Source of the DNA: Marinilabilia salmonicolor JCM 21150
Lineage (GTDB): Bacteria > Bacteroidota > Bacteroidia > Bacteroidales > Marinilabiliaceae
Direction of reading: 5' to 3'
DNA length: 64,000 nt
NCBI RefSeq assembly: GCF_000259075.1
Contig: NZ_AJKI01000031.1
Location: 124,001 to 188,000, forward strand
Part shown: positions 1 through 64,000 of the stretch, one piece after another
Layout of the letters: each line of letters starts with the position of its first letter
Numbering within the stretch: position 1 is the stretch's first letter
Program-made: the position numbers and the translations under genes
Notes under the pieces: generated by a model
Database searches by the model: none
Told to the model about the DNA's origin: nothing
Seen by the model: the letters and a program-made list of their open reading frames with translations, nothing else

Positions 1-1357
1 CACCTTTATATACTCTTGTACGGTCCGAGATTGTACTACTCATAATACCAGGACTGTCAGCATACATATTATCTGTGCTTTTCTCACTGGTTGACCAGTT
101 TCCACCCATGGAAATATTTGACTGATTATCTCCATCTTTATAGTTGACATTATCAGCTGTACGATAGTTGTTGCGATCCAGAATATCCTCGTCTGTCTCT
201 TGGCGGTATCTTATTTCACCATATTCGTCTTTCTCAACCACATAACCTTCCTCATCAAGAATCTTTGTTTCAAAAACATTTCCTCGGAAAGGGCTGAATT
301 CATGAGTATCCTCATTGGACAAAGGACGATACACATCGGCAACCCACTCATTAACGTTTCCTGCCATGCAATAGAGTCCAAAATCATTGGGATAATATGA
401 ATTCACAGGAACAGTGATGTCACCCGCATCGTTTAAATCTCCGGCCATACCCATGTAGTCACCTGGGCCACGAACAAAGTTAGCCATCATACGACCTCTC
501 TCCTTTTTAGATGGATTGCGAAGTGTATGTCCATCCCAGGGATAAATCCGACGATCGGTCAGGCGTTCCTGATAAGAATTTCCGACAAGACCATAAGCAG
601 CATATTCCCACTCAGCCTCAGTTGGAAGACGATAACGCGGAAGCATAATACCATCACTGGGACGTACCCGGCGGGTATCTCTTTCAGGATTCAAATCCTG
701 CATGGGATTTTTACCAGCTACACCTTCATATTGTCCTAAAAGGTAGGCTTCGGTATCAAAGTTATTGGCTCCGGATTGTTGCAAATCCAGCTCAATAATT
801 CCCATCTCAACCAGAATGTGCTCATTAACCCTGTCGGTACGCCATGCTGCATAATCAGATGCCTGCAACCAGCTTACACCAACTACCGGATACTCGCTGT
901 ATGCCGGGTGACGAAGGTAATTCTCCACCATAGGCTCATTGTAAGCCAGTGGACGACGCCACACAAGTGTATCAGGCAATGCCTTGCGATAAACTTCAGG
1001 CATATCAATAAATACGCGGTTCAGCCAAAAAAGATATTCGCGATAATCCACATTGCGAACCTCGGTTTCATCCATATAAAAGGAACGAACAGTAACTCTG
1101 CGAGGACTATTGTCCCATCGTTTCATTACATCTTCCTCAACACTTCCCATAATGAATGTACCACCTTCTACAAACACAAGGCCGGGACCGGTCTCCTGTT
1201 CATAATTGGCCTGATACTCAAACCCTCCGGATTCAGGATCGTTATATTCCCATCCCGTTGTGGACGAGGCAGATTTTTTGGCACCACCACCACAAGATGC
1301 TAAAACCATCAATCCCAGCATTAGCGCGGGAGTAAAAAGTCTGGATTTCAATCTCAT
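1..1357 (-). CDS. gldJ: GldJ-like T9SS/gliding lipoprotein (3' end cut by window edge)
   Basis: I translated this by hand because the reading frame stays open to base 1. It begins ATG at 1357 and gives about 452 residues before the edge. The first 22 residues form a lipoprotein signal ending LMVLASC, with Cys22 as the lipidated residue. The rest is a formylglycine-generating-enzyme-like (sulfatase-modifying factor) fold: GGTFIMGS near residue 65, RLPTEAEWEYAAYG, and GLYCMAGNVNEWVADVYR. GldJ and its relative GldK/PorK are outer-membrane lipoproteins of the T9SS that lack the enzyme's activity. The gene lies divergent from porU-porV; in Flavobacterium gldJ also neighbours porU and porV, which supports GldJ over a true sulfatase modifier. 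GldK is the main alternative. The C-terminus is not visible. Confidence 0.88.
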   Translation of the reverse strand, partial: MRLKSRLFTPALMLGLMVLASCGGGAKKSASSTTGWEYNDPESGGFEYQANYEQETGPGLVFVEGGTFIMGSVEEDVMKRWDNSPRRVTVRSFYMDETEVRNVDYREYLFWLNRVFIDMPEVYRKALPDTLVWRRPLAYNEPMVENYLRHPAYSEYPVVGVSWLQASDYAAWRTDRVNEHILVEMGIIELDLQQSGANNFDTEAYLLGQYEGVAGKNPMQDLNPERDTRRVRPSDGIMLPRYRLPTEAEWEYAAYGLVGNSYQERLTDRRIYPWDGHTLRNPSKKERGRMMANFVRGPGDYMGMAGDLNDAGDITVPVNSYYPNDFGLYCMAGNVNEWVADVYRPLSNEDTHEFSPFRGNVFETKILDEEGYVVEKDEYGEIRYRQETDEDILDRNNYRTADNVNYKDGDNQSNISMGGNWSTSEKSTDNMYADSPGIMSSTISDRTRVYKG

Positions 1358-1965
1358 AACTTGTTTTTCTTGGAATTCTTTTCTAATATCAAGTAACAAA
1401 GATAAACATTCAGTGCATTCTGCAAGAATTTTTATCCCAATTAAATTTTGCGCATCACCTTTTACGGTTGTAAATTAAGCTTCTGCACCATTGTGCAACC
1501 TCAATCCAACAATTACAATACATATTTTAAATGATAACGGACAATGCACAATTTCATTGTTTTTATACTCATAAAAATAAAAAAGGTTATACCGTTGGAG
1601 CAACTTTATTCTATTTTTTGCAAAAAAAAGAAATTCCCATTAAATAAACTAAAACATTTTTATTCGTTCTCAGTAAAAAGAAGTCCAATCCCCTGTTTTA
1701 GTCAGGAGTTTTAGTTATGAGATGTTTCTGATATCTAAAACACACAAAATAAAAAAAGAAAAATGCAATCTGTTTTCAAATTATAATGAGCAAATACACT
1801 TTTATTTCACCAATAGCGTAAGACTAGTAATAGATCATTTAAAATAATGCAGGTTAAAACCATTCAATTATTTTTGTGTTCTGATTTAACAGTTAATTTT
1901 CCATTTCTTTGCAGTTAGTTAGCAGCTGACAAAAGAAATTTACCATCGTTTAAGAATTTGTTATT
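1358..1965. other. 608-base AT-rich divergent gap between gldJ and porU
   Basis: No convincing gene. It holds the gldJ promoter and, toward porU, a TATTTTTG box at 1869-1876 that would suit a -7 element but has no clear TTG at the right distance. The long A/T-rich stretch 1560-1900 has many A-runs and no palindrome or repeat shared with the rest of the window. Confidence 0.6.
1397..1425 (-). promoter_or_regulatory. Bacteroidota-type promoter for gldJ
   Basis: Read on the minus strand, TTG (1425-1423) is followed after 18 bases by TATCTTTG (1404-1397). This fits the Bacteroidota consensus TTG...TAnnTTTG. It lies about 40 bases upstream of the gldJ ATG. Confidence 0.65.
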
Positions 1966-4900
1966 ATGGCCGTACGCCGCAACATATTATTTTTCCTTTT
2001 TATCCTGACGATCTTCGTTTCGGGACGTTCTGCCAACGCTCAGGAAAAACAGACCGTTACCTTTTCAGACCATCTTTCGTGGAATGATTCTGCTGAATAT
2101 CCGGTCTTACCCTTCAGAGGAAGCGGTTATTATGATGAAGAATCCGGGATACCCGTTTATACAAGCTCCTTCCCTATGCCCGAAAACTTCAATCTCTCCG
2201 GATCAATCATTGACAGTGTTGAATTTTTCCCCGGGAAATGGGTTTCTGTTTCAAAAGGTAATTATCTCACAGACATAACCGGAAATGATCTGACGAACAG
2301 TTTTTCATACAAAATTGTTACCATTAGAAAAAAAGCATATCTGGAAGTTGAAATAATTCCTTACAAACAATCCACCGAACCAAACAACGGCTGGAAGAAA
2401 CTTATTCAATACACAGTAAAAGTGTCCTTCTCCCCCAAAAAAAGCGCTGAATTGAAAGCTGCATCCGACCGATATGCATCCAACTCTGTTCTGTCATCCG
2501 GCAAATGGGTAAAAACAGGAAGCAGTCGGCGGGGAATACACAAGATATCGTATGAAACGCTTCAGCAATGGGGATTTACAAACCCTTCGAAAGTTCAGGT
2601 ATTTGGAAACGGAGGAGCTATGGTGCCCATAAACAACAGCGAAGAACGTCCGGACGATTTGCCCCCGATTGGCACCCTACACACCGGAAATGCACTGTTC
2701 TTTTACAGTCCCGGAACCTGGAACTGGATTTATGATCCGGGTTCAGAGATGTTCAATTTCCGGAACCACCAATTTTCGCCGATGGCCTTTTTCTTTTTAT
2801 CGGAGGTATCCGGAACAGTAAGAACTCCTGAACAACAACAATCTCCGGCAGGAACAACAACTGCCACAACCCAGTCTTACGATGCACTTTACTTTCATGC
2901 CCTGGAAAATGAAAACATTCTGAATTCGGGCAATCAATGGCTGGGAGAAAAATTTAATTCCACCATCGCCATGTCGAGAAATTTCGAGGTGGAAATACCC
3001 AATCTTATCACAGGAGAAGAGGCTCTTTTTCACACCCAGGTTGCAGGTCGGTCCAACTCCAGTCAGGCTTTCGACATTCAAATAGGTGAGTCCGCCGAAC
3101 AAACGGTTTACATCAATACCGTCTCCCTGAGCGACTATCTGGGATATTATTTACGTTTGGCCACCGGAAATCATACGTTTTTACCTGAAAGCTCCAAATT
3201 TAATATCAATTACACCTATAGTAATGCCTCCACCACCTCCATCGGATGGCTAGATTATTTCATAATCAACGGACGGGGACATCTCTCGATGGAAAACGGT
3301 TCTTTTGATTTTCGGGACCAGTCAGTCGTTATCCCCGGAGGAATTGTCAATTATGAAATTGCCCAGGCGAGCGGCTCAGACCTTGTCTGGAACATCAGCA
3401 ACCCTCTGGTTCCCTTACAAATGGAAACAGAAATAGAAAATGGCACCCTTCATTTCACAGCCCGGGCAGACGAAATCAAAGAATACGTGGCCTTCAATCC
3501 ATCTCAGAATTTTCCTCAACCTGAGTTTATTGGAAATGTGGAAAACCAAAATCTGCACGCTACTACTCCTGCAGAAATGGTAATTGTAGCACCTCCTGAA
3601 TTTATGGGACAAGCCGGAAGACTGGCAAATTTGCATAAACAACATTCAGAATTGACGGTAACTATTGCAAACCGGGATCAGATATACAATGAGTTTTCAT
3701 GGGGGCATCCGGATCCGGGAGCCATCAGAGCATTCCTGAAAATGCTATACGACCGTGCCGGCGACAATGTGGCGATTTCGCCCAAATTATTACTGCTTTT
3801 TGGCGACGGGACCTATGACAACAGGCATCTAAACAACACTCCGGCCGCACCCCTGCCCACTTATCAGTCCGATAATTCCATTTATCAGACATCTACATTT
3901 GTTACCGACGATTTCTTTGGTTTTCTGGATGATGACGAAGGCGATGACCTGAGAAACGACCGTCTGGATATCGGCATAGGGCGTTTTCCGGTAACCTCCA
4001 TAGAACAGGCGGTTACTGCAGTTGACAAATCTGAAGCCTACCTACAGAATCAGGACAACGGAAAATGGAAAACCAAACTTACCTTTGTGGGCGACGATGG
4101 AGATTACAATATTCACGTAAGAGATGCCGACCGACTGACCCAGAAAATTTCAGCCAATCACAAGCAATTTGATCTGAATAAAATCTACTTTGACGCCTTC
4201 CCCATGACCACCGGTGCTGTGGGAAAAGAATTCCCGGAAGCCAAAACCCGAACAATGCAGGCAATTACAGAAGGGACACTGATTTTTAATTATACCGGCC
4301 ATGGCAGCGAAAACAACCTTGCACACGAGAAACTGATTACCAGAACAGATATAAAAAACTGGAACAATAAAAGCCGACTTCCTTTGTTCATAACTGCCAC
4401 TTGTGAATTTAGCCGGTTCGACAACCATAATCACACCTCAGCAGGAGAAGAGGTATTCCTCCATCCCAATGGTGGAGGCATAGCACTTTTATCCACTACA
4501 AGAATTGTCTATTCGAGTCTTAACTTCACGCTCAACAATGCCTTTTACAACCACGCTTTCGAAAAAGACGAAAACGGTTTGCCGCTGCGATTCGGAGAAA
4601 TGATGCGTCGCACCAAACTTGAATCGGGCGCCAATACCAACAAACTCAATTTCACACTTCTGGGAGATCCGGCTTTGCGCCTCATTTATCCTGCCAACGA
4701 GGTTGCTACGGCTTCCCTCAACAATATTGAAGTATTCGATCAACCGGACACCCTTCGTGCCTTAACCAAAAACAGAATAACCGGCATCATAAAAAATACA
4801 GATGGCGAGCATATCAATAATTTTTCCGGTAATGTTTCGGTTACTGTTTACGATAAAGCCGTGAATACCCGAACCCTTGGCAACGGAGGTAACGAACCAT

Positions 4901-5775
4901 TCGAATTCAAAGAATTTTCAAACATTCTATTTAAAGGAGAAGCCACTGTCACCAACGGAAACTTCTCTCTGGAATTTGTTATTCCCAAAGACATCAGATA
5001 CAATTTTGACAATGGCAGAATCAGCTACTATGCCATTTCTGATGATGGCACAGAAGCTGCCGGAGCTTTTTCTGATGTGGTAATTGGCGGCATCAGTGAA
5101 AATCCCGATGCCGACAATCAGGGACCTCAAGTAAACCTTTACCTAAATCATCCGGGTTTTGCATCGGGCCAAACCACGGGATCGAGACCGATTCTTTACG
5201 CAGAAATTTTTGATGAATCAGGAATCAATACCTCAGGTATTGGCATCGGTCACAACATCACACTTATTATTGATGAAGATACCAATAATCCACTGGTACT
5301 GAACGATGCTTTTACGGCAGACACAGATCAATATCAGAAAGGAACACTTCAGTTTCAGCTACCTCTGCTCGAAAACGGAACACATAACCTGACACTTAAA
5401 GTGTGGGATAATTACAATAATTCGTCCACCGCAACGTTAAGTTTCAATGTTAACCCAAGCCATGGAATGAATATCCGTAATTTTTCTGTCTGGCCTAACC
5501 CGGTAGCTCCCGGACAGGAGGTTTACCTCAACATGCAAACGGATGTACCCAATGCGCTGCTAAAGGCAACCATTCAATTCATAGACAGTGGCGGCAAAGT
5601 AACAGGAACTGTTGAAGATGAAATTATATCCACTGGAAATGTTATAGGGCCATACAAGTTACCAATGGAAAAATCGGGTTGGAATTATTCGCAGATTTGT
5701 TTTGTACGCATAATTTTGACACCGCAAAACGGAGAAGAATCGCAGGTAGTGGCCAAACTTTTGCCCGCACCATAA
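1966..5775 (+). CDS. porU: T9SS C-terminal signal peptidase PorU (C25 family)
   Basis: 1269 residues with a signal peptide (hydrophobic core FFLFILTIFVSG, cut near SANAQ). PorU is the gingipain-family (C25) cysteine peptidase and sortase on the outer face of the outer membrane. It removes the C-terminal sorting domain of type IX cargo and joins the cargo to A-LPS. The catalytic pair is visible: His779 in NYTGHGSE and Cys813 in FITATCEFSR. Further C25-type segments are the LLFGDGTYDNR and DDFFGFLDDDEGDD stretches. The C-terminal part, from about residue 920, is beta-sandwich-like. The length matches known PorU proteins (about 1150-1300). porV follows after a 179-base gap that contains mobile element A1. 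Confidence 0.93.
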   Translation: MAVRRNILFFLFILTIFVSGRSANAQEKQTVTFSDHLSWNDSAEYPVLPFRGSGYYDEESGIPVYTSSFPMPENFNLSGSIIDSVEFFPGKWVSVSKGNYLTDITGNDLTNSFSYKIVTIRKKAYLEVEIIPYKQSTEPNNGWKKLIQYTVKVSFSPKKSAELKAASDRYASNSVLSSGKWVKTGSSRRGIHKISYETLQQWGFTNPSKVQVFGNGGAMVPINNSEERPDDLPPIGTLHTGNALFFYSPGTWNWIYDPGSEMFNFRNHQFSPMAFFFLSEVSGTVRTPEQQQSPAGTTTATTQSYDALYFHALENENILNSGNQWLGEKFNSTIAMSRNFEVEIPNLITGEEALFHTQVAGRSNSSQAFDIQIGESAEQTVYINTVSLSDYLGYYLRLATGNHTFLPESSKFNINYTYSNASTTSIGWLDYFIINGRGHLSMENGSFDFRDQSVVIPGGIVNYEIAQASGSDLVWNISNPLVPLQMETEIENGTLHFTARADEIKEYVAFNPSQNFPQPEFIGNVENQNLHATTPAEMVIVAPPEFMGQAGRLANLHKQHSELTVTIANRDQIYNEFSWGHPDPGAIRAFLKMLYDRAGDNVAISPKLLLLFGDGTYDNRHLNNTPAAPLPTYQSDNSIYQTSTFVTDDFFGFLDDDEGDDLRNDRLDIGIGRFPVTSIEQAVTAVDKSEAYLQNQDNGKWKTKLTFVGDDGDYNIHVRDADRLTQKISANHKQFDLNKIYFDAFPMTTGAVGKEFPEAKTRTMQAITEGTLIFNYTGHGSENNLAHEKLITRTDIKNWNNKSRLPLFITATCEFSRFDNHNHTSAGEEVFLHPNGGGIALLSTTRIVYSSLNFTLNNAFYNHAFEKDENGLPLRFGEMMRRTKLESGANTNKLNFTLLGDPALRLIYPANEVATASLNNIEVFDQPDTLRALTKNRITGIIKNTDGEHINNFSGNVSVTVYDKAVNTRTLGNGGNEPFEFKEFSNILFKGEATVTNGNFSLEFVIPKDIRYNFDNGRISYYAISDDGTEAAGAFSDVVIGGISENPDADNQGPQVNLYLNHPGFASGQTTGSRPILYAEIFDESGINTSGIGIGHNITLIIDEDTNNPLVLNDAFTADTDQYQKGTLQFQLPLLENGTHNLTLKVWDNYNNSSTATLSFNVNPSHGMNIRNFSVWPNPVAPGQEVYLNMQTDVPNALLKATIQFIDSGGKVTGTVEDEIISTGNVIGPYKLPMEKSGWNYSQICFVRIILTPQNGEESQVVAKLLPAP

Positions 5776-5779
5776 TATA

Positions 5780-5932
5780 GTGCCTGTCCATAAACTAAGC
5801 GTTTTTCACGTGTTTGAACTAGGAAGGTCAAATTCAAGGCGTGTGAAAAATCTAAAACCACAGAATACTAAGGTATCTGAGGATTTAGATTTTGAGCAAC
5901 AACGCAGAAGTTGGACTTTTATAGACAAACAC
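5780..5932 (+). mobile_element. TIR element family A, copy A1
   Basis: 153 bases with terminal inverted repeats (GTGCCTGTCCATAAA at the left, TTTATAGACAAACAC at the right). Inside are two hairpins: TTTTTCACGTGTTTGAA with TTCAAGGCGTGTGAAAAA, and an AATCTAAA/TTTAGATT pair. It is near identical to A2 (13422-13572) and A3 (35568-35718). It starts five bases after the porU stop. Flanks AATATA/TAAATA are only partly alike. It has no coding capacity. Confidence 0.85.
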
Positions 5933-5954
5933 TAAATAACAAGGAAAAAACAAA

Positions 5955-7133
5955 ATGATGAACAAAAAATCTTGCAGTAAAGCACTTTTAGCAATCCTGT
6001 TTCTTGGTATTGCACAATTTACCACGGCTCAGGATGATGATGTCAACCTCAGTGGTCAGCAAAATATTATCAGCACTGCCGTATCGTTTCTTGACATAGC
6101 TCCGGAATCGAGAGGAGGTGCCATGGGTAATACAGGTGTGGCCATTTCTCCCGATGTGAATTCCCAGCACTGGAACCCGGCAAAGTATGCATTTATCGAC
6201 AAAGAATCGGGTGTTGCACTCTCGTACACACCCTGGCTCAGAAAGCTGGTTAACGACATCAACCTTTACTATCTGGCAGGATTTTTAAGACTGGATGACA
6301 TGCAGACCATCAGCGGATCTATTCGTTACTTTTCGCTGGGGGATATTACTTTTATGTCGGAAGATGCACAACCACAGGGAAATGCTTCTCCTCACGAGTT
6401 TGCTATAGATGCGGCCTACAGTCGCGTTTTATCCGATCACTTCTCCGGATCAGTTGCCTTTCGGTACATACGCTCCGACCTTCAAATGAATTTCAGTAAT
6501 TCTGCAGGCAGTGAAACCTATCAGGCAGGTAACTCATTTGCGGCAGATCTTGCATTCTACTATCAGAATGAAATTGACTTTGGCGGAAATGACGCCAACC
6601 TGAGTGCCGGTATCAACATTTCAAATATCGGTAGTAAAATCTCCTACGACGGAAATATTGAACAGTTTATTCCCACCAACCTGAGACTGGGAACTGCATT
6701 GAAAACAAATCTTGATGAATACAACCAACTCACTGTAGCACTGGATTTAAATAAACTTCTGGTTCCAACCCCCGATTATCAGGAGGTAGAAGAAAACAAC
6801 TCTGTTTTTCAAAGTGACAACGTGTCTGTCATCTCCGGAATCTTTCAATCTTTCAGCGATGCTCCGGGAGGGATGGAAGAAGAACTCCAGGAGATCAATG
6901 TGAGCGTGGGAGCCGAATACCTGTACAACAAGCAGTTTGCTGTTCGCGCAGGTTATTTCCACGAGCATGAAAACAAAGGAAACCGGAAATATTTCACTGC
7001 CGGTGTGGGGCTGAAGTTCAACATGCTTTCCATCGATGCTTCCTACATCATTCCGGTGGTTCAGAACAACCCGCTGGCGAACACCGTCCGGTTTACTCTG
7101 GGGCTGGACCTGGATCAGATGATCGGGCAGTAA
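5955..7133 (+). CDS. porV: T9SS outer membrane protein PorV (LptO)
   Basis: 392 residues with a signal peptide (ALLAILFLGIAQFTTAQ). PorV is a FadL-like 14-strand outer-membrane barrel. It receives cargo at the Sov/SprA translocon, binds the cargo's C-terminal domain, and presents it to PorU. The family signature SFLDIAPESRGGAMGNTGVAISPDVNSQHWNP is visible around residues 44-76, and the C-terminus LGLDLDQMIGQ is beta-barrel-like. The order porU-porV beside gldJ matches other Bacteroidota. Two adjacent ATG codons (5955 and 5958) are both possible starts. Confidence 0.93.
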   Translation: MMNKKSCSKALLAILFLGIAQFTTAQDDDVNLSGQQNIISTAVSFLDIAPESRGGAMGNTGVAISPDVNSQHWNPAKYAFIDKESGVALSYTPWLRKLVNDINLYYLAGFLRLDDMQTISGSIRYFSLGDITFMSEDAQPQGNASPHEFAIDAAYSRVLSDHFSGSVAFRYIRSDLQMNFSNSAGSETYQAGNSFAADLAFYYQNEIDFGGNDANLSAGINISNIGSKISYDGNIEQFIPTNLRLGTALKTNLDEYNQLTVALDLNKLLVPTPDYQEVEENNSVFQSDNVSVISGIFQSFSDAPGGMEEELQEINVSVGAEYLYNKQFAVRAGYFHEHENKGNRKYFTAGVGLKFNMLSIDASYIIPVVQNNPLANTVRFTLGLDLDQMIGQ

Positions 7134-7479
7134 GTTAGGATTGAGGAATGAGAAATGAAGGTTGAGATATGAAAAAGATTTGAGAGGTGAGGGATGAGAG
7201 ATGAGCTAAGAACTAACAACCAGGAGGTATGATTGGAGGTTGATGAACGGTGACTGATTCTTATTCGGTTTTCCTATTGATGGTGAACCAGCCCCAGCGG
7301 GGCGACAGTTTGGTAGCAATAGCGTTAGATTTAATGGAAAAGCCCCGGTAGGGGTGACACCTTAATTTGAAAAGACTTTCTCTTCTGCCTTCTATCTTCT
7401 GCCTATACCCCCCCGGGGCTGAACGAAGCTTTTCGTTACAGTCCTTTTTTTTGTATTTTTGCAATCTAAAAATTAAGAT
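7134..7479. repeat. porV-ispF gap: low-complexity repeats and REP-like pair G1
   Basis: 7134-7250 is a degenerate purine-rich repeat built on TGAG units. 7290-7358 is a REP-like pair, GCCCCAGCGGGGC ... GCCCCGGTAGGGG, with TTTGGTAGCAAT between. It is the reverse complement of the layout at 53187-53262 and 58340-58421. A possible ispF promoter follows. Confidence 0.7.
7431..7461 (+). promoter_or_regulatory. possible ispF promoter
   Basis: TATTTTTG at 7454-7461 fits the -7 consensus TAnnTTTG. Nineteen bases upstream is TTTC rather than TTTG, so the -33 element is imperfect. The ispF ATG is 18 bases downstream. Confidence 0.4.
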
Positions 7480-7962
7480 ATGTCAATACGTATTGGAATG
7501 GGATATGATGTGCATCAACTATCCGAAGGCTATAAACTCTGGATCGGTGGCATCGAAGTCCCTTATGAAAAAGGCTCTGTGGGCCACTCCGACGGAGATG
7601 TGCTGATTCATGCCATTTGCGATGCACTATTGGGCGCCCTGAATCTCCGTGACATCGGTTACCACTTCCCCGACACAGATCCGGCACTGAAAAGAATAGA
7701 CAGCAAAATCCTGCTCCAAAAAACCATGGAAATCATCCGGAATGAAGGGTATGAACTGGGAAATCTGGATTCCACCATCTGCCTGCAAAAACCAAAAATA
7801 AATCCTGTTATTCCCGAAATGCAAAAAACACTGGCCCGCGTAATGAGTGTGGACGCATTAAAAGTATCGGTTAAAGCAACCACCACCGAGAAACTCGGAT
7901 TTGTGGGTGAAGGCAAAGGGATCTCGGCCTATGCAACGGTGCTGTTAGCTGTTAGCTCGTAG
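7480..7962 (+). CDS. ispF: 2-C-methyl-D-erythritol 2,4-cyclodiphosphate synthase
   Basis: 160 residues, the usual IspF length. The enzyme is cytoplasmic, works as a trimer, and makes the cyclic diphosphate in the MEP isoprenoid pathway. The zinc ligands are visible as Asp10 and His12 in GYDVHQL and His44 in DGDVLIHAICDALLGA. The substrate-binding segment TTEKLGFVGEGKGI is near the C-terminus. The gene stands alone. Its last codons run into a degenerate repeat (GTTAGCTGTTAGCTCGTAG), so the final three or four residues are probably repeat-derived. Confidence 0.96.
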   Translation: MSIRIGMGYDVHQLSEGYKLWIGGIEVPYEKGSVGHSDGDVLIHAICDALLGALNLRDIGYHFPDTDPALKRIDSKILLQKTMEIIRNEGYELGNLDSTICLQKPKINPVIPEMQKTLARVMSVDALKVSVKATTTEKLGFVGEGKGISAYATVLLAVSS

Positions 7963-8010
7963 CCGTCAGTTCATTAGTTCACCAACTCATTAGTTCATTA
8001 GCGATAAATA

Positions 8011-8204
8011 GTGCCCGTCTATAAAGTCGGGAAAATTTGTAAAAGTCATATGTCTGGTCAGAAAGTGCCAATTGCAAGGCTTGCGACCGCGTGCCGCCTA
8101 AAGCTTTAGCGGTGGCGCAAGCCGCCAAAAACGGAGTTTACTTGGGTAAATGAGTATTTTGGCGGCAAGCGTAACGACGCAAATGGTACTTTATGGACAG
8201 ACAC
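8011..8204 (-). mobile_element. TIR element family B, copy B1
   Basis: 194 bases, inverted relative to B3. The ends GTGCCCGTCTATAAAGTC and ACTTTATGGACAGACAC are inverted repeats. Both sides carry the target duplication TAAATA (8005-8010 and 8205-8210). The central hairpin pairs GCCGCCAAAA (8121-8130) with TTTTGGCGGC (8157-8166) around a conserved TTTAC/GTAAA core. An extra segment of about 35 bases (near 8088-8120) is absent from B3. It ends 13 bases before the thioredoxin ATG and has separated that gene from its ancestral upstream DNA. Confidence 0.85.
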
Positions 8205-8217
8205 TAAATATTCACAA

Positions 8218-8547
8218 ATGAATACAATATCATCAATAGATCACTTCAATGAAGTTGTAAAAGAAGAAGCAGCCATACTGGTTTATTTCTCACATGAACA
8301 ATGCAATGTATGCAAGGTATTAAAGCCTAAAGTGCAAAGTCTGCTGGAGGAGAAATTCCCCCAGATGGCAATGTATTACAGCGATACAGTGAACCAGGCA
8401 GAAGTTGCCGCACAAAACCGGGTATTTGCAGTGCCTACCGTACTGGTGTTTTTTGATGGTCGTGAAACCTACCGTTTCAGCCGCAACATCGGACTCGGAG
8501 AGTTGGAGCAGTCAATACAACGCCCCTACTCAATGATTTTTGAATAG
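8218..8547 (+). CDS. thioredoxin-fold protein
   Basis: 109 residues, no signal peptide, so cytoplasmic. The redox motif is Cys29-Asn-Val-Cys32, preceded by LVYFSHEQ, and a cis-proline is visible in FAVPTVLVFFDG. The unusual CNVC active site separates it from standard thioredoxins (CGPC); a specific reductase or chaperone role cannot be assigned. The 3' end overlaps the convergent hutU by 18 bases. Element B1 ends just before the start codon, so any promoter lies in or beyond that element. Confidence 0.85.
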   Translation: MNTISSIDHFNEVVKEEAAILVYFSHEQCNVCKVLKPKVQSLLEEKFPQMAMYYSDTVNQAEVAAQNRVFAVPTVLVFFDGRETYRFSRNIGLGELEQSIQRPYSMIFE

Positions 8548-10539
8548 CCGGAAAAGCAGTTCTTCATCAGCCATATTGGGCAAAGTCACCTTCAAACGAG
8601 GTTCTTTTTCCATAGCCCTGCGGGCTGCAAAAACAGCGCCCCCGTTTCGGGCCCAGCTTCGTCTGCTAATGCCGTTGTTCACATCCCAGAAAAGCATGCT
8701 CTTCAATCGTTCGGAAGCTTCCGGAGATCCATCCAGCACCATCCCGAAACCTCCGTTTATTACCTCTCCCCAACCTACACCTCCGCCGTTGTGTAAACTC
8801 ACCCAGGTGGCACCCCTGAAGGCATCTCCAATGACATTTTGAACGGCCATATCGGCTGTAAATCCTGAACCGTCATAAATATTGGAGGTTTCCCGAAACG
8901 GACTATCGGTTCCGGAGACATCATGATGATCTCTGCCAAGCACCACCGGAGCTTTCAAACGCCCTTCGGCCACGGCCATGTTAAACGCTTCGGCAATGCG
9001 TATGCGCCCCTCTGCATCGGCATATAATATTCTTGCCTGAGAACCCACAACAAGACGATTTGACTCAGCTTCACGTATCCAGTGAAGGTTATCTCCTATT
9101 TGTTGTGCAATTTCAGGAGGAGCCTCATTTTTCATCTCTGCCAACACTTCTGCAGCTATCCGGTCCGTCTCAGAAAGATCATCTGTTGTACCTGATGTGC
9201 AAACCCACCGGAAAGGACCAAAACCGTAATCGAAACACAAAGGTCCCATAATATCCTGCACATAGGAAGGATAGCGAAAACCGCCCTTTTCGTTAAGCAC
9301 ATCTGCTCCTGCCCGACTGCTTTCCAGCAAAAATGCATTTCCATAGTCAAAGAAGTACATGCCCCGGGCCGACAACTTATTGATGGCCTCCACCTGACGC
9401 CGGAGTGAAGTCCTCACTTTCTCTTTAAACAAATCAGGTTCTTCCACCATCATCCGATTCGCTTCATCAAAAGTCAAATCCACAGGATAATACCCCCCAG
9501 CCCACGGGTTATGCAACGAGGTCTGGTCAGATCCGATATCCACCTTAATGTTTTCTTTGGCAAATCGTTCCCAAACCTCCACAATATTGCCCTGAAAGGC
9601 TATAGAAACTGTTTCTCTGTTCTCAACAGCTTTTGTTACCCTGTTGACCAGGGCATCCATATTGTCAATAACCTCATCTACCCAGCCCTGCTGGTAGCGG
9701 GTCTCCACGGCCTTAGGGTTTACCTCTGCCGTAACACTCACACAGCCGGCAATATTGGCCGCTTTTGGCTGAGCACCGGACATTCCTCCCAGTCCGGCAG
9801 TGACGAACAAAGCACCTTCTCCAGCCCCCTTACTTCCAGGACGCCTAAGGGCATTCATAATGGTAATGGTTGTTCCATGCACAATTCCCTGCGGCCCGAT
9901 ATACATAAAAGATCCGGCGGTCATCTGACCATATTGGGATACTCCCAGTGCATTAAACCTTTCATAATCGTCGGGAGAAGAATAATTAGGAATAACCATC
10001 CCATTGGTAACCACCACACGGGGCGCATTTAAGGAAGAAGGAAACAAACCTGCCGGATGACCGGAATAAAGCACCAATGTCTGATCATCAGTCATGGTTG
10101 CCAGGTACCGCATAGTAAGCAGATACTGAGCCCAGTTCTGAAAAACAGCACCGTTGCCACCATAGGTAATCAACTCATGAGGATGCTGAGCCACCTTTGG
10201 ATCCAGATTGTTCTGAATCATCAGCATAATGGCAGCTGCCTGCTGAGATTGATGCGGATATTCATCAATAGATCGCGCCTTCATTTCATACCGGGGCCGA
10301 AAACGATACATGTAAATTCGTCCGTAGGTATTAAGCTCATTCAAAAACTCGGGAGCCAGCTCTTCATGAAATTCCGGAGGAAAATAGCGCAACGCATTCT
10401 TTAGCGCCAAAACTTTTTCATCTTCCGATAAAATATCTTTACGCTTTGGAGCATGATTTACAGAAGAATCGTATGACTGCGGTTCCGGTAGCTGATCGGA
10501 GATTCCGGTCAGAATGGCTTGTTGAAAAGTATCTTGCAT
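8530..10539 (-). CDS. hutU: urocanate hydratase
   Basis: 669 residues. The cytoplasmic enzyme uses tightly bound NAD+ as an electrophile to hydrate urocanate to imidazolonepropionate, the second step of histidine breakdown. Recognisable segments are ITYGGNGAVFQNWAQYLLTM, LYSGHPAGLFPSS, YIGPQGIVHGTT and the C-terminal GGGVGWGEVINGGFGMVLDG. It is about 110 residues longer than the classical Bacillus or Pseudomonas enzyme (about 555) and belongs to the long form. No other hut gene lies in the window. The FUSC-family gene upstream is 69 bases away on the same strand. Confidence 0.95.
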   Translation of the reverse strand: MQDTFQQAILTGISDQLPEPQSYDSSVNHAPKRKDILSEDEKVLALKNALRYFPPEFHEELAPEFLNELNTYGRIYMYRFRPRYEMKARSIDEYPHQSQQAAAIMLMIQNNLDPKVAQHPHELITYGGNGAVFQNWAQYLLTMRYLATMTDDQTLVLYSGHPAGLFPSSLNAPRVVVTNGMVIPNYSSPDDYERFNALGVSQYGQMTAGSFMYIGPQGIVHGTTITIMNALRRPGSKGAGEGALFVTAGLGGMSGAQPKAANIAGCVSVTAEVNPKAVETRYQQGWVDEVIDNMDALVNRVTKAVENRETVSIAFQGNIVEVWERFAKENIKVDIGSDQTSLHNPWAGGYYPVDLTFDEANRMMVEEPDLFKEKVRTSLRRQVEAINKLSARGMYFFDYGNAFLLESSRAGADVLNEKGGFRYPSYVQDIMGPLCFDYGFGPFRWVCTSGTTDDLSETDRIAAEVLAEMKNEAPPEIAQQIGDNLHWIREAESNRLVVGSQARILYADAEGRIRIAEAFNMAVAEGRLKAPVVLGRDHHDVSGTDSPFRETSNIYDGSGFTADMAVQNVIGDAFRGATWVSLHNGGGVGWGEVINGGFGMVLDGSPEASERLKSMLFWDVNNGISRRSWARNGGAVFAARRAMEKEPRLKVTLPNMADEELLFRLFKNH

Positions 10540-10608
10540 GGTAAAAACAATTCAAAAAAGTTCTGAATGGTGAATTTAGCCACTCCTCACCAAAAATGCC
10601 ATGACAAA

Positions 10609-12732
10609 TCACAGTTCTTCCTCCGGCTTATTTCTTTCGACAAGCAATTGTCTTCCAATATCGGCGATGTTATACAACAAAATAAACTGTTGTCTTTCCA
10701 AAGGAGGAAGATCTGCCTTCAGAAGTTCCTGAACTTGCTGAATAACTGCTGAAATCTCTTCCGCTTTCACTTGTGAAGAAGAATTGCTTTCAAAGATTTC
10801 AAGGACCATTTGCCCCATGATCAAAAGCCTGGAATTTACAGACTGCCCAAGTTCCCGGTGCGCACCAAATGCAGAAACAAAGGAAAGCAGCGCATGATTC
10901 AGATGCGTCAGCTTAAATGCTTTCTTACGGAATTTTCTGTATTTCCGGGGTTCGGCCTGCATATCCTGCCAGGAGAGTGCCACGGCATTATCGGCCTGAT
11001 GGGCTTCCCTGCGGGCAATCCGGTATTCCAGATTGTCATCAGAAGTCCCTTTATCATACTCAGCCAATATTGCTCTAAGATAAATGATGTTTTTTTGAAG
11101 AGCCCCGGTAAGCAGACCCGGTAATCGCTTATATTGCCATTGCGGCCACAGAAAACGCACCGTTCCAAGGGCCAGAAAAGCTCCAATAATAGTATCAATC
11201 AGTCGTGGAAGCATTACTGGCACTCCCCGGCTTGAGATAAGATTGAAAGCACACAGCACAAAAACAGTAATAAAAACCACAGAAACAGAATATTGCCTTT
11301 TAAGCCAGGCAAAGAAGAAAAAGGCAGAAGTAAGCATCAACAAGACCTGTCCCGGCAATGTCAGTAATTTCACTATCAGCACCCCTCCCACAATACCTGT
11401 TATGGTCCCCAGCACCCTCTGAAAAAGCCGCTTACGGGTGGCACTGTAACTTGGCTGAAGAACAAAGAGAATGGTCAGAACGATCCACTCCCCTTTATCT
11501 ATTTCAAAATATTCACTGATAAAAAAACCGATCCAGAAACACAAAGCCAGGCGAATAGCATATCGAAAACGCGGATGCTGAAACGACAACTGTGACCTGA
11601 ATCTTTGCCAAAACGAACGTTCGTCACGCGAAAGTTTTGGAAGAACTGGCTGTTCAGGCTCCACTGTCAATCGCTGAAATGAGATACCTGCCCGGGTAAG
11701 GTTTCCTGTCAGTAAACGAACCGGGTGAGTTTGCTCAAGATTAAGCTGTTCCACCTTCACTGTTAAGGCATCCACAATCCATTTCAGAGATGAAGGGGAT
11801 GAAAACCGGGTTCCGGAAAGCAAACAATCTGCAAACTTACGTGCAGCATGCGACAACTCATGAAGGGTATGACCGGCAAGCTCCACCACTTCACGATTGG
11901 CAACTTCATTGCTCAGCAAATCGTATCGTTCGTGTGTACTTGCTGCTCGTTCGTGCAATCCCTGAAGAATCATAAAATAATGAAACCTTAAGGTCAGCCT
12001 CTCATCTGACTCGTTGGCATCACGGTAACTGTTCAACACCTCTTTGATGCGTTCCAGGGTGTTGACCATCTCTATATTTAACAAAGCCAGACGCCCCCGG
12101 ACTTGCTTTTGCTGAACCTTATCGCTGGGAAAAAGAGACGATTTCTCATCCATATAGCCCGAAAGGGCCATAAAACCACGCGCCAGTTGTTCATCCAACA
12201 ACCTGTAGGGACGATAATACAACAAAATCAGTGAGATAATGCCATAAAAAAGTGCTCCTCCTGGCAGCAACAAAGGCTGCCAATACCAGGCAGGCGTAAT
12301 CTCCGCCCCGATCATTGCATAAATACCAATAAGAATGGCGCCAAAAGTAACCCCCCGGTAGCGTTCTCCTGTACCTCCGACAAGAATAAAAAGAATGGTG
12401 GAAAGACCAAGACCAATGCCCAGCAGTACCGGCCAGGGCCGCAACAACTCTACCGACAAACTAGAAACCCCAAAACTAATAACTTTTAGTAGCAGAGATT
12501 TCACCCGACCGCGCGGATGATCATCTGTTTCGGACAACGCACCCGCCAGCACCCCAAGTGCGAGTGTTACAGCAAAAAAAGAAAGCCCGGCAATTTCAAG
12601 CGGGATGGCAACAAACGCCATCACAATAGTTGCTTTGGCAGCCATCAGCATATCGGGGTGCTTCCAAATATTCCGCTGCCACCGTGAAAACAAACTGTGA
12701 TTTATTAAACGGGAAAATATTCTTACAGCCAT
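10609..12732 (-). CDS. FUSC/YccS-family inner membrane protein
   Basis: 707 residues from the ATG at 12732; a TTG at 12777 could add 15. It has two halves. Each has a hydrophobic block of about five or six membrane segments: residues about 25-170 (for example FVAIPLEIAGLSFFAVTLALGVLAG) and about 385-510 (for example IRLALCFWIGFFISEYFEI and WIVLTILFVLQPSYSATRKR). Each block is followed by a helical cytoplasmic domain. The sequence LQPSYSATRKRLFQRVLGTITG is typical of FUSC-like proteins, a family that includes the aromatic-acid exporter AaeB and E. coli YccS/YhfK. The substrate is unknown. Confidence 0.8.
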   Translation of the reverse strand: MAVRIFSRLINHSLFSRWQRNIWKHPDMLMAAKATIVMAFVAIPLEIAGLSFFAVTLALGVLAGALSETDDHPRGRVKSLLLKVISFGVSSLSVELLRPWPVLLGIGLGLSTILFILVGGTGERYRGVTFGAILIGIYAMIGAEITPAWYWQPLLLPGGALFYGIISLILLYYRPYRLLDEQLARGFMALSGYMDEKSSLFPSDKVQQKQVRGRLALLNIEMVNTLERIKEVLNSYRDANESDERLTLRFHYFMILQGLHERAASTHERYDLLSNEVANREVVELAGHTLHELSHAARKFADCLLSGTRFSSPSSLKWIVDALTVKVEQLNLEQTHPVRLLTGNLTRAGISFQRLTVEPEQPVLPKLSRDERSFWQRFRSQLSFQHPRFRYAIRLALCFWIGFFISEYFEIDKGEWIVLTILFVLQPSYSATRKRLFQRVLGTITGIVGGVLIVKLLTLPGQVLLMLTSAFFFFAWLKRQYSVSVVFITVFVLCAFNLISSRGVPVMLPRLIDTIIGAFLALGTVRFLWPQWQYKRLPGLLTGALQKNIIYLRAILAEYDKGTSDDNLEYRIARREAHQADNAVALSWQDMQAEPRKYRKFRKKAFKLTHLNHALLSFVSAFGAHRELGQSVNSRLLIMGQMVLEIFESNSSSQVKAEEISAVIQQVQELLKADLPPLERQQFILLYNIADIGRQLLVERNKPEEEL

Positions 12733-12863
12733 AAAGCATCTGCGACCAGCACAGTTTTTTTTGTAGTCGGTTATCAATCCAAAAATTTCTGACTAACCAG
12801 GATTGCATCAATGAAACGAAGATGAATTTTGGAGTGCTAAATTCTCTCAGAAGAATGAACAGA

Positions 12864-13238
12864 CTAAAGCACTGCAAGCATATAAATCACTGTAAGAATG
12901 ACAGCAATCAGTACCAAAAGGGCAAAAAACCGGGTAGCCAGCCCCATTCCTTTAAGCAAAGGAAAGCGTCCGGTAGCCCTCTCGAAAGCGCCCAGCCTTG
13001 ATGATTGCATATCAGGCTCATCAAAAATACCCATCTCTTTTACAATCTGAGTAGCCCGCCCGGCATCTTCCTGCCTTACCTGAAGTTTCATTCCGCCTAC
13101 TGCATTAACTATGTAAGTCTGCGAAACAAGTTCATCCTGCACAAAACATTCAATCCCCTCAGCCTCCAGTTTACTTCTGACCAACCCCATCCGATCGGCA
13201 AAATCAAAGGTGGCAATGGTAATCAGTGAATTTTCCAT
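12864..13238 (-). CDS. DUF2007-domain protein with C-terminal membrane anchor
   Basis: 124 residues. The N-terminal 70 or so match the DUF2007 (putative signal transducing) fold: FDFADRMGLVRSKLEAEGIECFVQDE, then VGGMKLQVRQEDAGRATQIVKEMG. The C-terminus is one membrane span (FFALLVLIAVILTVIYMLAVL), so the domain is tethered at a membrane. The biochemical role of the family is not established. Elements B2 and A2 lie immediately upstream of the start codon. Confidence 0.75.
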   Translation of the reverse strand: MENSLITIATFDFADRMGLVRSKLEAEGIECFVQDELVSQTYIVNAVGGMKLQVRQEDAGRATQIVKEMGIFDEPDMQSSRLGAFERATGRFPLLKGMGLATRFFALLVLIAVILTVIYMLAVL

Positions 13239-13252
13239 ATTCTAGCTATTTA

Positions 13253-13415
13253 GTGTCTGTCCATAAAGTCCCGTTTACTGCGTTATACCATTCACGGAAA
13301 CTACTCATTTACTAAGGTAAACTCCGCATTTCCGGGAATGGCAAGCCTTGTAAACAGAACCTTCTGAACAGACACAGAACTTGTAAAAAATATTCCCGAC
13401 TTTATATACGGACTC
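13253..13415 (+). mobile_element. TIR element family B, copy B2
   Basis: 163 bases in the same orientation as B3. Left end GTGTCTGTCCATAAAGTC; right end GACTTTATATACGGACTC. It is flanked by TATTTA at 13247-13252 and 13416-13421. The central stem is CCATTCACGGAAA pairing with TTTCCGGGAATGG, quite unlike the GCCGCC/GGCGGC stem of B1 and B3, while the apical TACTCATTTAC...GTAAACTCCG is kept. Confidence 0.85.
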
Positions 13416-13421
13416 TATTTA

Positions 13422-13572
13422 ATGTCTGTCCATAAACTAAGCGTTTTTCAAGTGTTTGAAATAGAAAGTTCAAATTCAAGGCGTGTGATAAATCTAAACC
13501 ACAGAATACTAATGTATTTGAGGATTTAGATTTTGAGCAACAACGCAGAAGTTGGACTTTATAGACAAACAC
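13422..13572 (+). mobile_element. TIR element family A, copy A2
   Basis: 151 bases, near identical to A1 and A3. It is flanked by TATTTA at 13416-13421 and 13573-13578; the left TATTTA is also the right target duplication of B2. The two elements therefore sit head to tail at one target hexamer, which occurs three times. The first base of the core is A rather than G. Confidence 0.87.
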
Positions 13573-13599
13573 TATTTAGGTTTCAATGTTATTGTGCCA

Positions 13600-15420
13600 T
13601 TACACATCATTGAACTTTATAGAGCCTCTGTTCTCCTGATCGGGGGCATAACTGTATATGTCGCGTAACAAAACAGCATATTTGTTGTAAATAACCCTGC
13701 GTCTCAGTTTCAAAGTGGGAGACAACTCTCCGGTTGCTGGCCCCCAGGGTTCACATACCAGCCGGAATCGTTTGATTTGCTCGGTCTTTCCCAACGATTT
13801 GTTATACTGATTCACCTCCTTCTGAAACAGCTTTTGAATTTTTGGGTGTGTCACCAGCTCCTGATTGTCCCTGAACTGAATACGGTGACCGTTGGCCCAC
13901 ACGTGAAGATACTCAAAATTCGGAGAAATGAGTGCACTTGCAAACTTTTCATTTTCCCCGACAACCATCAACTGTTCAATAAAAAACGATTCTTTCAGAA
14001 GGTTCTCTATAGCCTGGGGTGCAATATATTTGCCACTGGAGGTTTTAAACATCTCCTTTTTCCGGTCGGTTATCTTGAGAAAGCGTCCCTTTTCAAAGGT
14101 TCCGATGTCCCCGGTGTGTAGCCATCCGTCCTTCTCTAATACCTCATCAGTATTTTTTATGTCTTTATAATACCCTTTCATCACACTGGGACCTTTCACA
14201 AGAATCTCCCCGTCCTCATCAGTTTTCACTTCTATATTTTTCAGGGTTGGCCCCACTGTTCCAATGAGCAATGAGTTGGGTTCACTGAGATGATTGGCAG
14301 CAATCACCGGTGAAGTTTCAGTCATTCCGTAACCTTCCATAAGCGGAATGCCTGCCGCAAAAAACAAGCGACTAAGACGTGGTTGAAGAGCGGCCCCTCC
14401 TGAAATCACAAATTTCAAATTGCCCCCGAAAATCTTTTGCCATTTCGAAAACACCAGTTTACGGGCTATCCACAACCTCATCCCATACCAAAAATGGTGT
14501 TTCCCATCCACCCGGTACTTTTCTCCAAGCTTAAGCGACTGGAAAAAGACCATTCTTTTAAACCCTCTAAGTTCTTCTCCTTTAGAAACAATCCTGTCAT
14601 AAATACGCTCAATTACCCTTGGAACCGTTGCAAAAGCTGAAGCTTTTATCTCCGCCATGTTCTGGGCAATTGTTCCCAGATTTTCAGCATAATAAATACT
14701 GCAGGCTTTTTTCTGAAATAGATAATTCACCATGCGCTCATACACATGGCAAAGCGGAAGAAAGCTGAGAATCCTGTCTGATTCATCCAGGGGGTAAAGA
14801 TTCTCCACGCCTTCAATGTTACTGAGAATATTCTTGTGAGTGAGCATTACCCCTTTAGGCAATCCGGTGGTTCCGGAAGTATAGATAATGGTCAATAAGT
14901 CATCCGGCTTGATGGATGCAGATGCTTTATCAAACTGCTCCCGGTATTTTATCTTGGCATTAAACCCTTCCCGGGTGACCTCTGTCCAGTTTGGAATATC
15001 TTCATAATGGTTGAAGGTATAGACCTTTTTGAGTTTTCCGATTTTCTTTGCAATAGGGAGCAACCGTTTATAGGTAGGCAAATCTGACACCAACAACATT
15101 TTACTGTCGGAATGCGAAAGAATGTGTCTGTAATCCTCATCTCCCATTGTAGGATAAACAGGAACATGCACCACTCCAATCAGGGCCATTCCCATGTCCA
15201 CAAAGTTCCATTCGGGACGGTTGTTTGAAACAGTGGCAATTTTATCACCCTTTTTAAAGCCCATTGCCAGCAACCCGAATGCAAAGTTCCGTGCATTCCG
15301 GACATAATCCTCGGTGCTGAATTTCACCCAGTTCCCCTCTCTTTTGGCAACTAAAATATCAGACTTTTCATGGTTGAGTCTAAGGTTTTCCAGTAAATCA
15401 AAAGTCCTGTCGATCCTCAT
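13600..15420 (-). CDS. long-chain fatty acid-CoA ligase (AMP-forming)
   Basis: 606 residues, cytoplasmic or membrane-associated. It activates fatty acids to acyl-CoA through an acyl-adenylate. The AMP-binding motif is TIIYTSGTTGLPKG at residues 177-190; further family motifs are LPLCHVYERM, GYGMTETSP, and GWLHTGDIGTFEKGRFLKITDRKKE. The length and the FKTSSGKYIAPQAIEN segment place it with the large FadD15/Faa-type ligases of Bacteroidota rather than short acyl-CoA synthetases. It starts 36 bases after the end of alaS on the same strand, so they may share a transcript. Substrate chain length is not determinable. Confidence 0.92.
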   Translation of the reverse strand: MRIDRTFDLLENLRLNHEKSDILVAKREGNWVKFSTEDYVRNARNFAFGLLAMGFKKGDKIATVSNNRPEWNFVDMGMALIGVVHVPVYPTMGDEDYRHILSHSDSKMLLVSDLPTYKRLLPIAKKIGKLKKVYTFNHYEDIPNWTEVTREGFNAKIKYREQFDKASASIKPDDLLTIIYTSGTTGLPKGVMLTHKNILSNIEGVENLYPLDESDRILSFLPLCHVYERMVNYLFQKKACSIYYAENLGTIAQNMAEIKASAFATVPRVIERIYDRIVSKGEELRGFKRMVFFQSLKLGEKYRVDGKHHFWYGMRLWIARKLVFSKWQKIFGGNLKFVISGGAALQPRLSRLFFAAGIPLMEGYGMTETSPVIAANHLSEPNSLLIGTVGPTLKNIEVKTDEDGEILVKGPSVMKGYYKDIKNTDEVLEKDGWLHTGDIGTFEKGRFLKITDRKKEMFKTSSGKYIAPQAIENLLKESFFIEQLMVVGENEKFASALISPNFEYLHVWANGHRIQFRDNQELVTHPKIQKLFQKEVNQYNKSLGKTEQIKRFRLVCEPWGPATGELSPTLKLRRRVIYNKYAVLLRDIYSYAPDQENRGSIKFNDV

Positions 15421-15456
15421 TGCAAAATATCTGTTTGCCGACCATAAGGCCGGATA

Positions 15457-18090
15457 TTATCCAAGTTTTTCTTCTATCAGTGCTTTGGCTTTGGAGAGGG
15501 CACTGTCAAGTCCGGCAGGATTTTTCCCTCCTGCTGACGCAAAGAACGGTTGACCGCCTCCGCCACCTTTAATTTCCTGAGCTACCGAACGAATAAGTTC
15601 CACAGCATTCAACGTCCCATTTTCGGCCAGACTGTCAGATAAAATTACAGCAAGCTGGGGTTTTCCGTTAACTTCTGAACCCAACACTGCCACCATCTCT
15701 CCATCCAGGTCATTGCGAAGCTGAAAAGCCAGATCTTTCAAATTTCCACCCAGTTCGGGTTTCACCTGCCTGATGATCACACTTACCCCGTTAACATTCT
15801 CAGCTCCGTCAATAACAGACTGTTTTTCAATCCTCAGAAAGTTCTGCATCATTCCCTCGAGATCTTTTGTCAATCTGGAATTCTGACTGATTAAACTTTC
15901 AATACTTTTGCGCAATTCTCCCTTACTTTTTACCAGTCCGGCAATCTCTTCAAGCACATCAGACTGACTGTAAACCAACTCTTCGGCTCTGTCGGCCGAT
16001 ACGGCTTCAATACGTCTGATACCGGCAGATACAGACCCCTCACTGATAATCCGGAAAAATCCTATCTCTCCGGTAGCATGTACGTGGGTACCCCCGCAAA
16101 GTTCCACAGAATCTCCAAATCCGATGGTACGCACCACATCCCCATACTTCTCTCCAAACAGTGCCATGGCTCCCATTTCGCGGGCTTTCTCCAAAGGCAC
16201 CTCACGATGCTCCTCCACCTGAATATTTGCCCGGATTTCTGCATTTACCATCTTCTCAACCTGACGAATCTCTTCGGGTGTGACTTTCTGAAAATGAGCA
16301 AAGTCAAACCTCAGATAATCGGGGTGCACCAAGGATCCTTTCTGTTCCACATGATCTCCCAGCATGGCCCTTAAGGCTTTATGCAATAAGTGCGTTGCAG
16401 TGTGATTACTTGCAGCCCTGCGACGTTTCTCCACATTCACCGTTGCTTTGAAAGCTGCCTCCTGATTGGCCGGCAACTTTTTAGCAATATGAATAATCAG
16501 ATCATTCTCTTTTTTTGTGTCGATAATTTCAATTTTCTCCTCTTCTGAAGTGATTATCCCTGAATCACCAACCTGTCCTCCACTCTCGGCATAAAACGGA
16601 GTGATATTAAAAACCAGTTGATACTGCTCTTTATTTTTAACCTTCACCTGTCGGTAGCGGGTGATGTAAACTTCCGTTTCATGATAATCATAGCCCACAA
16701 ACTCTTCTTCCTTGTCATCACGCAATACCACCCAGTCGCCCGTCTCTACGGCAGAGGCATTCCGCGCACGCGATTTCTGCGCTTCCATCTCCTTTTCAAA
16801 TTCCCGGCGATTCACTACCAGCCCTTTCTCGGAAAGAATCAGTTCTGTAAGATCGAGCGGAAAACCGAAAGTATCGTACAATTCAAAAGCAACTTTACCA
16901 TCCACGACTTTATACTCACCTTTCAGTGTTTCTGCAATAATTTTATCAAGAAGCGCTATACCTGTGGCCAAAGTTTTCAAGAAAGACTCTTCCTCTTCAT
17001 GAATTACTTTTTGGATTAATTCCTTTTGTGATTTCAACTCAGGATAAGCATCTCCCATCACATCAATCAGCACTGGCAACAGACCGCTCAAAAATGGCTT
17101 ACGGACATTCAGAAAAGTGTAAGCATACCGAACAGCCCTCCTCAAAATCCTGCGTATTACATACCCGGCCTTATTATTAGACGGAAGTTGCCCGTCGGCA
17201 ATAGAAAAGGCAATGGTACGGATATGATCAGCAATGACCCGCATGGCCACATCTCCATCATTTGAGGCCCCGTATTTCACATTGGTAAGCGACGCTATCT
17301 GCTGAATCAGTGGCAGAAAAATATCGGTGTCATAGTTGGAGCTTTTTTTCTGAAGTACACGACAGAGACGTTCAAATCCCATTCCTGTATCCACATGCTT
17401 CTGGGGCAAAGAAGTCAGTTCACCAGAAGACTTCCGGTTATACTGAATAAATACAAGATTCCAGATTTCAATAACCTCGGGATGATCCTTATTCACCAGT
17501 TCATGCCCGCCTTTTTTCAAGCGCTCTTCTTCGCTGCGCAGGTCAATGTGGATTTCAGAACAGGGTCCGCAGGGACCGGACTCTCCCATCTCCCAGAAAT
17601 TGTCTTTTTTATTCCCGTTCAGAATACGTTCTTCAGGAAGATATTGCTGCCAGCACTGAGCAGCCTCCTCATCACGCTCAACGCCATCGGAAGCATCCCC
17701 TTCAAATACAGTGGCATAAAGGCGCTCCTTGTCAACATTCAATTCACCGGTAAGAAATTCCCAGGCCCAGTCGATGGCTTCCTTTTTGAAGTAATCACCA
17801 AAAGACCAGTTGCCCAGCATTTCGAACATCGTGTGGTGATAAGTATCGTGTCCCACCTCTTCCAGGTCGTTGTGTTTCCCGGAAACTCTCAGACATTTCT
17901 GTGCATCTGCCACCCTTGGCGCTGCCGGCTCCCGGTTTCCCAGAAAAATATCCTTAAACTGATTCATCCCCGCATTGGTAAACATAAGCGTTGGGTCGTT
18001 CTTAACAACCATGGGTGCAGAGGGCACAATAACGTGCTCTTTGGATTTAAAAAAATCAAAAAATTTCTGTCGTACCTCAGATGCTCTCAT
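15457..18090 (-). CDS. alaS: alanine-tRNA ligase
   Basis: 877 residues, full length for the family (about 875). It charges tRNA-Ala and corrects mischarged Ser and Gly. The order is: class II catalytic core (residues 1 to about 250, [14 protein letters not shown] near the start), tRNA-recognition domain, editing domain with the zinc-type ligands His563 and His567 (NHTATHLLH) plus Cys665 and His669 (CGGTH), coiled coil, and C-Ala/DHHA1 domain ending [24 protein letters not shown]. No key residue is missing. Confidence 0.97.
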
Positions 18091-18359
18091 ATACTGTTCA
18101 TTAATAATTTGTTGTCGAAATAAAACTTTCCGCCAAAAAAATTAAACTTTTTTTTATTTTTTCCGTAGACTATCCGTCCATATCAATGGAAGATAGTCAT
18201 TTTTTGCTGCCACAACCAACTGTTTAGCAATATGATAAAAACTTCCAAAAGGACAATTTGTTTAAACCACAATAAACATTGTACAATAATGACAAAAAAT
18301 TCAGACGCTACAAAATTAGATTAATCCTCTAATAAATAGGTGTTGAAAACTTTTTTTTC

Positions 18360-18367
18360 TATTTTTG
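18360..18367 (+). promoter_or_regulatory. -7 box candidate upstream of the M23 peptidase gene
   Basis: TATTTTTG fits the Bacteroidota -7 consensus and lies 20 bases before the ATG. No TTG occurs at the usual distance upstream, so this is weak. Confidence 0.35.
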
Positions 18368-18386
18368 GGCAACAAAATTATACCCT

Positions 18387-19358
18387 ATGTCAAAAGCAAA
18401 GTATAAATACAATCCGGAAACGTTAACTTACGAGCCAATTGCGACGGGAACCCGTTACCTCCTTCGGCGCATTTTCACCTACTCCATGTTTTCTGCTGTA
18501 TTGGGCGTTTTTTACTTCTTAGGGTATTCTTACTTTTTTGACAGCCCGCAAGAGAAAAAACTGAATCGCGAGAATTCCAGATTACAGGCACAATACGAAA
18601 TACTAGACAAAAAACTTCAACAAGTCCAGATTGTACTGGACGATATTCAACAACGCGATGAGAATATTTACCGCGTTATTTATCAGGCCGATTCCATTCC
18701 TAATTCAATAAGACGAGCAGGTTTTGGTGGTATGAACAGATACAAACACCTTGAAAACCTGGAAAATGCGGACCTGGTGGTCAACACTTCAGAAAAACTT
18801 GACGTCATTATGAAACAGCTCTACGTTCAGAGCAAATCATTTGATGAAGTGATCGACCTCACCCTGCGCAAAGAAGAAATGCTGCGTTGCACTCCTGCCA
18901 TTCAGCCAATCTCCAACAAAGATCTTCGTCGTACAGCGTCCGGTTACGGATGGCGAATAGATCCCATATACAAAGTTAAGCGTTTTCATGAAGGAATGGA
19001 TTTTTCTGCTCCCACCGGAACAGACATTTACTCAACTGGTGACGGAGTGGTTAAAAGAGTCATTCGATCACATGGAGGCTATGGCAACCATATCGAAGTT
19101 GACCATGGATTTGGTTACTCCACCGTTTATGCCCACATGCATGAGTTTAATGTAAAAAAAGGGCAAAAAGTGAAGCGCGGGGATGTAATAGGCTGGGTAG
19201 GAAACACCGGTAAATCCACGGCTCCTCATCTCCACTACGAAGTTAGAGTCAAAGGTCGTCCTGTAAATCCTGCACACTATTACTTCCAGGATCTGACACC
19301 CGACCAGTATGAAAAAATGATTCATATTTCAAGCAACAGCAATCAGACATTTGACTAG
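18387..19358 (+). CDS. membrane-anchored M23 metallopeptidase
   Basis: 323 residues. One membrane span (about residues 32-50, SMFSAVLGVFYFLGYSYFF), a periplasmic coiled coil (about 55-100), and a C-terminal LytM/M23 domain. The zinc ligands are visible as HEGMDF (HxxxD) and HLHYEV (HxH), with VYAHMHEF between. The family cuts peptidoglycan cross-links or, when regulatory, activates amidases; all ligands are present here, so it is probably active. The stop codon TAG is made of TA from the target sequence and the G of element B3; without the insertion the gene would have ended TAA at the same place. Confidence 0.92.
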   Translation: MSKAKYKYNPETLTYEPIATGTRYLLRRIFTYSMFSAVLGVFYFLGYSYFFDSPQEKKLNRENSRLQAQYEILDKKLQQVQIVLDDIQQRDENIYRVIYQADSIPNSIRRAGFGGMNRYKHLENLENADLVVNTSEKLDVIMKQLYVQSKSFDEVIDLTLRKEEMLRCTPAIQPISNKDLRRTASGYGWRIDPIYKVKRFHEGMDFSAPTGTDIYSTGDGVVKRVIRSHGGYGNHIEVDHGFGYSTVYAHMHEFNVKKGQKVKRGDVIGWVGNTGKSTAPHLHYEVRVKGRPVNPAHYYFQDLTPDQYEKMIHISSNSNQTFD

Positions 19359-19538
19359 TGTCTGTCCATAAAGTACCATTTGCGTCCCCGAAGGATCGGG
19401 GCAGGCTGTTACGCTTGCCGCCAAAATACTCATTTACCAAAGTAAACTCCGTTTTTGGCGGCTTCACAAGCCTTGCAGCTGGCACTTTCTGACCAAACAC
19501 ATGACTTTTTACAAACTTTCCCGAGTTTATAGACGGGT
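19358..19538 (+). mobile_element. TIR element family B, copy B3
   Basis: 181 bases between two copies of ATTTGACTA (19349-19357 and 19539-19547), the longest perfect target duplication in the set. The left end is GTGTCTGTCCATAAAGTACC; the right end AGTTTATAGACGGGT is degenerate. The central stem is GCCGCCAAAA (19417-19426) with TTTTGGCGGC (19453-19462), enclosing TTTAC/GTAAA. A CAAGCCTTG motif 3' of the stem is shared with B1, and nearly so with B2. Confidence 0.87.
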
Positions 19539-19692
19539 ATTTGACTAACCCGCTTATTTAAAAACGATTCCACATCAGGAAGCAGCAATAATATTTGCAG
19601 CCTCCAAAAAAAAGAATTAAAATTGTAATTGCTGCCAAAACACGCTTTCGGCAGCAATTCTTGTATAATGGTGACCATAAATTTCTAAAACG

Positions 19693-20028
19693 ATGCCCTA
19701 CAAAGAGCCAAAAATTGAAAAGCTTTATTACTCCATCGGAGAGGTTGCTTCTATTTTTGATGTCAATACATCCCTGATTCGTTTCTGGGAAAAAGAATTC
19801 GACATCATTAAGCCTCATAAAAACAAGAAAGGGAACCGTTTATTTACACAAAAAGACATTGACAACTTCCATCTAATTTTTCATCTGGTAAAAGAGCGTG
19901 GAATGACGCTCAAAGGAGCTCAGAAAAAATTAAAAGAGAACAAAGAAGGCACCGAAAACAACTTTGAAGTAGTGAAACGCTTAAAAGACATCAGGGCTCT
20001 TCTGGTCGATATTAAAGACAACATCTAA
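19693..20028 (+). CDS. MerR-family transcriptional regulator
   Basis: 111 residues. The N-terminal winged helix is YSIGEVASIFDVNTSLIRFWEKEFDIIKP, with a wing GNRLFTQKDIDN, followed by a helical tail (residues about 65-111). There is no ligand domain of the heavy-metal or drug-binding kind. This short class is common near the Nif3-like gene in Bacteroidota. Target genes are unknown. Confidence 0.85.
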   Translation: MPYKEPKIEKLYYSIGEVASIFDVNTSLIRFWEKEFDIIKPHKNKKGNRLFTQKDIDNFHLIFHLVKERGMTLKGAQKKLKENKEGTENNFEVVKRLKDIRALLVDIKDNI

Positions 20029-20080
20029 TCCTGCTGATCAGGAATTATCAGTTAATTTCAACACTCAACCAGCCGGATAC

Positions 20081-21178
20081 ATGATACCATTAAAAAACAT
20101 AATAAAAGAACTGGAAGTATTTGCACCTCCTGCATTTCAGGAGGACTATGACAATTCAGGTCTGCAGACGGGTAACCCCGAAACAAACATTGCAGGCGTA
20201 CTCATTACCCTGGATGTAACAGAGGAGGTTTTGGAGGAAGCCATAAACCGGCAATGCAACCTTATTTTGGCTCACCACCCTTTAACTCTCAAGGGGATAA
20301 AGACTCTGACCGGAAAAAATGAACCGGAAAGAATCCTGATAAAGGCCATTAAAAATGACCTGGCCATCTATTCTGCCCATACCAATTTGGACAGCGTAGA
20401 AAATGGAGTAAGCACCGCACTTGCCCGGAGACTTGGATTACAGAACATTCAGATACTGGAGCCCAGAAAAGGTCTTCTGCTGAAGTTGGTGACTTTTGTC
20501 CCCCGGGATTATGCCGACAAAATCAGAAATGCATTGTTCACCGCTGGTGCCGGCCACATAGGTAATTACGACAGCTGCAGCTACAATTTAACGGGAGAAG
20601 GAACCTTCCGGGCAGGAGAAAACACCAACCCTTTTGCCGGCCAACAAGGAGAATTGCATCACGAAAAAGAGGAAAGAGTTGAGACTGTTGTTCCCGTTCA
20701 CCTGAAAAATAAAGTTTTACAGTCACTTTTATCCACTCATCCATACGAGGAGGTGGCCTACGATTTCTACCCGCTTGAAAACGTATGGAATCAGGTAGGA
20801 TTCGGTGCCATCGGAGAACCGGAAAATGAACTGGCCGAAGAGGAGTTTCTTAAGCAACTAAAGGAAGTAACCAATGCTGGATGCATCAGGCATACAGAGC
20901 TCAGAAAGAAACCCGTCAAAAAAGTTGCTGTTTGCGGTGGATCAGGCAGTTTTCTTTTGCATCAAGCCATAAAGGCAGGTGCAGACTTATTTGTCAGTGC
21001 CGACTTTAAATATCATCAATTTGCAGAAGCAGATGGCAAAATCGTTATTGCAGATATAGGGCATTATGAAAGCGAACAATTTACTAAAGAAGTTTTTTTT
21101 GAGTTACTTACAAAAAAATTCCCTAATTTTGCAGTCCGTTTGTCGAACGTTTCTACCAATCCCATAAAATACTATTAG
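20081..21178 (+). CDS. Nif3-like dinuclear metal-centre protein (YbgI/YqfO family)
   Basis: 365 residues. The Nif3 fold starts with LEVFAPPAFQEDYDNSGLQTG and holds metal-binding segments LILAHHPLT, YSAHTNLDS and, near the end, IADIGHYESEQF. The central insert of about 100 residues (LLLKLVTFVPRDYADKIRNAL ... HPYEEVAYDFYPL) is the PII-like domain of the YqfO subgroup. It forms a hexameric ring. A GTP cyclohydrolase I type 2 activity has been proposed for relatives, but the physiological role is unsettled. The next gene begins four bases later. Confidence 0.9.
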   Translation: MIPLKNIIKELEVFAPPAFQEDYDNSGLQTGNPETNIAGVLITLDVTEEVLEEAINRQCNLILAHHPLTLKGIKTLTGKNEPERILIKAIKNDLAIYSAHTNLDSVENGVSTALARRLGLQNIQILEPRKGLLLKLVTFVPRDYADKIRNALFTAGAGHIGNYDSCSYNLTGEGTFRAGENTNPFAGQQGELHHEKEERVETVVPVHLKNKVLQSLLSTHPYEEVAYDFYPLENVWNQVGFGAIGEPENELAEEEFLKQLKEVTNAGCIRHTELRKKPVKKVAVCGGSGSFLLHQAIKAGADLFVSADFKYHQFAEADGKIVIADIGHYESEQFTKEVFFELLTKKFPNFAVRLSNVSTNPIKYY

Positions 21179-21182
21179 CAGA

Positions 21183-21935
21183 ATGGCAAAAATGGATAAA
21201 AAAACAAATACCGGCGAGAAGACCGTGGAAGACAGACTTCGTGCGCTGTACAATCTTCAGAAAGTGATGTCGGATGTTGATAAAATCCGTACTCTTCGGG
21301 GAGAACTCCCCCTGGAAGTTCAGGACCTGGAAGACGAAGTTGAAGGACTGGAGACCCGTATCAACAATCTGAATTCTGAGATAAAAAACCTGAACAACAA
21401 CATACAGGACAAAAAGAACGGTATTAAAGAATCCGACCTCCTGATTAAGAAATACGAATCGCAGCAGTCAAGCGTTCGCAACAACCGTGAGTTTGAGTCG
21501 CTGAATAAAGAGATTGAATTCCAGAATCTGGAAAAAGAGCTTTGCAAAAAAAGGATCAAAGAATTTGAAACCGAAATGAAAGCAAAGCAGGAAGCAGTTG
21601 CCAGTTCGGAAGAGTTGATGGGTGAAAGAAAAGCAGACCTGGAGTCAAAAAAGAAAGAGCTGGAAAACATTGTTTCAGACACTCAGGAGGACGAGGATAA
21701 ACTGAAGAAGAAAGCCAAAGATATCGAGAAAGAGATTGATGAGCGTCTTCTTACTGCATTCAAACGTATCCGCAAGAATGCTCGAAACGGACTTGCCGTA
21801 GTTACTGTTGAGCGTGATGCATGTGGTGGTTGCTTCAACAAAATTCCTCCCCAGCGTCAACTGGATATTCAGTCGCGTAAAAAAGTAATTGTTTGTGAAT
21901 ATTGCGGTCGCATCCTGGTGGATAGTGAATTGTAA
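21183..21935 (+). CDS. coiled-coil zinc-ribbon protein (CT398/CdsZ-like)
   Basis: 250 residues. A long coiled-coil hairpin fills residues about 30-190, rich in Glu and Lys (EDEVEGLETRINNLNSEIKN). A zinc ribbon ends the protein, with CGGC and CEYC pairs separated by about 22 residues. The fold resembles the CT398/CdsZ family. A role in RNA or protein handling has been suggested for relatives but is not established. It is translationally close to the Nif3-like gene, a widely kept pair in Bacteroidota. A second ATG at 21192 is also possible. Confidence 0.8.
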   Translation: MAKMDKKTNTGEKTVEDRLRALYNLQKVMSDVDKIRTLRGELPLEVQDLEDEVEGLETRINNLNSEIKNLNNNIQDKKNGIKESDLLIKKYESQQSSVRNNREFESLNKEIEFQNLEKELCKKRIKEFETEMKAKQEAVASSEELMGERKADLESKKKELENIVSDTQEDEDKLKKKAKDIEKEIDERLLTAFKRIRKNARNGLAVVTVERDACGGCFNKIPPQRQLDIQSRKKVIVCEYCGRILVDSEL

Positions 21936-21953
21936 ATGCTACAAGAAATAAAT

Positions 21954-21997
21954 AGAAAAAGAGCTGCTTCTGATTGTTTGGAAGCAGCTCTTTTTTT
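21954..21997 (+). terminator. rho-independent terminator
   Basis: A perfect hairpin, GAGCTGCTTC (21961-21970) with GAAGCAGCTC (21981-21990), followed by seven T and preceded by an A-run that extends the stem. It ends the Nif3/zinc-ribbon transcript. Confidence 0.92.
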
Positions 21998-22146
21998 ATG
22001 AGCATAATACCCGTCTTTAAGCAGGTATACCTTATGCACAACACACTTTACATCAGCCAAATTCAAACCGGATTCCAAATAACAAAATGAACATCTTACA
22101 TTTTAAGAAAAGCCGGCTCTCATACTGTATTCGATGTATCATTAAT

Positions 22147-22166
22147 CCCCCGACTAAAGCCGGGGG
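22147..22166. repeat. short GC-rich hairpin
   Basis: CCCCCG and CGGGGG enclose ACTAAAGC. It lies in the 390-base gap between the zinc-ribbon gene and the TPM gene, which otherwise shows only AT-rich sequence and a short AACT-type tandem run at about 22226-22250. Confidence 0.6.
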
Positions 22167-22323
22167 CTGGTCTCATGATTTCATTATATTCAAATCTCCG
22201 GGACAATCTTTTGCCTTCTGCCCTATAACTAATTAACTAACTAACTAACTAAAACCTACAAACCTCTACCCGGCAGTTGTTTTTTACCGTCTATATCACA
22301 TTCAAAAGCTTACACAAAGCCAT

Positions 22324-23124
22324 TTACCAGCTACCACCGGCACCGCCGCCGCCAAAGCCACCGCCACCGAAGCCGCCAAAACCGCCGCCTCCACCAAAGC
22401 TGCCGCCTCCGGAAGAAAAATTCCCCCAGCTACCGGAATGACTCCGGCTTCCGGATCCCATCATCGATAAAAGCATCCAAAATGGTAATCCACGTCCGAT
22501 GGAACTGTGTCTTGACTTCTGACTTCTGAAGGCCGAAATAAAGATCACTCCAAAAATAATCATCACAATCAAAGCGCCTGAAGCACCGCCCCCTTCTGTT
22601 CTGTCCATATAACCATCAGCGGTATATTCTCCGCGCGTGAGATTGGCCAGCACCTGCACTGCCGCCAAAACGCCCCCCGTATAGTCATTTTCTTTAAAGC
22701 GGGGTATCATTTCATTGTCCACAATGCGATTGGCTACAGCATCGGGAACCACCCCCTCCAGTCCGTAACCGGTAGCAATAAATGCCTGCCCCCGAAGATC
22801 ACTCGTTTTGGGCTGAACCAAAATAAGAATTCCATTGTCTTTGCCTTTCTGGCCTATCCCCCACTTTTCAGCCAACTGAAAAGCATAATCTCCGGCATCA
22901 TAACCGCCAAGATCAGAGATCGTAACCACGGCAATCTGCGTACTGGTTTCTCTGGCAAAGTCCACCAATGTGTTTTCCAGTGGCTCTTTCACCTGTTGAT
23001 CAAGGACTCCGGCCAGATCATTCACCAAACGGGGTGGCTCGGGACGTGGTGGAAAATCATCCTGTGCAAAAGAAGAAAAAGAAATCAGCAGTGTCCCGAT
23101 TAAGGCTATTATTATTTGTCTCAT
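22324..23124 (-). CDS. TPM-domain (YgcG-like) membrane protein with Gly-rich tail
   Basis: 266 residues. A signal peptide (IIIALIGTLLISFSSFAQ) is followed by a TPM domain at about 30-170 (VNDLAGVLDQQVKEPLENTLVDFA, VTISDLGGYDAGDYAFQLAEKWGIG), one membrane span (ALIVMIIFGVIFISAF), and a tail made almost only of Gly, Ser and Phe. Proteins of this layout sit in the envelope with the domain outside; TPM domains have been linked to photosystem II repair in plants, but the bacterial role is unclear. It is the last gene of a LemA-TPM-TPM cluster. Confidence 0.88.
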   Translation of the reverse strand: MRQIIIALIGTLLISFSSFAQDDFPPRPEPPRLVNDLAGVLDQQVKEPLENTLVDFARETSTQIAVVTISDLGGYDAGDYAFQLAEKWGIGQKGKDNGILILVQPKTSDLRGQAFIATGYGLEGVVPDAVANRIVDNEMIPRFKENDYTGGVLAAVQVLANLTRGEYTADGYMDRTEGGGASGALIVMIIFGVIFISAFRSQKSRHSSIGRGLPFWMLLSMMGSGSRSHSGSWGNFSSGGGSFGGGGGFGGFGGGGFGGGGAGGSW

Positions 23125-23279
23125 ATCAATAAATCGTTAGATTTTAGAAGTTAGAGGTTAGGAAAATCGTATAACATTGACATTCTGAATTTTATCAAAA
23201 ATATTCGTTTAAACTTAAAGATTTAATTTCCAGAATTTTGAAAAAGTTTAACGGGCCATTGTCATATAACTTTTACTAT

Positions 23280-23711
23280 TTATCCAAAAGAAATATCATC
23301 ATTTAACTCATTCACATCATCTTTCTGATAGGGAAAATGGGCTTTTAATTGTTCTCCGCTTCGGAGAATTCCCTGAACCAATCCTCCGGGAAAATCCTCT
23401 TCCCGGAAGCGCTGGAGCATCAGTTCTTTGATTTCATCCCAGAAACCTTCAGGGACTTTGGCATTAATACCGGCATCGCCCAAAATGGCAAATTTCCGGT
23501 CTTTTACTGCCAGATAGAAAAGCACTCCGTTGCGCAGTTCTGTTTTGTGCATCTTCAGCTTTTCAAAAATAAAAGCCGCCCTGTCCAGGACATCTTCCGG
23601 ACAGGATTTCTCAATGTGCACACGTATTTCGCCCGATGTATTTAGTTCGGCTTCTTTGATTGCATTTACAATCTCCGTTTTTTGATCTTCGGTAAAGAGG
23701 TGTTTGGCCAT
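23280..23711 (-). CDS. second TPM-domain protein, no signal peptide
   Basis: 143 residues made of a short TPM domain: FTEDQKTEIVNAIKEAELNTSGEIRVHIEKSC, then VLFYLAVKDRKFAILGDAGINAKVP. No signal peptide or membrane span, unlike its neighbour at 22324-23124. It is 155 bases upstream of that gene and on the same strand as LemA. Confidence 0.83.
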   Translation of the reverse strand: MAKHLFTEDQKTEIVNAIKEAELNTSGEIRVHIEKSCPEDVLDRAAFIFEKLKMHKTELRNGVLFYLAVKDRKFAILGDAGINAKVPEGFWDEIKELMLQRFREEDFPGGLVQGILRSGEQLKAHFPYQKDDVNELNDDISFG

Positions 23712-23882
23712 ATTTTATAGATTATTAGATTTAAGAAATTTAGCCAGTAGCAAAACAACTATTATCCACTGGCTATTAGCTGTTGGCTATTAGCTCTTAG
23801 GAAATCAGTCGCCAGGCAGGAGACAGAAGTTGTTAGAAGCTTAAAGCCAAAAGAAATACTAAAGCCTGCGTTTAGGATCTGC

Positions 23883-24461
23883 TTAAAACTGCACTTCCGG
23901 AACCTCATCGGCACCCTGATCAGCCTCAAAATAGGGCTTGCTCTCAAAGTTAAACATTCCGGCAATCAGGTTTCTTGGGAAACGGCGGATGTAGGTATTG
24001 TAAGCCCGGGTGGCTTCATTGAACTTCCGGCGCTCCACGGCGATGCGGTTCTCTGTTCCCTCCAACTGGGCCTGCAGGTCCAGGAAATTCTGGTTGGCCT
24101 TCAGATCGGGATATCGTTCCATTACCACCATCAGACGGGACAATGCAGAAGAGAGTCCTTCCTGTGCTTTTTGAAAATTCTGCAGGGTTTGTTCGTTTAG
24201 TTCATCGGCCGACAAGTTGATGCTGGTAGCTTTGGATCTTGCTTCCACTACCCCCTGAAGTGTTTCCTGCTCGTGTTCTGCATAACCTTTCACGGTATTT
24301 ACCAGATTGGGAATCAGATCAGCGCGTCGCTGATAGACATTCTCCACCTGCGCCCAACTGGCAGTAACATTCTCATCCAACTCAACCATTGTGTTATAAC
24401 CACAGCTCGACAGTAACGGAATCATCACCACTGCCATCAATATCCATTTTATCCTTCTCAT
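23883..24461 (-). CDS. LemA-family lipoprotein
   Basis: 192 residues. Lipoprotein signal with Cys20 (PLLSSC), then the LemA helical bundle: ENVTASWAQVENVYQRRADLIPNLVNTVKGYA, ARSKATSI, and ERRKFNEATRAYNTYIRRFPRNLIAGMF. LemA proteins are found with TPM-domain proteins across bacteria and both are envelope-associated; their biochemical role is not established. The gap to the next gene (23712-23882) holds degenerate TTAGCTGTTGGCTATTAGCT repeats. Confidence 0.88.
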   Translation of the reverse strand: MRRIKWILMAVVMIPLLSSCGYNTMVELDENVTASWAQVENVYQRRADLIPNLVNTVKGYAEHEQETLQGVVEARSKATSINLSADELNEQTLQNFQKAQEGLSSALSRLMVVMERYPDLKANQNFLDLQAQLEGTENRIAVERRKFNEATRAYNTYIRRFPRNLIAGMFNFESKPYFEADQGADEVPEVQF

Positions 24462-24546
24462 TGTTTCAAAGTTTTAGTTTAGTGTAAATCAGGATTAGTT
24501 CCTTTCCGATCAAATATGGTTCCACAAACTTAAGAGTGCCAAACTG

Positions 24547-25992
24547 TCACGACTCTTTGCGAGAAAACATCCACAACAGACCAAAAGCCATCGCTCCGTT
24601 AAGCATCAGCTTCTCAAACCCCAGTCCAAACCCGAACCAGTCCATTGCATTGTAATCAATAACTCCGGTAATTACAGGTGTCAGAACGGCAATCAATGGC
24701 ACCACTTTATCTCTGACCCGGCGCCGGGTATAAAGACCAAAGGCAAACAATCCCAACAGCGGGCCGTATGTATATCCGGCCAATGTGTAAACAGTATCAA
24801 TAATACTGTCCTGTCCGGCCATTCTGAAAACAATAATTACAAAACCTGTTATGATGGCAAAACACACATGTACAAACATACGGATGCGCTTTCCTGCGGA
24901 AGGGGTCAGTTGATTGACCTTCAAAATATCTACGGAAAATGAGGTCGTCAAAGCCGTCAGGGCTGAATCGGCACTCGAAAGGGCCGCTGCCAGCAATCCC
25001 AGAAAAAACAAAACCCCCACCGAAAGCGGCAGATAACCACCCGTAGCTACAATCGGAAAGATATCATCGGCCCTGGCCGGCATGGAAATCCCTTTGAACT
25101 GCATAAACACGACCAGCAAAGCGCCCAGCGAGAGAAACAACAAATTGACCGGCACAAAAGCAAAACCGTAGGACAATATATTCTTTCTGGCATCCTTAAG
25201 GTTGCGGCAACTCAGGTTTTTCTGCATCATATCCTGATCCAGCCCGGTCATGACAATGGTAATAAAAATACCGGAAAAGAATTGCTTCACAAAATGCTGG
25301 GACGAATGCCAGTTTTCAAATTCAAATATTTTAAAAAAACCGCTATCGCCGATGGCTGAAATCAGTCCGGATACTCCCAGGTTCATTTCATTTCCGATAT
25401 GGTAGATGGTAACCCCGACTGCCACCAGAAACAAAAGTGTCTGCAGTGCATCTGTCCAGATAATGGTTTTTATACCTCCCCGAAAAGTATAGAGGTAAAT
25501 CAACCCTATCAGCACAGCTACCGAAGTGGCAAAAGATACTCCCAAATCGTCGAACAAGGCTATTTGCATCACCACCGCCATCAGATATAAACGGGCAGCC
25601 GCTCCCACCAGCTTACTGGCAATAAACAACAATGCTCCCGACTTATAGGAACTGACACCAAAACGTCCGTCGAGATAGGAATAAATAGAAGTAAGATTTA
25701 ACCGGTAATAGAGTGGCAACAACACAAAAGCAATCACCAGGTACCCGACAAAAAAACCGGCAACCATTTGCATATAGGTAAACCCTACCGACGTTACATA
25801 GCCGGGTACCGAAACAAAAGTAACACCCGACAGGGATGCTCCTACCATTCCAATGGCAACCACCACCCATGGTGAACGCCGATTCCCCAGAAAGAAACTG
25901 TCGTTATCGGCCTTGCGCGAGGTAATGACCGATAAGGCAATCAAAACAACAAAATAGACACCAACGAGTGAGAGTATCAGTAACGGATCCAT
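24547..25992 (-). CDS. sodium:solute symporter (SSS family)
   Basis: 481 residues with about 13 membrane segments. The family core is visible in WVVVAIGMVGASLSGVTFVSVPGYV, FYNYRYL-type loop YLDGRFGVSSYKSGALLF, and LSSADSALTALTTSFSVDI, where the Ser residues correspond to the Na2 site region. It moves a solute inward with Na+; the solute cannot be told from sequence. Na+ supply could come from the NQR encoded 17 kb away. Confidence 0.9.
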   Translation of the reverse strand: MDPLLILSLVGVYFVVLIALSVITSRKADNDSFFLGNRRSPWVVVAIGMVGASLSGVTFVSVPGYVTSVGFTYMQMVAGFFVGYLVIAFVLLPLYYRLNLTSIYSYLDGRFGVSSYKSGALLFIASKLVGAAARLYLMAVVMQIALFDDLGVSFATSVAVLIGLIYLYTFRGGIKTIIWTDALQTLLFLVAVGVTIYHIGNEMNLGVSGLISAIGDSGFFKIFEFENWHSSQHFVKQFFSGIFITIVMTGLDQDMMQKNLSCRNLKDARKNILSYGFAFVPVNLLFLSLGALLVVFMQFKGISMPARADDIFPIVATGGYLPLSVGVLFFLGLLAAALSSADSALTALTTSFSVDILKVNQLTPSAGKRIRMFVHVCFAIITGFVIIVFRMAGQDSIIDTVYTLAGYTYGPLLGLFAFGLYTRRRVRDKVVPLIAVLTPVITGVIDYNAMDWFGFGLGFEKLMLNGAMAFGLLWMFSRKES

Positions 25993-26097
25993 AAGCTCGA
26001 GTTCAATTTTGAAACAAAGTTCACAAATTTAAGGGAAGAATGGAGAAAAAGATAAAATACCTCTCTTCATAACTTCTACGGGGCATCCTCGTACCTT

Positions 26098-26152
26098 CTT
26101 CCACCGTTGTTCGACTGTTGTTCGACCCTATGGAGTCGAAGAAGAGTGGAAG
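26098..26152. repeat. imperfect 19-bp inverted repeat in a divergent gap
   Basis: CTTCCACCGTTGTTCGACT (26098-26116) and AGTCGAAGAAGAGTGGAAG (26134-26152) pair at 16 of 19 positions around a 17-base loop. It lies between the divergent symporter and recR genes, so it is not a terminator for either. Confidence 0.6.
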
Positions 26153-26216
26153 TATGAATAAAGCACGCCTCAGGTAATGGATTCCAAACCTACAATGAAC
26201 CGCCCTGTTATTTTAT

Positions 26217-26224
26217 TAACTTTG
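26217..26224 (+). promoter_or_regulatory. -7 box candidate of recR
   Basis: TAACTTTG, 17 bases before the recR ATG, fits TAnnTTTG. No clear -33 TTG. Confidence 0.4.
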
Positions 26225-26241
26225 CAACAAAACACACATTA

Positions 26242-26865
26242 ATGTCAGACATCCAGTTTCCATCCAAGATACTCGAAAATGCGGTGAATGAGTTTTCCAA
26301 ACTGCCCGGAATAGGCAGGAAAACGGCCCTCCGCCTGGTATTGCATATTCTGAAACAAGAAAAAGAATCGGCTTACCAGTTTGCGGATGCCATTACAACT
26401 CTGGCTGACGAAATAAAATATTGCAAAAGTTGTTACAACATTTCCGACAGCGATATTTGCTCCATCTGCTCCAATCCCCGGCGTGACCACTCCGTGGTTT
26501 GTGTGGTCGAAAATGTGCGTGATGTAATGGCTATCGAGAACACCCACCAATATCAGGGCATCTACCACGTGTTGGGAGGCCTGATTTCCCCTATGGATGG
26601 AACTGGCCCCGATGATCTGACCATCACTCCGCTCGAAGAGAAGCTGAAATCGGAAGAAGTCAAGGAAATCATTTTTGCTTTGAGTACCACCATGGAAGGA
26701 GATACCACCAACTTTTTTCTTTACCGGAAATTTCAGCAATACCCGGTAAAATTCAGCACCATTGCACGAGGGGTGGCCATTGGCGACGAGCTCGAATATG
26801 CCGATGAAGTAACACTGGGAAGATCTTTGGTGGATCGGCAACCCTTTGAGAAAAATGCCTTGTAA
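26242..26865 (+). CDS. recR: recombination protein RecR
   Basis: 207 residues, full length. RecR is the DNA-clamp partner of RecO and RecF in gap repair. Visible are the N-terminal helix-hairpin-helix ([20 protein letters not shown]), the four-Cys zinc finger ([16 protein letters not shown]) and the Toprim domain ([17 protein letters not shown], then [19 protein letters not shown]). A small membrane-protein gene follows after 26 bases. Confidence 0.96.
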
Positions 26866-26891
26866 CATAAAATTCAAAGACACCATAAAAA

Positions 26892-27350
26892 ATGGAAAAA
26901 TCGATCAAACAAATTAAGATAATTTTCTGGGCTCTGCTTATCATCATGCTGATTATGGCTGCCATGGCGTTTTACGTCACCCGCCAAACAGGCCCCCTTA
27001 TGGACTGGACGCTTTCACAAAAGGAAAATCTGAAATCCATAATTCTGATCTTAGCATTAGGTGGTATTCCGGCGAGTTACATCTTTCACTCCAAGAAGGT
27101 AAAACACATTGACCCGGAACTACCCATGGCGCAGAAAGTAAACCAATTCAAAATCAGCTACCTGATAAAAATCATCACGCTGGAAGCCTTATCCGTGCTT
27201 GGCATTCTCAGCTACATGATTACGGCGGACAATACTTTTCTATATATTTTTGCGTTACTTTTTGTGGCCTATCTGATAAACAGGCCCACAAAAAACGGAA
27301 TTACAGAGGAGATTGAGCCTTATATACCCGAAGAAACCGACGAATCGTAA
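26892..27350 (+). CDS. small multi-span membrane protein of unknown function
   Basis: 152 residues with four likely membrane segments: IIFWALLIIMLIMAAMAFYV, SIILILALGGIPASYIF, ITLEALSVLGILSYMITA and TFLYIFALLFVAYLI. The C-terminal tail is acidic (EEIEPYIPEETDES). I do not recognise a family. It lies 26 bases after recR and 11 bases before the HAD gene, so the three probably share a transcript. Confidence 0.75.
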   Translation: MEKSIKQIKIIFWALLIIMLIMAAMAFYVTRQTGPLMDWTLSQKENLKSIILILALGGIPASYIFHSKKVKHIDPELPMAQKVNQFKISYLIKIITLEALSVLGILSYMITADNTFLYIFALLFVAYLINRPTKNGITEEIEPYIPEETDES

Positions 27351-27361
27351 AAGACACAAAC

Positions 27362-27796
27362 ATGATCATTGCAGTTGATTTTGACGGCACCATCGTTAAG
27401 CACCAATATCCGAAAATAGGAAAAGAAAGACTATTTGCCTTCGAAACCCTGAAAGCACTCCAAAAACAAGGTCATCTACTGATTTTATGGACTTTCAGAG
27501 CTGGCAGGGAACTTGATGAGGCGGTGGAATTCTGCAAAAAAAACGGACTTGATTTTTTTGCAGTCAACAAAAGTTATCCCGAAGAAGATTATGATCCTTC
27601 ATTAAGTCGAAAAATCAATGCAGACCTTTTTATCGACGACAGAAACATTGGAGGTTTCCCGGGATGGGGTGAAATCTACCAAATGCTAAGCAACGATGTG
27701 TCGGAGCAGGAACGTGAACTGTTTTTTTCGAAATACAGAAAAGCAGAAAGAAAAACTTTTTGCGGATTCATTAAATCTCTGTTTTGCAAAGAATAA
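27362..27796 (+). CDS. HAD-superfamily hydrolase (BT0820-like)
   Basis: 144 residues. The first HAD motif is IIAVDFDGTIV with Asp6 and Asp8; motif II lies in LILWTFRAG and motif III/IV in NADLFIDDRNIGG. There is no cap domain, as in the small Bacteroides BT0820-type phosphatases. The substrate is unknown. The C-terminus is Cys- and Lys-rich (FCGFIKSLFCKE). Confidence 0.85.
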   Translation: MIIAVDFDGTIVKHQYPKIGKERLFAFETLKALQKQGHLLILWTFRAGRELDEAVEFCKKNGLDFFAVNKSYPEEDYDPSLSRKINADLFIDDRNIGGFPGWGEIYQMLSNDVSEQERELFFSKYRKAERKTFCGFIKSLFCKE

Positions 27797-27829
27797 CACA
27801 TCAGAATTCGCAATGAGAAAATCTGCTTT

Positions 27830-28963
27830 ATGACGCCACGCATTTCAGTAATTACGGTTACCTACCATGCCACTCCGTTAGAATATCTTTATATGTGGTC
27901 GTTGGCTGCGTCGGGGATGAAACACTCGGAGGTCATTATAGTGGATAACACAGGAAAAGATCCGATTCTTCTGAAGATCAAAGAAAAATACCCTTTCGTC
28001 AAGATCATTCACAACACTGAAAACGAAGGCTTTGGAAGGGCTTGTAATCGGGGATTCTCAGTAGCCCGTGGAGACATTGCGCTTTTTTTAAACCCGGACA
28101 CCATTGTCCCTGAAAATTTTGAAGAACTAATTCTTGATTTCTTTGAAAAACATCCTCGTTGTGGAGCCATGGGGGCAATGATGATTGATGGACAAGGTCA
28201 TTTCCTGCCGGAGTCCAAAAGAAACTTTCCCACCCCGGCAGCCTCCTTTCTCCGATTCAGCGGGCTGGACAAATTCATTCATCCCCAAAAAGAAAAATGG
28301 TCCTACTATACACAACAAAATTCAACCATTACCCCTTTCCAGGTTTCAGTCTTGTCCGGAGCATTCATGGCAGTTACCAGAAAAGCAATGCAACTAACAG
28401 GAGGATTTGACCGTCGTTTTTTTATGTTTGCCGAGGATATTGACCTTTCGGTTCAGATAGCCTTAGCCAATCTGGAAGTCTGGTATAATCCTGCTATCCG
28501 GATCATTCACTTCAAGGGCCAAAGCTCAAGACAGTCAAAAAATTATGCATCCATATTTCACAACTCTATGAGTTTGTTTTATCAAAAGTATTACCAAAAT
28601 CGCCATTCACGTTTACAATGCTTATTAATAGAAAGCAGCATCCGACTGTTGAAAAACATAGCCAGATGGCGCATGATTTATAGAAACACCCCTTCTGAAA
28701 AAAACAGAAAACAACTCTCCCTTCATCCGGAATCATCTTCCAGGGCCATAAAAACACTCCAACAAAGCGGAATTTTTGATTTCACTTCAAAACCCCAAAA
28801 ACCAGGTTTACTCTTATCAACATTAGAACTTTCTCCATCAAAACTTATCACAACGGTAGCTGAAAGGTCATCAGGTGAGTCAAAGATTTTTTTGTACCAC
28901 GACGAGACTGGAAATCTGTTTGAACTCAATGACAAAAATCATCTGGTACAAATTTTATTGTAG
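27830..28963 (+). CDS. family 2 glycosyltransferase
   Basis: 377 residues. GT-A fold with ISVITVTYHA at the N-terminus, the DxD-type segment ALFLNPDTIVPENF, and the acceptor-side motif SGAFMAVTRKAMQLTGGFDRRFFMFAEDIDLS, typical of rhamnosyl- or other sugar transferases acting on polysaccharides. The C-terminal 100 residues have no recognised domain. It is not in a polysaccharide cluster. Confidence 0.88.
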   Translation: MTPRISVITVTYHATPLEYLYMWSLAASGMKHSEVIIVDNTGKDPILLKIKEKYPFVKIIHNTENEGFGRACNRGFSVARGDIALFLNPDTIVPENFEELILDFFEKHPRCGAMGAMMIDGQGHFLPESKRNFPTPAASFLRFSGLDKFIHPQKEKWSYYTQQNSTITPFQVSVLSGAFMAVTRKAMQLTGGFDRRFFMFAEDIDLSVQIALANLEVWYNPAIRIIHFKGQSSRQSKNYASIFHNSMSLFYQKYYQNRHSRLQCLLIESSIRLLKNIARWRMIYRNTPSEKNRKQLSLHPESSSRAIKTLQQSGIFDFTSKPQKPGLLLSTLELSPSKLITTVAERSSGESKIFLYHDETGNLFELNDKNHLVQILL

Positions 28964-29235
28964 TCAAACATCACTAAAAAACGGTTTTTCATCACAAAAA
29001 AGCAATCGTTAAAAAAACTCCTGGCAATAGCTGTTTCCTCTACAACCAAAATTTCGTATTTTGACGCGTTGAAACTTAATCTGAAGAATTCAGTCTCTTA
29101 CGGAAACTCATGGAACGAGCATAGCAAGGTTTGCCTTTAGAGAAGATGTAAAAATTCTTGCATTCGAATTTCATCAGACCAATAACTTAAACATATTATT
29201 TACTGATAAATTCATCAGGCTAAAATATCGCCACC

Positions 29236-30831
29236 ATGTTGAGAAAACATTACACTTTTATCCTTACAGTGATAATCATAATAAGCATATTTTTCAATGA
29301 TGTCACAGCTCAGTCTCCCCGGAAAATAATCCGGGAGGCTAATCAGCTCATCGAAATTGCTTTTTATGAAGAAGCTATAAAAGTGCTTACCCCTCTTGCC
29401 AACGAAAAGCATCCAGAAGCACTTCTGCTGAAAGGTTTCAGCCATCTTGCCAATGACGATGAACTGGCAAAAACTATAGAGACTCTTGAAAGGGCGGCTG
29501 CACTTTATCCCCTGAAAAAAAACAGCAGCAACCAGGCACTTGAAGCTCACTTCTATCTGGGACAAGCCTATCGGCTGAACGAAGAACCCGAAAAAGCATG
29601 TGAAAAGTTTAATCAGGTAAAAGCACATACCCAAAACATCGAATTCATAGAGGATGTTGAGCAGGAAATTGCCTATTGTGAAAACTATTTGAAATTAAAA
29701 GAAAACCCCGTCGATAGAAAAATTGAGCACATGGGGGACATCATAAACAGTCCTTACGAAGACCACAGCCCCATCGTTCTGTTCGATGAATCAACCATCT
29801 ATTTCACCTCCACACGTCCGATAGATAGTCTGCAAAATGAAGGTCCTTTTTTTGAGAATATTTTTGTGAGCCACCGGCGCAATAACCAATGGACTAAGCC
29901 AAAAATGATGGAAATCCCCGGCTACGGAGGCACCAACCGTGCGACTGTTGGACTTACTCCCGATGGCCAGGGATTGATTTTTTATGAAAATTTCGGAGTT
30001 GAGGGAGCCCTGTTTGTAACCTATAAAACCTTTGAGGGCTGGAGTCAGCCGGAGCCTTTACCTGCTCCAATAAATTCAGGATTTAACGAAACACACGCGT
30101 CGTTTACCCCCGATGGAAACACCATCTATTTTTCAAGTGAAAGACCCGGAGGCTTTGGTGGTAAAGACATATATTCCTCCAGTAAACTCCCGGACGGAAC
30201 CTGGGGAATGCCCGTTAATGCGGGAGAAGTCATCAATACTCTGCAAGATGAAGAAAGTCCGTTTATACATCCTGATGGAACAACACTATATTACTCCTCT
30301 TCAGGGAAAAATTCAATGGGTGGTTACGATGTGTTTAAAAGTTCTCTAAATGAAGATGGAAACTGGAGTATCCCCGAAAACATTGGCTACCCCATCAATA
30401 CCCCCACCGATGACCTGTTTTACCTCCCTACCCCCAACGGGCAGAGAGTTTATTACTCATCGCAACAGGAAGATGGACTGGGACAATCAGATCTGTTTGT
30501 ACTGCTTTTTCCGCCTTCTGACAAACGCTCCATGGCCGTTGTATCCTCACACATTTTTAACAGCGAAAATCAACCGGCCGAAAACGCTGTCATACACGTC
30601 AGCAACCTGAACAATCAGGACATTATGGGAACCTTCAGGACCAATCCGCTGACCGGCAAATTTATTGCAATAATTCCCACCGCCCGGGAATACCAGCTTA
30701 TAATTGAAAGTGAAGGACATAAAACCTACTCTCAAACATTTAACCTCGATGCCAGGGATGATTACAAGACGAAAAACCGTGCAATTTACCTTCCGGCCAT
30801 AACACTGGAAAGTAATCAGCCTGCTGAATAA
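29236..30831 (+). CDS. TPR/PD40 beta-propeller protein with CRD-like tail
   Basis: 531 residues with a signal peptide (ILTVIIIISIFFNDVTAQ). TPR-type helices fill about 30-155. WD40-like PD40 repeats fill about 170-420 (ESTIYFTSTRP, DGNTIYFSSERPGGFGGKDIY, DGTTLYYSSSGKNSMGGYDVFKS, NGQRVYYSSQQEDGLGQSDLF). A carboxypeptidase-regulatory-like beta domain lies at about 435-520. This is the layout of the T9SS protein PorE minus its C-terminal OmpA-like peptidoglycan-binding domain, which is absent here. Either a PorE relative or another envelope propeller protein. Confidence 0.8.
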   Translation: MLRKHYTFILTVIIIISIFFNDVTAQSPRKIIREANQLIEIAFYEEAIKVLTPLANEKHPEALLLKGFSHLANDDELAKTIETLERAAALYPLKKNSSNQALEAHFYLGQAYRLNEEPEKACEKFNQVKAHTQNIEFIEDVEQEIAYCENYLKLKENPVDRKIEHMGDIINSPYEDHSPIVLFDESTIYFTSTRPIDSLQNEGPFFENIFVSHRRNNQWTKPKMMEIPGYGGTNRATVGLTPDGQGLIFYENFGVEGALFVTYKTFEGWSQPEPLPAPINSGFNETHASFTPDGNTIYFSSERPGGFGGKDIYSSSKLPDGTWGMPVNAGEVINTLQDEESPFIHPDGTTLYYSSSGKNSMGGYDVFKSSLNEDGNWSIPENIGYPINTPTDDLFYLPTPNGQRVYYSSQQEDGLGQSDLFVLLFPPSDKRSMAVVSSHIFNSENQPAENAVIHVSNLNNQDIMGTFRTNPLTGKFIAIIPTAREYQLIIESEGHKTYSQTFNLDARDDYKTKNRAIYLPAITLESNQPAE

Positions 30832-30844
30832 TACCCTCTGTCAT

Positions 30845-30876
30845 TTTGGGGAACCGGCTGCATTGATTTATTTTTG
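30845..30876 (+). promoter_or_regulatory. Bacteroidota-type promoter for the GNAT gene
   Basis: TTTG (30845-30848), 20 bases, then TATTTTTG (30869-30876). The GNAT start codon is 21 bases downstream. A TGCCGG/CCGGCA hairpin (30875-30895) overlaps the end of the box and reaches to one base before the ATG. Confidence 0.72.
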
Positions 30877-30896
30877 CCGGAATAAAATACCGGCAC

Positions 30897-31424
30897 ATGA
30901 TCAAAAACGACAAAATAATTCTAAGAGCACTTGAACCAGCTGATGCCGATTTACTATATCAATGGGAAAATCAGATGGAGTTATGGAATGTGAGCAACAC
31001 GCTTACTCCTTTTAGCCGCCATCAGATTGTGACTTACATCAATCAGATCTCCCTGGACATTTATCAGACCAAGCAACTGCGGTTGATGATTGATGTACCA
31101 AAAGAAAACCGGCAGGAGAGCATTGGCATGATTGACCTGTTCGATTTTGACCCCTACCATTCACGTGGAGGCATAGGAGTGATGATTTACAAGAAGGAAA
31201 GAGAAAAAGGTTATGCCCGGGAAGCAGTGGCCCTCTTCATTGAATATGCTTTCTCACACCTCGGACTTCATCAGATTTTCTGCGATATTTCCGAAGAGAA
31301 CACCGCCAGCATTAAACTTTTCGAAAGTCTTGACTTCAGTTTTGTCGGAAGAAAAAAACAATGGCTCAGGACACCAGCGGGTTTTAAGGATGAATTGATG
31401 TACCAGAAAATATCAGGCACATAA
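30897..31424 (+). CDS. GNAT-family N-acetyltransferase
   Basis: 175 residues of the RimJ/RimL-like type: ILRALEPADADLLYQWENQMELW at the start, GIGVMIYKKEREKGYAREAVALFIEYAF for acetyl-CoA binding, and ENTASIKLFESLDFSFVGRKKQW. The sequence places it nearest to spermidine or ribosomal-protein acetyltransferases, but the substrate cannot be assigned. It has its own promoter. Confidence 0.87.
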   Translation: MIKNDKIILRALEPADADLLYQWENQMELWNVSNTLTPFSRHQIVTYINQISLDIYQTKQLRLMIDVPKENRQESIGMIDLFDFDPYHSRGGIGVMIYKKEREKGYAREAVALFIEYAFSHLGLHQIFCDISEENTASIKLFESLDFSFVGRKKQWLRTPAGFKDELMYQKISGT

Positions 31425-31431
31425 ACAAAGG

Positions 31432-31881
31432 CTACAACTCCTGAAACGAGGGAAACCCTGAAAGCGCCTCAAAACTCCCGGTCTCCACATCTGTTTTTAT
31501 ACAATAATGGGTTAAACCGTTGGTAAGGACCAAAAATGGCACTTTCAATGTAGTGTTGTATCTGGCAGCCTGACTTAGGGTTTTAGAATCCACTGGTACC
31601 GTGGGTGCCTTGCACTCAACAATAAGCACTGGTTCTCCGCGCCTGTTGTACAATAAAATGTCACACCTTTGCGACAGTCCATTGACTTTTAACATCTTCT
31701 CCACTCCGGTAAGCACTTTCGGATAATTCAACTGTACCGCCATAAAACGCAAAAAGTTTTGCCTGACCCATTCTTCCGGTGTCAGCGCAACAAATTTCGC
31801 GCGAACCTCATCGAAAATAAACTTTTTCCCTCGTTCTTCCTTGTATCTGAAAGTGTATTGGGGCAAATTTAATCTCTTCAT
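31432..31881 (-). CDS. orphan HsdR N-terminal-domain protein (PD-(D/E)XK-like)
   Basis: 149 residues from the ATG at 31881; a GTG at 31908 would add nine, but a TATTTTTG box (31885-31892) lies inside that extension. The core is a PD-(D/E)XK nuclease-like fold: CDILLYNRRGEPVLIVECKAP with Asp and ECK motif residues. This domain is the N-terminus of type I restriction HsdR, yet there are no motor, M or S subunits nearby. Stand-alone copies are common in Bacteroidota; their role is unknown. Confidence 0.82.
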   Translation of the reverse strand: MKRLNLPQYTFRYKEERGKKFIFDEVRAKFVALTPEEWVRQNFLRFMAVQLNYPKVLTGVEKMLKVNGLSQRCDILLYNRRGEPVLIVECKAPTVPVDSKTLSQAARYNTTLKVPFLVLTNGLTHYCIKTDVETGSFEALSGFPSFQEL

Positions 31882-31959
31882 ACTGCAAAAATAAGACAAT
31901 TTAACCACCCTATACGAAAATTAAATTATATTCGTAAAAAAACCGTAAACCATAATACA

Positions 31960-32736
31960 ATGAAGACCAAAAACGAAATTGTTGAAAACTGGTTGCCAAG
32001 ATACACCGGCCGCCCCCTTAAAGAATTTACAAAACACATATTGCTTACCAATTTCAACCATTATGTGGAGTTGTTCTCCAAATGGCATAATGTGCCCATT
32101 GTTGGAGAAGATCACAATATGCCAAACTGCAGTGCCGACGGTATCACCATCATGAATTTTGGAATGGGAAGTCCCAATGCAGCAACCATAATGGATCTGT
32201 TAAGTGCTGTTGATCCTCAGGCAGTTCTTTTTTTAGGAAAATGTGGAGGACTAAAAAGAAAGAATACATTGGGCGACTTAATTCTGCCCATCGCCGCAAT
32301 TCGAAGCGACGGTACCTCCAATGATTATCTGCCACCCGAAATCCCGGCACTTCCGGCATTTAGTCTTCAACGTGCCGTATCAACTACTATTCGTGATTAC
32401 GGGCGTGATTATTACACAGGTACTGTATTTACCACTAACAAGCGGGTTTGGGAATACGACGAACGATTCAAAAAATATCTGGCTAAAACCAGAGCAATGG
32501 CCATCGATATGGAGTCAGCCACTATTTTCACCGTAGGTTTTGCCAATTCCATTCCCACCGGAGCATTGCTTTTGGTATCCGACCAACCTATGATTTCCAC
32601 AGGAATCAAAACCGACGAAAGCGACAAAAAAGTCACTAAGGAGTTTGTAAATGAACACCTTCAGATAGGCATCGATTCACTTAAGGAGATTATAAACAAC
32701 GGGAAATCGGTGAAACACCTGAAATTTGACACCTGA
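31960..32736 (+). CDS. amn: AMP nucleosidase
   Basis: 258 residues of the short form. It hydrolyses AMP to adenine and ribose 5-phosphate and belongs to the nucleoside phosphorylase superfamily. Visible are GITIMNFGMGSPNAATIMDLL, FLGKCGGLKRKNTLGDLILPIAAIRSDGTSNDYLPPE and the ribose-binding Glu in AIDMESATIFTVG. The C-terminal helix closes the fold; the long N-terminal domain of E. coli Amn is absent, as usual in this phylum. Confidence 0.92.
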   Translation: MKTKNEIVENWLPRYTGRPLKEFTKHILLTNFNHYVELFSKWHNVPIVGEDHNMPNCSADGITIMNFGMGSPNAATIMDLLSAVDPQAVLFLGKCGGLKRKNTLGDLILPIAAIRSDGTSNDYLPPEIPALPAFSLQRAVSTTIRDYGRDYYTGTVFTTNKRVWEYDERFKKYLAKTRAMAIDMESATIFTVGFANSIPTGALLLVSDQPMISTGIKTDESDKKVTKEFVNEHLQIGIDSLKEIINNGKSVKHLKFDT

Positions 32737-32837
32737 TAACAAATGAAGTTTATGGTAAATAGTTTTTAGTGAGTAGTCAAGTTTTAACCTGGTAGTGCGT
32801 TTACTAACCGACCTTTCACACAAAGCCGGAAAGATGT

Positions 32838-32935
32838 AAACAGGCTGAAAGCCTGAGACCAATAGCCCGGGACAACAGCCTGGGCATAGGGGTACTCCTC
32901 ACGCCCCCTCTTTCTTTATCGGTTGCATTGAAATC
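32838..32935 (+). repeat. REP-like palindromic element R1
   Basis: It begins AGATGTAAACAGGCTGAAAGCCTG (CAGGCT-GAA-AGCCTG hairpin), then CAATAGCCCGGGACAACAGCCTGGGC, then CTCCTCACGCCCCCTCTTTCTTTAT with a degenerate downstream arm ATAAAGAGA. It shares this order with R2 (36713-36880) and R3 (40313-40580). Confidence 0.75.
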
Positions 32936-32962
32936 AATAAAGAGATAATCAGGTTAAAATTT

Positions 32963-32970
32963 TAACTTTG
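32963..32970 (+). promoter_or_regulatory. -7 box candidate of holA
   Basis: TAACTTTG, 20 bases before the holA ATG. No well-spaced -33 TTG. Confidence 0.4.
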
Positions 32971-32990
32971 CCTGTTCAAAGAATTGATCT

Positions 32991-34001
32991 ATGGATTTCG
33001 AACAAATAGTCGCACAGTTAAAAAATGGAGACTTTGCCCAGGTATATTTCCTGTCAGGGGAAGAGCCATGGTATGCCGATTACATTACAGATTACATTGC
33101 CAAAAATGCCATCAAAGAAGAGGAAAAGTCTTTCAACCAATCAGTTTATTATGGCGCGGATATTAACACGGTGGATATAGTTGAAGCCTCGCGTAGATTC
33201 CCGATGATGGCCCCAAAACAAGTGGTTATTGTTAAGGAAGCACAGAACATCAAGGACATCAAAAAAAATGGGAATGCACTGGAATCGTACCTGAAAGCCC
33301 CGGCTCCAACCACTATTCTGGTTATCAATTACCGCGACAAGTTTGATAAACGCACAAAAGTCTGGAAGGAACTTCAAAAGAAGGAGTTCATCTCTTTTGA
33401 ATCCAAAAAACTGTGGGACAATCAGGTAGGACCCTGGATCAGCAAATATTTGAAGTCAAAAGGACTGGAAATAGACCCAAAAGCCAACACCATCCTGGTG
33501 GAACATCTTGGAAACAAACTTTCCAATGTGGTAAAAGCATTAGACAAGCTAAAAGTGGCTGTGGGCACTGATGTGAAAACAATAACCCCGCAACATATCG
33601 AAGATTACGTTGGCATCAGTAAAGACTTTAACAATTTTGAGCTACAGGATGCCATCCTGAAAGGAGATGTTTACAAAGCCAATCAGATTGCCCGGGTATT
33701 TGCCCAAAACCCCAAAGATTTCCCGATTCAGATGACCATCGGATTGCTTTTTTCCTTCTTCAGCAAATTGATGCTTTACGTAGCCACCCGGGACAAAAGC
33801 ACACAAAATCTTGCTGCGCTGGGCATTCCACCATACAGAGTAAAGCAGTTTCAACCTGCCGCCCGCCGTTTTGGCTGGAACAAAAGTCGGCGGATTGTTT
33901 CACTTTTGCGCGAATACGATATGAAGTCAAAAGGATTTAACAACAACTCTGCCACTTCGGGTGATCTTTTGCAGGAGATGATTTTTAAGATTATGCATTG
34001 A
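32991..34001 (+). CDS. holA: DNA polymerase III subunit delta
   Basis: 336 residues, typical for HolA. Delta opens the sliding clamp within the clamp-loader complex. The N-terminal domain begins VYFLSGEEPWYADYITDYIA; APTTILVINYRDKFDKRTKVWKEL and LVEHLGNKLSNVVKALDKL follow; the C-terminal collar domain ends GDLLQEMIFKIMH. The ATP-binding P-loop is naturally absent from delta. Confidence 0.93.
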   Translation: MDFEQIVAQLKNGDFAQVYFLSGEEPWYADYITDYIAKNAIKEEEKSFNQSVYYGADINTVDIVEASRRFPMMAPKQVVIVKEAQNIKDIKKNGNALESYLKAPAPTTILVINYRDKFDKRTKVWKELQKKEFISFESKKLWDNQVGPWISKYLKSKGLEIDPKANTILVEHLGNKLSNVVKALDKLKVAVGTDVKTITPQHIEDYVGISKDFNNFELQDAILKGDVYKANQIARVFAQNPKDFPIQMTIGLLFSFFSKLMLYVATRDKSTQNLAALGIPPYRVKQFQPAARRFGWNKSRRIVSLLREYDMKSKGFNNNSATSGDLLQEMIFKIMH

Positions 34002-34056
34002 GGCAGAGATTGAAGTCAGTAGTTTGTAGTCAGTAGTTTACAGAAAATAATTCCAT

Positions 34057-34680
34057 ATGCAACTAGATATCAACACCATACTCATCATCATCATATCCGC
34101 CATCAGTATTTTTGCATTCAGCAGACCCGAGATACTTGACAAGTTGAAGTTTAACGCCTGGCAAGTGGTCCATCGCAAAGAGTATCACCGGATTCTTTCT
34201 TACGGGCTGGTTCACGGCAGTTGGATGCACCTACTGATCAATATGTTTGTACTGTGGTCGTTCGGACGGGCCGTTTTGTATTATTTCGATATGGCCTTTG
34301 ACGGAGGAACTGTCATTCGCTACCTCATATTGTTCGTCAGTGCCATTGGAGTTTCAACCTTATCCACACTCAATAAGGAAAAAAACAATCCCCACTACAA
34401 TGCTGTTGGCGCTTCAGGAGCAGTCTCTGCGGTAGTATTCACCTCTATTCTGTTCAATCCTTACAATCCCATTCTGCTGTTTGGCATCATCCCGATTCCG
34501 GGCATTATTTTCGGAGTGCTGTACATCATCTATTCAAAATATATGGCAGGGAAAAATGTGGACAATATCGGACATGATGCACATTATTACGGTGCGATCT
34601 ACGGGTTGATATTTCCGCTCTTTTATGAACCCAAACTGGCTCTTCATTTTTTCAACGAACTCATTAGTTTCAATTTTTAA
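34057..34680 (+). CDS. rhomboid-family intramembrane serine protease
   Basis: 207 residues with about six membrane segments. The oxyanion Asn62 lies in HGSWMHLLINM, the nucleophile is Ser120 in AVGASGAVSAVVF, and the partner His is probably His176 in HDAHYYGAIYGL. All catalytic positions are present, so the enzyme is likely active. The partner gene for a class IV aminotransferase starts 11 bases later. Confidence 0.9.
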   Translation: MQLDINTILIIIISAISIFAFSRPEILDKLKFNAWQVVHRKEYHRILSYGLVHGSWMHLLINMFVLWSFGRAVLYYFDMAFDGGTVIRYLILFVSAIGVSTLSTLNKEKNNPHYNAVGASGAVSAVVFTSILFNPYNPILLFGIIPIPGIIFGVLYIIYSKYMAGKNVDNIGHDAHYYGAIYGLIFPLFYEPKLALHFFNELISFNF

Positions 34681-34691
34681 GATTCCACTTC

Positions 34692-35564
34692 ATGCCCCCC
34701 GGCAAAAAAAAATATCTTATTCTTAACGGTCACTTTTACGAGACCGAACGTCCGCTCTTTTCTCCGGAAAACAGAGCATTTCGCTATGGAGACGGGCTAT
34801 TTGAGACAATTCGGTGCCACAAAACCATTCCTTTGTTTTTCGAAGATCATTACAACCGGCTGTTGAGAGGAATGGCCACTTTAAAGTTAACTGCCGCAGG
34901 GCTCCCTTCACTTACTGTTCTCAAAAATCACATTGAAAAACTAATTGTCAGAAACCGCATATTCTATGATGCACGGGTAAGACTTACAGTTTTTCGTCGC
35001 GACGGAGGCTTATATACTCCGGAAACCAACAATCCGGCGTGGTTGCTGGAAGCCTTTCCTCTTGAGGACAAAGGCTTCCACCTGAACCGTGATGGGATAC
35101 GAATCGGTCTTTTTACTGAATACCCCAAAGTCTGGAGTCTTTCCGCAAGTTACAAAACACTTTCCTGCACTCCCTATATTCTGGCAGGCATTCATAAAAA
35201 AGAGAATTATTGGGACGACTGCCTCATCGTTAATCAGGACAAAATAATTATAGAAAGCATCAGTTCCAATCTTTTTTGGGTAAAAAACAACAATATTTAC
35301 ACACCGTCACTATCGTCGGGATGTGTGGACGGGATTATGCGACGCCGGATCTTTAAATTTGCTGAAGAATACAACATCGGGATAAAAGAAAACAGCGGTG
35401 CTTCGAAAGACGAACTAATGGACGCTGAAGAAATATTCCTTACCAATTCTGTTACCGGTATTACATGGGTGGTAGCATTTGAACACAAACGATATTTCAA
35501 CCGGATTCCAAAAGAAATTGAAAAATGGTTGAACCATCAATTGAAAACTATAGTTCCGGATTAA
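34692..35564 (+). CDS. class IV aminotransferase (PabC/BCAT-like)
   Basis: 290 residues of the PLP fold type IV. FRYGDGLFETIRCHKTIPLFFEDHYNRL near the start resembles aminodeoxychorismate lyase (PabC), and the PLP lysine is in SASYKTLSCTPYILAG. PabC, a branched-chain aminotransferase and D-amino acid aminotransferase share this fold, so the substrate is open; PabC is my preference on the length and the GDGLFET motif. Its TAA stop (35562-35564) is the first half of the target duplication of element A3. Confidence 0.83.
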   Translation: MPPGKKKYLILNGHFYETERPLFSPENRAFRYGDGLFETIRCHKTIPLFFEDHYNRLLRGMATLKLTAAGLPSLTVLKNHIEKLIVRNRIFYDARVRLTVFRRDGGLYTPETNNPAWLLEAFPLEDKGFHLNRDGIRIGLFTEYPKVWSLSASYKTLSCTPYILAGIHKKENYWDDCLIVNQDKIIIESISSNLFWVKNNNIYTPSLSSGCVDGIMRRRIFKFAEEYNIGIKENSGASKDELMDAEEIFLTNSVTGITWVVAFEHKRYFNRIPKEIEKWLNHQLKTIVPD

Positions 35565-35567
35565 TTA

Positions 35568-35718
35568 GAGTCTGACCAAAAACTAAGTATTTTTCACGTG
35601 TTTGAAATAGAAAGTTCAAATTCAAGGCGTGTGAAAGATCTAAACCGCAGAATACTAATGTATTTGAGGATTTAGATTTTGAGCAACAACGCAGAAGTTG
35701 GACTTTATAGACAAACAC
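35568..35718 (+). mobile_element. TIR element family A, copy A3
   Basis: 151 bases, near identical to A1 and A2, flanked by TAATTA at 35562-35567 and 35719-35724. It has inserted between the converging stop codons of the aminotransferase and yqgE. The minus-strand stop of yqgE is now TAG, whose G comes from the element end. Confidence 0.9.
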
Positions 35719-36311
35719 TAATTAAAGGCGGGATTTCTGGGGAAATTCGTCCATGTTTTGTAGATATCCCCCATTTGCGCCATTGCTTTTTCCCAGATAT
35801 CATCCACATCGCGGGTCATAATAAACTCATCGCTGAGCGTAGATACCACCCAACTGTTTTCTGCCAGCTCACCATCCAGCTGGTCAGGCGCCCAGCCTGA
35901 ATAACCGGCAAAAAACTTTACCGAATTACTTGAGGCCTCCCCCTCATTAATCATCTTTTTCAGATGCTCAAAATCACCGCCCCAATAGACAGTTTCTGTA
36001 ATCTGCACAGCACCCGGGACAATAGGCCCCAGAGTATGAAGAAAATTCAAGGTATTTGAGCTTACCGGGCCGCCAACAAACAGCTCTCCTTCAAAACTAA
36101 GGATGTCGTCAATCACCTCGTCAGGATAGAGTTCAGTGGACTTATTGAGCACCAACCCCACCGTCCCCTTTTCGTTATGTTCGGTAATCAAAATAATGGC
36201 ACGACCAAAATAAGGCCCCTGCAGAAAAGGCTCTGCAATGAGCACTCGTCCGGCAGCAGGCTTAAGGGAGGTTTTATTGGGCTGGAAAATATTAAAATCA
36301 AGATTTTTCAT
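35718..36311 (-). CDS. YqgE/AlgH-family protein
   Basis: 197 residues, the usual length. Motifs include AGRVLIAEPFLQGPYFGRAIILITEHNEKGTVGLVLNKST, ELFVGGPVSSNTLNFLHT and FAGYSGWAPDQLDGELAENSW. AlgH influences alginate and other traits in Pseudomonas but its molecular role is unclear. The stop codon is altered by element A3 (see that entry). Confidence 0.9.
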   Translation of the reverse strand: MKNLDFNIFQPNKTSLKPAAGRVLIAEPFLQGPYFGRAIILITEHNEKGTVGLVLNKSTELYPDEVIDDILSFEGELFVGGPVSSNTLNFLHTLGPIVPGAVQITETVYWGGDFEHLKKMINEGEASSNSVKFFAGYSGWAPDQLDGELAENSWVVSTLSDEFIMTRDVDDIWEKAMAQMGDIYKTWTNFPRNPAFN

Positions 36312-36996
36312 AACAACTCAGTTTTTCAAGAGAAAACATTTTGTTATCAATTAACAGAAATAACAACCAATCTGTTTTTTCAAAAAATGAAAAACTTCCG
36401 GTTTACTTATCTAAATTAAGGAAAAAATAAAGTCCTTTCCAAAACTTTGCCCTACAATTTAATCCATTTATCAAATATAACTGCACACTTAAGGTCTGTC
36501 ACTGGAAATTGGATAACGAAAACCATAGATTTGTAATTAGTCTTTGCAAGAAAACCCCGGCTACTGCATTTCGACAAGCTCAACGTGGCTCGTAATGCTC
36601 GTTTTTGAATCAGTTATTGACCAAAGATTCATCCCCGGGGAATATTGGAGGTTTCTGACAAGACTAATAACAAATTTTGCTTATTATATAGACAGGCTCT
36701 AACCTACCTTATAAATAAAAAAGGTAAGATGTAAACAGGCTGAATGTCTGAGAGTTTTGAGGTATCCCCCACGCCCCTCTCATTGTTGGTCGCGACGCGA
36801 CTAATAGAGGGGGAGTATTTATTACAATTTCCCTGGGGCGTTGTCCCAGGCTATTGCTTAAAGACCTTTGGCCTTTTAAAAACAGAGAACTATTTTCAAG
36901 TCAATTTTATTGAGAACGCCTAAATTTAGCAGGTAGTTGAACATCGTAATAGATAATTTATAAATAATCAAGATTAATGACAACGTCTTAATTTAT
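36312..36996. repeat. 685-base repeat-rich gap before the polysaccharide export gene
   Basis: No gene. It holds three items. At about 36489-36704 a stretch has degenerate ends (AGGTCTGTCACT ... TATAGACAGGCTC) that resemble the A/B element ends. At 36713-36880 is REP-like element R2, with CCCTGGGGCGTTGTCCCAGG and a CCCCTCTCATT...AATAGAGGGGG hairpin. At 36891-36967 is a segment nearly repeated at 48187-48263. Confidence 0.7.
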
Positions 36997-37809
36997 ATGT
37001 ACACAAATCCAGATTTCCTAAAAAAAACGTTTAACTCTGCTATCAGGATTGCAGGATTACTCCTGATCATTTCAGGAGCTATTGGTTGTCAAAGTCCGCG
37101 CAAAATGGTTTATCTTAAAAATGCATCAGGCCAGGATACCACAATGGTATATCATCAGCCGGATAAAAAATACAGAATCAGTTATGATGACATACTTTTT
37201 GTAAGAATACTGACAGGTAACCCTGAAATATCGGCACTTTACAACAATGCCCCCACTACCGGATTCAGCACCTCCATGACTTCGGAGGCCGACCAGTACA
37301 TCAATGGCTTTACGGTAAATGAAGAAGGGAAAATTAAACTTCCCGTATTAGGCTCCCTGGAAGTAAAGGGATTAACTCTTCAGGAAGTTGAAAAGCACAT
37401 CCAGGCTATGGCCGATCAATACCTCATCGATGCCACCGTAATCGTCAGGTTGCTGAATTTTAAAGTTACTGTTTTGGGAGAAGTAACCCGGCCGGGAGTT
37501 TACAGTCACTACAACGACAATATGACCATTCTGGAGGCCATCGGGAAAGCAGGTGATGTCACAGATCTGGGAGATAAGAGAAACATCATGGTCATAAGGA
37601 CTGTTCCTGAAGGAAGAACCACATTTGAAATTGACCTAACACAAAAAGACCTGATGACCTCTCCGGCCTTCTTTTTAAAACCAAACGATGTAATATATGT
37701 GAAGCCCTCCGGAAGCAAAGCATTCCAGATCAATCTGCCTACAATGAGCATGATTCTTTCGTCTGTAACCACCATCATAGTTCTCTTGCAATATTTTGAC
37801 AACCAATAA
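36997..37809 (+). CDS. polysaccharide export lipoprotein (Wza-like)
   Basis: 270 residues. Lipoprotein signal with Cys31 (SGAIGC). A polysaccharide-export (poly_export) domain contains YRISYDDILFVRILTGNPEIS and GFTVNEEGKIKLPVLGSLEVKGLTLQEVE; an SLBB domain follows (KVTVLGEVTRPGVYSHYNDNMTILEAIGKAGD); a C-terminal membrane segment is MSMILSSVTTIIVLLQYF. It forms the outer-membrane ring through which sugar chains leave. The kinase gene follows after 13 bases. No glycosyltransferase, flippase or polymerase genes adjoin. Confidence 0.9.
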   Translation: MYTNPDFLKKTFNSAIRIAGLLLIISGAIGCQSPRKMVYLKNASGQDTTMVYHQPDKKYRISYDDILFVRILTGNPEISALYNNAPTTGFSTSMTSEADQYINGFTVNEEGKIKLPVLGSLEVKGLTLQEVEKHIQAMADQYLIDATVIVRLLNFKVTVLGEVTRPGVYSHYNDNMTILEAIGKAGDVTDLGDKRNIMVIRTVPEGRTTFEIDLTQKDLMTSPAFFLKPNDVIYVKPSGSKAFQINLPTMSMILSSVTTIIVLLQYFDNQ

Positions 37810-37822
37810 CAAAAGATCAGAA

Positions 37823-40246
37823 ATGCCAAACCAGCGACCACTTTCAGAACAGGAGCACAAAGATACATTCACCCCGGGAAGCCAGCAGGACCTCACCAAA
37901 TGGATTCAGCGGTTTGCAGATTTATGGTATGTCTTTATTGCAGGTCTGCTGATTGCACTTTCCATTGCGTTCCTCATCAATAAATTTACTCACCCCGTTT
38001 ATAAGGGAAAAACCACCATTCTTGTCAGCTCTGAAAAAAACAATCCGGTAGGAGCTGAAGCCCTCATCCGTGACCTCTCTTTTGACAATCAGACCAACAT
38101 CAGGAATGAAATAGGAATCTTAAAATCCTACACACTGGCAAAAAGAACGCTAAAGGATTTAGATTTAACCACCGGATACTTCAAAATCCCCCGTATTACA
38201 GAAAATTGGCGCATCCCTTCACTCTCACGGGAACAATACAGCAACTGCCCCATTAAAGTAACTTCGGGGCAGAATGAAAAAAAGTTATACGACACTCCTT
38301 TCTATATTCGCATTTTGTCTCCAGGCACTTACTTATTGGAGTTTGAAGCTATCGTCAATGAAAGACAAATTGCCCAGACAGACACTTTTAGATTTGGCCA
38401 GTCCATCAGAAGCCCTTACTTCTCCTTCACTGTCAACCTCCGGGATAAATATGCTTCAGGGCTGTTCGATGAAGGATCTGACCATTACACATCTGATTAC
38501 AGTGTGATTTTCTACAACTCCGACCAATTGGCCTCTAATTTCAGCAACAAGCTTCAGGTCAATTTTTATTTTGATGATGCCTCCATCCTGGAGCTAAGCC
38601 TACAGGGCAGGCATCCAAAAAAAATAACAGACTACCTTAACCACCATGCGCAAGCTTTCATCGAAAACGGGTTGGAAGAGAAGAACCAGATTGCCAGTGC
38701 CACCATCCGGTTTATCGATGAACAAATCAGCGGCATCTCAGATTCCCTGGAGGAAGCAGAATCTGACTTTCAAAAATTCAGATCCCGGAATAAAGTCATC
38801 AATATCAGCACCGAAGGCAACTATGCCATGGAAAAACTTGAGAATCTGGTTTCTCAGAAAAGTGACCTTCAACGAATGTCGAAGTATTATGACTATTTAT
38901 TCGATTACATCCAGAACAGCAATGATTTTGACGATGTAATAGTCCCCAACACCATGGGTATTTCCGACCCTTCACTCAACAATCTGGTCAGTCGGCTGGC
39001 CGAATCCTATGCAACCCGCAACCGGCTATTGATGACCGCCCGCGAAAACAGTCCTCAGGTAAAACAGGCAACCAGAGAGATAGAAACCATCAAGGATGCC
39101 CTTACCGAGAACATCAGGAACATCATCAACACCTCACAGATTGAACTGGAGGTCATTGAAAACCAAATTGCCGAAGTAAACCGGCAGATACAAAAACTAC
39201 CGGGCACAGAACGTGAATACATCAATATTCAACGCGATTTCACCCTTAACGACAACATCTACACCTTTCTGCTCCAAAAAAGGGCCGAAGCAGGGATTGC
39301 ACTTGCTTCCAATGTATCGGACCATAAAATTGTCGATCCGGCATTGAAAAACACCACTTACCAAACGACACCAAAACCTCTGGCCAATATGATTATTGCA
39401 GGGCTTCTTGGACTGCTTCTGCCTGCCATTGGCATCGTTCTCAAAGACAGTCTGAACAACCGGATCAACGCTCGTTTCGTTGTAGAAGACTATACTTCTA
39501 TCCCTGTACTGGCACATATAGAGCACTACCGGTCAGAAAAAAAACTTCCGGTACTCGAATACCCCAGATCTCCGCTAACTGAATCCTTCAGAGCACTGCG
39601 GACCAACATTGACTTCATGCTGGGCAAGAATGCTCAACATCCCGTATTGGCCATTACATCCTCCATTTCCGGGGAAGGGAAATCGTTTTGTTCAGCCAAT
39701 CTGGGGGCTATTTTTGCACTTACAGGGAAAAAAGTTCTCGTAGTTGGAATGGATTTGCGTAAACCACAGACCCACACCGAATTCAGCATCGACAATTCAA
39801 AAGGGCTGAGCAATGTCCTAATCGGAACGGAGACTGCTGACAATGTTCTGGTGGAGTCACGACTTCCCGGATTGTTTGTGGTTCCTTCGGGCCCCATACC
39901 CCCCAATCCGGCAGAACTTCTGCAAAGTGATGAGATGAATCGCTTTCTCAGCGAAATGCGCCGCCGGTTCGATATGGTAATTCTGGATACACCACCGCTG
40001 GCTCTGGTCGCAGACACCTTGCTGGTCACCGAAGAAACAGATTTGAACCTGTTTATTCTCAGGCAGGGAATCTCCAAAAAGCAGGCACTAAGCTTTATCA
40101 ACCAAATGGTGGAATCGGGAAGAATCCGGAAAACCGGGCTACTGGTGAACGATGTAAAAATTCTGAATAATTACAGCCCGGCCAACCGATATGGGTATGG
40201 ATATGGTTATGGTAGATTTAAAAACAGTGGTTATTATGATTCATAA
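37823..40246 (+). CDS. Wzc-like polysaccharide copolymerase and tyrosine kinase
   Basis: 807 residues from the ATG at 37823 (a TTG nine codons upstream overlaps the previous gene and is less likely). Wzz domain first, with a membrane span near 35-55 and a second at about 520-540, joined by a periplasmic coiled coil. The cytoplasmic BY-kinase domain has Walker A (SSISGEGKSFCSANLG), A' (VVGMDLRKP) and B (DMVILDTPP). The C-terminus is a tyrosine cluster (YGYGYGYGRFKNSGYYDS), the usual site of self-phosphorylation. It controls chain length and export with the upstream gene. Confidence 0.92.
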   Translation: MPNQRPLSEQEHKDTFTPGSQQDLTKWIQRFADLWYVFIAGLLIALSIAFLINKFTHPVYKGKTTILVSSEKNNPVGAEALIRDLSFDNQTNIRNEIGILKSYTLAKRTLKDLDLTTGYFKIPRITENWRIPSLSREQYSNCPIKVTSGQNEKKLYDTPFYIRILSPGTYLLEFEAIVNERQIAQTDTFRFGQSIRSPYFSFTVNLRDKYASGLFDEGSDHYTSDYSVIFYNSDQLASNFSNKLQVNFYFDDASILELSLQGRHPKKITDYLNHHAQAFIENGLEEKNQIASATIRFIDEQISGISDSLEEAESDFQKFRSRNKVINISTEGNYAMEKLENLVSQKSDLQRMSKYYDYLFDYIQNSNDFDDVIVPNTMGISDPSLNNLVSRLAESYATRNRLLMTARENSPQVKQATREIETIKDALTENIRNIINTSQIELEVIENQIAEVNRQIQKLPGTEREYINIQRDFTLNDNIYTFLLQKRAEAGIALASNVSDHKIVDPALKNTTYQTTPKPLANMIIAGLLGLLLPAIGIVLKDSLNNRINARFVVEDYTSIPVLAHIEHYRSEKKLPVLEYPRSPLTESFRALRTNIDFMLGKNAQHPVLAITSSISGEGKSFCSANLGAIFALTGKKVLVVGMDLRKPQTHTEFSIDNSKGLSNVLIGTETADNVLVESRLPGLFVVPSGPIPPNPAELLQSDEMNRFLSEMRRRFDMVILDTPPLALVADTLLVTEETDLNLFILRQGISKKQALSFINQMVESGRIRKTGLLVNDVKILNNYSPANRYGYGYGYGRFKNSGYYDS

Positions 40247-40312
40247 ACTGATTAAGTCATCAATCTTCGTTATGAGATCATTGTAGGGGCTTCTGAAAAA
40301 GTCAATAAACTT

Positions 40313-40580
40313 AACCTACCTTATTCTTACGACAGGTAAGATGTAAACAGGCTGAAAGCCTGATAGCAATAGCCCGGGGCAACGCCCTGGGTTTTGAGGT
40401 ATCCCTCACGCCCCTCTCATTATTGGTCGCGTCGCGACCAATAATGAGAGGGGGAAATTTTCCTGGGGCGTTGCCCCAGGCTATTGCTTAAAGACCTTCG
40501 GCCTTTTAAAAACGCAACAACATTTTGTATTCCCCAAAAAGGAAAAAGCCTCGCTTTTGGGAAGATTGATTTATGGACTT
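40313..40580 (+). repeat. REP-like palindromic element R3 with 43-bp perfect palindrome
   Basis: It begins with AAGATGTAAACAGGCTGAAAGCCTG, then AGCCCGGGGCAACGCCCTGGG. A perfect hairpin at 40411-40453 has 21-bp arms and one loop base (centre GGTCGCGTCGCGACC). Then come CCTGGGGCGTTGCCCCAGG and AAGACCTTCGGCCTTTTAAAAACG, the last shared with 36870-36883 and 55400-55427. It fills the gap between the BY-kinase and plug genes (40247-40694), and no gene is seen there. Confidence 0.8.
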
Positions 40581-40694
40581 CGTCGATCTTCGATTCACAA
40601 ATGAAAAACCGTGCCTTTTCGATAAAACCACACATACAGAACACTCATATACAACCAACTGAGTTTCTTGGGGAAATCTTTTCCTATAATCAAA

Positions 40695-42038
40695 TCAGGG
40701 ATTAACCGAATTAACAACCTCCGTTCCAATGAGCCGATCATAACGCCCTCCGGCAGGTCGGTAATAGACCAGAATCAGATAATCATTTTCGGTACGACCG
40801 AAACTGCCTTCAACAGGCATTATAGCTCCGCGGCCGTCATTATCGTCAACCACCAGATACTGATAATTGTAATATCCCTGTTTCAGCAATAAAGTCAGTG
40901 TATAAAGATCCTTATCAAAATCAAACTCCATTTTATTCTGAGAAGTCAGCAACCAATTGGTCAGACCTCCCGTAAGATAAACCTCTCTCCCTCCAACCGG
41001 AGGCATCCAGTTGAGTGAGAAATGCACAAAAGCATAATCTGCAGAAACCTCAGGCTCCTGCTCTTCCTGAATCTCAATATAATAACGTCCGTTGAAATCT
41101 TTATGATAATAATAAGGTTTATCGCCATGGTGCTGGTCCGTAAAGACTTCAGCATGATAAAACGGATCATGGAAAGTTATATCCGAGATATGATCCGACT
41201 GAAACCGTAAACTTCGTAAATCCACCCAGCGGAACTCATTCCCCCCTTCCAAAATGACCTCCCGGTTGTAATTAAAATCCATGCGATCATTGCCAAAAAA
41301 CAAAGGCGGAAGTCCGGTGATAGCATTGTCGGTTCGTCCGTTTTGCATTACCGTAACCGACACCTCAGTACCCGGATCCATAATACTAAGCCCAGGATAA
41401 TGCACTTCGAAATCAATTTCCTGAAAATTACTCCGGCCGGACGACTGCATAGTGTATTTAACTTCAGCTTCCACCGACACCCGTTGCTCATTAACCATAA
41501 AACGTTTTACCAATACCGGACTTTCCCGTTTAAAACCCTCAAAAACCTTTAACACATAATTTCCGGACAAAAGGAGATCAATATTTTCGTTTGGAAAAAC
41601 CATTTCATAATGCACATAGTCGAAAGTGGTGTTAAAAGAACGTCTGAAATCCTCCACAGGAATCATCTGATCCCCCCTTGCATACTCTGTTCTCATCAAT
41701 CCGGAGGGATTCCAGTCTTTATCGTACAATTCAACGGAGTAGTAGTAACTTTTTATTTCGGTACCCAATTCGTCAAAGGAAAGAAATAACTTCTGCCCTG
41801 TTCCCAGTCCGATTACAGGATATGACATGGGCCAACCATTGCGATGAAAAAGAACTGTTTTTATATTGTCAGAAATTTGTTCGGGATTGTTAAAATCTCG
41901 TGAGACCTGCGAAAACAAGGAGAATGGGAGCAAAAAAATTAAAACCGGGAAAAAATTAAAGAAATTTTTACGCAAATAACAAGAACCAAAAGACGGTAGA
42001 ACTTGTTTGCCCAATGTAAAAAATATATAATTGCTCAT
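40695..42038 (-). CDS. T9SS plug protein (DUF5103 family)
   Basis: 447 residues with an N-terminal hydrophobic signal (FFPVLIFLLPFSLFSQ). The family formerly called DUF5103 contains the protein seen plugging the Sov/SprA translocon of the type IX system. Visible features are DNIKTVLFHRNGWPMSYPVIGLGTGQKLFLSFDELG and YYSVELYDKDWNPSGLMRTEYARG at the N-terminus and GGREVYLTGGLTNWLLTSQNKMEFD near the C-terminus. The start ATG at 42038 leaves a rather long N-region before the hydrophobic core. It is divergent from nqrA with an 88-base gap. Confidence 0.88.
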   Translation of the reverse strand: MSNYIFFTLGKQVLPSFGSCYLRKNFFNFFPVLIFLLPFSLFSQVSRDFNNPEQISDNIKTVLFHRNGWPMSYPVIGLGTGQKLFLSFDELGTEIKSYYYSVELYDKDWNPSGLMRTEYARGDQMIPVEDFRRSFNTTFDYVHYEMVFPNENIDLLLSGNYVLKVFEGFKRESPVLVKRFMVNEQRVSVEAEVKYTMQSSGRSNFQEIDFEVHYPGLSIMDPGTEVSVTVMQNGRTDNAITGLPPLFFGNDRMDFNYNREVILEGGNEFRWVDLRSLRFQSDHISDITFHDPFYHAEVFTDQHHGDKPYYYHKDFNGRYYIEIQEEQEPEVSADYAFVHFSLNWMPPVGGREVYLTGGLTNWLLTSQNKMEFDFDKDLYTLTLLLKQGYYNYQYLVVDDNDGRGAIMPVEGSFGRTENDYLILVYYRPAGGRYDRLIGTEVVNSVNP

Positions 42039-42089
42039 TTCGAAGTGGTTTCAATGCCCTAAAAAATACTCTAAAGTAATAAATTTAAC

Positions 42090-42097
42090 TATTTTTG
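42090..42097 (+). promoter_or_regulatory. -7 box candidate of the nqr operon
   Basis: TATTTTTG fits TAnnTTTG and lies 29 bases before the nqrA ATG. No TTG lies at the usual spacing upstream. Confidence 0.45.
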
Positions 42098-42126
42098 CAG
42101 ACAAATTCAAAAACCGTTTTTCAAAC

Positions 42127-43476
42127 ATGTCTGAGGTAATCAAAATAAAAAAAGGGTTGGACATTCGGCTCAAAGGCAAAGCAGATAATGTTTTTGGCCA
42201 GGCTCAACTACCCGATTTGTTTGCCATTAAGCCCACCGACTTTCAGGGGGTGGTGCCAAAGATGGTAATCAAGGAAGGCGAGAAAGTAAAGGCAGGCTCG
42301 GTACTTTTCTACGATAAGTATCAGCCCGATGTGAAGTTTGTTTCTCCGGTTAGCGGTGAGCTAAAAGCCGTGATTCGCGGTGAGCGCCGCAAAATACTGG
42401 AAGTGGTGGTTCAGTCGGACGGACAGAACGAGAGCCTCGACTTCGGCATCGGTGATGTTGCTTCTATTGATCGCGATGCTGTGGTAAAAAAGCTTCTGGA
42501 AGCAGGCGCATGGCCATACCTGCGTCAGCGTCCCTACGACATCATTGCACGCACAGGAGATACACCTAAAGCCATCTTCATTTCCGGATTTGACAGCGCT
42601 CCTCTTGCACCCGACTACGACTTTATAATGACGGGCAAAGAGAAAGAGTTCCAGACCGGAATTGATGTTCTTAAAAAGCTGGGCGACCAGGTTCACATCG
42701 GCCTCAATGATGATGCAGCTTCCAAAATTTACACCAATGTCAGCGGCGTTGAGACACACCGTTTCAAAGGCCCCCACCCCGCAGGTAATGTTGGCATTCA
42801 GATTGGGCACACCATGCCGATGAACAAAGGAGATGTCATCTGGACTATCCGGCCACAGGAAGTTGCAGCCATCGGCAAATTATTTGTAACCGGCAAGCCC
42901 GATTTCGAAAGAATCATCGTGGTGGCCGGATCGGAAATAAAGAAACCGGCGTACTTCCGCACCATCCTGGGGGCGGCTGTCACACCTTTCATTAAAGACA
43001 ACTTAAACACTGCCGAAAACATCCGGCTAATCAGTGGAAATGTCCTTACCGGATCACAGATCAGTGATGACGGATATCTGGGATTTTATCACGCTCAATT
43101 AACAGCCATTCCCGAAGGAGACGAATATGAGTTTATGGGATGGGCAGCACCCGGATTTGGAAAGTACAGTGTATCCCGCTCTTTTTTCAGCTGGCTGAAT
43201 CCGAAAAAAGAGTATCGCTTAAATGCCAATATGCATGGAGGCAAAAGAGCGATTGTGGTTTCAGGCGAGTACGAAAAAGTATTGCCCATGGACATCATGG
43301 CAGAGCAGCTTTTTAAAGCCATTCTGGTTGAAGACATCGACAAGATGGAACAACTGGGAATTTATGAACTGGCTGAAGAAGATATTGCTTTGTGCGAATT
43401 TGTATGTACCTCCAAACTGAATTTGCAGAAAATTCTTCGCGACGGAATAGATTTAATGATTAAGGAGCTGGGATAA
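42127..43476 (+). CDS. nqrA: Na+-NQR subunit A
   Basis: 449 residues. I start at the ATG at 42127 (MSEVIKIKKGLDIRLKGKA), which fits NqrA proteins, rather than the TTG 32 codons upstream. NqrA is a cytoplasmic subunit of the sodium-pumping NADH:quinone oxidoreductase. Motifs are VVPKMVIKEGEKVKAGSVLFYDK, ARTGDTPKAIFISGFDSAPLAPD and NVGIQIGHTMPMNKGDVIWTIRPQEVAAIG. First gene of nqrABCDEF; nqrB follows after 40 bases. Confidence 0.96.
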   Translation: MSEVIKIKKGLDIRLKGKADNVFGQAQLPDLFAIKPTDFQGVVPKMVIKEGEKVKAGSVLFYDKYQPDVKFVSPVSGELKAVIRGERRKILEVVVQSDGQNESLDFGIGDVASIDRDAVVKKLLEAGAWPYLRQRPYDIIARTGDTPKAIFISGFDSAPLAPDYDFIMTGKEKEFQTGIDVLKKLGDQVHIGLNDDAASKIYTNVSGVETHRFKGPHPAGNVGIQIGHTMPMNKGDVIWTIRPQEVAAIGKLFVTGKPDFERIIVVAGSEIKKPAYFRTILGAAVTPFIKDNLNTAENIRLISGNVLTGSQISDDGYLGFYHAQLTAIPEGDEYEFMGWAAPGFGKYSVSRSFFSWLNPKKEYRLNANMHGGKRAIVVSGEYEKVLPMDIMAEQLFKAILVEDIDKMEQLGIYELAEEDIALCEFVCTSKLNLQKILRDGIDLMIKELG

Positions 43477-43516
43477 CATCCTTCCGGTTTCATAACAAAA
43501 AAACAAATACTTTCGA

Positions 43517-44677
43517 ATGAAGGCATTACGGAATTATATAGATAAAATCAAGCCCCACTTTGAAAAAGGCGGGAAGTTTGAAAAGTTGCACTCCACATTC
43601 GATGCATTCGAAACCCTGTTGTTTGTTCCCAACACAACCAACAAAAACGGGGTGCATGTGCGCGACGCCATGGATATGAAACGCACCATGGCAACAGTAG
43701 TTCTTGCCCTGGTTCCGGCACTCCTTTTTGGCATTTGGAACGCAGGCTACCAGCACTTTCTGGCCACCGGCCAGGAGGCCGATTTCTGGCCAATGGTGCT
43801 GCACGGATTTTTAAAGGTATTCCCGATTGTTGTGGTCTCTTACGGAACAGGACTGATCATTGAGTTTATTTTTGCTCAGTTACGCGGACACGAAGTCAAT
43901 GAAGGGTTTTTGGTTTCCGGGATGCTGATTCCCCTGGTACTTCCTGTGGACATCCCGCTATGGATGGTTGCTGTAGCCACTGCTTTTGCAGTAATTATTG
44001 GCAAGGAGGTTTTTGGAGGAACAGGTATGAACATCTGGAACCCCGCACTTTTGGCAAGAGCATTTCTCTTTTTTGCTTATCCTGCACACATGTCGGGCGA
44101 CACTATTTGGATCAGTGGACTAACCGGTGGCGAGGGAATTGTTGACGGATATTCGGGTGCCACCGCGCTGGGAGCTGCAGTTACAACAGGAAATGTTGAT
44201 AAATTCTCACTGATGGATAGCTTTCTGGGCTTCATCCCCGGTTCCATCGGAGAAACTTCTACGCTGGCCATTTTGCTTGGAGCAATAATTCTCATCTATA
44301 CAGGTGTCGGAAGCTGGCGAATCATGCTTTCAGTTTTTGCCGGAGGCCTGCTGATGGCACTCGGATTTAATGCGATTGGTTCTACCCCGCTGATGCAGAT
44401 TCCTGCGCTTCACCAGCTGGTGTTAGGCGGATTTGCTTTTGGTGCCGTATTTATGGCAACTGATCCGGTATCGGCCACCCGCACAACCAGAGGGAAATAC
44501 ATTTACGGCTTCCTCATCGGAGTGCTGAGTATTATGATCAGGGTATTCAACCCGGCCTATCCCGAAGGTGTAATGCTGGCCATTCTGCTGATGAATACAT
44601 TTGCACCGCTGATTGACCATTTCGTAGTAGAAGGCAACATTAAACGACGTCTGAAAAGAGCAAGTGTAAACGCATAA
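43517..44677 (+). CDS. nqrB: Na+-NQR subunit B
   Basis: 386 residues with about ten membrane segments. It holds covalent FMN: the threonine of GYSGATALGA is Thr216. The quinone and riboflavin sites also lie in this subunit. The cytoplasmic N-terminal 50 residues precede the first span. nqrC begins 11 bases later. Confidence 0.96.
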   Translation: MKALRNYIDKIKPHFEKGGKFEKLHSTFDAFETLLFVPNTTNKNGVHVRDAMDMKRTMATVVLALVPALLFGIWNAGYQHFLATGQEADFWPMVLHGFLKVFPIVVVSYGTGLIIEFIFAQLRGHEVNEGFLVSGMLIPLVLPVDIPLWMVAVATAFAVIIGKEVFGGTGMNIWNPALLARAFLFFAYPAHMSGDTIWISGLTGGEGIVDGYSGATALGAAVTTGNVDKFSLMDSFLGFIPGSIGETSTLAILLGAIILIYTGVGSWRIMLSVFAGGLLMALGFNAIGSTPLMQIPALHQLVLGGFAFGAVFMATDPVSATRTTRGKYIYGFLIGVLSIMIRVFNPAYPEGVMLAILLMNTFAPLIDHFVVEGNIKRRLKRASVNA

Positions 44678-44688
44678 CAATTGATAAA

Positions 44689-45390
44689 ATGGACAGACAA
44701 GGAAATACATATACTTTTCTTTATGCTTCGGTAATGGTAATTGTAGTGGCTACGGTACTTGCGTTTGTTGCCGAAGCCCTCAACCCCATTCAGAAGAAGA
44801 ATGAAGAAGAGGCAAAAATGATAGACATTCTCAAATCGGTCAATATTGAAAGTACAACCGCCAATGTTGCCGAAAAATATGAGCAATACATCGGAGAAAA
44901 TGTCTATATCGTGAACTTTGAAGGCGAACGCCAGGATGTTAAGCCACAGGCTGCCTTCAACATTGACCTGAGCAAGGAGGTTAGAAAACCTCTTTCGGAC
45001 AGACAATATCCCGTTTTTGAGTGTCATCTCGACAACGGAGAAGTAAAATACATACTTCCCGTTCGTGGAAAAGGCCTTTGGGGTCCAATCTGGGGATATG
45101 TCGCCCTCAACGATGATAAAAACACCATTTTCGGAGCTACTTTCGACCATAAAGGAGAGACACCCGGGTTGGGAGCAGAAATTTCAACCGACGCCTTTCA
45201 GCAACAGTTCAAGGGTAAAACCATCTTCGACAATGGAGACCTTGTCTCTGTAGATGTGGTAAAAGGAGGTGTGCCCGACGATGCTCCGCACGGAGTGGAT
45301 GCCATATCGGGTGGTACTATTACCAGCCAGGGCCTCGACGCCATGCTGGAAGATTACTTTAACGGCTACGAAGCATTTTTAAAAAAATAA
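44689..45390 (+). CDS. nqrC: Na+-NQR subunit C
   Basis: 233 residues. An N-terminal membrane span (YASVMVIVVATVLAFVAEAL), then a periplasmic FMN-binding domain. The flavinylation site is SGGTITSQG with Thr210; the position normally Ala in the SGAT signature is Gly here. VRGKGLWGPIWGYVALNDDKNTIFGATFDHKGETPGLGAE is the flavin-binding core. Confidence 0.95.
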   Translation: MDRQGNTYTFLYASVMVIVVATVLAFVAEALNPIQKKNEEEAKMIDILKSVNIESTTANVAEKYEQYIGENVYIVNFEGERQDVKPQAAFNIDLSKEVRKPLSDRQYPVFECHLDNGEVKYILPVRGKGLWGPIWGYVALNDDKNTIFGATFDHKGETPGLGAEISTDAFQQQFKGKTIFDNGDLVSVDVVKGGVPDDAPHGVDAISGGTITSQGLDAMLEDYFNGYEAFLKK

Positions 45391-45402
45391 AAAGAGGGAA
45401 CT

Positions 45403-46065
45403 ATGAGTAGTGAGAAAGAACCTTTGTTCTCATCGAAGAACCTGAAGTTGTTAACCACACCGCTGGGAGCACAAAACCCGATTACCGTTCAGGTACTGGG
45501 TATTTGTTCAGCGCTGGCGGTTACTGCAAAACTTGAACCATCCATCGTGATGTCACTCTCGGTGGTATTTGTACTTGTTTTTTCAAATCTGATTGTATCA
45601 TTATTACGAAATACCATTCCGTCGCGTATCAGAATCATTGTTCAGCTGACGGTGGTGGCATCTCTGGTAATTCTGGTTGACCAGATACTTAAAGCTTTTG
45701 CCTACGAAGTAAGCAAGCAGCTCTCGGTATTTGTGGGTCTGATTATCACCAACTGTATCATCATGGGACGCCTGGAAGCTTTTGCCCTGGGCAACAAGCC
45801 CTGGCCTGCCGTTCTCGACGGATTCGGAAATGCTGCCGGCTATGGTCTCATCCTGGTAATTGTTGGTTTTGTTCGTGAGCTTTTTGGAACAGGCAACCTG
45901 ACATTCCCCGGCATCGGAGAAGTCCAGATTGTCCCCGACATTGTTTACGAATGGGGTTATGTTGACAACGGACTGATGATACTGCCTCCTATGGCGTTGA
46001 TTACCGTTGGTATCATTATCTGGGTTCAGCGTTCCAAAAACAAGGATTTGGTGGACATCAGCTAA
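45403..46065 (+). CDS. nqrD: Na+-NQR subunit D
   Basis: 220 residues, six membrane segments. NqrD and NqrE form the inner pair that in recent structures holds a [2Fe-2S] centre between inverted half-channels. Visible are GICSALAVTAKLEPS, with Cys30, and LIITNCIIMGRLEAFA. Starts 12 bases after nqrC; nqrE follows after 82 bases. Confidence 0.95.
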   Translation: MSSEKEPLFSSKNLKLLTTPLGAQNPITVQVLGICSALAVTAKLEPSIVMSLSVVFVLVFSNLIVSLLRNTIPSRIRIIVQLTVVASLVILVDQILKAFAYEVSKQLSVFVGLIITNCIIMGRLEAFALGNKPWPAVLDGFGNAAGYGLILVIVGFVRELFGTGNLTFPGIGEVQIVPDIVYEWGYVDNGLMILPPMALITVGIIIWVQRSKNKDLVDIS

Positions 46066-46147
46066 AACAGAACCTGGAGAAACAAGAGTCGAATCAGGTT
46101 TCCTGATGGGAATCTGAAAACTAGAAACAACAAATAATCAGAGAGAA

Positions 46148-46765
46148 ATGGAAAATCTGCTAAACATATTTGTTAAGTCCATTTTCATAGAGAACATGAT
46201 TTTTGCCTACTTCCTGGGCATGTGTTCCTATCTTGCGGTGTCCAAAACCGTGAAAACCTCCTTTGGACTTGGGGTAGCAGTAGTTTTTGTGCTGGGTATC
46301 ACCGTACCGGCCAACTACCTGCTGGAGAATTACGTATTAAAAGAAGGTGCCTTGAGTTGGTTAGGCGAGGGATTTGCCGACATCAACCTGAGCTTTTTGA
46401 GTTTCATCATGTTCATCGCCGTTATTGCATCCATGGTACAGCTGGTGGAGATGATTGTGGAGAAATTTGCCCCCACTCTTTATACCTCATTGGGAATCTT
46501 CCTTCCCCTGATTGCCGTAAACTGCGCCATTCTTGGAGGATCCCTGTTCATGCAGGAACGGGACTATGCCAACATCGGGGAAGCCTCGGTATTCGGGCTT
46601 GGTTCAGGCATTGGCTGGCTACTGGCCATTGTAGGTATCGCAGCCATACGTGAAAAAATTAAATATTCCGATGTTCCGGCTCCGTTGCGTGGTTTAGGAA
46701 TCACCTTTATCATCACCGGACTGATGGGTATCGCATTTATGAGTTTCATGGGTATTCAACTTTAA
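46148..46765 (+). CDS. nqrE: Na+-NQR subunit E
   Basis: 205 residues, six membrane segments. Pseudo-symmetric to NqrD. Conserved Cys lie in [16 protein letters not shown] and [20 protein letters not shown]. The 82-base spacer from nqrD is the largest inside the operon, and holds no terminator-like hairpin. Confidence 0.95.
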
Positions 46766-46780
46766 AAAGAGCACTCGAAA

Positions 46781-48040
46781 ATGAACATATTAGCAATTTC
46801 AATCCCGGTAATCATCACCAGCGCCGTGGTATTCCTTACGGTAATTATTCTGCTGGTATCGATACTGCTTTATGCCAAGAAAAAACTGACCCCATCAGGG
46901 AAAGTAACCATCAACATCAATGAAGGTGAAAAAGAACTGGAAGTAGAAAGTGGTCAGACCCTTCTTTCGGCATTGGGCAGCAACAAAATATTTTTACCCT
47001 CTGCTTGTGGAGGTGGTGGTACATGCGCCATGTGCCGTTGTCAGGTACACGATGGAGCAGGTTCGATTCTGCCTACCGAAACCGGATATTTTACCCGCAA
47101 AGAACAAGCAGCCGACTGGCGCCTGGCTTGTCAGGTAAAGGTAAAAGACAATATCAAGATGGAAATTCCGCAGGAAATCCTCGGTATCAAGAAATGGGAA
47201 TGTACCGTTGTTTCCAACAAGAACGTGGCGACTTTCATCAAGGAGTTTGTGGTACAACTGCCCGAAGGCGAAACCCTCGACTTCAAATCAGGTGGTTATA
47301 TTCAGATTGATGTTCCCAAAATCGAAGTGGACTTCAAAGACATCGAAGTGGAAGAAGATTTCCGTGGTGACTGGGAAAAATTCAACATGTTTGATCTGAA
47401 AATGAAAAACCCGGAACCAACATTCCGTGCTTATTCTATGGCCAACCATCCGGCCGAGAACAACATCATCATGTTGAACATCCGTATCGCCACACCTCCT
47501 TTCGACAGAGTTAACGGTGGATTCCAGAAGATCAACCCCGGTGTTTGTTCTTCATTCATCTTCTCCCGCAAGAAGGGTGACAAAGTAACCATTTCAGGTC
47601 CTTACGGAGAATTCTTTATTAAAGACACCAACCGCGAGATGATGTTTATTGGTGGTGGAGCAGGAATGGCTCCCATGCGTTCGCATATCTTCCACCTCTT
47701 CCACACAGAAAAAACCGACCGTAAAGCGACTTTCTGGTATGGTGCCCGTTCCAAGCGCGAGATTTTCTATGAAGAAGATTTCCGCGAAATCGAAAAGGGT
47801 TTTGACAATTTCGATTTCACCATTGCGCTTTCCGAGCCACTGCCGGAAGACAACTGGGAAGGTTCAACCGGATTCATCCACTCGGTAATCTTTGAAGAGT
47901 ATCTGAGCAAACATGATGAACCCGAAGAGATAGAATATTACCTCTGCGGACCTCCGATGATGAATGCAGCAGTTCAAAAGATGCTGTACGATCTCGGTGT
48001 CCCCGACGAAATGATTGCATTCGATGATTTCGGATCGTAA
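46781..48040 (+). CDS. nqrF: Na+-NQR subunit F (NADH:quinone oxidoreductase, electron entry)
   Basis: 419 residues. One membrane anchor (residues about 8-32), a [2Fe-2S] ferredoxin domain with Cys76, Cys82, Cys85 and Cys117 (CGGGGTCAMC and later LACQV), then an FAD/NADH reductase domain. The FAD motif is RAYSMANHP, and the NADH motif is MMFIGGGAGMAPMRSH; YLCGPPMMNAAV closes it. It takes electrons from NADH into the complex. A strong terminator follows. Confidence 0.96.
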   Translation: MNILAISIPVIITSAVVFLTVIILLVSILLYAKKKLTPSGKVTININEGEKELEVESGQTLLSALGSNKIFLPSACGGGGTCAMCRCQVHDGAGSILPTETGYFTRKEQAADWRLACQVKVKDNIKMEIPQEILGIKKWECTVVSNKNVATFIKEFVVQLPEGETLDFKSGGYIQIDVPKIEVDFKDIEVEEDFRGDWEKFNMFDLKMKNPEPTFRAYSMANHPAENNIIMLNIRIATPPFDRVNGGFQKINPGVCSSFIFSRKKGDKVTISGPYGEFFIKDTNREMMFIGGGAGMAPMRSHIFHLFHTEKTDRKATFWYGARSKREIFYEEDFREIEKGFDNFDFTIALSEPLPEDNWEGSTGFIHSVIFEEYLSKHDEPEEIEYYLCGPPMMNAAVQKMLYDLGVPDEMIAFDDFGS

Positions 48041-48053
48041 ACCATAAAATAAG

Positions 48054-48080
48054 CCCCGTCATAACAGACGGGGTTTTTTT
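48054..48080 (+). terminator. rho-independent terminator of the nqr operon
   Basis: CCCCGTC (48054-48060), loop ATAACA, GACGGGG (48067-48073), then seven T. It starts 14 bases after the nqrF stop, so apbE downstream has a separate start. Confidence 0.93.
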
Positions 48081-48186
48081 ATGGTGATACTTTAGCCTGC
48101 TTTATTCATGAATTATTGTAATGAGATGTTCAAATATCAAGAAATACAATCAACCGCAAATAAAATGGACGAAGGGAATAATTGAT

Positions 48187-48535
48187 TATTTTCAAATCCA
48201 GTTTATTGAGGACGGTTGTATTTCGCAGGTAGTTGGACATCGGAATAAATTATTTATGAATTAAGCAGGTTAGATGCCAACCGGCAATTGTTTCACCGTT
48301 TAATTTCCAAAAGTTAGAAATCAAGATGCGATTTCTTTCTTTATCCGGAAACCGGTGTTGAACCTTTATCATTCAAAAATGATTTGTTGCAATGGTCAAC
48401 TACCGGTTAAAAACAGGCATCCTCCGGAAAATTTCCACCCAACCCCAGGACGTTGCCCTGGGCTATTGCTTTCAGGCTTTCAGCCTGTTTCCGTATTGCC
48501 TGCCATATTGTTTTATGCACAAGGTAGGTTAGAAA
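48187..48535. repeat. repeat D2 and inverted REP-like element R4
   Basis: 48187-48263 is about 75% identical to 36891-36967, sharing TTTATTGAG and GCAGGTAGTTG blocks. 48440-48535 is a REP-like element in the opposite orientation to R1-R3: CCCAGGACGTTGCCCTGGG, then CAGGCTTTCAGCCTG. No gene lies in 48041-48574. Confidence 0.7.
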
Positions 48536-48545
48536 ATAATTGTTC

Positions 48546-48553
48546 TATTTTTG
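48546..48553 (+). promoter_or_regulatory. -7 box candidate of apbE
   Basis: TATTTTTG, 21 bases before the apbE ATG; no well-spaced -33 TTG. Confidence 0.45.
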
Positions 48554-48574
48554 CACAAATTATTTGAGAAAGAA

Positions 48575-49585
48575 ATGAAGCAAGTAAAAACAACTACAGC
48601 ATTATTGTTTTCAGTCCTCCTCCTGATTTCAGGCTGTAATAAATCAACCTGGATAAAAAACCAGGGGGAGGTTTTTGGCACCTATTATCATATCATTTAT
48701 GAAAGTCCTGGAGGGGAAGACCTTCATCAGGAGGTATTACAAGCCCTCAGATCAGTTAACAAATCACTTTCGACCTACGACAGCACCTCAGTAATTTCGC
48801 TTCTCAATCAGTCGAAAAAAGGCACTCCAACTGATCCACATTTCCGAAAAGTTTTTGAAGCAGGAAGAACAATAAGTGCGGCCACCGGAGGGGCGTTTGA
48901 CATGACGGTAGCCCCTCTTGTCAATGCCTGGGGATTCGGATTTACCAATAAAGAAGAGATGACTCCTGAGAAAGTTAAAGCTCTAAAGCAACTCGTAGGA
49001 ATGAATAATTTAAAACTCACCGATGATTCTGTGTTGAAGAGTCGCCCGGAAATCATGATGGATGCCTCGGCCATTGCCAAAGGGTACGGTGTGGATGTGG
49101 CTGCACAAATACTCTCAGATTACGGATGTAAAAATTTTCTGGTAGAAATTGGTGGAGAAATTGTTTGCCGCGGAGAAAACTCAAGAGATGAACACTGGAA
49201 AGTTGGCATTGACAAACCCATTGATGACCCCGTGGCATCCAACAGAGAATTGCAATTCATCCTTAAGTTATCTGGGAAAGCGCTGGCTACCAGTGGCAAT
49301 TATCGTCAATTTTACATCGACGAGAAAACCGGAAAAAAATATGCCCATACCATCGATCCCATATCAGGTATGCCGGTGGAACACTCACTGTTAAGCGCCT
49401 CGGTGATTGCTGACGATTGCATGACCGCAGATGCCTATGCCACCGCATGTATGGTTCTGGGAGTTGAAAAAAGCATGGAATTGATGAAAAAACATCCGGA
49501 AATGGCAGGGTGCTTCATATACAGCACCGAAGATGGAATGGAAGTTTCTCTGACCGATGGTTTCGACAAATACATTACTAATTAG
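48575..49585 (+). CDS. apbE: FAD:protein FMN transferase (ApbE)
   Basis: 336 residues from the ATG at 48575; a TTG eight codons upstream is inside the -7 region and unlikely. Lipoprotein signal with Cys21 (LISGC), so it acts on the outer side of the inner membrane. It moves FMN from FAD to threonine in NqrB and NqrC. Motifs are FGTYYHIIY, STYDSTSVISLLNQS, MDASAIAKGYGVD and NFLVEIGGEI; the Mg2+ and FAD site lies in CMTADAYATACMVLG. Its place after nqrF is typical and supports the target. Confidence 0.95.
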   Translation: MKQVKTTTALLFSVLLLISGCNKSTWIKNQGEVFGTYYHIIYESPGGEDLHQEVLQALRSVNKSLSTYDSTSVISLLNQSKKGTPTDPHFRKVFEAGRTISAATGGAFDMTVAPLVNAWGFGFTNKEEMTPEKVKALKQLVGMNNLKLTDDSVLKSRPEIMMDASAIAKGYGVDVAAQILSDYGCKNFLVEIGGEIVCRGENSRDEHWKVGIDKPIDDPVASNRELQFILKLSGKALATSGNYRQFYIDEKTGKKYAHTIDPISGMPVEHSLLSASVIADDCMTADAYATACMVLGVEKSMELMKKHPEMAGCFIYSTEDGMEVSLTDGFDKYITN

Positions 49586-49772
49586 GGCTTACCCGAAAGG
49601 CACCCCAAGGTCGATAACCCGGGGTTATTCAAATTCCACCCCTACGGGGACGAGCAACATCTGTCATATTCCCATTATTCCCAAAAACTTTATTGGGGCA
49701 GGCACTTAGAATGACATTAAATTTTGACTTTTTGGACAGCCTCTCTTTTTTGCTCATTATCAGACATATCTA

Positions 49773-49947
49773 CTAACCGGCCACTTCAGTCTGACAACTG
49801 TCTGCCGAAGAGTGGCAACCACATGAACCTCCACTACAGGTCCGCAGAGTTGCATCCTTTTTGAAAAAACTCTTAATTGCAAGACCTGCAAACGCCAGGC
49901 CTACAAAAAGTATGGCCAGTCCTATCACTATTAAAATATTACTCATA
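49773..49947 (-). pseudogene. NqrM-like small Cys-rich membrane protein, frameshifted
   Basis: Read on the minus strand, ATG at 49947 gives MSNILIVIG, and after one extra base near 49920-49921 the frame becomes LAILFVGLAFAGLAIKSFF ... TCSGGSCGC ... SCQTE, ending TAG at 49773. Removing one T of the TT pair (plus strand) joins both parts into one 57-residue protein: a single membrane span, then six or fewer Cys. This layout matches NqrM, the small Nqr maturation factor that sits after apbE in Vibrio. It is either a pseudogene or a sequencing slip. Strand is opposite to apbE. Confidence 0.55.
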
Positions 49948-50081
49948 AAAAATCCTCCTCATTCGTTTCTTCTACAAAGATAAATATTTTGAGTTTCGGA
50001 TGCAAATATCCTGTTATTATTTCAACACCTTTGCTCTTCAATTTACAGACCCGGCTCAAATCCAATAAACAGGAATTAGAT

Positions 50082-50297
50082 TTAACTCAAAGTATCTTTC
50101 AAAATATGTCTTTTGTCTTTACTGGCAATTTTATGCTGGGTATTGGCACAGTATATCCCGCGCTTAGCCATATTCCGGTTTCCCCCGATGTGCGTATTCG
50201 GAAATTTACCCCCTTTCTGAATGAGAATACGAATCCCCAACAAAGCAGTTATCCCGGCCATCAAAACTATCGTAATCAGAAGCAGTTTCAGTATCAT
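50082..50297 (-). CDS. small membrane protein near the nqr/apbE locus
   Basis: 71 residues from the ATG at 50297. One N-terminal membrane span (MILKLLLITIVLMAGITALLGIRI), then KGGKFPNTHIGGNRNMAKRGIYCANTQ, a segment I recall from small proteins beside nqr genes in other Bacteroidota (KFPNTH and RGI-C). It is probably real because codon pattern and hydrophobic profile are coherent, but its function is unknown. It is upstream of the NqrM-like gene on the same strand (gap 134 bases), so the two could be co-transcribed. Confidence 0.65.
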   Translation of the reverse strand: MILKLLLITIVLMAGITALLGIRILIQKGGKFPNTHIGGNRNMAKRGIYCANTQHKIASKDKRHILKDTLS

Positions 50298-50659
50298 TGT
50301 CAATCATTTTAAGAGCAACAAAGATACAAAAAATGAAGCAGGGTAAACATTCCTGCCCCCCTTTATGTTTGAGTATTGCAACCAATAAACTTGAGCCCAC
50401 TCCGAAGAGTACGATTTCGCCAACTTCTTCGTTGCCTTAGGGTGTGTAATAACCTTTTTAACGGATTTTCAGCCATAGCAGAACCACCATTACACACCCT
50501 GAAGTTTTTTTGAGTCGTCCTGATCAATCAATAACTCCGGCTCAAACCTTGAAGTTGACGAAATTCTTACTTTTCGTAGGACACTCAACCTTCAATAAAA
50601 AACCTAACTTTGCCTCGTTGGATGCTTATGGAGAGCTTAACCGACACAATTGTAGCGCA
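50298..50659. other. 362-base gap before the BCKDH E1 gene
   Basis: No gene seen. TAACTTTG at 50605-50612 is a -7 candidate for the downstream gene. A TGTGTAATAACC...ATTACACA inverted pair lies at about 50441-50497 (GGGTGTGTAAT with ATTACACACCC). Confidence 0.5.
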
Positions 50660-53134
50660 ATGATGACAAGTAAACAAAAAACGGAAGAAACTATCAGCAA
50701 CGATTCACAGCCTAAGGCCAGTAATGAAGCCCTCAAATTTGAAGAGTTCAGAAAAGAGGTACTTAACGACTACCGACTGGCTCACCTAAGTCGGCAAATG
50801 AGTGTACTGGCCCGCCGCGAAGTATTAAACGGGAAAGCAAAATTCGGAATTTTCGGCGACGGAAAAGAGGTGGCTCAGATAGCCATGGCCAAACAGTTCC
50901 GGAATGGGGACTGGAGATCGGGCTATTACCGGGATCAGACCTTTATGCTGGCTACCGGCATGACCACCCCGGAGAAGTTTTTTGCCATGCTTTACGGAGA
51001 AACACGCACGGATCTGAATCCCGACAATGGGGGCCGCTCCATGAACAATCATTTTGGAACCAGACTGATTGACACCAACAACCAATGGATTGACCAGACA
51101 AAAAGTAAAAATACCTCCTCAGATATTAGTCCCACTGCCGGACAGATGCCACGACTCACAGGTCTGGCACTTGCATCCAAGCTTTACAGGGAACAAAAAG
51201 AACTTTCGGAGCTCAGACAGTTCAGCAACAACGGCAACGAAGTAGCCTTTGGAACTATTGGTGATGCCAGCACCTCCGAAGGACTCTTCTTCGAAACACT
51301 CAATGCTGCATCTGTCCTCCAGATTCCCATGGCTGTATCGGTGTGGGATGACGGATACGGGATTTCAGTTCCCGTGGAAAAACAAACCACCAAAGCAAGT
51401 ATATCAAAAGCCTTAAAAGGGTTGGAAAAAGGAAGAAGAGACCAATCCGGCATTCTTATATATGAAGCTTTCGGCTGGGACTATGCAACCTTATGCCAGA
51501 TATACGAGGACGGCATTCAAAAATGTCGCAAAGACCATGTTCCGGTACTTTTTCACATCAAAGAACTAACCCAGCCCACAGGACACTCCACCTCCGGATC
51601 ACATGAACGATACAAATCGGAGGAGAGGCTCAAATGGGAAAAAGAAAAAGATTGCCTGGTTCAGATGCGAGACTGGATGCTGGATAAAGGACTGGCCGAT
51701 GAATCCGCCCTTGATCAGGTGGAAGAAGAGGCCCGGAAAGAGGCCGTCGATGCCCAAAAATCAACTTATGCAGGTTACCTGGCACCCATCAAACAGGAGA
51801 GGCAGGAACTCATTGACATCGTCGAACTAAAGCACTGCATCTGCGATGCAGCACGGGAAGACGAAATCAAAAAGATTGTTTCCGGTCTCAAAAATACCGT
51901 CAATCTCAATCGAAAAGAGATTCTCAGTTCGGCAAGAAAAATTCTTCGCCATGTGTGTGTCTCGTGTGATAAGCCCGGGGGACTGAAAGACAGTCTCAGA
52001 AAATGGGTACACAACTACTACGAAAGTGGAAAAGAGAAATACAATCTCTTTCTCTACGACGAATCAGACAAATCGCCACTGAAAGTAGCTCCCGTAGCGC
52101 CCCAATATGCCGATGATGCTCCCAGAGTACCCGGACGGGAGATCATCAGGGATAATTTTAATGCTGTTTTTGCCAATAACCCAAGAGTACTGACGCTGGG
52201 AGAAGACACCGGAAAACTAGGAGGAGTAAATCAGACCCTGGAAGGTCTCCAGTCAAAATACGGAGAATGGCGCGTTCGCGACACCGGAATTCATGAAGCC
52301 ACCATTGTTGGAGAAGGTATCGGATTAGCACTGAGAGGCCTGCGCCCCATTGCAGAAATTCAGTATTTCGATTATTTATTATATACGCTACACACGCTCA
52401 GCGATGACCTGGCATCCACCCACTATCGCACCAAAGGAGGTCAAAAAGCTCCTGTCATCGTCAGAACCCGCGGACACAGGCTCGAAGGCATCTGGCATTC
52501 AGGTTCCCCGTTGAGCATGGTCATAAATAGCATTCGTGGAATACATGTCTGTGTTCCACGCGATATGACAAGAGCTGCGGGAATGTATAACACCATCCTT
52601 GAAGGCGAAGATCCTGCGCTGGTCATTGAACCCCTCAACGGTTACCGAATTCGTGAAAAGCAGCCCTCTAACTGGGGTGAATTCCGGATTCCGCTTGGCA
52701 TACCGGAAATCATTACAGAAGGCACTGATGTCACACTGGTTACCTATGGATCCTGCGTTCGGATTGCAGCAGATGCCATTTCTCAACTCAACGATGCCGG
52801 CATTTCTGTGGAACTCATAGACATCCAGACACTACTGCCTTTCGACACTCAGGGCATCATTCTGGAATCGTTGAAAAAGACCAACCGAATCGTCTTTTTC
52901 GATGAAGATGTACCCGGAGGTGCCACGGCTTACATGATGCAAAAAGTCATTGAAGAACAGGGAGGTTTCTACTATTTGGATCACAAACCCGTTACCATTA
53001 CCGCAAAGGATCACAGACCGGCTTATGGGACGGACGGAGATTACTTCAGTAACCCCAATGCAGAAGATGTTTATGACGCGGTTTATGCTATTATGGGCGA
53101 AGCATATCCGGATAAATTTTCGTCGATTTATTAG
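50660..53134 (+). CDS. fused branched-chain 2-oxoacid dehydrogenase E1 (alpha+beta)
   Basis: 824 residues from the ATG at 50660; upstream in-frame TTG at 50510 is probably not used. The N-terminal half is the alpha subunit with a thiamine diphosphate motif IGDASTSEGLFFETLNAA (Asn replaces the usual NN start, GDA rather than GDG). The C-terminal half, from about residue 490 (VPGREIIRDNFNAVFANNPRVLTLGEDTGKLGG), is the transketolase-like beta subunit with EAFGWDYATLC earlier and GATAYMMQKVIEEQGG near the end. It decarboxylates branched-chain 2-oxoacids. No E2 or E3 gene is nearby. Fused E1 is usual in Bacteroidota. Confidence 0.9.
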   Translation: MMTSKQKTEETISNDSQPKASNEALKFEEFRKEVLNDYRLAHLSRQMSVLARREVLNGKAKFGIFGDGKEVAQIAMAKQFRNGDWRSGYYRDQTFMLATGMTTPEKFFAMLYGETRTDLNPDNGGRSMNNHFGTRLIDTNNQWIDQTKSKNTSSDISPTAGQMPRLTGLALASKLYREQKELSELRQFSNNGNEVAFGTIGDASTSEGLFFETLNAASVLQIPMAVSVWDDGYGISVPVEKQTTKASISKALKGLEKGRRDQSGILIYEAFGWDYATLCQIYEDGIQKCRKDHVPVLFHIKELTQPTGHSTSGSHERYKSEERLKWEKEKDCLVQMRDWMLDKGLADESALDQVEEEARKEAVDAQKSTYAGYLAPIKQERQELIDIVELKHCICDAAREDEIKKIVSGLKNTVNLNRKEILSSARKILRHVCVSCDKPGGLKDSLRKWVHNYYESGKEKYNLFLYDESDKSPLKVAPVAPQYADDAPRVPGREIIRDNFNAVFANNPRVLTLGEDTGKLGGVNQTLEGLQSKYGEWRVRDTGIHEATIVGEGIGLALRGLRPIAEIQYFDYLLYTLHTLSDDLASTHYRTKGGQKAPVIVRTRGHRLEGIWHSGSPLSMVINSIRGIHVCVPRDMTRAAGMYNTILEGEDPALVIEPLNGYRIREKQPSNWGEFRIPLGIPEIITEGTDVTLVTYGSCVRIAADAISQLNDAGISVELIDIQTLLPFDTQGIILESLKKTNRIVFFDEDVPGGATAYMMQKVIEEQGGFYYLDHKPVTITAKDHRPAYGTDGDYFSNPNAEDVYDAVYAIMGEAYPDKFSSIY

Positions 53135-53636
53135 GGTTGGGGTTTGAGTTTTGAGTTCTGGGTTTTGGGTTCTGGGTTTTGAGTGTCACCCATCCGGGGC
53201 TTATTTCGCTTGTCTTGAACAAACCTTTTGCTACCAAACTACCGCCCCGCTGGGGCTATTCCAAATTAGAAAAAACCAAATGTGATTTGTTTATCTCCCA
53301 TGGTAAAGCAAATCTCTTTATTCAAATTCATCAATGTATTTGCACCAGCCCCCGGAGCGGAGCGACAATATGGTAGCCATAGATATAAGACAGGATAAAA
53401 AGAAAAGCCCCGGCGGGAGTGACTGAGCTGATGCCCATGTTGCTCTATGCACCATGCCCCCTGCTCTTTGCCATGTCAATGCTCTTTGCCCGGCTCCATG
53501 CTCTTTGCCCCATACCTTTTCCCTTAACACGCAAAACCCTGACATTTTTCATTCCTAACAGCATGATAATTGGTTAGATTTGTAAAGAGCAGACCCTGCA
53601 ATCTGCGATTTGTTACACCTAAAAAAACCAAGTGCT
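53135..53636. repeat. 502-base gap with simple repeats and a REP-like pair set
   Basis: 53138-53180 is a GGGTTTTGAGTTCTGGG-type simple repeat. 53187-53262 (G2) and 53345-53422 (G3) are REP-like pairs in opposite orientation, each with a GCCCCG...CGGGGC stem and a CTACCAAACT/TATGGTAGCCAT segment. TAGATTTG at 53575-53582 is a -7 candidate for pruA. Confidence 0.65.
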
Positions 53637-55268
53637 ATGCCAAAAGGAGTATTTCAGGTACCCCCTGCCAAAAACGAACCGGTTCTGAGTTATGCCCCCG
53701 GAACACCGGAACGTTCAGAACTCAAGAAACAACTTAAAGCCTATCGTTCCGTAGAGATGGACATTCCGATGATTATAGGCGGAGAAGAAATCAGAACCGG
53801 GAAGAAAGTCTCCATCCACCCACCCCATGAAATAAAACATTGTCTCGGACATTATCACCAGGGAGATGAAGCCCATGTACATCAGGCCATTGATGCCGCA
53901 CTCAAAGCCCGCTCCAAATGGGCAGAGATGAGTTGGGAACATCGGGCGTCTATATTTCTAAAAGCAGCAGATCTTTTGGCCGGTCCCTACCGCCAGAAAA
54001 TAAATGCTGCCACCATGCTCGGGCAATCCAAGACCGCTTTTCAGGCTGAAATAGACAGTGCCTGCGAGTTTGCCGACTTTTTGCGTTTCAATGTACAATA
54101 CATGACCCAGATTTACAGTGATCAGCCCACTTCGGCAAAAGACATCTGGAACAGACTGGAATACCGGCCTCTGGAAGGGTTCGTGTTTGCCCTTACCCCG
54201 TTCAACTTCACCTCCATTGCCGGAAACCTGCCCTCAGCTCCGGCCATAATGGGTAACGTGGTAGTCTGGAAGCCCTCCAAGACCGCCGTATACTCGGCAC
54301 ACATCATCATGGAAATTTTCAGGGAGGCAGGCCTTCCCGACGGAGTCATCAACCTCATATTTGCCAGCGGCCCCGTAGTCGCCCGGGAAGTATTTGATCA
54401 CCCCGATTTTGCAGGGTTTCACTTCACCGGTTCCACCGAGGTGTTCCAGTCTATCTGGAAAACAATCGGAGAAAACATCCACCGGTACAAAACGTATCCT
54501 CGCATAGTCGGCGAAACAGGCGGAAAAGATTTTATTATTGCCCACAAATCATGCAACGCTCAGGAAGTTGCCACCGCCATTGTACGGGGAGCTTTTGAGT
54601 ACCAGGGACAAAAATGCTCAGCTGCATCAAGGGCTTATATGCCGGCCAGCAGATGGGAAGAAATCAACAAAGAGGTTCAGTCACAGCTGGCAGAGCTCAA
54701 GATGGGACCTCCGGAAAATTTCAGCAATTTCATGAACGCCGTCATCGACGAACCCTCCTTCGACAAACTGGAAAGCGTTATCAAAGAGGCGGAACAGCAT
54801 CCGGAGGCAAAAATCATTGCCGGCGGAGGTTGTGACAAATCGGTAGGATTTTTCATAGAACCAACGATTATCCAGACCACCAACCCGCATTACAGAACCA
54901 TGGAGGAAGAGCTTTTTGGACCCGTTCTGACCATTTACGTTTATGATGATCTGAAATACGATGAGACACTTGATGTCCTGGACAAATCCTCCATTTATGG
55001 TCTGACAGGTGCTGTTTTTGCAAAGGACCGTTACGTCATTGAAAAAACAGCCAAACGCTTGGTCAATGCAGCCGGCAACTTTTACATCAACGACAAACCG
55101 ACCGGAGCTGTTGTGGGACAACAACCATTTGGTGGCGCCAGAGGGTCAGGAACCAACGACAAAGCAGGATCATTACTAAATATGATGCGCTGGGTTTCTC
55201 CGAGAACCATTAAAGAAAATTTCGTGCCTCCGAAAGATTTTAAATATCCATTTATGGCGGAGGAGTAA
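53637..55268 (+). CDS. pruA: L-glutamate gamma-semialdehyde dehydrogenase
   Basis: 543 residues from the ATG at 53637, a usual length for this group. It oxidises glutamate semialdehyde (P5C) to glutamate, the second step of proline breakdown, in the cytoplasm. Catalytic Cys327 lies in GQKCSAASRAYMP and the general base Glu293 in IVGETGGKDF. The GSTEVF loop (HFTGSTEVFQSIW) binds NAD+. The C-terminus ends GGARGSGTNDKAGSLLNMMRWVSPRTIKE, the family signature. PutA is not in the window. Confidence 0.94.
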   Translation: MPKGVFQVPPAKNEPVLSYAPGTPERSELKKQLKAYRSVEMDIPMIIGGEEIRTGKKVSIHPPHEIKHCLGHYHQGDEAHVHQAIDAALKARSKWAEMSWEHRASIFLKAADLLAGPYRQKINAATMLGQSKTAFQAEIDSACEFADFLRFNVQYMTQIYSDQPTSAKDIWNRLEYRPLEGFVFALTPFNFTSIAGNLPSAPAIMGNVVVWKPSKTAVYSAHIIMEIFREAGLPDGVINLIFASGPVVAREVFDHPDFAGFHFTGSTEVFQSIWKTIGENIHRYKTYPRIVGETGGKDFIIAHKSCNAQEVATAIVRGAFEYQGQKCSAASRAYMPASRWEEINKEVQSQLAELKMGPPENFSNFMNAVIDEPSFDKLESVIKEAEQHPEAKIIAGGGCDKSVGFFIEPTIIQTTNPHYRTMEEELFGPVLTIYVYDDLKYDETLDVLDKSSIYGLTGAVFAKDRYVIEKTAKRLVNAAGNFYINDKPTGAVVGQQPFGGARGSGTNDKAGSLLNMMRWVSPRTIKENFVPPKDFKYPFMAEE

Positions 55269-55309
55269 CACAAGTTGTGCAAATTACGTTTTTTCTCATT
55301 TTTCGGGGT

Positions 55310-55460
55310 TGTTCGCCAAAAGAACAGCCCCGTATTATTCTTAAAAGGCTTTCGCCCCTTCAGGGCTCTATGGGCCATAGGGCGTTGCCCCATGCTGGTG
55401 CTTAAAGACCTTCGGCCTTTTAAAAACGCAACAACATCAGGTATTCCTTTAAAAGAAAAA
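55310..55460 (+). repeat. REP-like element R5 (partial)
   Basis: Includes GGGCGTTGCCCCATGCTGG, then AAAGACCTTCGGCCTTTTAAAAACGCAACAAC, near identical to 40489-40520 in R3. It fills the pruA-DivIC gap. Confidence 0.7.
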
Positions 55461-55500
55461 GCCTCGCTTTTGGAATGACTGTTTTATGAACCAATCAGCC

Positions 55501-55530
55501 TTGTAAAATCAGTCGAAATAATTACTTTTG
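55501..55530 (+). promoter_or_regulatory. Bacteroidota-type promoter for the DivIC-like gene
   Basis: TTG (55501-55503), 19 bases, then TACTTTTG (55523-55530). The start codon is 24 bases downstream. This is one of the best matches in the window. Confidence 0.75.
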
Positions 55531-55554
55531 TGAGGAATCAAAAACGTCAGAAAG

Positions 55555-55863
55555 ATGGGACTCAAAGACATCTTAAGATTGAGCTTACCCCTGTTGCGTA
55601 ATCGCTACGTAATTACCTTTCTGGCTTTCATCATCTGGGTTGGATTTTTTGATCAGAATAATCTGGTAGAACGTCATGAGCTCTCGGGTCGCATTGATGA
55701 ACTGGAAAAACAGAAAATACATTACCGGAATGAAATTACTGACAACACCCGGAGGATAGAGGAATTACAAAGCAATCCGGATAATCTGGAAAAATTTGCC
55801 CGCGAACAATATCTCATGAAAAAACCGGATGAGGATATTTTTGTGGTCACCGAAAAGGAGTAA
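55555..55863 (+). CDS. septum formation initiator family protein (DivIC/FtsB-like)
   Basis: 102 residues. A short N-terminal tail, one membrane span (YVITFLAFIIWVGFF), a coiled coil (residues about 38-75), and the family end REQYLMKKPDEDIFVV. FtsB/DivIC joins FtsL and FtsQ/DivIB at the division site in the periplasm. The next gene starts three bases after the stop. Confidence 0.85.
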   Translation: MGLKDILRLSLPLLRNRYVITFLAFIIWVGFFDQNNLVERHELSGRIDELEKQKIHYRNEITDNTRRIEELQSNPDNLEKFAREQYLMKKPDEDIFVVTEKE

Positions 55864-55866
55864 ACT

Positions 55867-56187
55867 ATGGGATTTTACCGTTTATTAAGCGGATTGTATT
55901 ATGCCGGAATGGCACTTATTCTTGCAGGCATCGTGATGCATATTATTGAAATGCCTGCAGCAGTTTGGGTTTTCGCCATTGGGCTGATTCCTGTTTTAGG
56001 CATCAGAACCTATAATTTCATCATTGCTTCTTCACACCGCAAAAGGATCAACGGAATTCTAATGCTAAGTGCCGTATTCCTTGCCGCTGCCATTTGGGCC
56101 ATCTATTTCAAAAAAGATTACTGGATTATTTTCATCGCCCTCTCAGCAATTTTGGACGGATACGTCAGCTTCAGAAAAATTGTCTGA
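55867..56187 (+). CDS. small four-span membrane protein
   Basis: 106 residues with four likely membrane segments: LLSGLYYAGMALILAGIVMHI, AAVWVFAIGLIPVLGI, INGILMLSAVFLAAAIWAIYF and WIIFIALSAILDGYV. No family recognised. Overlap-free but only three bases from the DivIC-like gene, suggesting one transcript. Confidence 0.75.
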   Translation: MGFYRLLSGLYYAGMALILAGIVMHIIEMPAAVWVFAIGLIPVLGIRTYNFIIASSHRKRINGILMLSAVFLAAAIWAIYFKKDYWIIFIALSAILDGYVSFRKIV

Positions 56188-56300
56188 TCATCATTCGTAT
56201 GCGGTTTCCCATGGAAAATAAACAAAGAACTTTTTTATATTTTAACAATACAGTTATATTTGTCCTCATCAATAAAAAATTAAACATCATTTTCTGAGAT

Positions 56301-56912
56301 ATGAAAAACTTATCACTCGTTCTTAATGCAGTACTGCTTGTGGCTGTAGCTGCGTTGTTTATCATTGTACTCTCCGATGGTTCAGAAAAAAAGGAAGAGG
56401 CCAACCAGCAAGATTCAAGAGAAGAGGTACAAGACTATCCCATAGCCTACATTAATACCGATTCTTTGTTAATAAACTACGAATATGCCCGTTTCCTGAA
56501 CGAAGAACTTTTAACCGAAGAAGAATCATCCAGAGCTGATTTCAACGAGCGACTGAGGGTATTTCAGGACGATATGAGGTCTTTTCAGCGAAAGGTTCAG
56601 AACAACGGATTCCTTAGTCTGGAAAGAGCACAAAACGAGGAAAGAAGATTGCGCCAAAAGGAGCAGGAACTTCAGGAACTCAACAATCAGATGTCGAACA
56701 ACCTGATGCGTCAGCAAAACCAGATGAACAGGGAATTGCGTGACACCATTACCGGATTTTTGGAAGAATACACCAAAAAGCATCCTTACAAACTGGTTTT
56801 AAGCAACACCATGGGCGACAATGTTCTTTTTGCCAACAAAGCACTGAACATAACCGATGCTGTTGTTGAGCAACTTAACAAACGCTACGAAAGTTCTAAA
56901 GAGGAAAAATAA
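56301..56912 (+). CDS. OmpH/Skp-family periplasmic chaperone-like protein
   Basis: 203 residues. An N-terminal signal anchor (SLVLNAVLLVAVAALFIIVL), then YPIAYINTDSLLINYEYARFLNEELL and a long coiled coil (residues about 75-150), ending in a domain that contains YKLVLSNTMGDNVLFANKALNITDAVVEQLNKRY. That is the OmpH pattern; Skp/OmpH chaperones hold outer-membrane proteins. It lacks a clear cleavage site and may stay anchored. TATATTTG at 56255-56262 is a -7 candidate. Confidence 0.85.
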   Translation: MKNLSLVLNAVLLVAVAALFIIVLSDGSEKKEEANQQDSREEVQDYPIAYINTDSLLINYEYARFLNEELLTEEESSRADFNERLRVFQDDMRSFQRKVQNNGFLSLERAQNEERRLRQKEQELQELNNQMSNNLMRQQNQMNRELRDTITGFLEEYTKKHPYKLVLSNTMGDNVLFANKALNITDAVVEQLNKRYESSKEEK

Positions 56913-56929
56913 AACAGGTCACCACCAAT

Positions 56930-58222
56930 ATGACCAGGAAGAAAGATCCGGCGATTCTGTTAGAGAATTACCTGGAAAAACATAATCCTCCATACCGCAT
57001 CGATAAACCTGCGGATGCAAAAACCGGATTGATTGTCGTTATTCCGGCTTATCGCGAGGATGAACTCATTTTTACCACATTAAAATCATTGTTTTCATGT
57101 GAACCTCCATCCTTTCGGGTGGAGGTTATTGTTGTTTTAAACGCCCCTGAAGACGAACTGCCGGCTGTTGTTGGTGAACAAAAGGCGTGTGCTGCCCGAA
57201 TCAGAGATCTTGCGCGTACCGATGCCTGCCCACGATGGCTCGACCTGTTTGCACTGGAAGCGTACGACCTGAGAAAAAAACATTTTGGTGCCGGTCTGGC
57301 AAGAAAGACAGGTCTGGACGAAGCAGCAAGACGGTTTCACAACATCGAAACCCCCGATGGAGTACTTGCCTGTCTGGATGCGGACAGCCCGGTTGCCGGC
57401 AATTACTTCACTGCCATCGAAGAGTGGTTTTCCAACAGTCACCATGCCGGTGCCTCTATCTATTTTGAACACCCCCTGGAGGGTGAAAACTTTCCGGATG
57501 AAGTGTACGAGGCCATCACCCTTTACGAATTACACCTCAGATATTATCTTCTCGCACTTAAGCAGACCCGATTCCCTTATGCATACCATACCGTTGGATC
57601 CTGTATGGCTTTCAGAGCAATCAATTATGCACGTGTAGGAGGAATGCCTAAGAAACAGGCCGGCGAAGATTTCTATCTGCTACAAAAACTCATACCCCTG
57701 GGAGGATTCGACGAACTCAATACAACAACTGTTTACCCCTCTCCCCGACCTTCTGACAGGGTTATTTTCGGCACAGGGGCAAGTGTGAAAAATCATTTGC
57801 AAGGGACACAAAAGCAAGGAACAACATATAATCCACAGGCATTTAACGATCTTAAAACCTTCTTTTTGCTTGCCCCGGAACTGGAAGCACTTCCTCCTGA
57901 AGAATTTGAGGACTGGACCTATCAACTTACCGGTCCGCTCAGAAGTTATTTGCTGAATTCCAACTTTGAAAAAGAGTTGCGTATCATCCAACAAAACAGC
58001 AGCAATAAAAAAACGTTTTTAAAGCGATTTTTTGGCACTTTCAATGCCTTTACGATTATCAGATACCTCAACTATGCCCACGAGCATTTTTACGCCAAAT
58101 CCGACCTTTTTGAGGCTGCTATTGCCACCATCGAAACCACCGATACAGATTTATCAGATATTCTGGATGAAAAAGAGTTGTTGACAGCCTATAGGAGAAT
58201 GGAGAAAGGGGACGGGGGTTGA
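56930..58222 (+). CDS. family 2 glycosyltransferase
   Basis: 430 residues. GT-A fold: LIVVIPAYREDELIFTTLKSLF, VIVVLNAPEDE, and DxD in LACLDADSPVAGNYF. Later SCMAFRAINYARVGGMPKKQAGEDFYLLQKL is the acceptor-side motif. The C-terminal 150 residues have no known fold. No neighbouring polysaccharide genes. Starts 17 bases after the OmpH-like stop. Confidence 0.85.
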   Translation: MTRKKDPAILLENYLEKHNPPYRIDKPADAKTGLIVVIPAYREDELIFTTLKSLFSCEPPSFRVEVIVVLNAPEDELPAVVGEQKACAARIRDLARTDACPRWLDLFALEAYDLRKKHFGAGLARKTGLDEAARRFHNIETPDGVLACLDADSPVAGNYFTAIEEWFSNSHHAGASIYFEHPLEGENFPDEVYEAITLYELHLRYYLLALKQTRFPYAYHTVGSCMAFRAINYARVGGMPKKQAGEDFYLLQKLIPLGGFDELNTTTVYPSPRPSDRVIFGTGASVKNHLQGTQKQGTTYNPQAFNDLKTFFLLAPELEALPPEEFEDWTYQLTGPLRSYLLNSNFEKELRIIQQNSSNKKTFLKRFFGTFNAFTIIRYLNYAHEHFYAKSDLFEAAIATIETTDTDLSDILDEKELLTAYRRMEKGDGG

Positions 58223-58527
58223 GAGTTGAGGGTTGAGAGTTGAGGGTCGACAGTTGAGGGTCGAGTTCCATACCGCAGAGACGCACGATTGCGCATTTAA
58301 AATCCCACAAAAAACACATCATGTGTAAATTGAACGTATCACCCCTGCCGGGGCTTTATTTCGTTTGGCTTGAATAAACCTTCTACCTCTACCAAACTGC
58401 CGCCCCATCCGGGGCTATTCCTATTTAAACAGGAAGAAATAAATCTGATTTTTATCCCCAATGGTAAAGAACACCCCTTCGGAGGGAAATCTCACCTTAA
58501 CTTTTTAGGCGATTAGAAATTAGCGTA
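58223..58527. repeat. gap with TGAG simple repeats and REP-like pair G4
   Basis: 58222-58265 is a GTTGAGAGTTGAGGG simple repeat. 58340-58421 is a CACCCCTGCCGGGGCTTTA ... ACTGCCGCCCCATCCGGGGC REP-like pair, matching the layout at 53187-53262. No gene is seen. Confidence 0.7.
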
Positions 58528-59592
58528 CTAAAAAATGGTTCTTCGTCCTCTTCGGCTCTGGGATTTATTCCCCATCCAGTCATTTCCAGGTTCCGTACAA
58601 GGAATGGCTCCTCTTGGTGAATCATTAAATCCGGATGTAGAAAAGCGCCAAACAAGGGAGAATTCATTGGCACCCCCACTGTATCCTGCAAGATTGGAAA
58701 GAGTCATATCGTAACTATAGGCCAATCTTACCTGCCCGATATTAAACCCTAAAATAAAAATCAGTGCATCATTGTTGGTCAGTCCTTCACTTTCCATTAC
58801 AGGAATACCCCGATACCACAATCCCAGTTCAAAAGGGTTGATGTACCAATAGGTTCCCAGGTCCAATTGTTGAAAATCCTGTTGTTTACGGTACATAAAA
58901 GCAAGGGTTCCTGCCACCTCATCCTGATTCCTTGTACGGGGCCGGAAACGGTATTTTCCACCTCCGTAAAAAGTCGTCCTGATAGGAAGGGATGATTCCA
59001 CATCTGTAAAACCAATATCACTTTTCACCAGATGATCCACTACGGTACCAACCCAAAAGTCGTCACTGTAGATCATGGCCGAAGCAGAAGCATCAATTTT
59101 GCGGTAACTCTCGGCTTCAAAATCGCCCAAAGCGCTTGCAAGGATATCTCCTTCAGGCCCGATCTGATCACCCCAAAGAAGAGACGAGGGATCAATTTTC
59201 CGTTCAAAATATTTAAAATTCAGTCCCGGCCGGGCATAAATCTCCCTTGTAATGGGAAACTCGTAAGCATACACCAAGCCAAGATTCTGAGTCACCAACT
59301 GCCCACTTCCCTGATCATCCCGAACAAATACAAGACCGAGTCCGCTATTGTAATCTTCGAAAAAATGATCGGCTGCAAAGGAGAGTGTCCGATAGGTATT
59401 GGGTATTCCGGGCCACTGATCCCTGTAGGCCAGTGAAACCCGGCTACCATTGGTGAGTCCCGTAAAAGAGGGACTCAAATAGACCGGATTGGCATAGACC
59501 TGGGAAAAAGTAGGATCCTGCGCCTTGGCAGGCCCACTAATCATTCCCCACAAACCACACAAAAGGATAATATGTTTCAATGCTCTAATCAT
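58528..59592 (-). CDS. T9SS PorP/SprF family outer-membrane protein
   Basis: 354 residues. A signal peptide (IILLCGLWGMISGPAKAQ) is followed by DPTFSQVYANPVYLSPSFTGL, the family hallmark, and a beta-barrel of about 14 strands ending LSNLAGYSGGANEFSLVWRF. SprF is needed for export of the giant adhesin SprB in Flavobacterium; PorP anchors the PorKLMN ring in others. The gene lies 109 bases downstream of a type B cargo gene on the same strand, so an SprF-like role is favoured. Tail residues from about 320 on are low-complexity. Confidence 0.9.
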   Translation of the reverse strand: MIRALKHIILLCGLWGMISGPAKAQDPTFSQVYANPVYLSPSFTGLTNGSRVSLAYRDQWPGIPNTYRTLSFAADHFFEDYNSGLGLVFVRDDQGSGQLVTQNLGLVYAYEFPITREIYARPGLNFKYFERKIDPSSLLWGDQIGPEGDILASALGDFEAESYRKIDASASAMIYSDDFWVGTVVDHLVKSDIGFTDVESSLPIRTTFYGGGKYRFRPRTRNQDEVAGTLAFMYRKQQDFQQLDLGTYWYINPFELGLWYRGIPVMESEGLTNNDALIFILGFNIGQVRLAYSYDMTLSNLAGYSGGANEFSLVWRFSTSGFNDSPRGAIPCTEPGNDWMGNKSQSRRGRRTIF

Positions 59593-59701
59593 TCATTCAA
59601 CTTTTACAATATGCGGCTGAGGTTAAGATTGAGGTTGAGAATATGTCGAATTCTAAATATTCCAGTCTCCTAAAACCTATCACTTAAAACCTATAACCTA
59701 A

Positions 59702-62700
59702 TCATCTAACCAACAGGACGCTTCCTGTTTCACGGAACTCCTCCCCGTTTACGAAGGTACCACTAACTCTCCATACATAAACAGCCTGTGGTGCCAGTTG
59801 TCCTTTATATAGTCCGTTCCAGCCCTCATCAATGTCTGTAGATTCATATATAAGCTGTCCCCAACGATTGTAAATCTGTATCTGATAGGAATCCACATCT
59901 CTATATACGGGTCGGAACCGGATATTTGTTTCACTGGCCTGATGCGAACTTCCTCCATCGGGTCTTGGCCTGAAGGCATTGGGGAATTTAATAAACCCTT
60001 TGGAAATGGCAGTCACAGCTCCCTCGATCACAGTACTGTCCTCACACCCGAATTCATTGGTCACATGAAGCATAACATCATAAAGCCCACCTTCAGTATA
60101 TTCGTGAACCGGATGAGCCTCCGAAGAACTGTTTCCGTCTCCAAAATCCCACAAATAATCTGCCGCATCTACAGAAAGGTCGAAAAAGCGAACCTCATCT
60201 CCCGGAACATAAACCACTTCAGGCATTACACTAAAAGCAGCCTGCGGATGATCATAAACACGAATAATTTTTTGGTAACGTCCCTCAATTCCATCCGGTC
60301 CGGGAACTGTTAAGGTAACGGAATAATTTCCCGGATCCTCAAAGGTATGCAGAGGATTCTGATCTCCTGAAGAATTGCCATCTCCGAAGTCCCAGTGGTA
60401 ATCGCGGTTCTGAACACCAACAGAATAATTGGTAAACAGAACATCCAGTGGCCAACAGCCCTCATCCACATCCGTAATGAAACCAGCATCAGGAACCGGA
60501 CGGTATTCCACGCTCACATCATCGTAAGAGGTACATCCTTCCACATCAATCACCCAGCGATAGGTATTTATGCCTTCACTCAAACCGGTCACCATGGTAT
60601 TGAAGAAAGCAGGATCCTCAAACTCACCGGTACCTCCAACAATATTCCAGCGGGCATTCAAATCTCCCACATTATTGGCATTCAACATAGCCTCAGGCTC
60701 ATAAACCACCACATCTTCACCCGCATAAGCATCTGTTTTATTGCTCTTGATGGTCACGGTACTTTCTGTTACACAATCATCGTAAGAGATGGTCCATTTA
60801 TAGACATTGTTTCCGAAACCAATATTCCGAACTATGGAATTATTGGAATTTGGCGATTCAAAATCTCCTGCACCACTTACCACGGTCCAGGTTCCGATGG
60901 CACCGTCGGGCGGCAGGTTGGCATTCAATGTAGTATAATTGTCACAGAATTCCTTATCATTTCCGGCATCACTCTGCTCTGGCACCTTATTAAAGATAAC
61001 AACCGTATCTCTGGAAAAACACTGATCTTCACCTGAGCCATTCCAGATTTCCCACATAAGGATATTCTCCCCAAAGCCAAGGTCACGGATAACGGTACTC
61101 TCATCAGCAGTATTATCGAAAACACCATTTCCTGAAACGATGTACCACTCTCCCACACCCTGCAGCGGTGGATTGGCATCCAGTTGGGACCAGTCTTTAC
61201 AGTCGGCCACATCCGGTCCTGCATTGGCAGTAGTAGCCGTATTGTTGGTAATCTCAATTTCATCAGACAAAGTACACTGTCCCTGAGAAACCGTCCACTT
61301 CAAAACATTTCTTCCCTGTGCCAGATTATTTATTTTTGCTCTGGGGTCTGTAACATCAGAGATATTACCTCCACCCTCAACGATGGACCAGAAACCTTCT
61401 CCATATTCAGGAGTTGAAGCCATCAGGTCATGGTTGGGTTCACATACGGTGAGGTCACTACCCGCAAAAGGCGTAGATGGAAGGTTGTTGACAATAAGTA
61501 CGTCGTCCTCACTGCGGCAAATATCATTTTCCACAATCCAACGGAATACATTCTCGCCTTTGGCAATATTGGTTACAGAAGCCTTCGGATTATTAATATC
61601 GGCATCCGAAATGGTTGCAGAGCCAGAGATGATCTCCCAACGTCCGGTTCCGATTTCCGGTTGCAGCGCATCCAAAACAGTTTCATTAGCACACTTACGC
61701 TGGGTATTTCCCGCATAAGCAGTACTTGGGGAAGCATTTGTAATACTCACCTCTTTGGTGGTTTGACAACCTTTGTAACTAACGGTCCACTTCAATCGGT
61801 TTACACCTTTTCTCAAATTACGTACAGTTGTTCCGGGATCATTGATATTATCAAAGGTTGCCTGACTGGTGCCACCGGCAACGGTCCAGGTACCTGTGCC
61901 GGGTGAAGGATTGGCAGCTTGCAGCACTTCTGTATCGGAACAAACGGTGCGATCATCACCAACTTCAGGTTCAATGGTATTGTAATCCACCTGCACATCA
62001 TCAATCGAAGAACAACCCTCATTAACGATGGTCCAGCGGAAGACATTGGCACCAAAATTCAATCCGTTTACCTGAGTATTGGGATTGTTGGCATCCACAA
62101 AATCGCCACTGCCATTTCGTACGGTCCAGGTACCATTGCCCACAACCGGGGTATTAGCACTCAGAGTAACAGAATTTTCACAGGAAGCAAAATTACCTCC
62201 TGCATCTGCTTCAGTAGGCATATTGTTAACAATCGTAACGGTAGCCACATCGGTACAATGTCCGTTTGTCACAGTCCAGGTTAGAATATTTTCACCCTGA
62301 GCCAAATCTCTTACCGTGGTATTGGGATTTGACGGATTGTCAAAAGAGGCACTTCCGCTACCACCGATAACGCCCCATGTTCCCACACCTGGTGCGGGGT
62401 TGTTGGCACGAAGTGCAACGGTATCCACACAGATCGGCTCCGGATTCAGATAGAGAATCTTCGCCTCCTTGAAATCGTTGCGAATGATCACATCATCCCA
62501 GTCGGAACACTGCCCGTTGGTAATAGTCCAGCGGAACTTATTCTCGCCCTGTCCCAGATTGGTAACTTCGGCATCCGGCTCTGTTGGATTCTGAATTTCA
62601 CCGGATCCGGAAATACGTGTCCATTCGCCGGTATGTCGGGTAGGCAAGCTACCTGAAAGCACAACCGTATTTTCACAAACCGGACGGTCGTCACCGGCAT

Positions 62701-64000
62701 TGGCAACTGAAGGCTCATTATTGGTAATGGTTACAGTATCCTGCAAAGAACAGTTATCTGTAGAAATCACCCACAAAAAGCGGTTCACACCAGGTGTAAT
62801 TCGCTGTGCCATATTGCCATCAAACTCGGCCCCTCCTTCAAGAATTCGCCATTCTCCGGTTCCATGATTTGGGACATTAGGTTCCAGCAACACACTGTCA
62901 GTACAAAGCGTCTTATCATCACCCGCATAAGGTGTGGTGGGTGTGCCGTTAATAACCGTAATCGTATCGGTTGAATAACACACTTTATCCACACCCTTTT
63001 GGATGCTGTACACAAATCGGTTCTCTCCCTGCATCAGGTTGGTTACCTCAGTTGTTACGGCAGTAGGATCAGCGATATCTCCCCCTCCCGAAACGATTGA
63101 CCAGGATACTGTCCCCATTCCCGGGTCGGGTTCATTACCTTCGAGCAGGAAGGTATCATCACAGGTAACACCGCCATCTTTTGGTCTGGCCTCATCGGGT
63201 TTATTGTTGGTCACCACAATCACATCGGATGTTGAAGGTGTTCCGGGACCATAAGAGATGGTCCAAACAAATTCGTTGTCTCCGGGGCCCAGATTACGCA
63301 CCATAGTATTAGGATCATCGTCGTCCACAATATCTCCAGATCCATAACTACCTAATGTCCATCGGCCAATGGCATTCCCGGGATCGTTGGCCCCCAGTTG
63401 AACATCAGAAACACAGGCAATAAAGTCAGGATCTGTCTCGGCCTGAATAACATCACCGTTGGTAATAGTAACATCATCGGAGGCTGAACAATCACCAATA
63501 GTAACTGTCCAAAGGAAGATATTGGGGCCCATCTCCAGATCTGTCACCCGTGTGGTGGGATTTGTAGGATCAACAAAATTACCTCCTCCGGAAACAATGG
63601 ACCATCGTCCGGTTGCTCTTTCGGGTAGTTCAGCAGCAAGTGTGGTTTCTCCACTTCCACTGTTAATTTCCTGATCTCCTCCGGCTTCGACCACTGCAAT
63701 GGCATTAACCAGAATGTTTACCTCATCTGAGGATGTACATCCACTTGCCTCATGCATCACGGTCCATATCAGTTGATTGGATCCATATCCAAGTTTCACG
63801 GTAGCATCAGGCATGGTATTGGGATCTTCCCAGGTAACACTTCCTTCGCCTGAAGCTACGGTCCAGAATCCGGAATAACCTTCGGGGGCCGGTTGGGCCT
63901 TCAGGTCAATTAGCTGGTCACAGGTAACGGTATCTTTTCCGGCAAACGCTTCCACCTGATTGTTGACAACTGTCAAATCATCAGAAGTGGAACAGTTACC
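59702..64000 (-). CDS. giant repeat protein with PKD domains and T9SS type B sorting domain (5' cut)
   Basis: At least 1432 residues; the frame stays open to base 64000. There are 14 Ig/PKD-like repeats of 75-90 residues. Their consensus is PxxAxAGxDxxxC near the start, GxGxW in the middle, then GxNxFxWT and CxxxDDVxIxNN at the end. Two PKD domains follow (YHWDFGDGNSSGDQNPLHTFEDPG and YLWDFGDGNSSSEAHPVHEYTEGG). The C-terminus is a CHU_C-type sorting domain (FIKFPNAFRP ... IYNRWGQLIYES ... GWNGLYKGQLAPQAVYVWRV). The Cys pairs per repeat could form disulphides. A surface adhesin is likely. Confidence 0.9.
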   Translation of the reverse strand, partial: GNCSTSDDLTVVNNQVEAFAGKDTVTCDQLIDLKAQPAPEGYSGFWTVASGEGSVTWEDPNTMPDATVKLGYGSNQLIWTVMHEASGCTSSDEVNILVNAIAVVEAGGDQEINSGSGETTLAAELPERATGRWSIVSGGGNFVDPTNPTTRVTDLEMGPNIFLWTVTIGDCSASDDVTITNGDVIQAETDPDFIACVSDVQLGANDPGNAIGRWTLGSYGSGDIVDDDDPNTMVRNLGPGDNEFVWTISYGPGTPSTSDVIVVTNNKPDEARPKDGGVTCDDTFLLEGNEPDPGMGTVSWSIVSGGGDIADPTAVTTEVTNLMQGENRFVYSIQKGVDKVCYSTDTITVINGTPTTPYAGDDKTLCTDSVLLEPNVPNHGTGEWRILEGGAEFDGNMAQRITPGVNRFLWVISTDNCSLQDTVTITNNEPSVANAGDDRPVCENTVVLSGSLPTRHTGEWTRISGSGEIQNPTEPDAEVTNLGQGENKFRWTITNGQCSDWDDVIIRNDFKEAKILYLNPEPICVDTVALRANNPAPGVGTWGVIGGSGSASFDNPSNPNTTVRDLAQGENILTWTVTNGHCTDVATVTIVNNMPTEADAGGNFASCENSVTLSANTPVVGNGTWTVRNGSGDFVDANNPNTQVNGLNFGANVFRWTIVNEGCSSIDDVQVDYNTIEPEVGDDRTVCSDTEVLQAANPSPGTGTWTVAGGTSQATFDNINDPGTTVRNLRKGVNRLKWTVSYKGCQTTKEVSITNASPSTAYAGNTQRKCANETVLDALQPEIGTGRWEIISGSATISDADINNPKASVTNIAKGENVFRWIVENDICRSEDDVLIVNNLPSTPFAGSDLTVCEPNHDLMASTPEYGEGFWSIVEGGGNISDVTDPRAKINNLAQGRNVLKWTVSQGQCTLSDEIEITNNTATTANAGPDVADCKDWSQLDANPPLQGVGEWYIVSGNGVFDNTADESTVIRDLGFGENILMWEIWNGSGEDQCFSRDTVVIFNKVPEQSDAGNDKEFCDNYTTLNANLPPDGAIGTWTVVSGAGDFESPNSNNSIVRNIGFGNNVYKWTISYDDCVTESTVTIKSNKTDAYAGEDVVVYEPEAMLNANNVGDLNARWNIVGGTGEFEDPAFFNTMVTGLSEGINTYRWVIDVEGCTSYDDVSVEYRPVPDAGFITDVDEGCWPLDVLFTNYSVGVQNRDYHWDFGDGNSSGDQNPLHTFEDPGNYSVTLTVPGPDGIEGRYQKIIRVYDHPQAAFSVMPEVVYVPGDEVRFFDLSVDAADYLWDFGDGNSSSEAHPVHEYTEGGLYDVMLHVTNEFGCEDSTVIEGAVTAISKGFIKFPNAFRPRPDGGSSHQASETNIRFRPVYRDVDSYQIQIYNRWGQLIYESTDIDEGWNGLYKGQLAPQAVYVWRVSGTFVNGEEFRETGSVLLVR

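Follow-up and report, generated by a model that had tools for sequence, protein, structure and literature searches.

Two MITE subfamilies with a common hairpin scaffold in Marinilabilia salmonicolor, very probably moved in trans by an ISNCY-type transposase

The analysis of a 64-kb stretch of the Marinilabilia salmonicolor genome (the window) identified six elements that are very probably MITEs mobilized in trans by an ISNCY-type transposase, probably a DDE enzyme, with the end and target type of ISRm17/ISRsp17 (ISDol1 group). The elements formed two subfamilies, A and B, of one hairpin scaffold with matching arms, and their shared ends, target duplications and empty sites, as well as an autonomous IS in related genomes, were observed. 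The ISNCY-type transposase that would have bound and cut these copies in trans has presumably been lost from the genome of M. salmonicolor or left unassembled.

The coordinates and shared inverted ends of the six copies (Table 1) were confirmed directly in the sequence, as were the perfect direct duplications that the original prediction had claimed for five of them, A1 being the exception. The elements were also short and protein-free as proposed (approximately 150-195 bp): none lay inside a listed ORF of at least 100 aa, and two shared a single base with a stop codon. In the ORF at 18387-19358, the stop codon TAG straddled the B3 duplication and the element, and the stop codon TAA of the ORF at 34692-35564 lay within the left duplication of A3. 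B2 and A2 adjoined each other with the middle hexamer in common (TATTTA-B2-TATTTA-A2-TATTTA). The duplication of B3 was read as the 7-bp TTGACTA beside a mutated end (..GGGTAT for ..GGGCAC), with 8 or 9 bases as alternatives; the earlier reading had been the nine-base ATTTGACTA at 19349-19357 and 19539-19547. Comparison with congeners detected a single ATTTGACTA as the empty site of B3 in G039; in G037 the insertion was present in an internally deleted form. In a congener, the end of the B3 insertion read ..GGGCTT. A1 was absent at the matching place in G037 and G039, and B1 in both G037 and G038; in these two, approximately 47 bases immediately left of B1 were unaligned.

Table 1. Positions, flanks and interior model matches of the six MITEs in the 64-kb window
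Element	Subfamily	Positions	Strand	Left flank or duplication	Right flank or duplication	Interior model match	E-value
A1	A	5780..5932	+	AATATA 5774-5779	TAAATA 5933-5938	5821-5907	1.2e-6
B1	B	8011..8204	+	TAAATA 8005-8010	TAAATA 8205-8210	8116-8177	8.3e-5
B2	B	13253..13415	- (scaffold)	TATTTA 13247-13252	TATTTA 13416-13421	13278-13365, minus strand	1e-8
A2	A	13422..13572	+	TATTTA 13416-13421	TATTTA 13573-13578	13463-13548	4.1e-8
B3	B	19358..19540	- (scaffold)	TTGACTA 19351-19357	TTGACTA 19541-19547	19406-19490, minus strand	5.9e-9
A3	A	35568..35718	+	TAATTA 35562-35567	TAATTA 35719-35724	35609-35694	2.3e-9

The end GTGTCTGTCCATAAA, searched as a 15-mer with at most one mismatch, occurred at 176 places in the genome of M. 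salmonicolor and its reversed control at none, indicating that the recurrence of the ends was not due to chance and that the further copies looked for genome-wide were numerous. The A core was found at 82 and the B core at 67 places, with no match of the reversed controls there. Both ends (at most five mismatches) were present in 76 of the 90 elements examined, and these, along with 69 of 77 other elements, were used for counting duplications. A perfect 6-bp duplication flanked 40 of the 76, just over half (mean of 5.5 when the flanks were dealt among the elements), and a duplication within one base flanked 51 (control 26.9); the remaining 36 copies lacked a perfect one. TAnnTA accounted for 38 of the 40 perfect hexamers, in agreement with the mostly TAnnTA duplications first noticed in the window, and a few duplications of 7 bp were found beside the usual 6 bp. 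When identity was scored for 40 of 168 A candidates and, in a second search, 40 of 172 candidates, the 40 best A matches, A2 among them, were at least 95% identical to A2, so that the spread looks recent. The elements were thus short, non-coding and of high copy number, with TIRs and a target-site duplication accompanied by empty sites, as expected of MITEs. Among 30 loci with an exact end, seven lacked a paired end; these were truncated or decayed A/B elements (a contig edge interrupted one of them) rather than an autonomous copy.

The interiors of A and B, previously regarded as unrelated, proved to be related: they were matched by a common model and folded in one register. A TIR-trimmed interior model derived from other families of the order detected the three A and three B elements and nothing else in the 64 kb at E ≤ 10; model R1 consisted of nine chosen sequences, with the A-like L151, L165, L173 and L176 as well as L168, which has an insertion, being omitted. 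An initial consensus fold computed from the aligned interiors gave only 9 pairs. A longer stem was defined manually on A and B before its pairs were counted: across 51 distinct sequences, restricted to those with the 19-base centre, 92.3% of the cells were paired in one hairpin against 28.5-46.5% in slid controls, an excess due in part to the naming of the stem from A and B. In the register thus named, 14 of the 18 pairs showed changes on both sides, versus 8-12 in slid ones (14 versus 4-11 with eight representatives). As such changes alone discriminate poorly, an arm-swap permutation is the better control. Run on 11 stem classes, two of them nearly alike, it gave p 5e-5 on 134 of 172 matches, the 38 without the centre motif or full arms being dropped. 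A G.T pair was conserved in 50 of the 51 sequences, along with the bulge. The hairpin centre has retained its fold despite changes in its letters. The scaffold was found in several families of the order, where match counts are not copy counts since the 95 and 63 loci given to the searches partly overlapped. Elements that share these ends but differ entirely in their interiors have also spread; as the search for them demanded 5 of 6 matching duplication bases, it is uninformative on duplication frequency.

Other genomes, both within the order and outside it, contained an autonomous partner with such ends. The genome G159 carried a 1.6-kb IS with a left end identical to GTGTCTGTCCATAAA, a right end with one mismatch and TAATTA on both sides. 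Its one ORF encoded a transposase of 443 aa, which matched the NCBIfam ISNCY model NF033593 with 332 bits (cut-off 325, E 4.7e-99) and Pfam DDE_Tnp_1 with E 3.2e-7. The candidate residues D144, D346 and E396 were invariant in three proteins, one of which lacked its first residues. The transposase had no match among the PDB sequences searched at E ≤ 1 and none in phage records, and the viral contigs contained seven exact 17-mer end matches, none with TAnnTA flanks. Among 46 IS relatives, a left terminus with at most four mismatches was found in 36 of 45 testable cases (shuffled 1.0), with TAnnTA directly before it in 34 of the 36, and a right terminus in 26 of 35 (shuffled 2.3), followed by TAnnTA in 23 of the 26; a perfect duplication was seen in 13 of the 18 with both flanks. 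The full-length transposon sought with these ends therefore exists in related genomes but was not found in M. salmonicolor itself, and one transposase presumably acted in trans on both A and B, as had been suggested. It would bind the GTGTCTGTCCATAAA ends, and the bound ends would be joined to a staggered cut of 6 bp (sometimes 7 bp) at TAnnTA, by which the target would be duplicated. A and B are two branches of an older hairpin scaffold that runs from the left end through a subterminal box, a replaceable stem arm, a conserved centre and a complementary arm bearing one bulged base to the right end. The scaffold gave one weak match (E 0.049) in 46 IS loci and does not belong to the IS, so that A and B did not arise simply by internal deletion from the IS copies observed.

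In the assembly of M. salmonicolor, a search with the G159-type protein detected no ISNCY transposase at E ≤ 1e-10 and the ISNCY family HMM none at E ≤ 0.01. Together with the recent-looking spread, this agrees with movement by a different transposase still in the genome, the likeness to ISNCY ends being convergence. We consider this quite unlikely, as the end and TAnnTA stand at most of the testable ISNCY relatives and also in rhizobia. The assembly consists of 72 contigs, leaving room for loss of an IS; indeed, four G159 contigs broke approximately 79-92 bp inside such an end, indicating that a multi-copy IS can drop out of assemblies. Against a different transposase also stands an IS relic in G003, a genome with 304 exact ends. 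This weak match, C34, was the right end of an IS: 38 C-terminal transposase residues (45% identical to the L170 transposase) lay approximately 225 bp inward of an end that had one mismatch and was flanked externally by TAAATA. A distant transposase in G003 (124 bits, under the cut-off) lay at a locus without such an end, and a spacing of 1587 bp between ends there was not a full-length IS but two B elements. The larger transposase matches in G002 and G003 were rejected as the mover, with no end within three mismatches nearby. No ISNCY transposase was found in G036, G037 and G038, and G039 gave one weak match (1.5e-6) with no end within three mismatches at its locus. In a sample of the order, the 17-base end matched at least twice in 48 of 393 genomes and its reversed control in 1; copies have therefore probably gone unrecognised in many annotated genomes. 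The transposase (E ≤ 1e-30) was detected in 3 of the 22 genomes with at least 10 ends versus 7 of the 371 others (Fisher p 0.014), leaving 19 end-rich genomes without a detected mover.

REP and ERIC elements are likewise intergenic, palindromic and present in many copies. The window elements might similarly be kept for an RNA or DNA hairpin useful to the host, with the transposon ends serving only as the route of spread. The matching arms across stem classes, the conserved G.T pair and bulge, the scaffold's occurrence in several families and the location of 88 of 90 cores outside ORFs of at least 110 aa are in favor of such a role. We nevertheless regard it as improbable: the duplications, empty sites and TIRs are those of plain transposition, same-end elements with unrelated interiors spread too, DNA-level repair between arms can likewise keep palindromes, and Rfam gave no match to the elements. 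Nor was there an excess between convergent genes (13 cores, versus 47 co-directional, 24 divergent and 4 at locus edges), and a placement as terminators was unsupported. REPs are not known to have a TIR or duplication of this kind and are associated with RAYTs, whereas the window elements share ends with an IS probably of the DDE type. Pairs such as B2-A2 could be taken as attachment sites or integron-like cassettes piled up by site-specific recombination at one hexamer, as 21 of the 76 elements had a neighbor across exactly one hexamer, both hexamers being identical in 14 of the 21. This was largely refuted by the empty sites, such as that of B3 with one target copy, and is extremely improbable: the pairs were of A-B, B-A and B-B kinds, the hexamers varied from site to site, and approximately 1 in 10 intergenic TAnnTA sites may adjoin a copy already in place, so that numerous pairs are expected in any case. 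Strong self-targeting as the source of tandems was unproven, the binomial P of 1.2e-4 at 11.7% expected becoming 0.22 if the expectation is doubled, each pair counting two elements.

Transposition in trans by an ISNCY-type transposase may have a wider meaning, which we put forward only tentatively and consider less probable than not. An old hairpin module, selected for its fold (as RNA or extruded DNA), might ride ISDol1-type transposases between genera across the order with free stem letters and a kept fold, outliving the transposase in each host. If so, genomes would hold hundreds of copies with the mover gone or only its relic left. That MITE-rich genomes almost always lack the mover is relevant to the persistence of MITE swarms, and as the scaffold arms have been exchanged and still match, a direct test of selection on bacterial MITE hairpins is possible.

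Porphyromonas gingivalis belongs to the same order as the host of the window. Its BrickBuilt and MITE239 are Bacteroidetes MITEs with similar TIRs on different interiors, as here, but differ in the IS5-type TIR GAGACCTTTGCA, the variable duplication length and internal 23-nt repeats (PMC4596501, accessible part). The IS1202 family, formerly placed under ISNCY, has a transposase of similar length to that of the ISNCY partner; as described in the available portion of PMC10132070, its transposase is TnsB-like, some members target dif, the ends are 5'-TGT/ACA-3' and the duplications 3-5 bp (or >15, 0 bp). Membership was rejected on this definition, since the ends here are GTG/CAC with a 6-bp TAnnTA duplication. 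The literature searched, much of it accessible in part, gave no report tying MITEs to ISNCY/ISDol1 transposases, the MITEs there going with IS1182, ISL3 or none named, and the end sequence did not occur in it as text. The ends themselves are known from rhizobial IS, although the original prediction had recognised no published family with them. Rhizobial copies had ends GTGCCC[G/A]TCCATAAACG, with perfect duplications in two of the three read. The ISRsp17-annotated copy (ends GTGCCCGTCCATAAACG and GTGCCCATCCATAAACG, duplication TAGCTA) and the ISNCY copy of pSymA (GTGCCCGTCCATAAACG at both ends, duplication TAGTCTA, across which stands another such end) resemble the window elements in the type of both end and target; a third copy, from Microvirga, had similar ends and no perfect duplication. 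According to the available text of PMC10194956, ISRm17 belongs to the ISDol1 group of the ISNCY family; the window elements have the ends and 6-7-bp duplication of ISRm17/ISRsp17, and their link to the group is by way of that source, not a formal ISfinder assignment. The ISRm17/ISRsp17 transposase is approximately 34% identical to the L170 transposase. ISRm17 and ISRsp17 are full-length IS of rhizobia, whereas those of the window lack coding capacity, contain a hairpin scaffold and belong to another phylum.

Reading of the window sequence bore out all six copies of the original prediction, three each of the MITE subfamilies A and B, and detected GTGTCTGTCCATAAA or a near variant at both termini of every copy. 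As had been stated, five of the six were bordered by perfect direct duplications, A1 having none. B2 adjoins A2 in the arrangement TATTTA-B2-TATTTA-A2-TATTTA. The nine-base repeat at B3 was most simply explained by a 7-bp duplication, TTGACTA, beside a mutated end, as the same insertion in a congener shows a different decay of that end; a duplication of 8 or 9 bp is also possible. TAnnTA can contain a stop codon, which is why B3 and A3 each touch one.

Coordinates of the window copies and of related loci
Feature	Position	Description
A1	window 5780-5932	subfamily A
A2	window 13422-13572	subfamily A
A3	window 35568-35718	subfamily A
B1	window 8011-8204	subfamily B
B2	window 13253-13415	subfamily B
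B3	window 19358-19540	subfamily B
B3 insertion in congener G037	G037:C5 near 53175 (L289)	internal deletion; flanks 88-96% identical
Element of G122, another family of the order	L165 1375-1515	close relative of subfamily A
Third scaffold subfamily, own genome	L008 1696-1786	AT-richer, 31-33% GC
Third scaffold subfamily, own genome	L019 1365-1454	AT-richer, 31-33% GC
Third scaffold subfamily, own genome	L056 229-318	AT-richer, 31-33% GC; same stem class as element L137 of G119
Autonomous element, genome G159	L170 6887-8528	1642 bp; one 443-aa ORF
Transposase relic, MITE-rich genome G003	G003:C34, L206 1255-1593	38 C-terminal residues, 45% identical to L170
Second end, Sinorhizobium meliloti pSymA	L308 230-296	TTTATGGATGGGCAC, directly across TAGTCTA from the ISNCY copy

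An interior model defined 90 elements in the own genome, 76 of which have both ends. Perfect 6-bp duplications were found at 40 of the 76, 38 being TAnnTA, whereas dealing the flanks among elements gave 5.5 on average; 51 matched within one base against 26.9 in the control. The elements of other genomes behaved likewise, with perfect 6-bp duplications in 36 of 69 (33 of the 36 TAnnTA; control, 6.7). The A1 site was empty in the congeners G037 and G039, and the B1 site in G037 and G038, where approximately 47 bases immediately left of B1 could not be aligned. The B3 site was empty in G039, with the target ATTTGACTA present once. The elements are transposon insertions.

The interiors of A and B had been regarded as unrelated, a view that did not hold. 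Alignment with elements from other genera revealed the same motif order in both subfamilies. A covariance model built from nine B-like interiors with trimmed ends, drawn from five genomes of other families, matched the A copies as well: a search of the entire window on both strands at E≤10 gave six matches, namely A1-A3 and B1-B3 (E 2.3e-9 to 8.3e-5). The same model gave 90 matches in 63 own-genome sources, those of the AT-richer third subfamily included, and 82 in 95 loci of other genomes. Subfamilies A and B are related. In several genomes the same ends enclose very different interiors (L136, L142, L144, L163 and L183), so ends and target seem enough for spread. Elements of other genera (L144, L163, L183, L136 and L160) combine these ends and TAnnTA duplications with palindromic interiors that are unrelated.

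The shared scaffold is a hairpin whose stem has 18 pairs and one bulged base; Rfam contains no matching family. Among 51 distinct sequences with the 19-base centre, 92.3% of the positions were paired, compared with 28.5-46.5% when the partner was slid by 1-3 bases; with one representative per class (n=8), the values were 83.3% and 31.2-46.5%. Duplex energy averaged -12.7 kcal/mol with the original arms and -3.9 kcal/mol once right arms had been exchanged among 11 classes (permutation p 5e-5), and further pair types numbered 42 in the stem against 23-32 in slid versions. Changes on both sides, seen at 14 pairs, are poor evidence for the hairpin, as slid versions also gave 8-12. The stem might alternatively be kept by DNA repair perfecting a palindrome, but this would be expected to erase both the bulge and the central G.T mismatch retained in 50 of the 51 sequences; we therefore lean towards recognition of a form.

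The 15-base end (≤1 mismatch) matched the own genome 176 times and its reversed pattern none. The A core, present at 82 places, was confined within the own family to the genus (5/71 genomes), and the B core, at 67 places, occurred in 20/71 genomes and 8/21 genera. Across the order sample, the 17-base end with the target TA (≤1 mismatch) was found in 67/393 genomes and 52/207 genera. As the reversed control matched 19/393 genomes, 18 of them once only, the single matches in 19 of the 67 genomes can be chance; at least two matches occurred in 48/393 genomes against 1 for the control.

Nearly all own-genome cores (88/90) lay outside ORFs of at least 110 aa, with neighbouring genes co-directional at 47, divergent at 24 and convergent at 13, and four at locus edges. 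A neighbour across one hexamer was found for 21 of the 76 elements. The window contains 159 TAnnTA sites; as 7 of the 44 not entirely within ORFs adjoin an element, an insertion would land beside an existing copy with a chance of roughly 1 in 10, and the tandem excess may be two- to threefold at most, perhaps nil.

The autonomous element of G159 has a left end identical to the MITE ends, a right end with one mismatch, and TAATTA on either side. NCBIfam assigned its protein to the ISNCY family transposases (332 bits; cut-off 325), and Pfam matched DDE_Tnp_1. Scanning species genomes with three ISNCY-type transposases yielded 46 relatives, by record title mostly Bacteroidota with a few Neomarinimicrobiota, Ignavibacteria, Spirochaetia and others. 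With ≤4 mismatches, the left terminus was detected in 36/45 testable relatives (34 with TAnnTA outside; shuffled flanks, 1.0) and the right in 26/35 (23; shuffled flanks, 2.3), and perfect duplications in 13 of the 18 having both flanks.

No ISNCY transposase was detected in the own genome (protein search, E≤1e-10; family HMM, E≤0.01) or in the congeners G036, G037 and G038 (family HMM, E≤0.01), and G039 gave one weak match (1.5e-6), whose locus contains no end at ≤3 mismatches. The strongest match in G003, a genome with 304 exact ends, scored 124 bits, below the cut-off, and no such end lay in its locus. The G003 relic, itself a weak match, is laid out like the right side of an IS: approximately 225 bp outward of the transposase residues lies an end that has one mismatch, with TAAATA beyond it. 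The IS was therefore probably once present in G003. The ISNCY transposase was found in 3/22 order-sample genomes with at least 10 end matches versus 7/371 others (Fisher p 0.014). With assemblies this fragmented, and with four contigs of G159 ending 79-92 bp inside such ends, true loss and loss in assembly generally cannot be told apart.

Among the plasmid-collection matches listed, the best annotated relatives were ISRm17 and ISRsp17 of rhizobia, with approximately 34% identical transposases; a passage of PMC10194956 assigns ISRm17 to the ISDol1 group (printed 'ISDoll'). Of three copies read, that annotated ISRsp17 has TAGCTA on either side and the pSymA ISNCY copy a TAGTCTA duplication, both with ends GTGCCC[G/A]TCCATAAACG; the third, from Microvirga, has similar ends without a perfect duplication. 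The second end on pSymA may belong to a rhizobial MITE or remnant from the same group. In mechanism the elements are ordinary, being MITEs that belong to an IS group already known from rhizobia; what is unusual is their breadth, the failure to detect a resident transposase, and the preserved hairpin scaffold, common to subfamilies that appear unrelated by eye.
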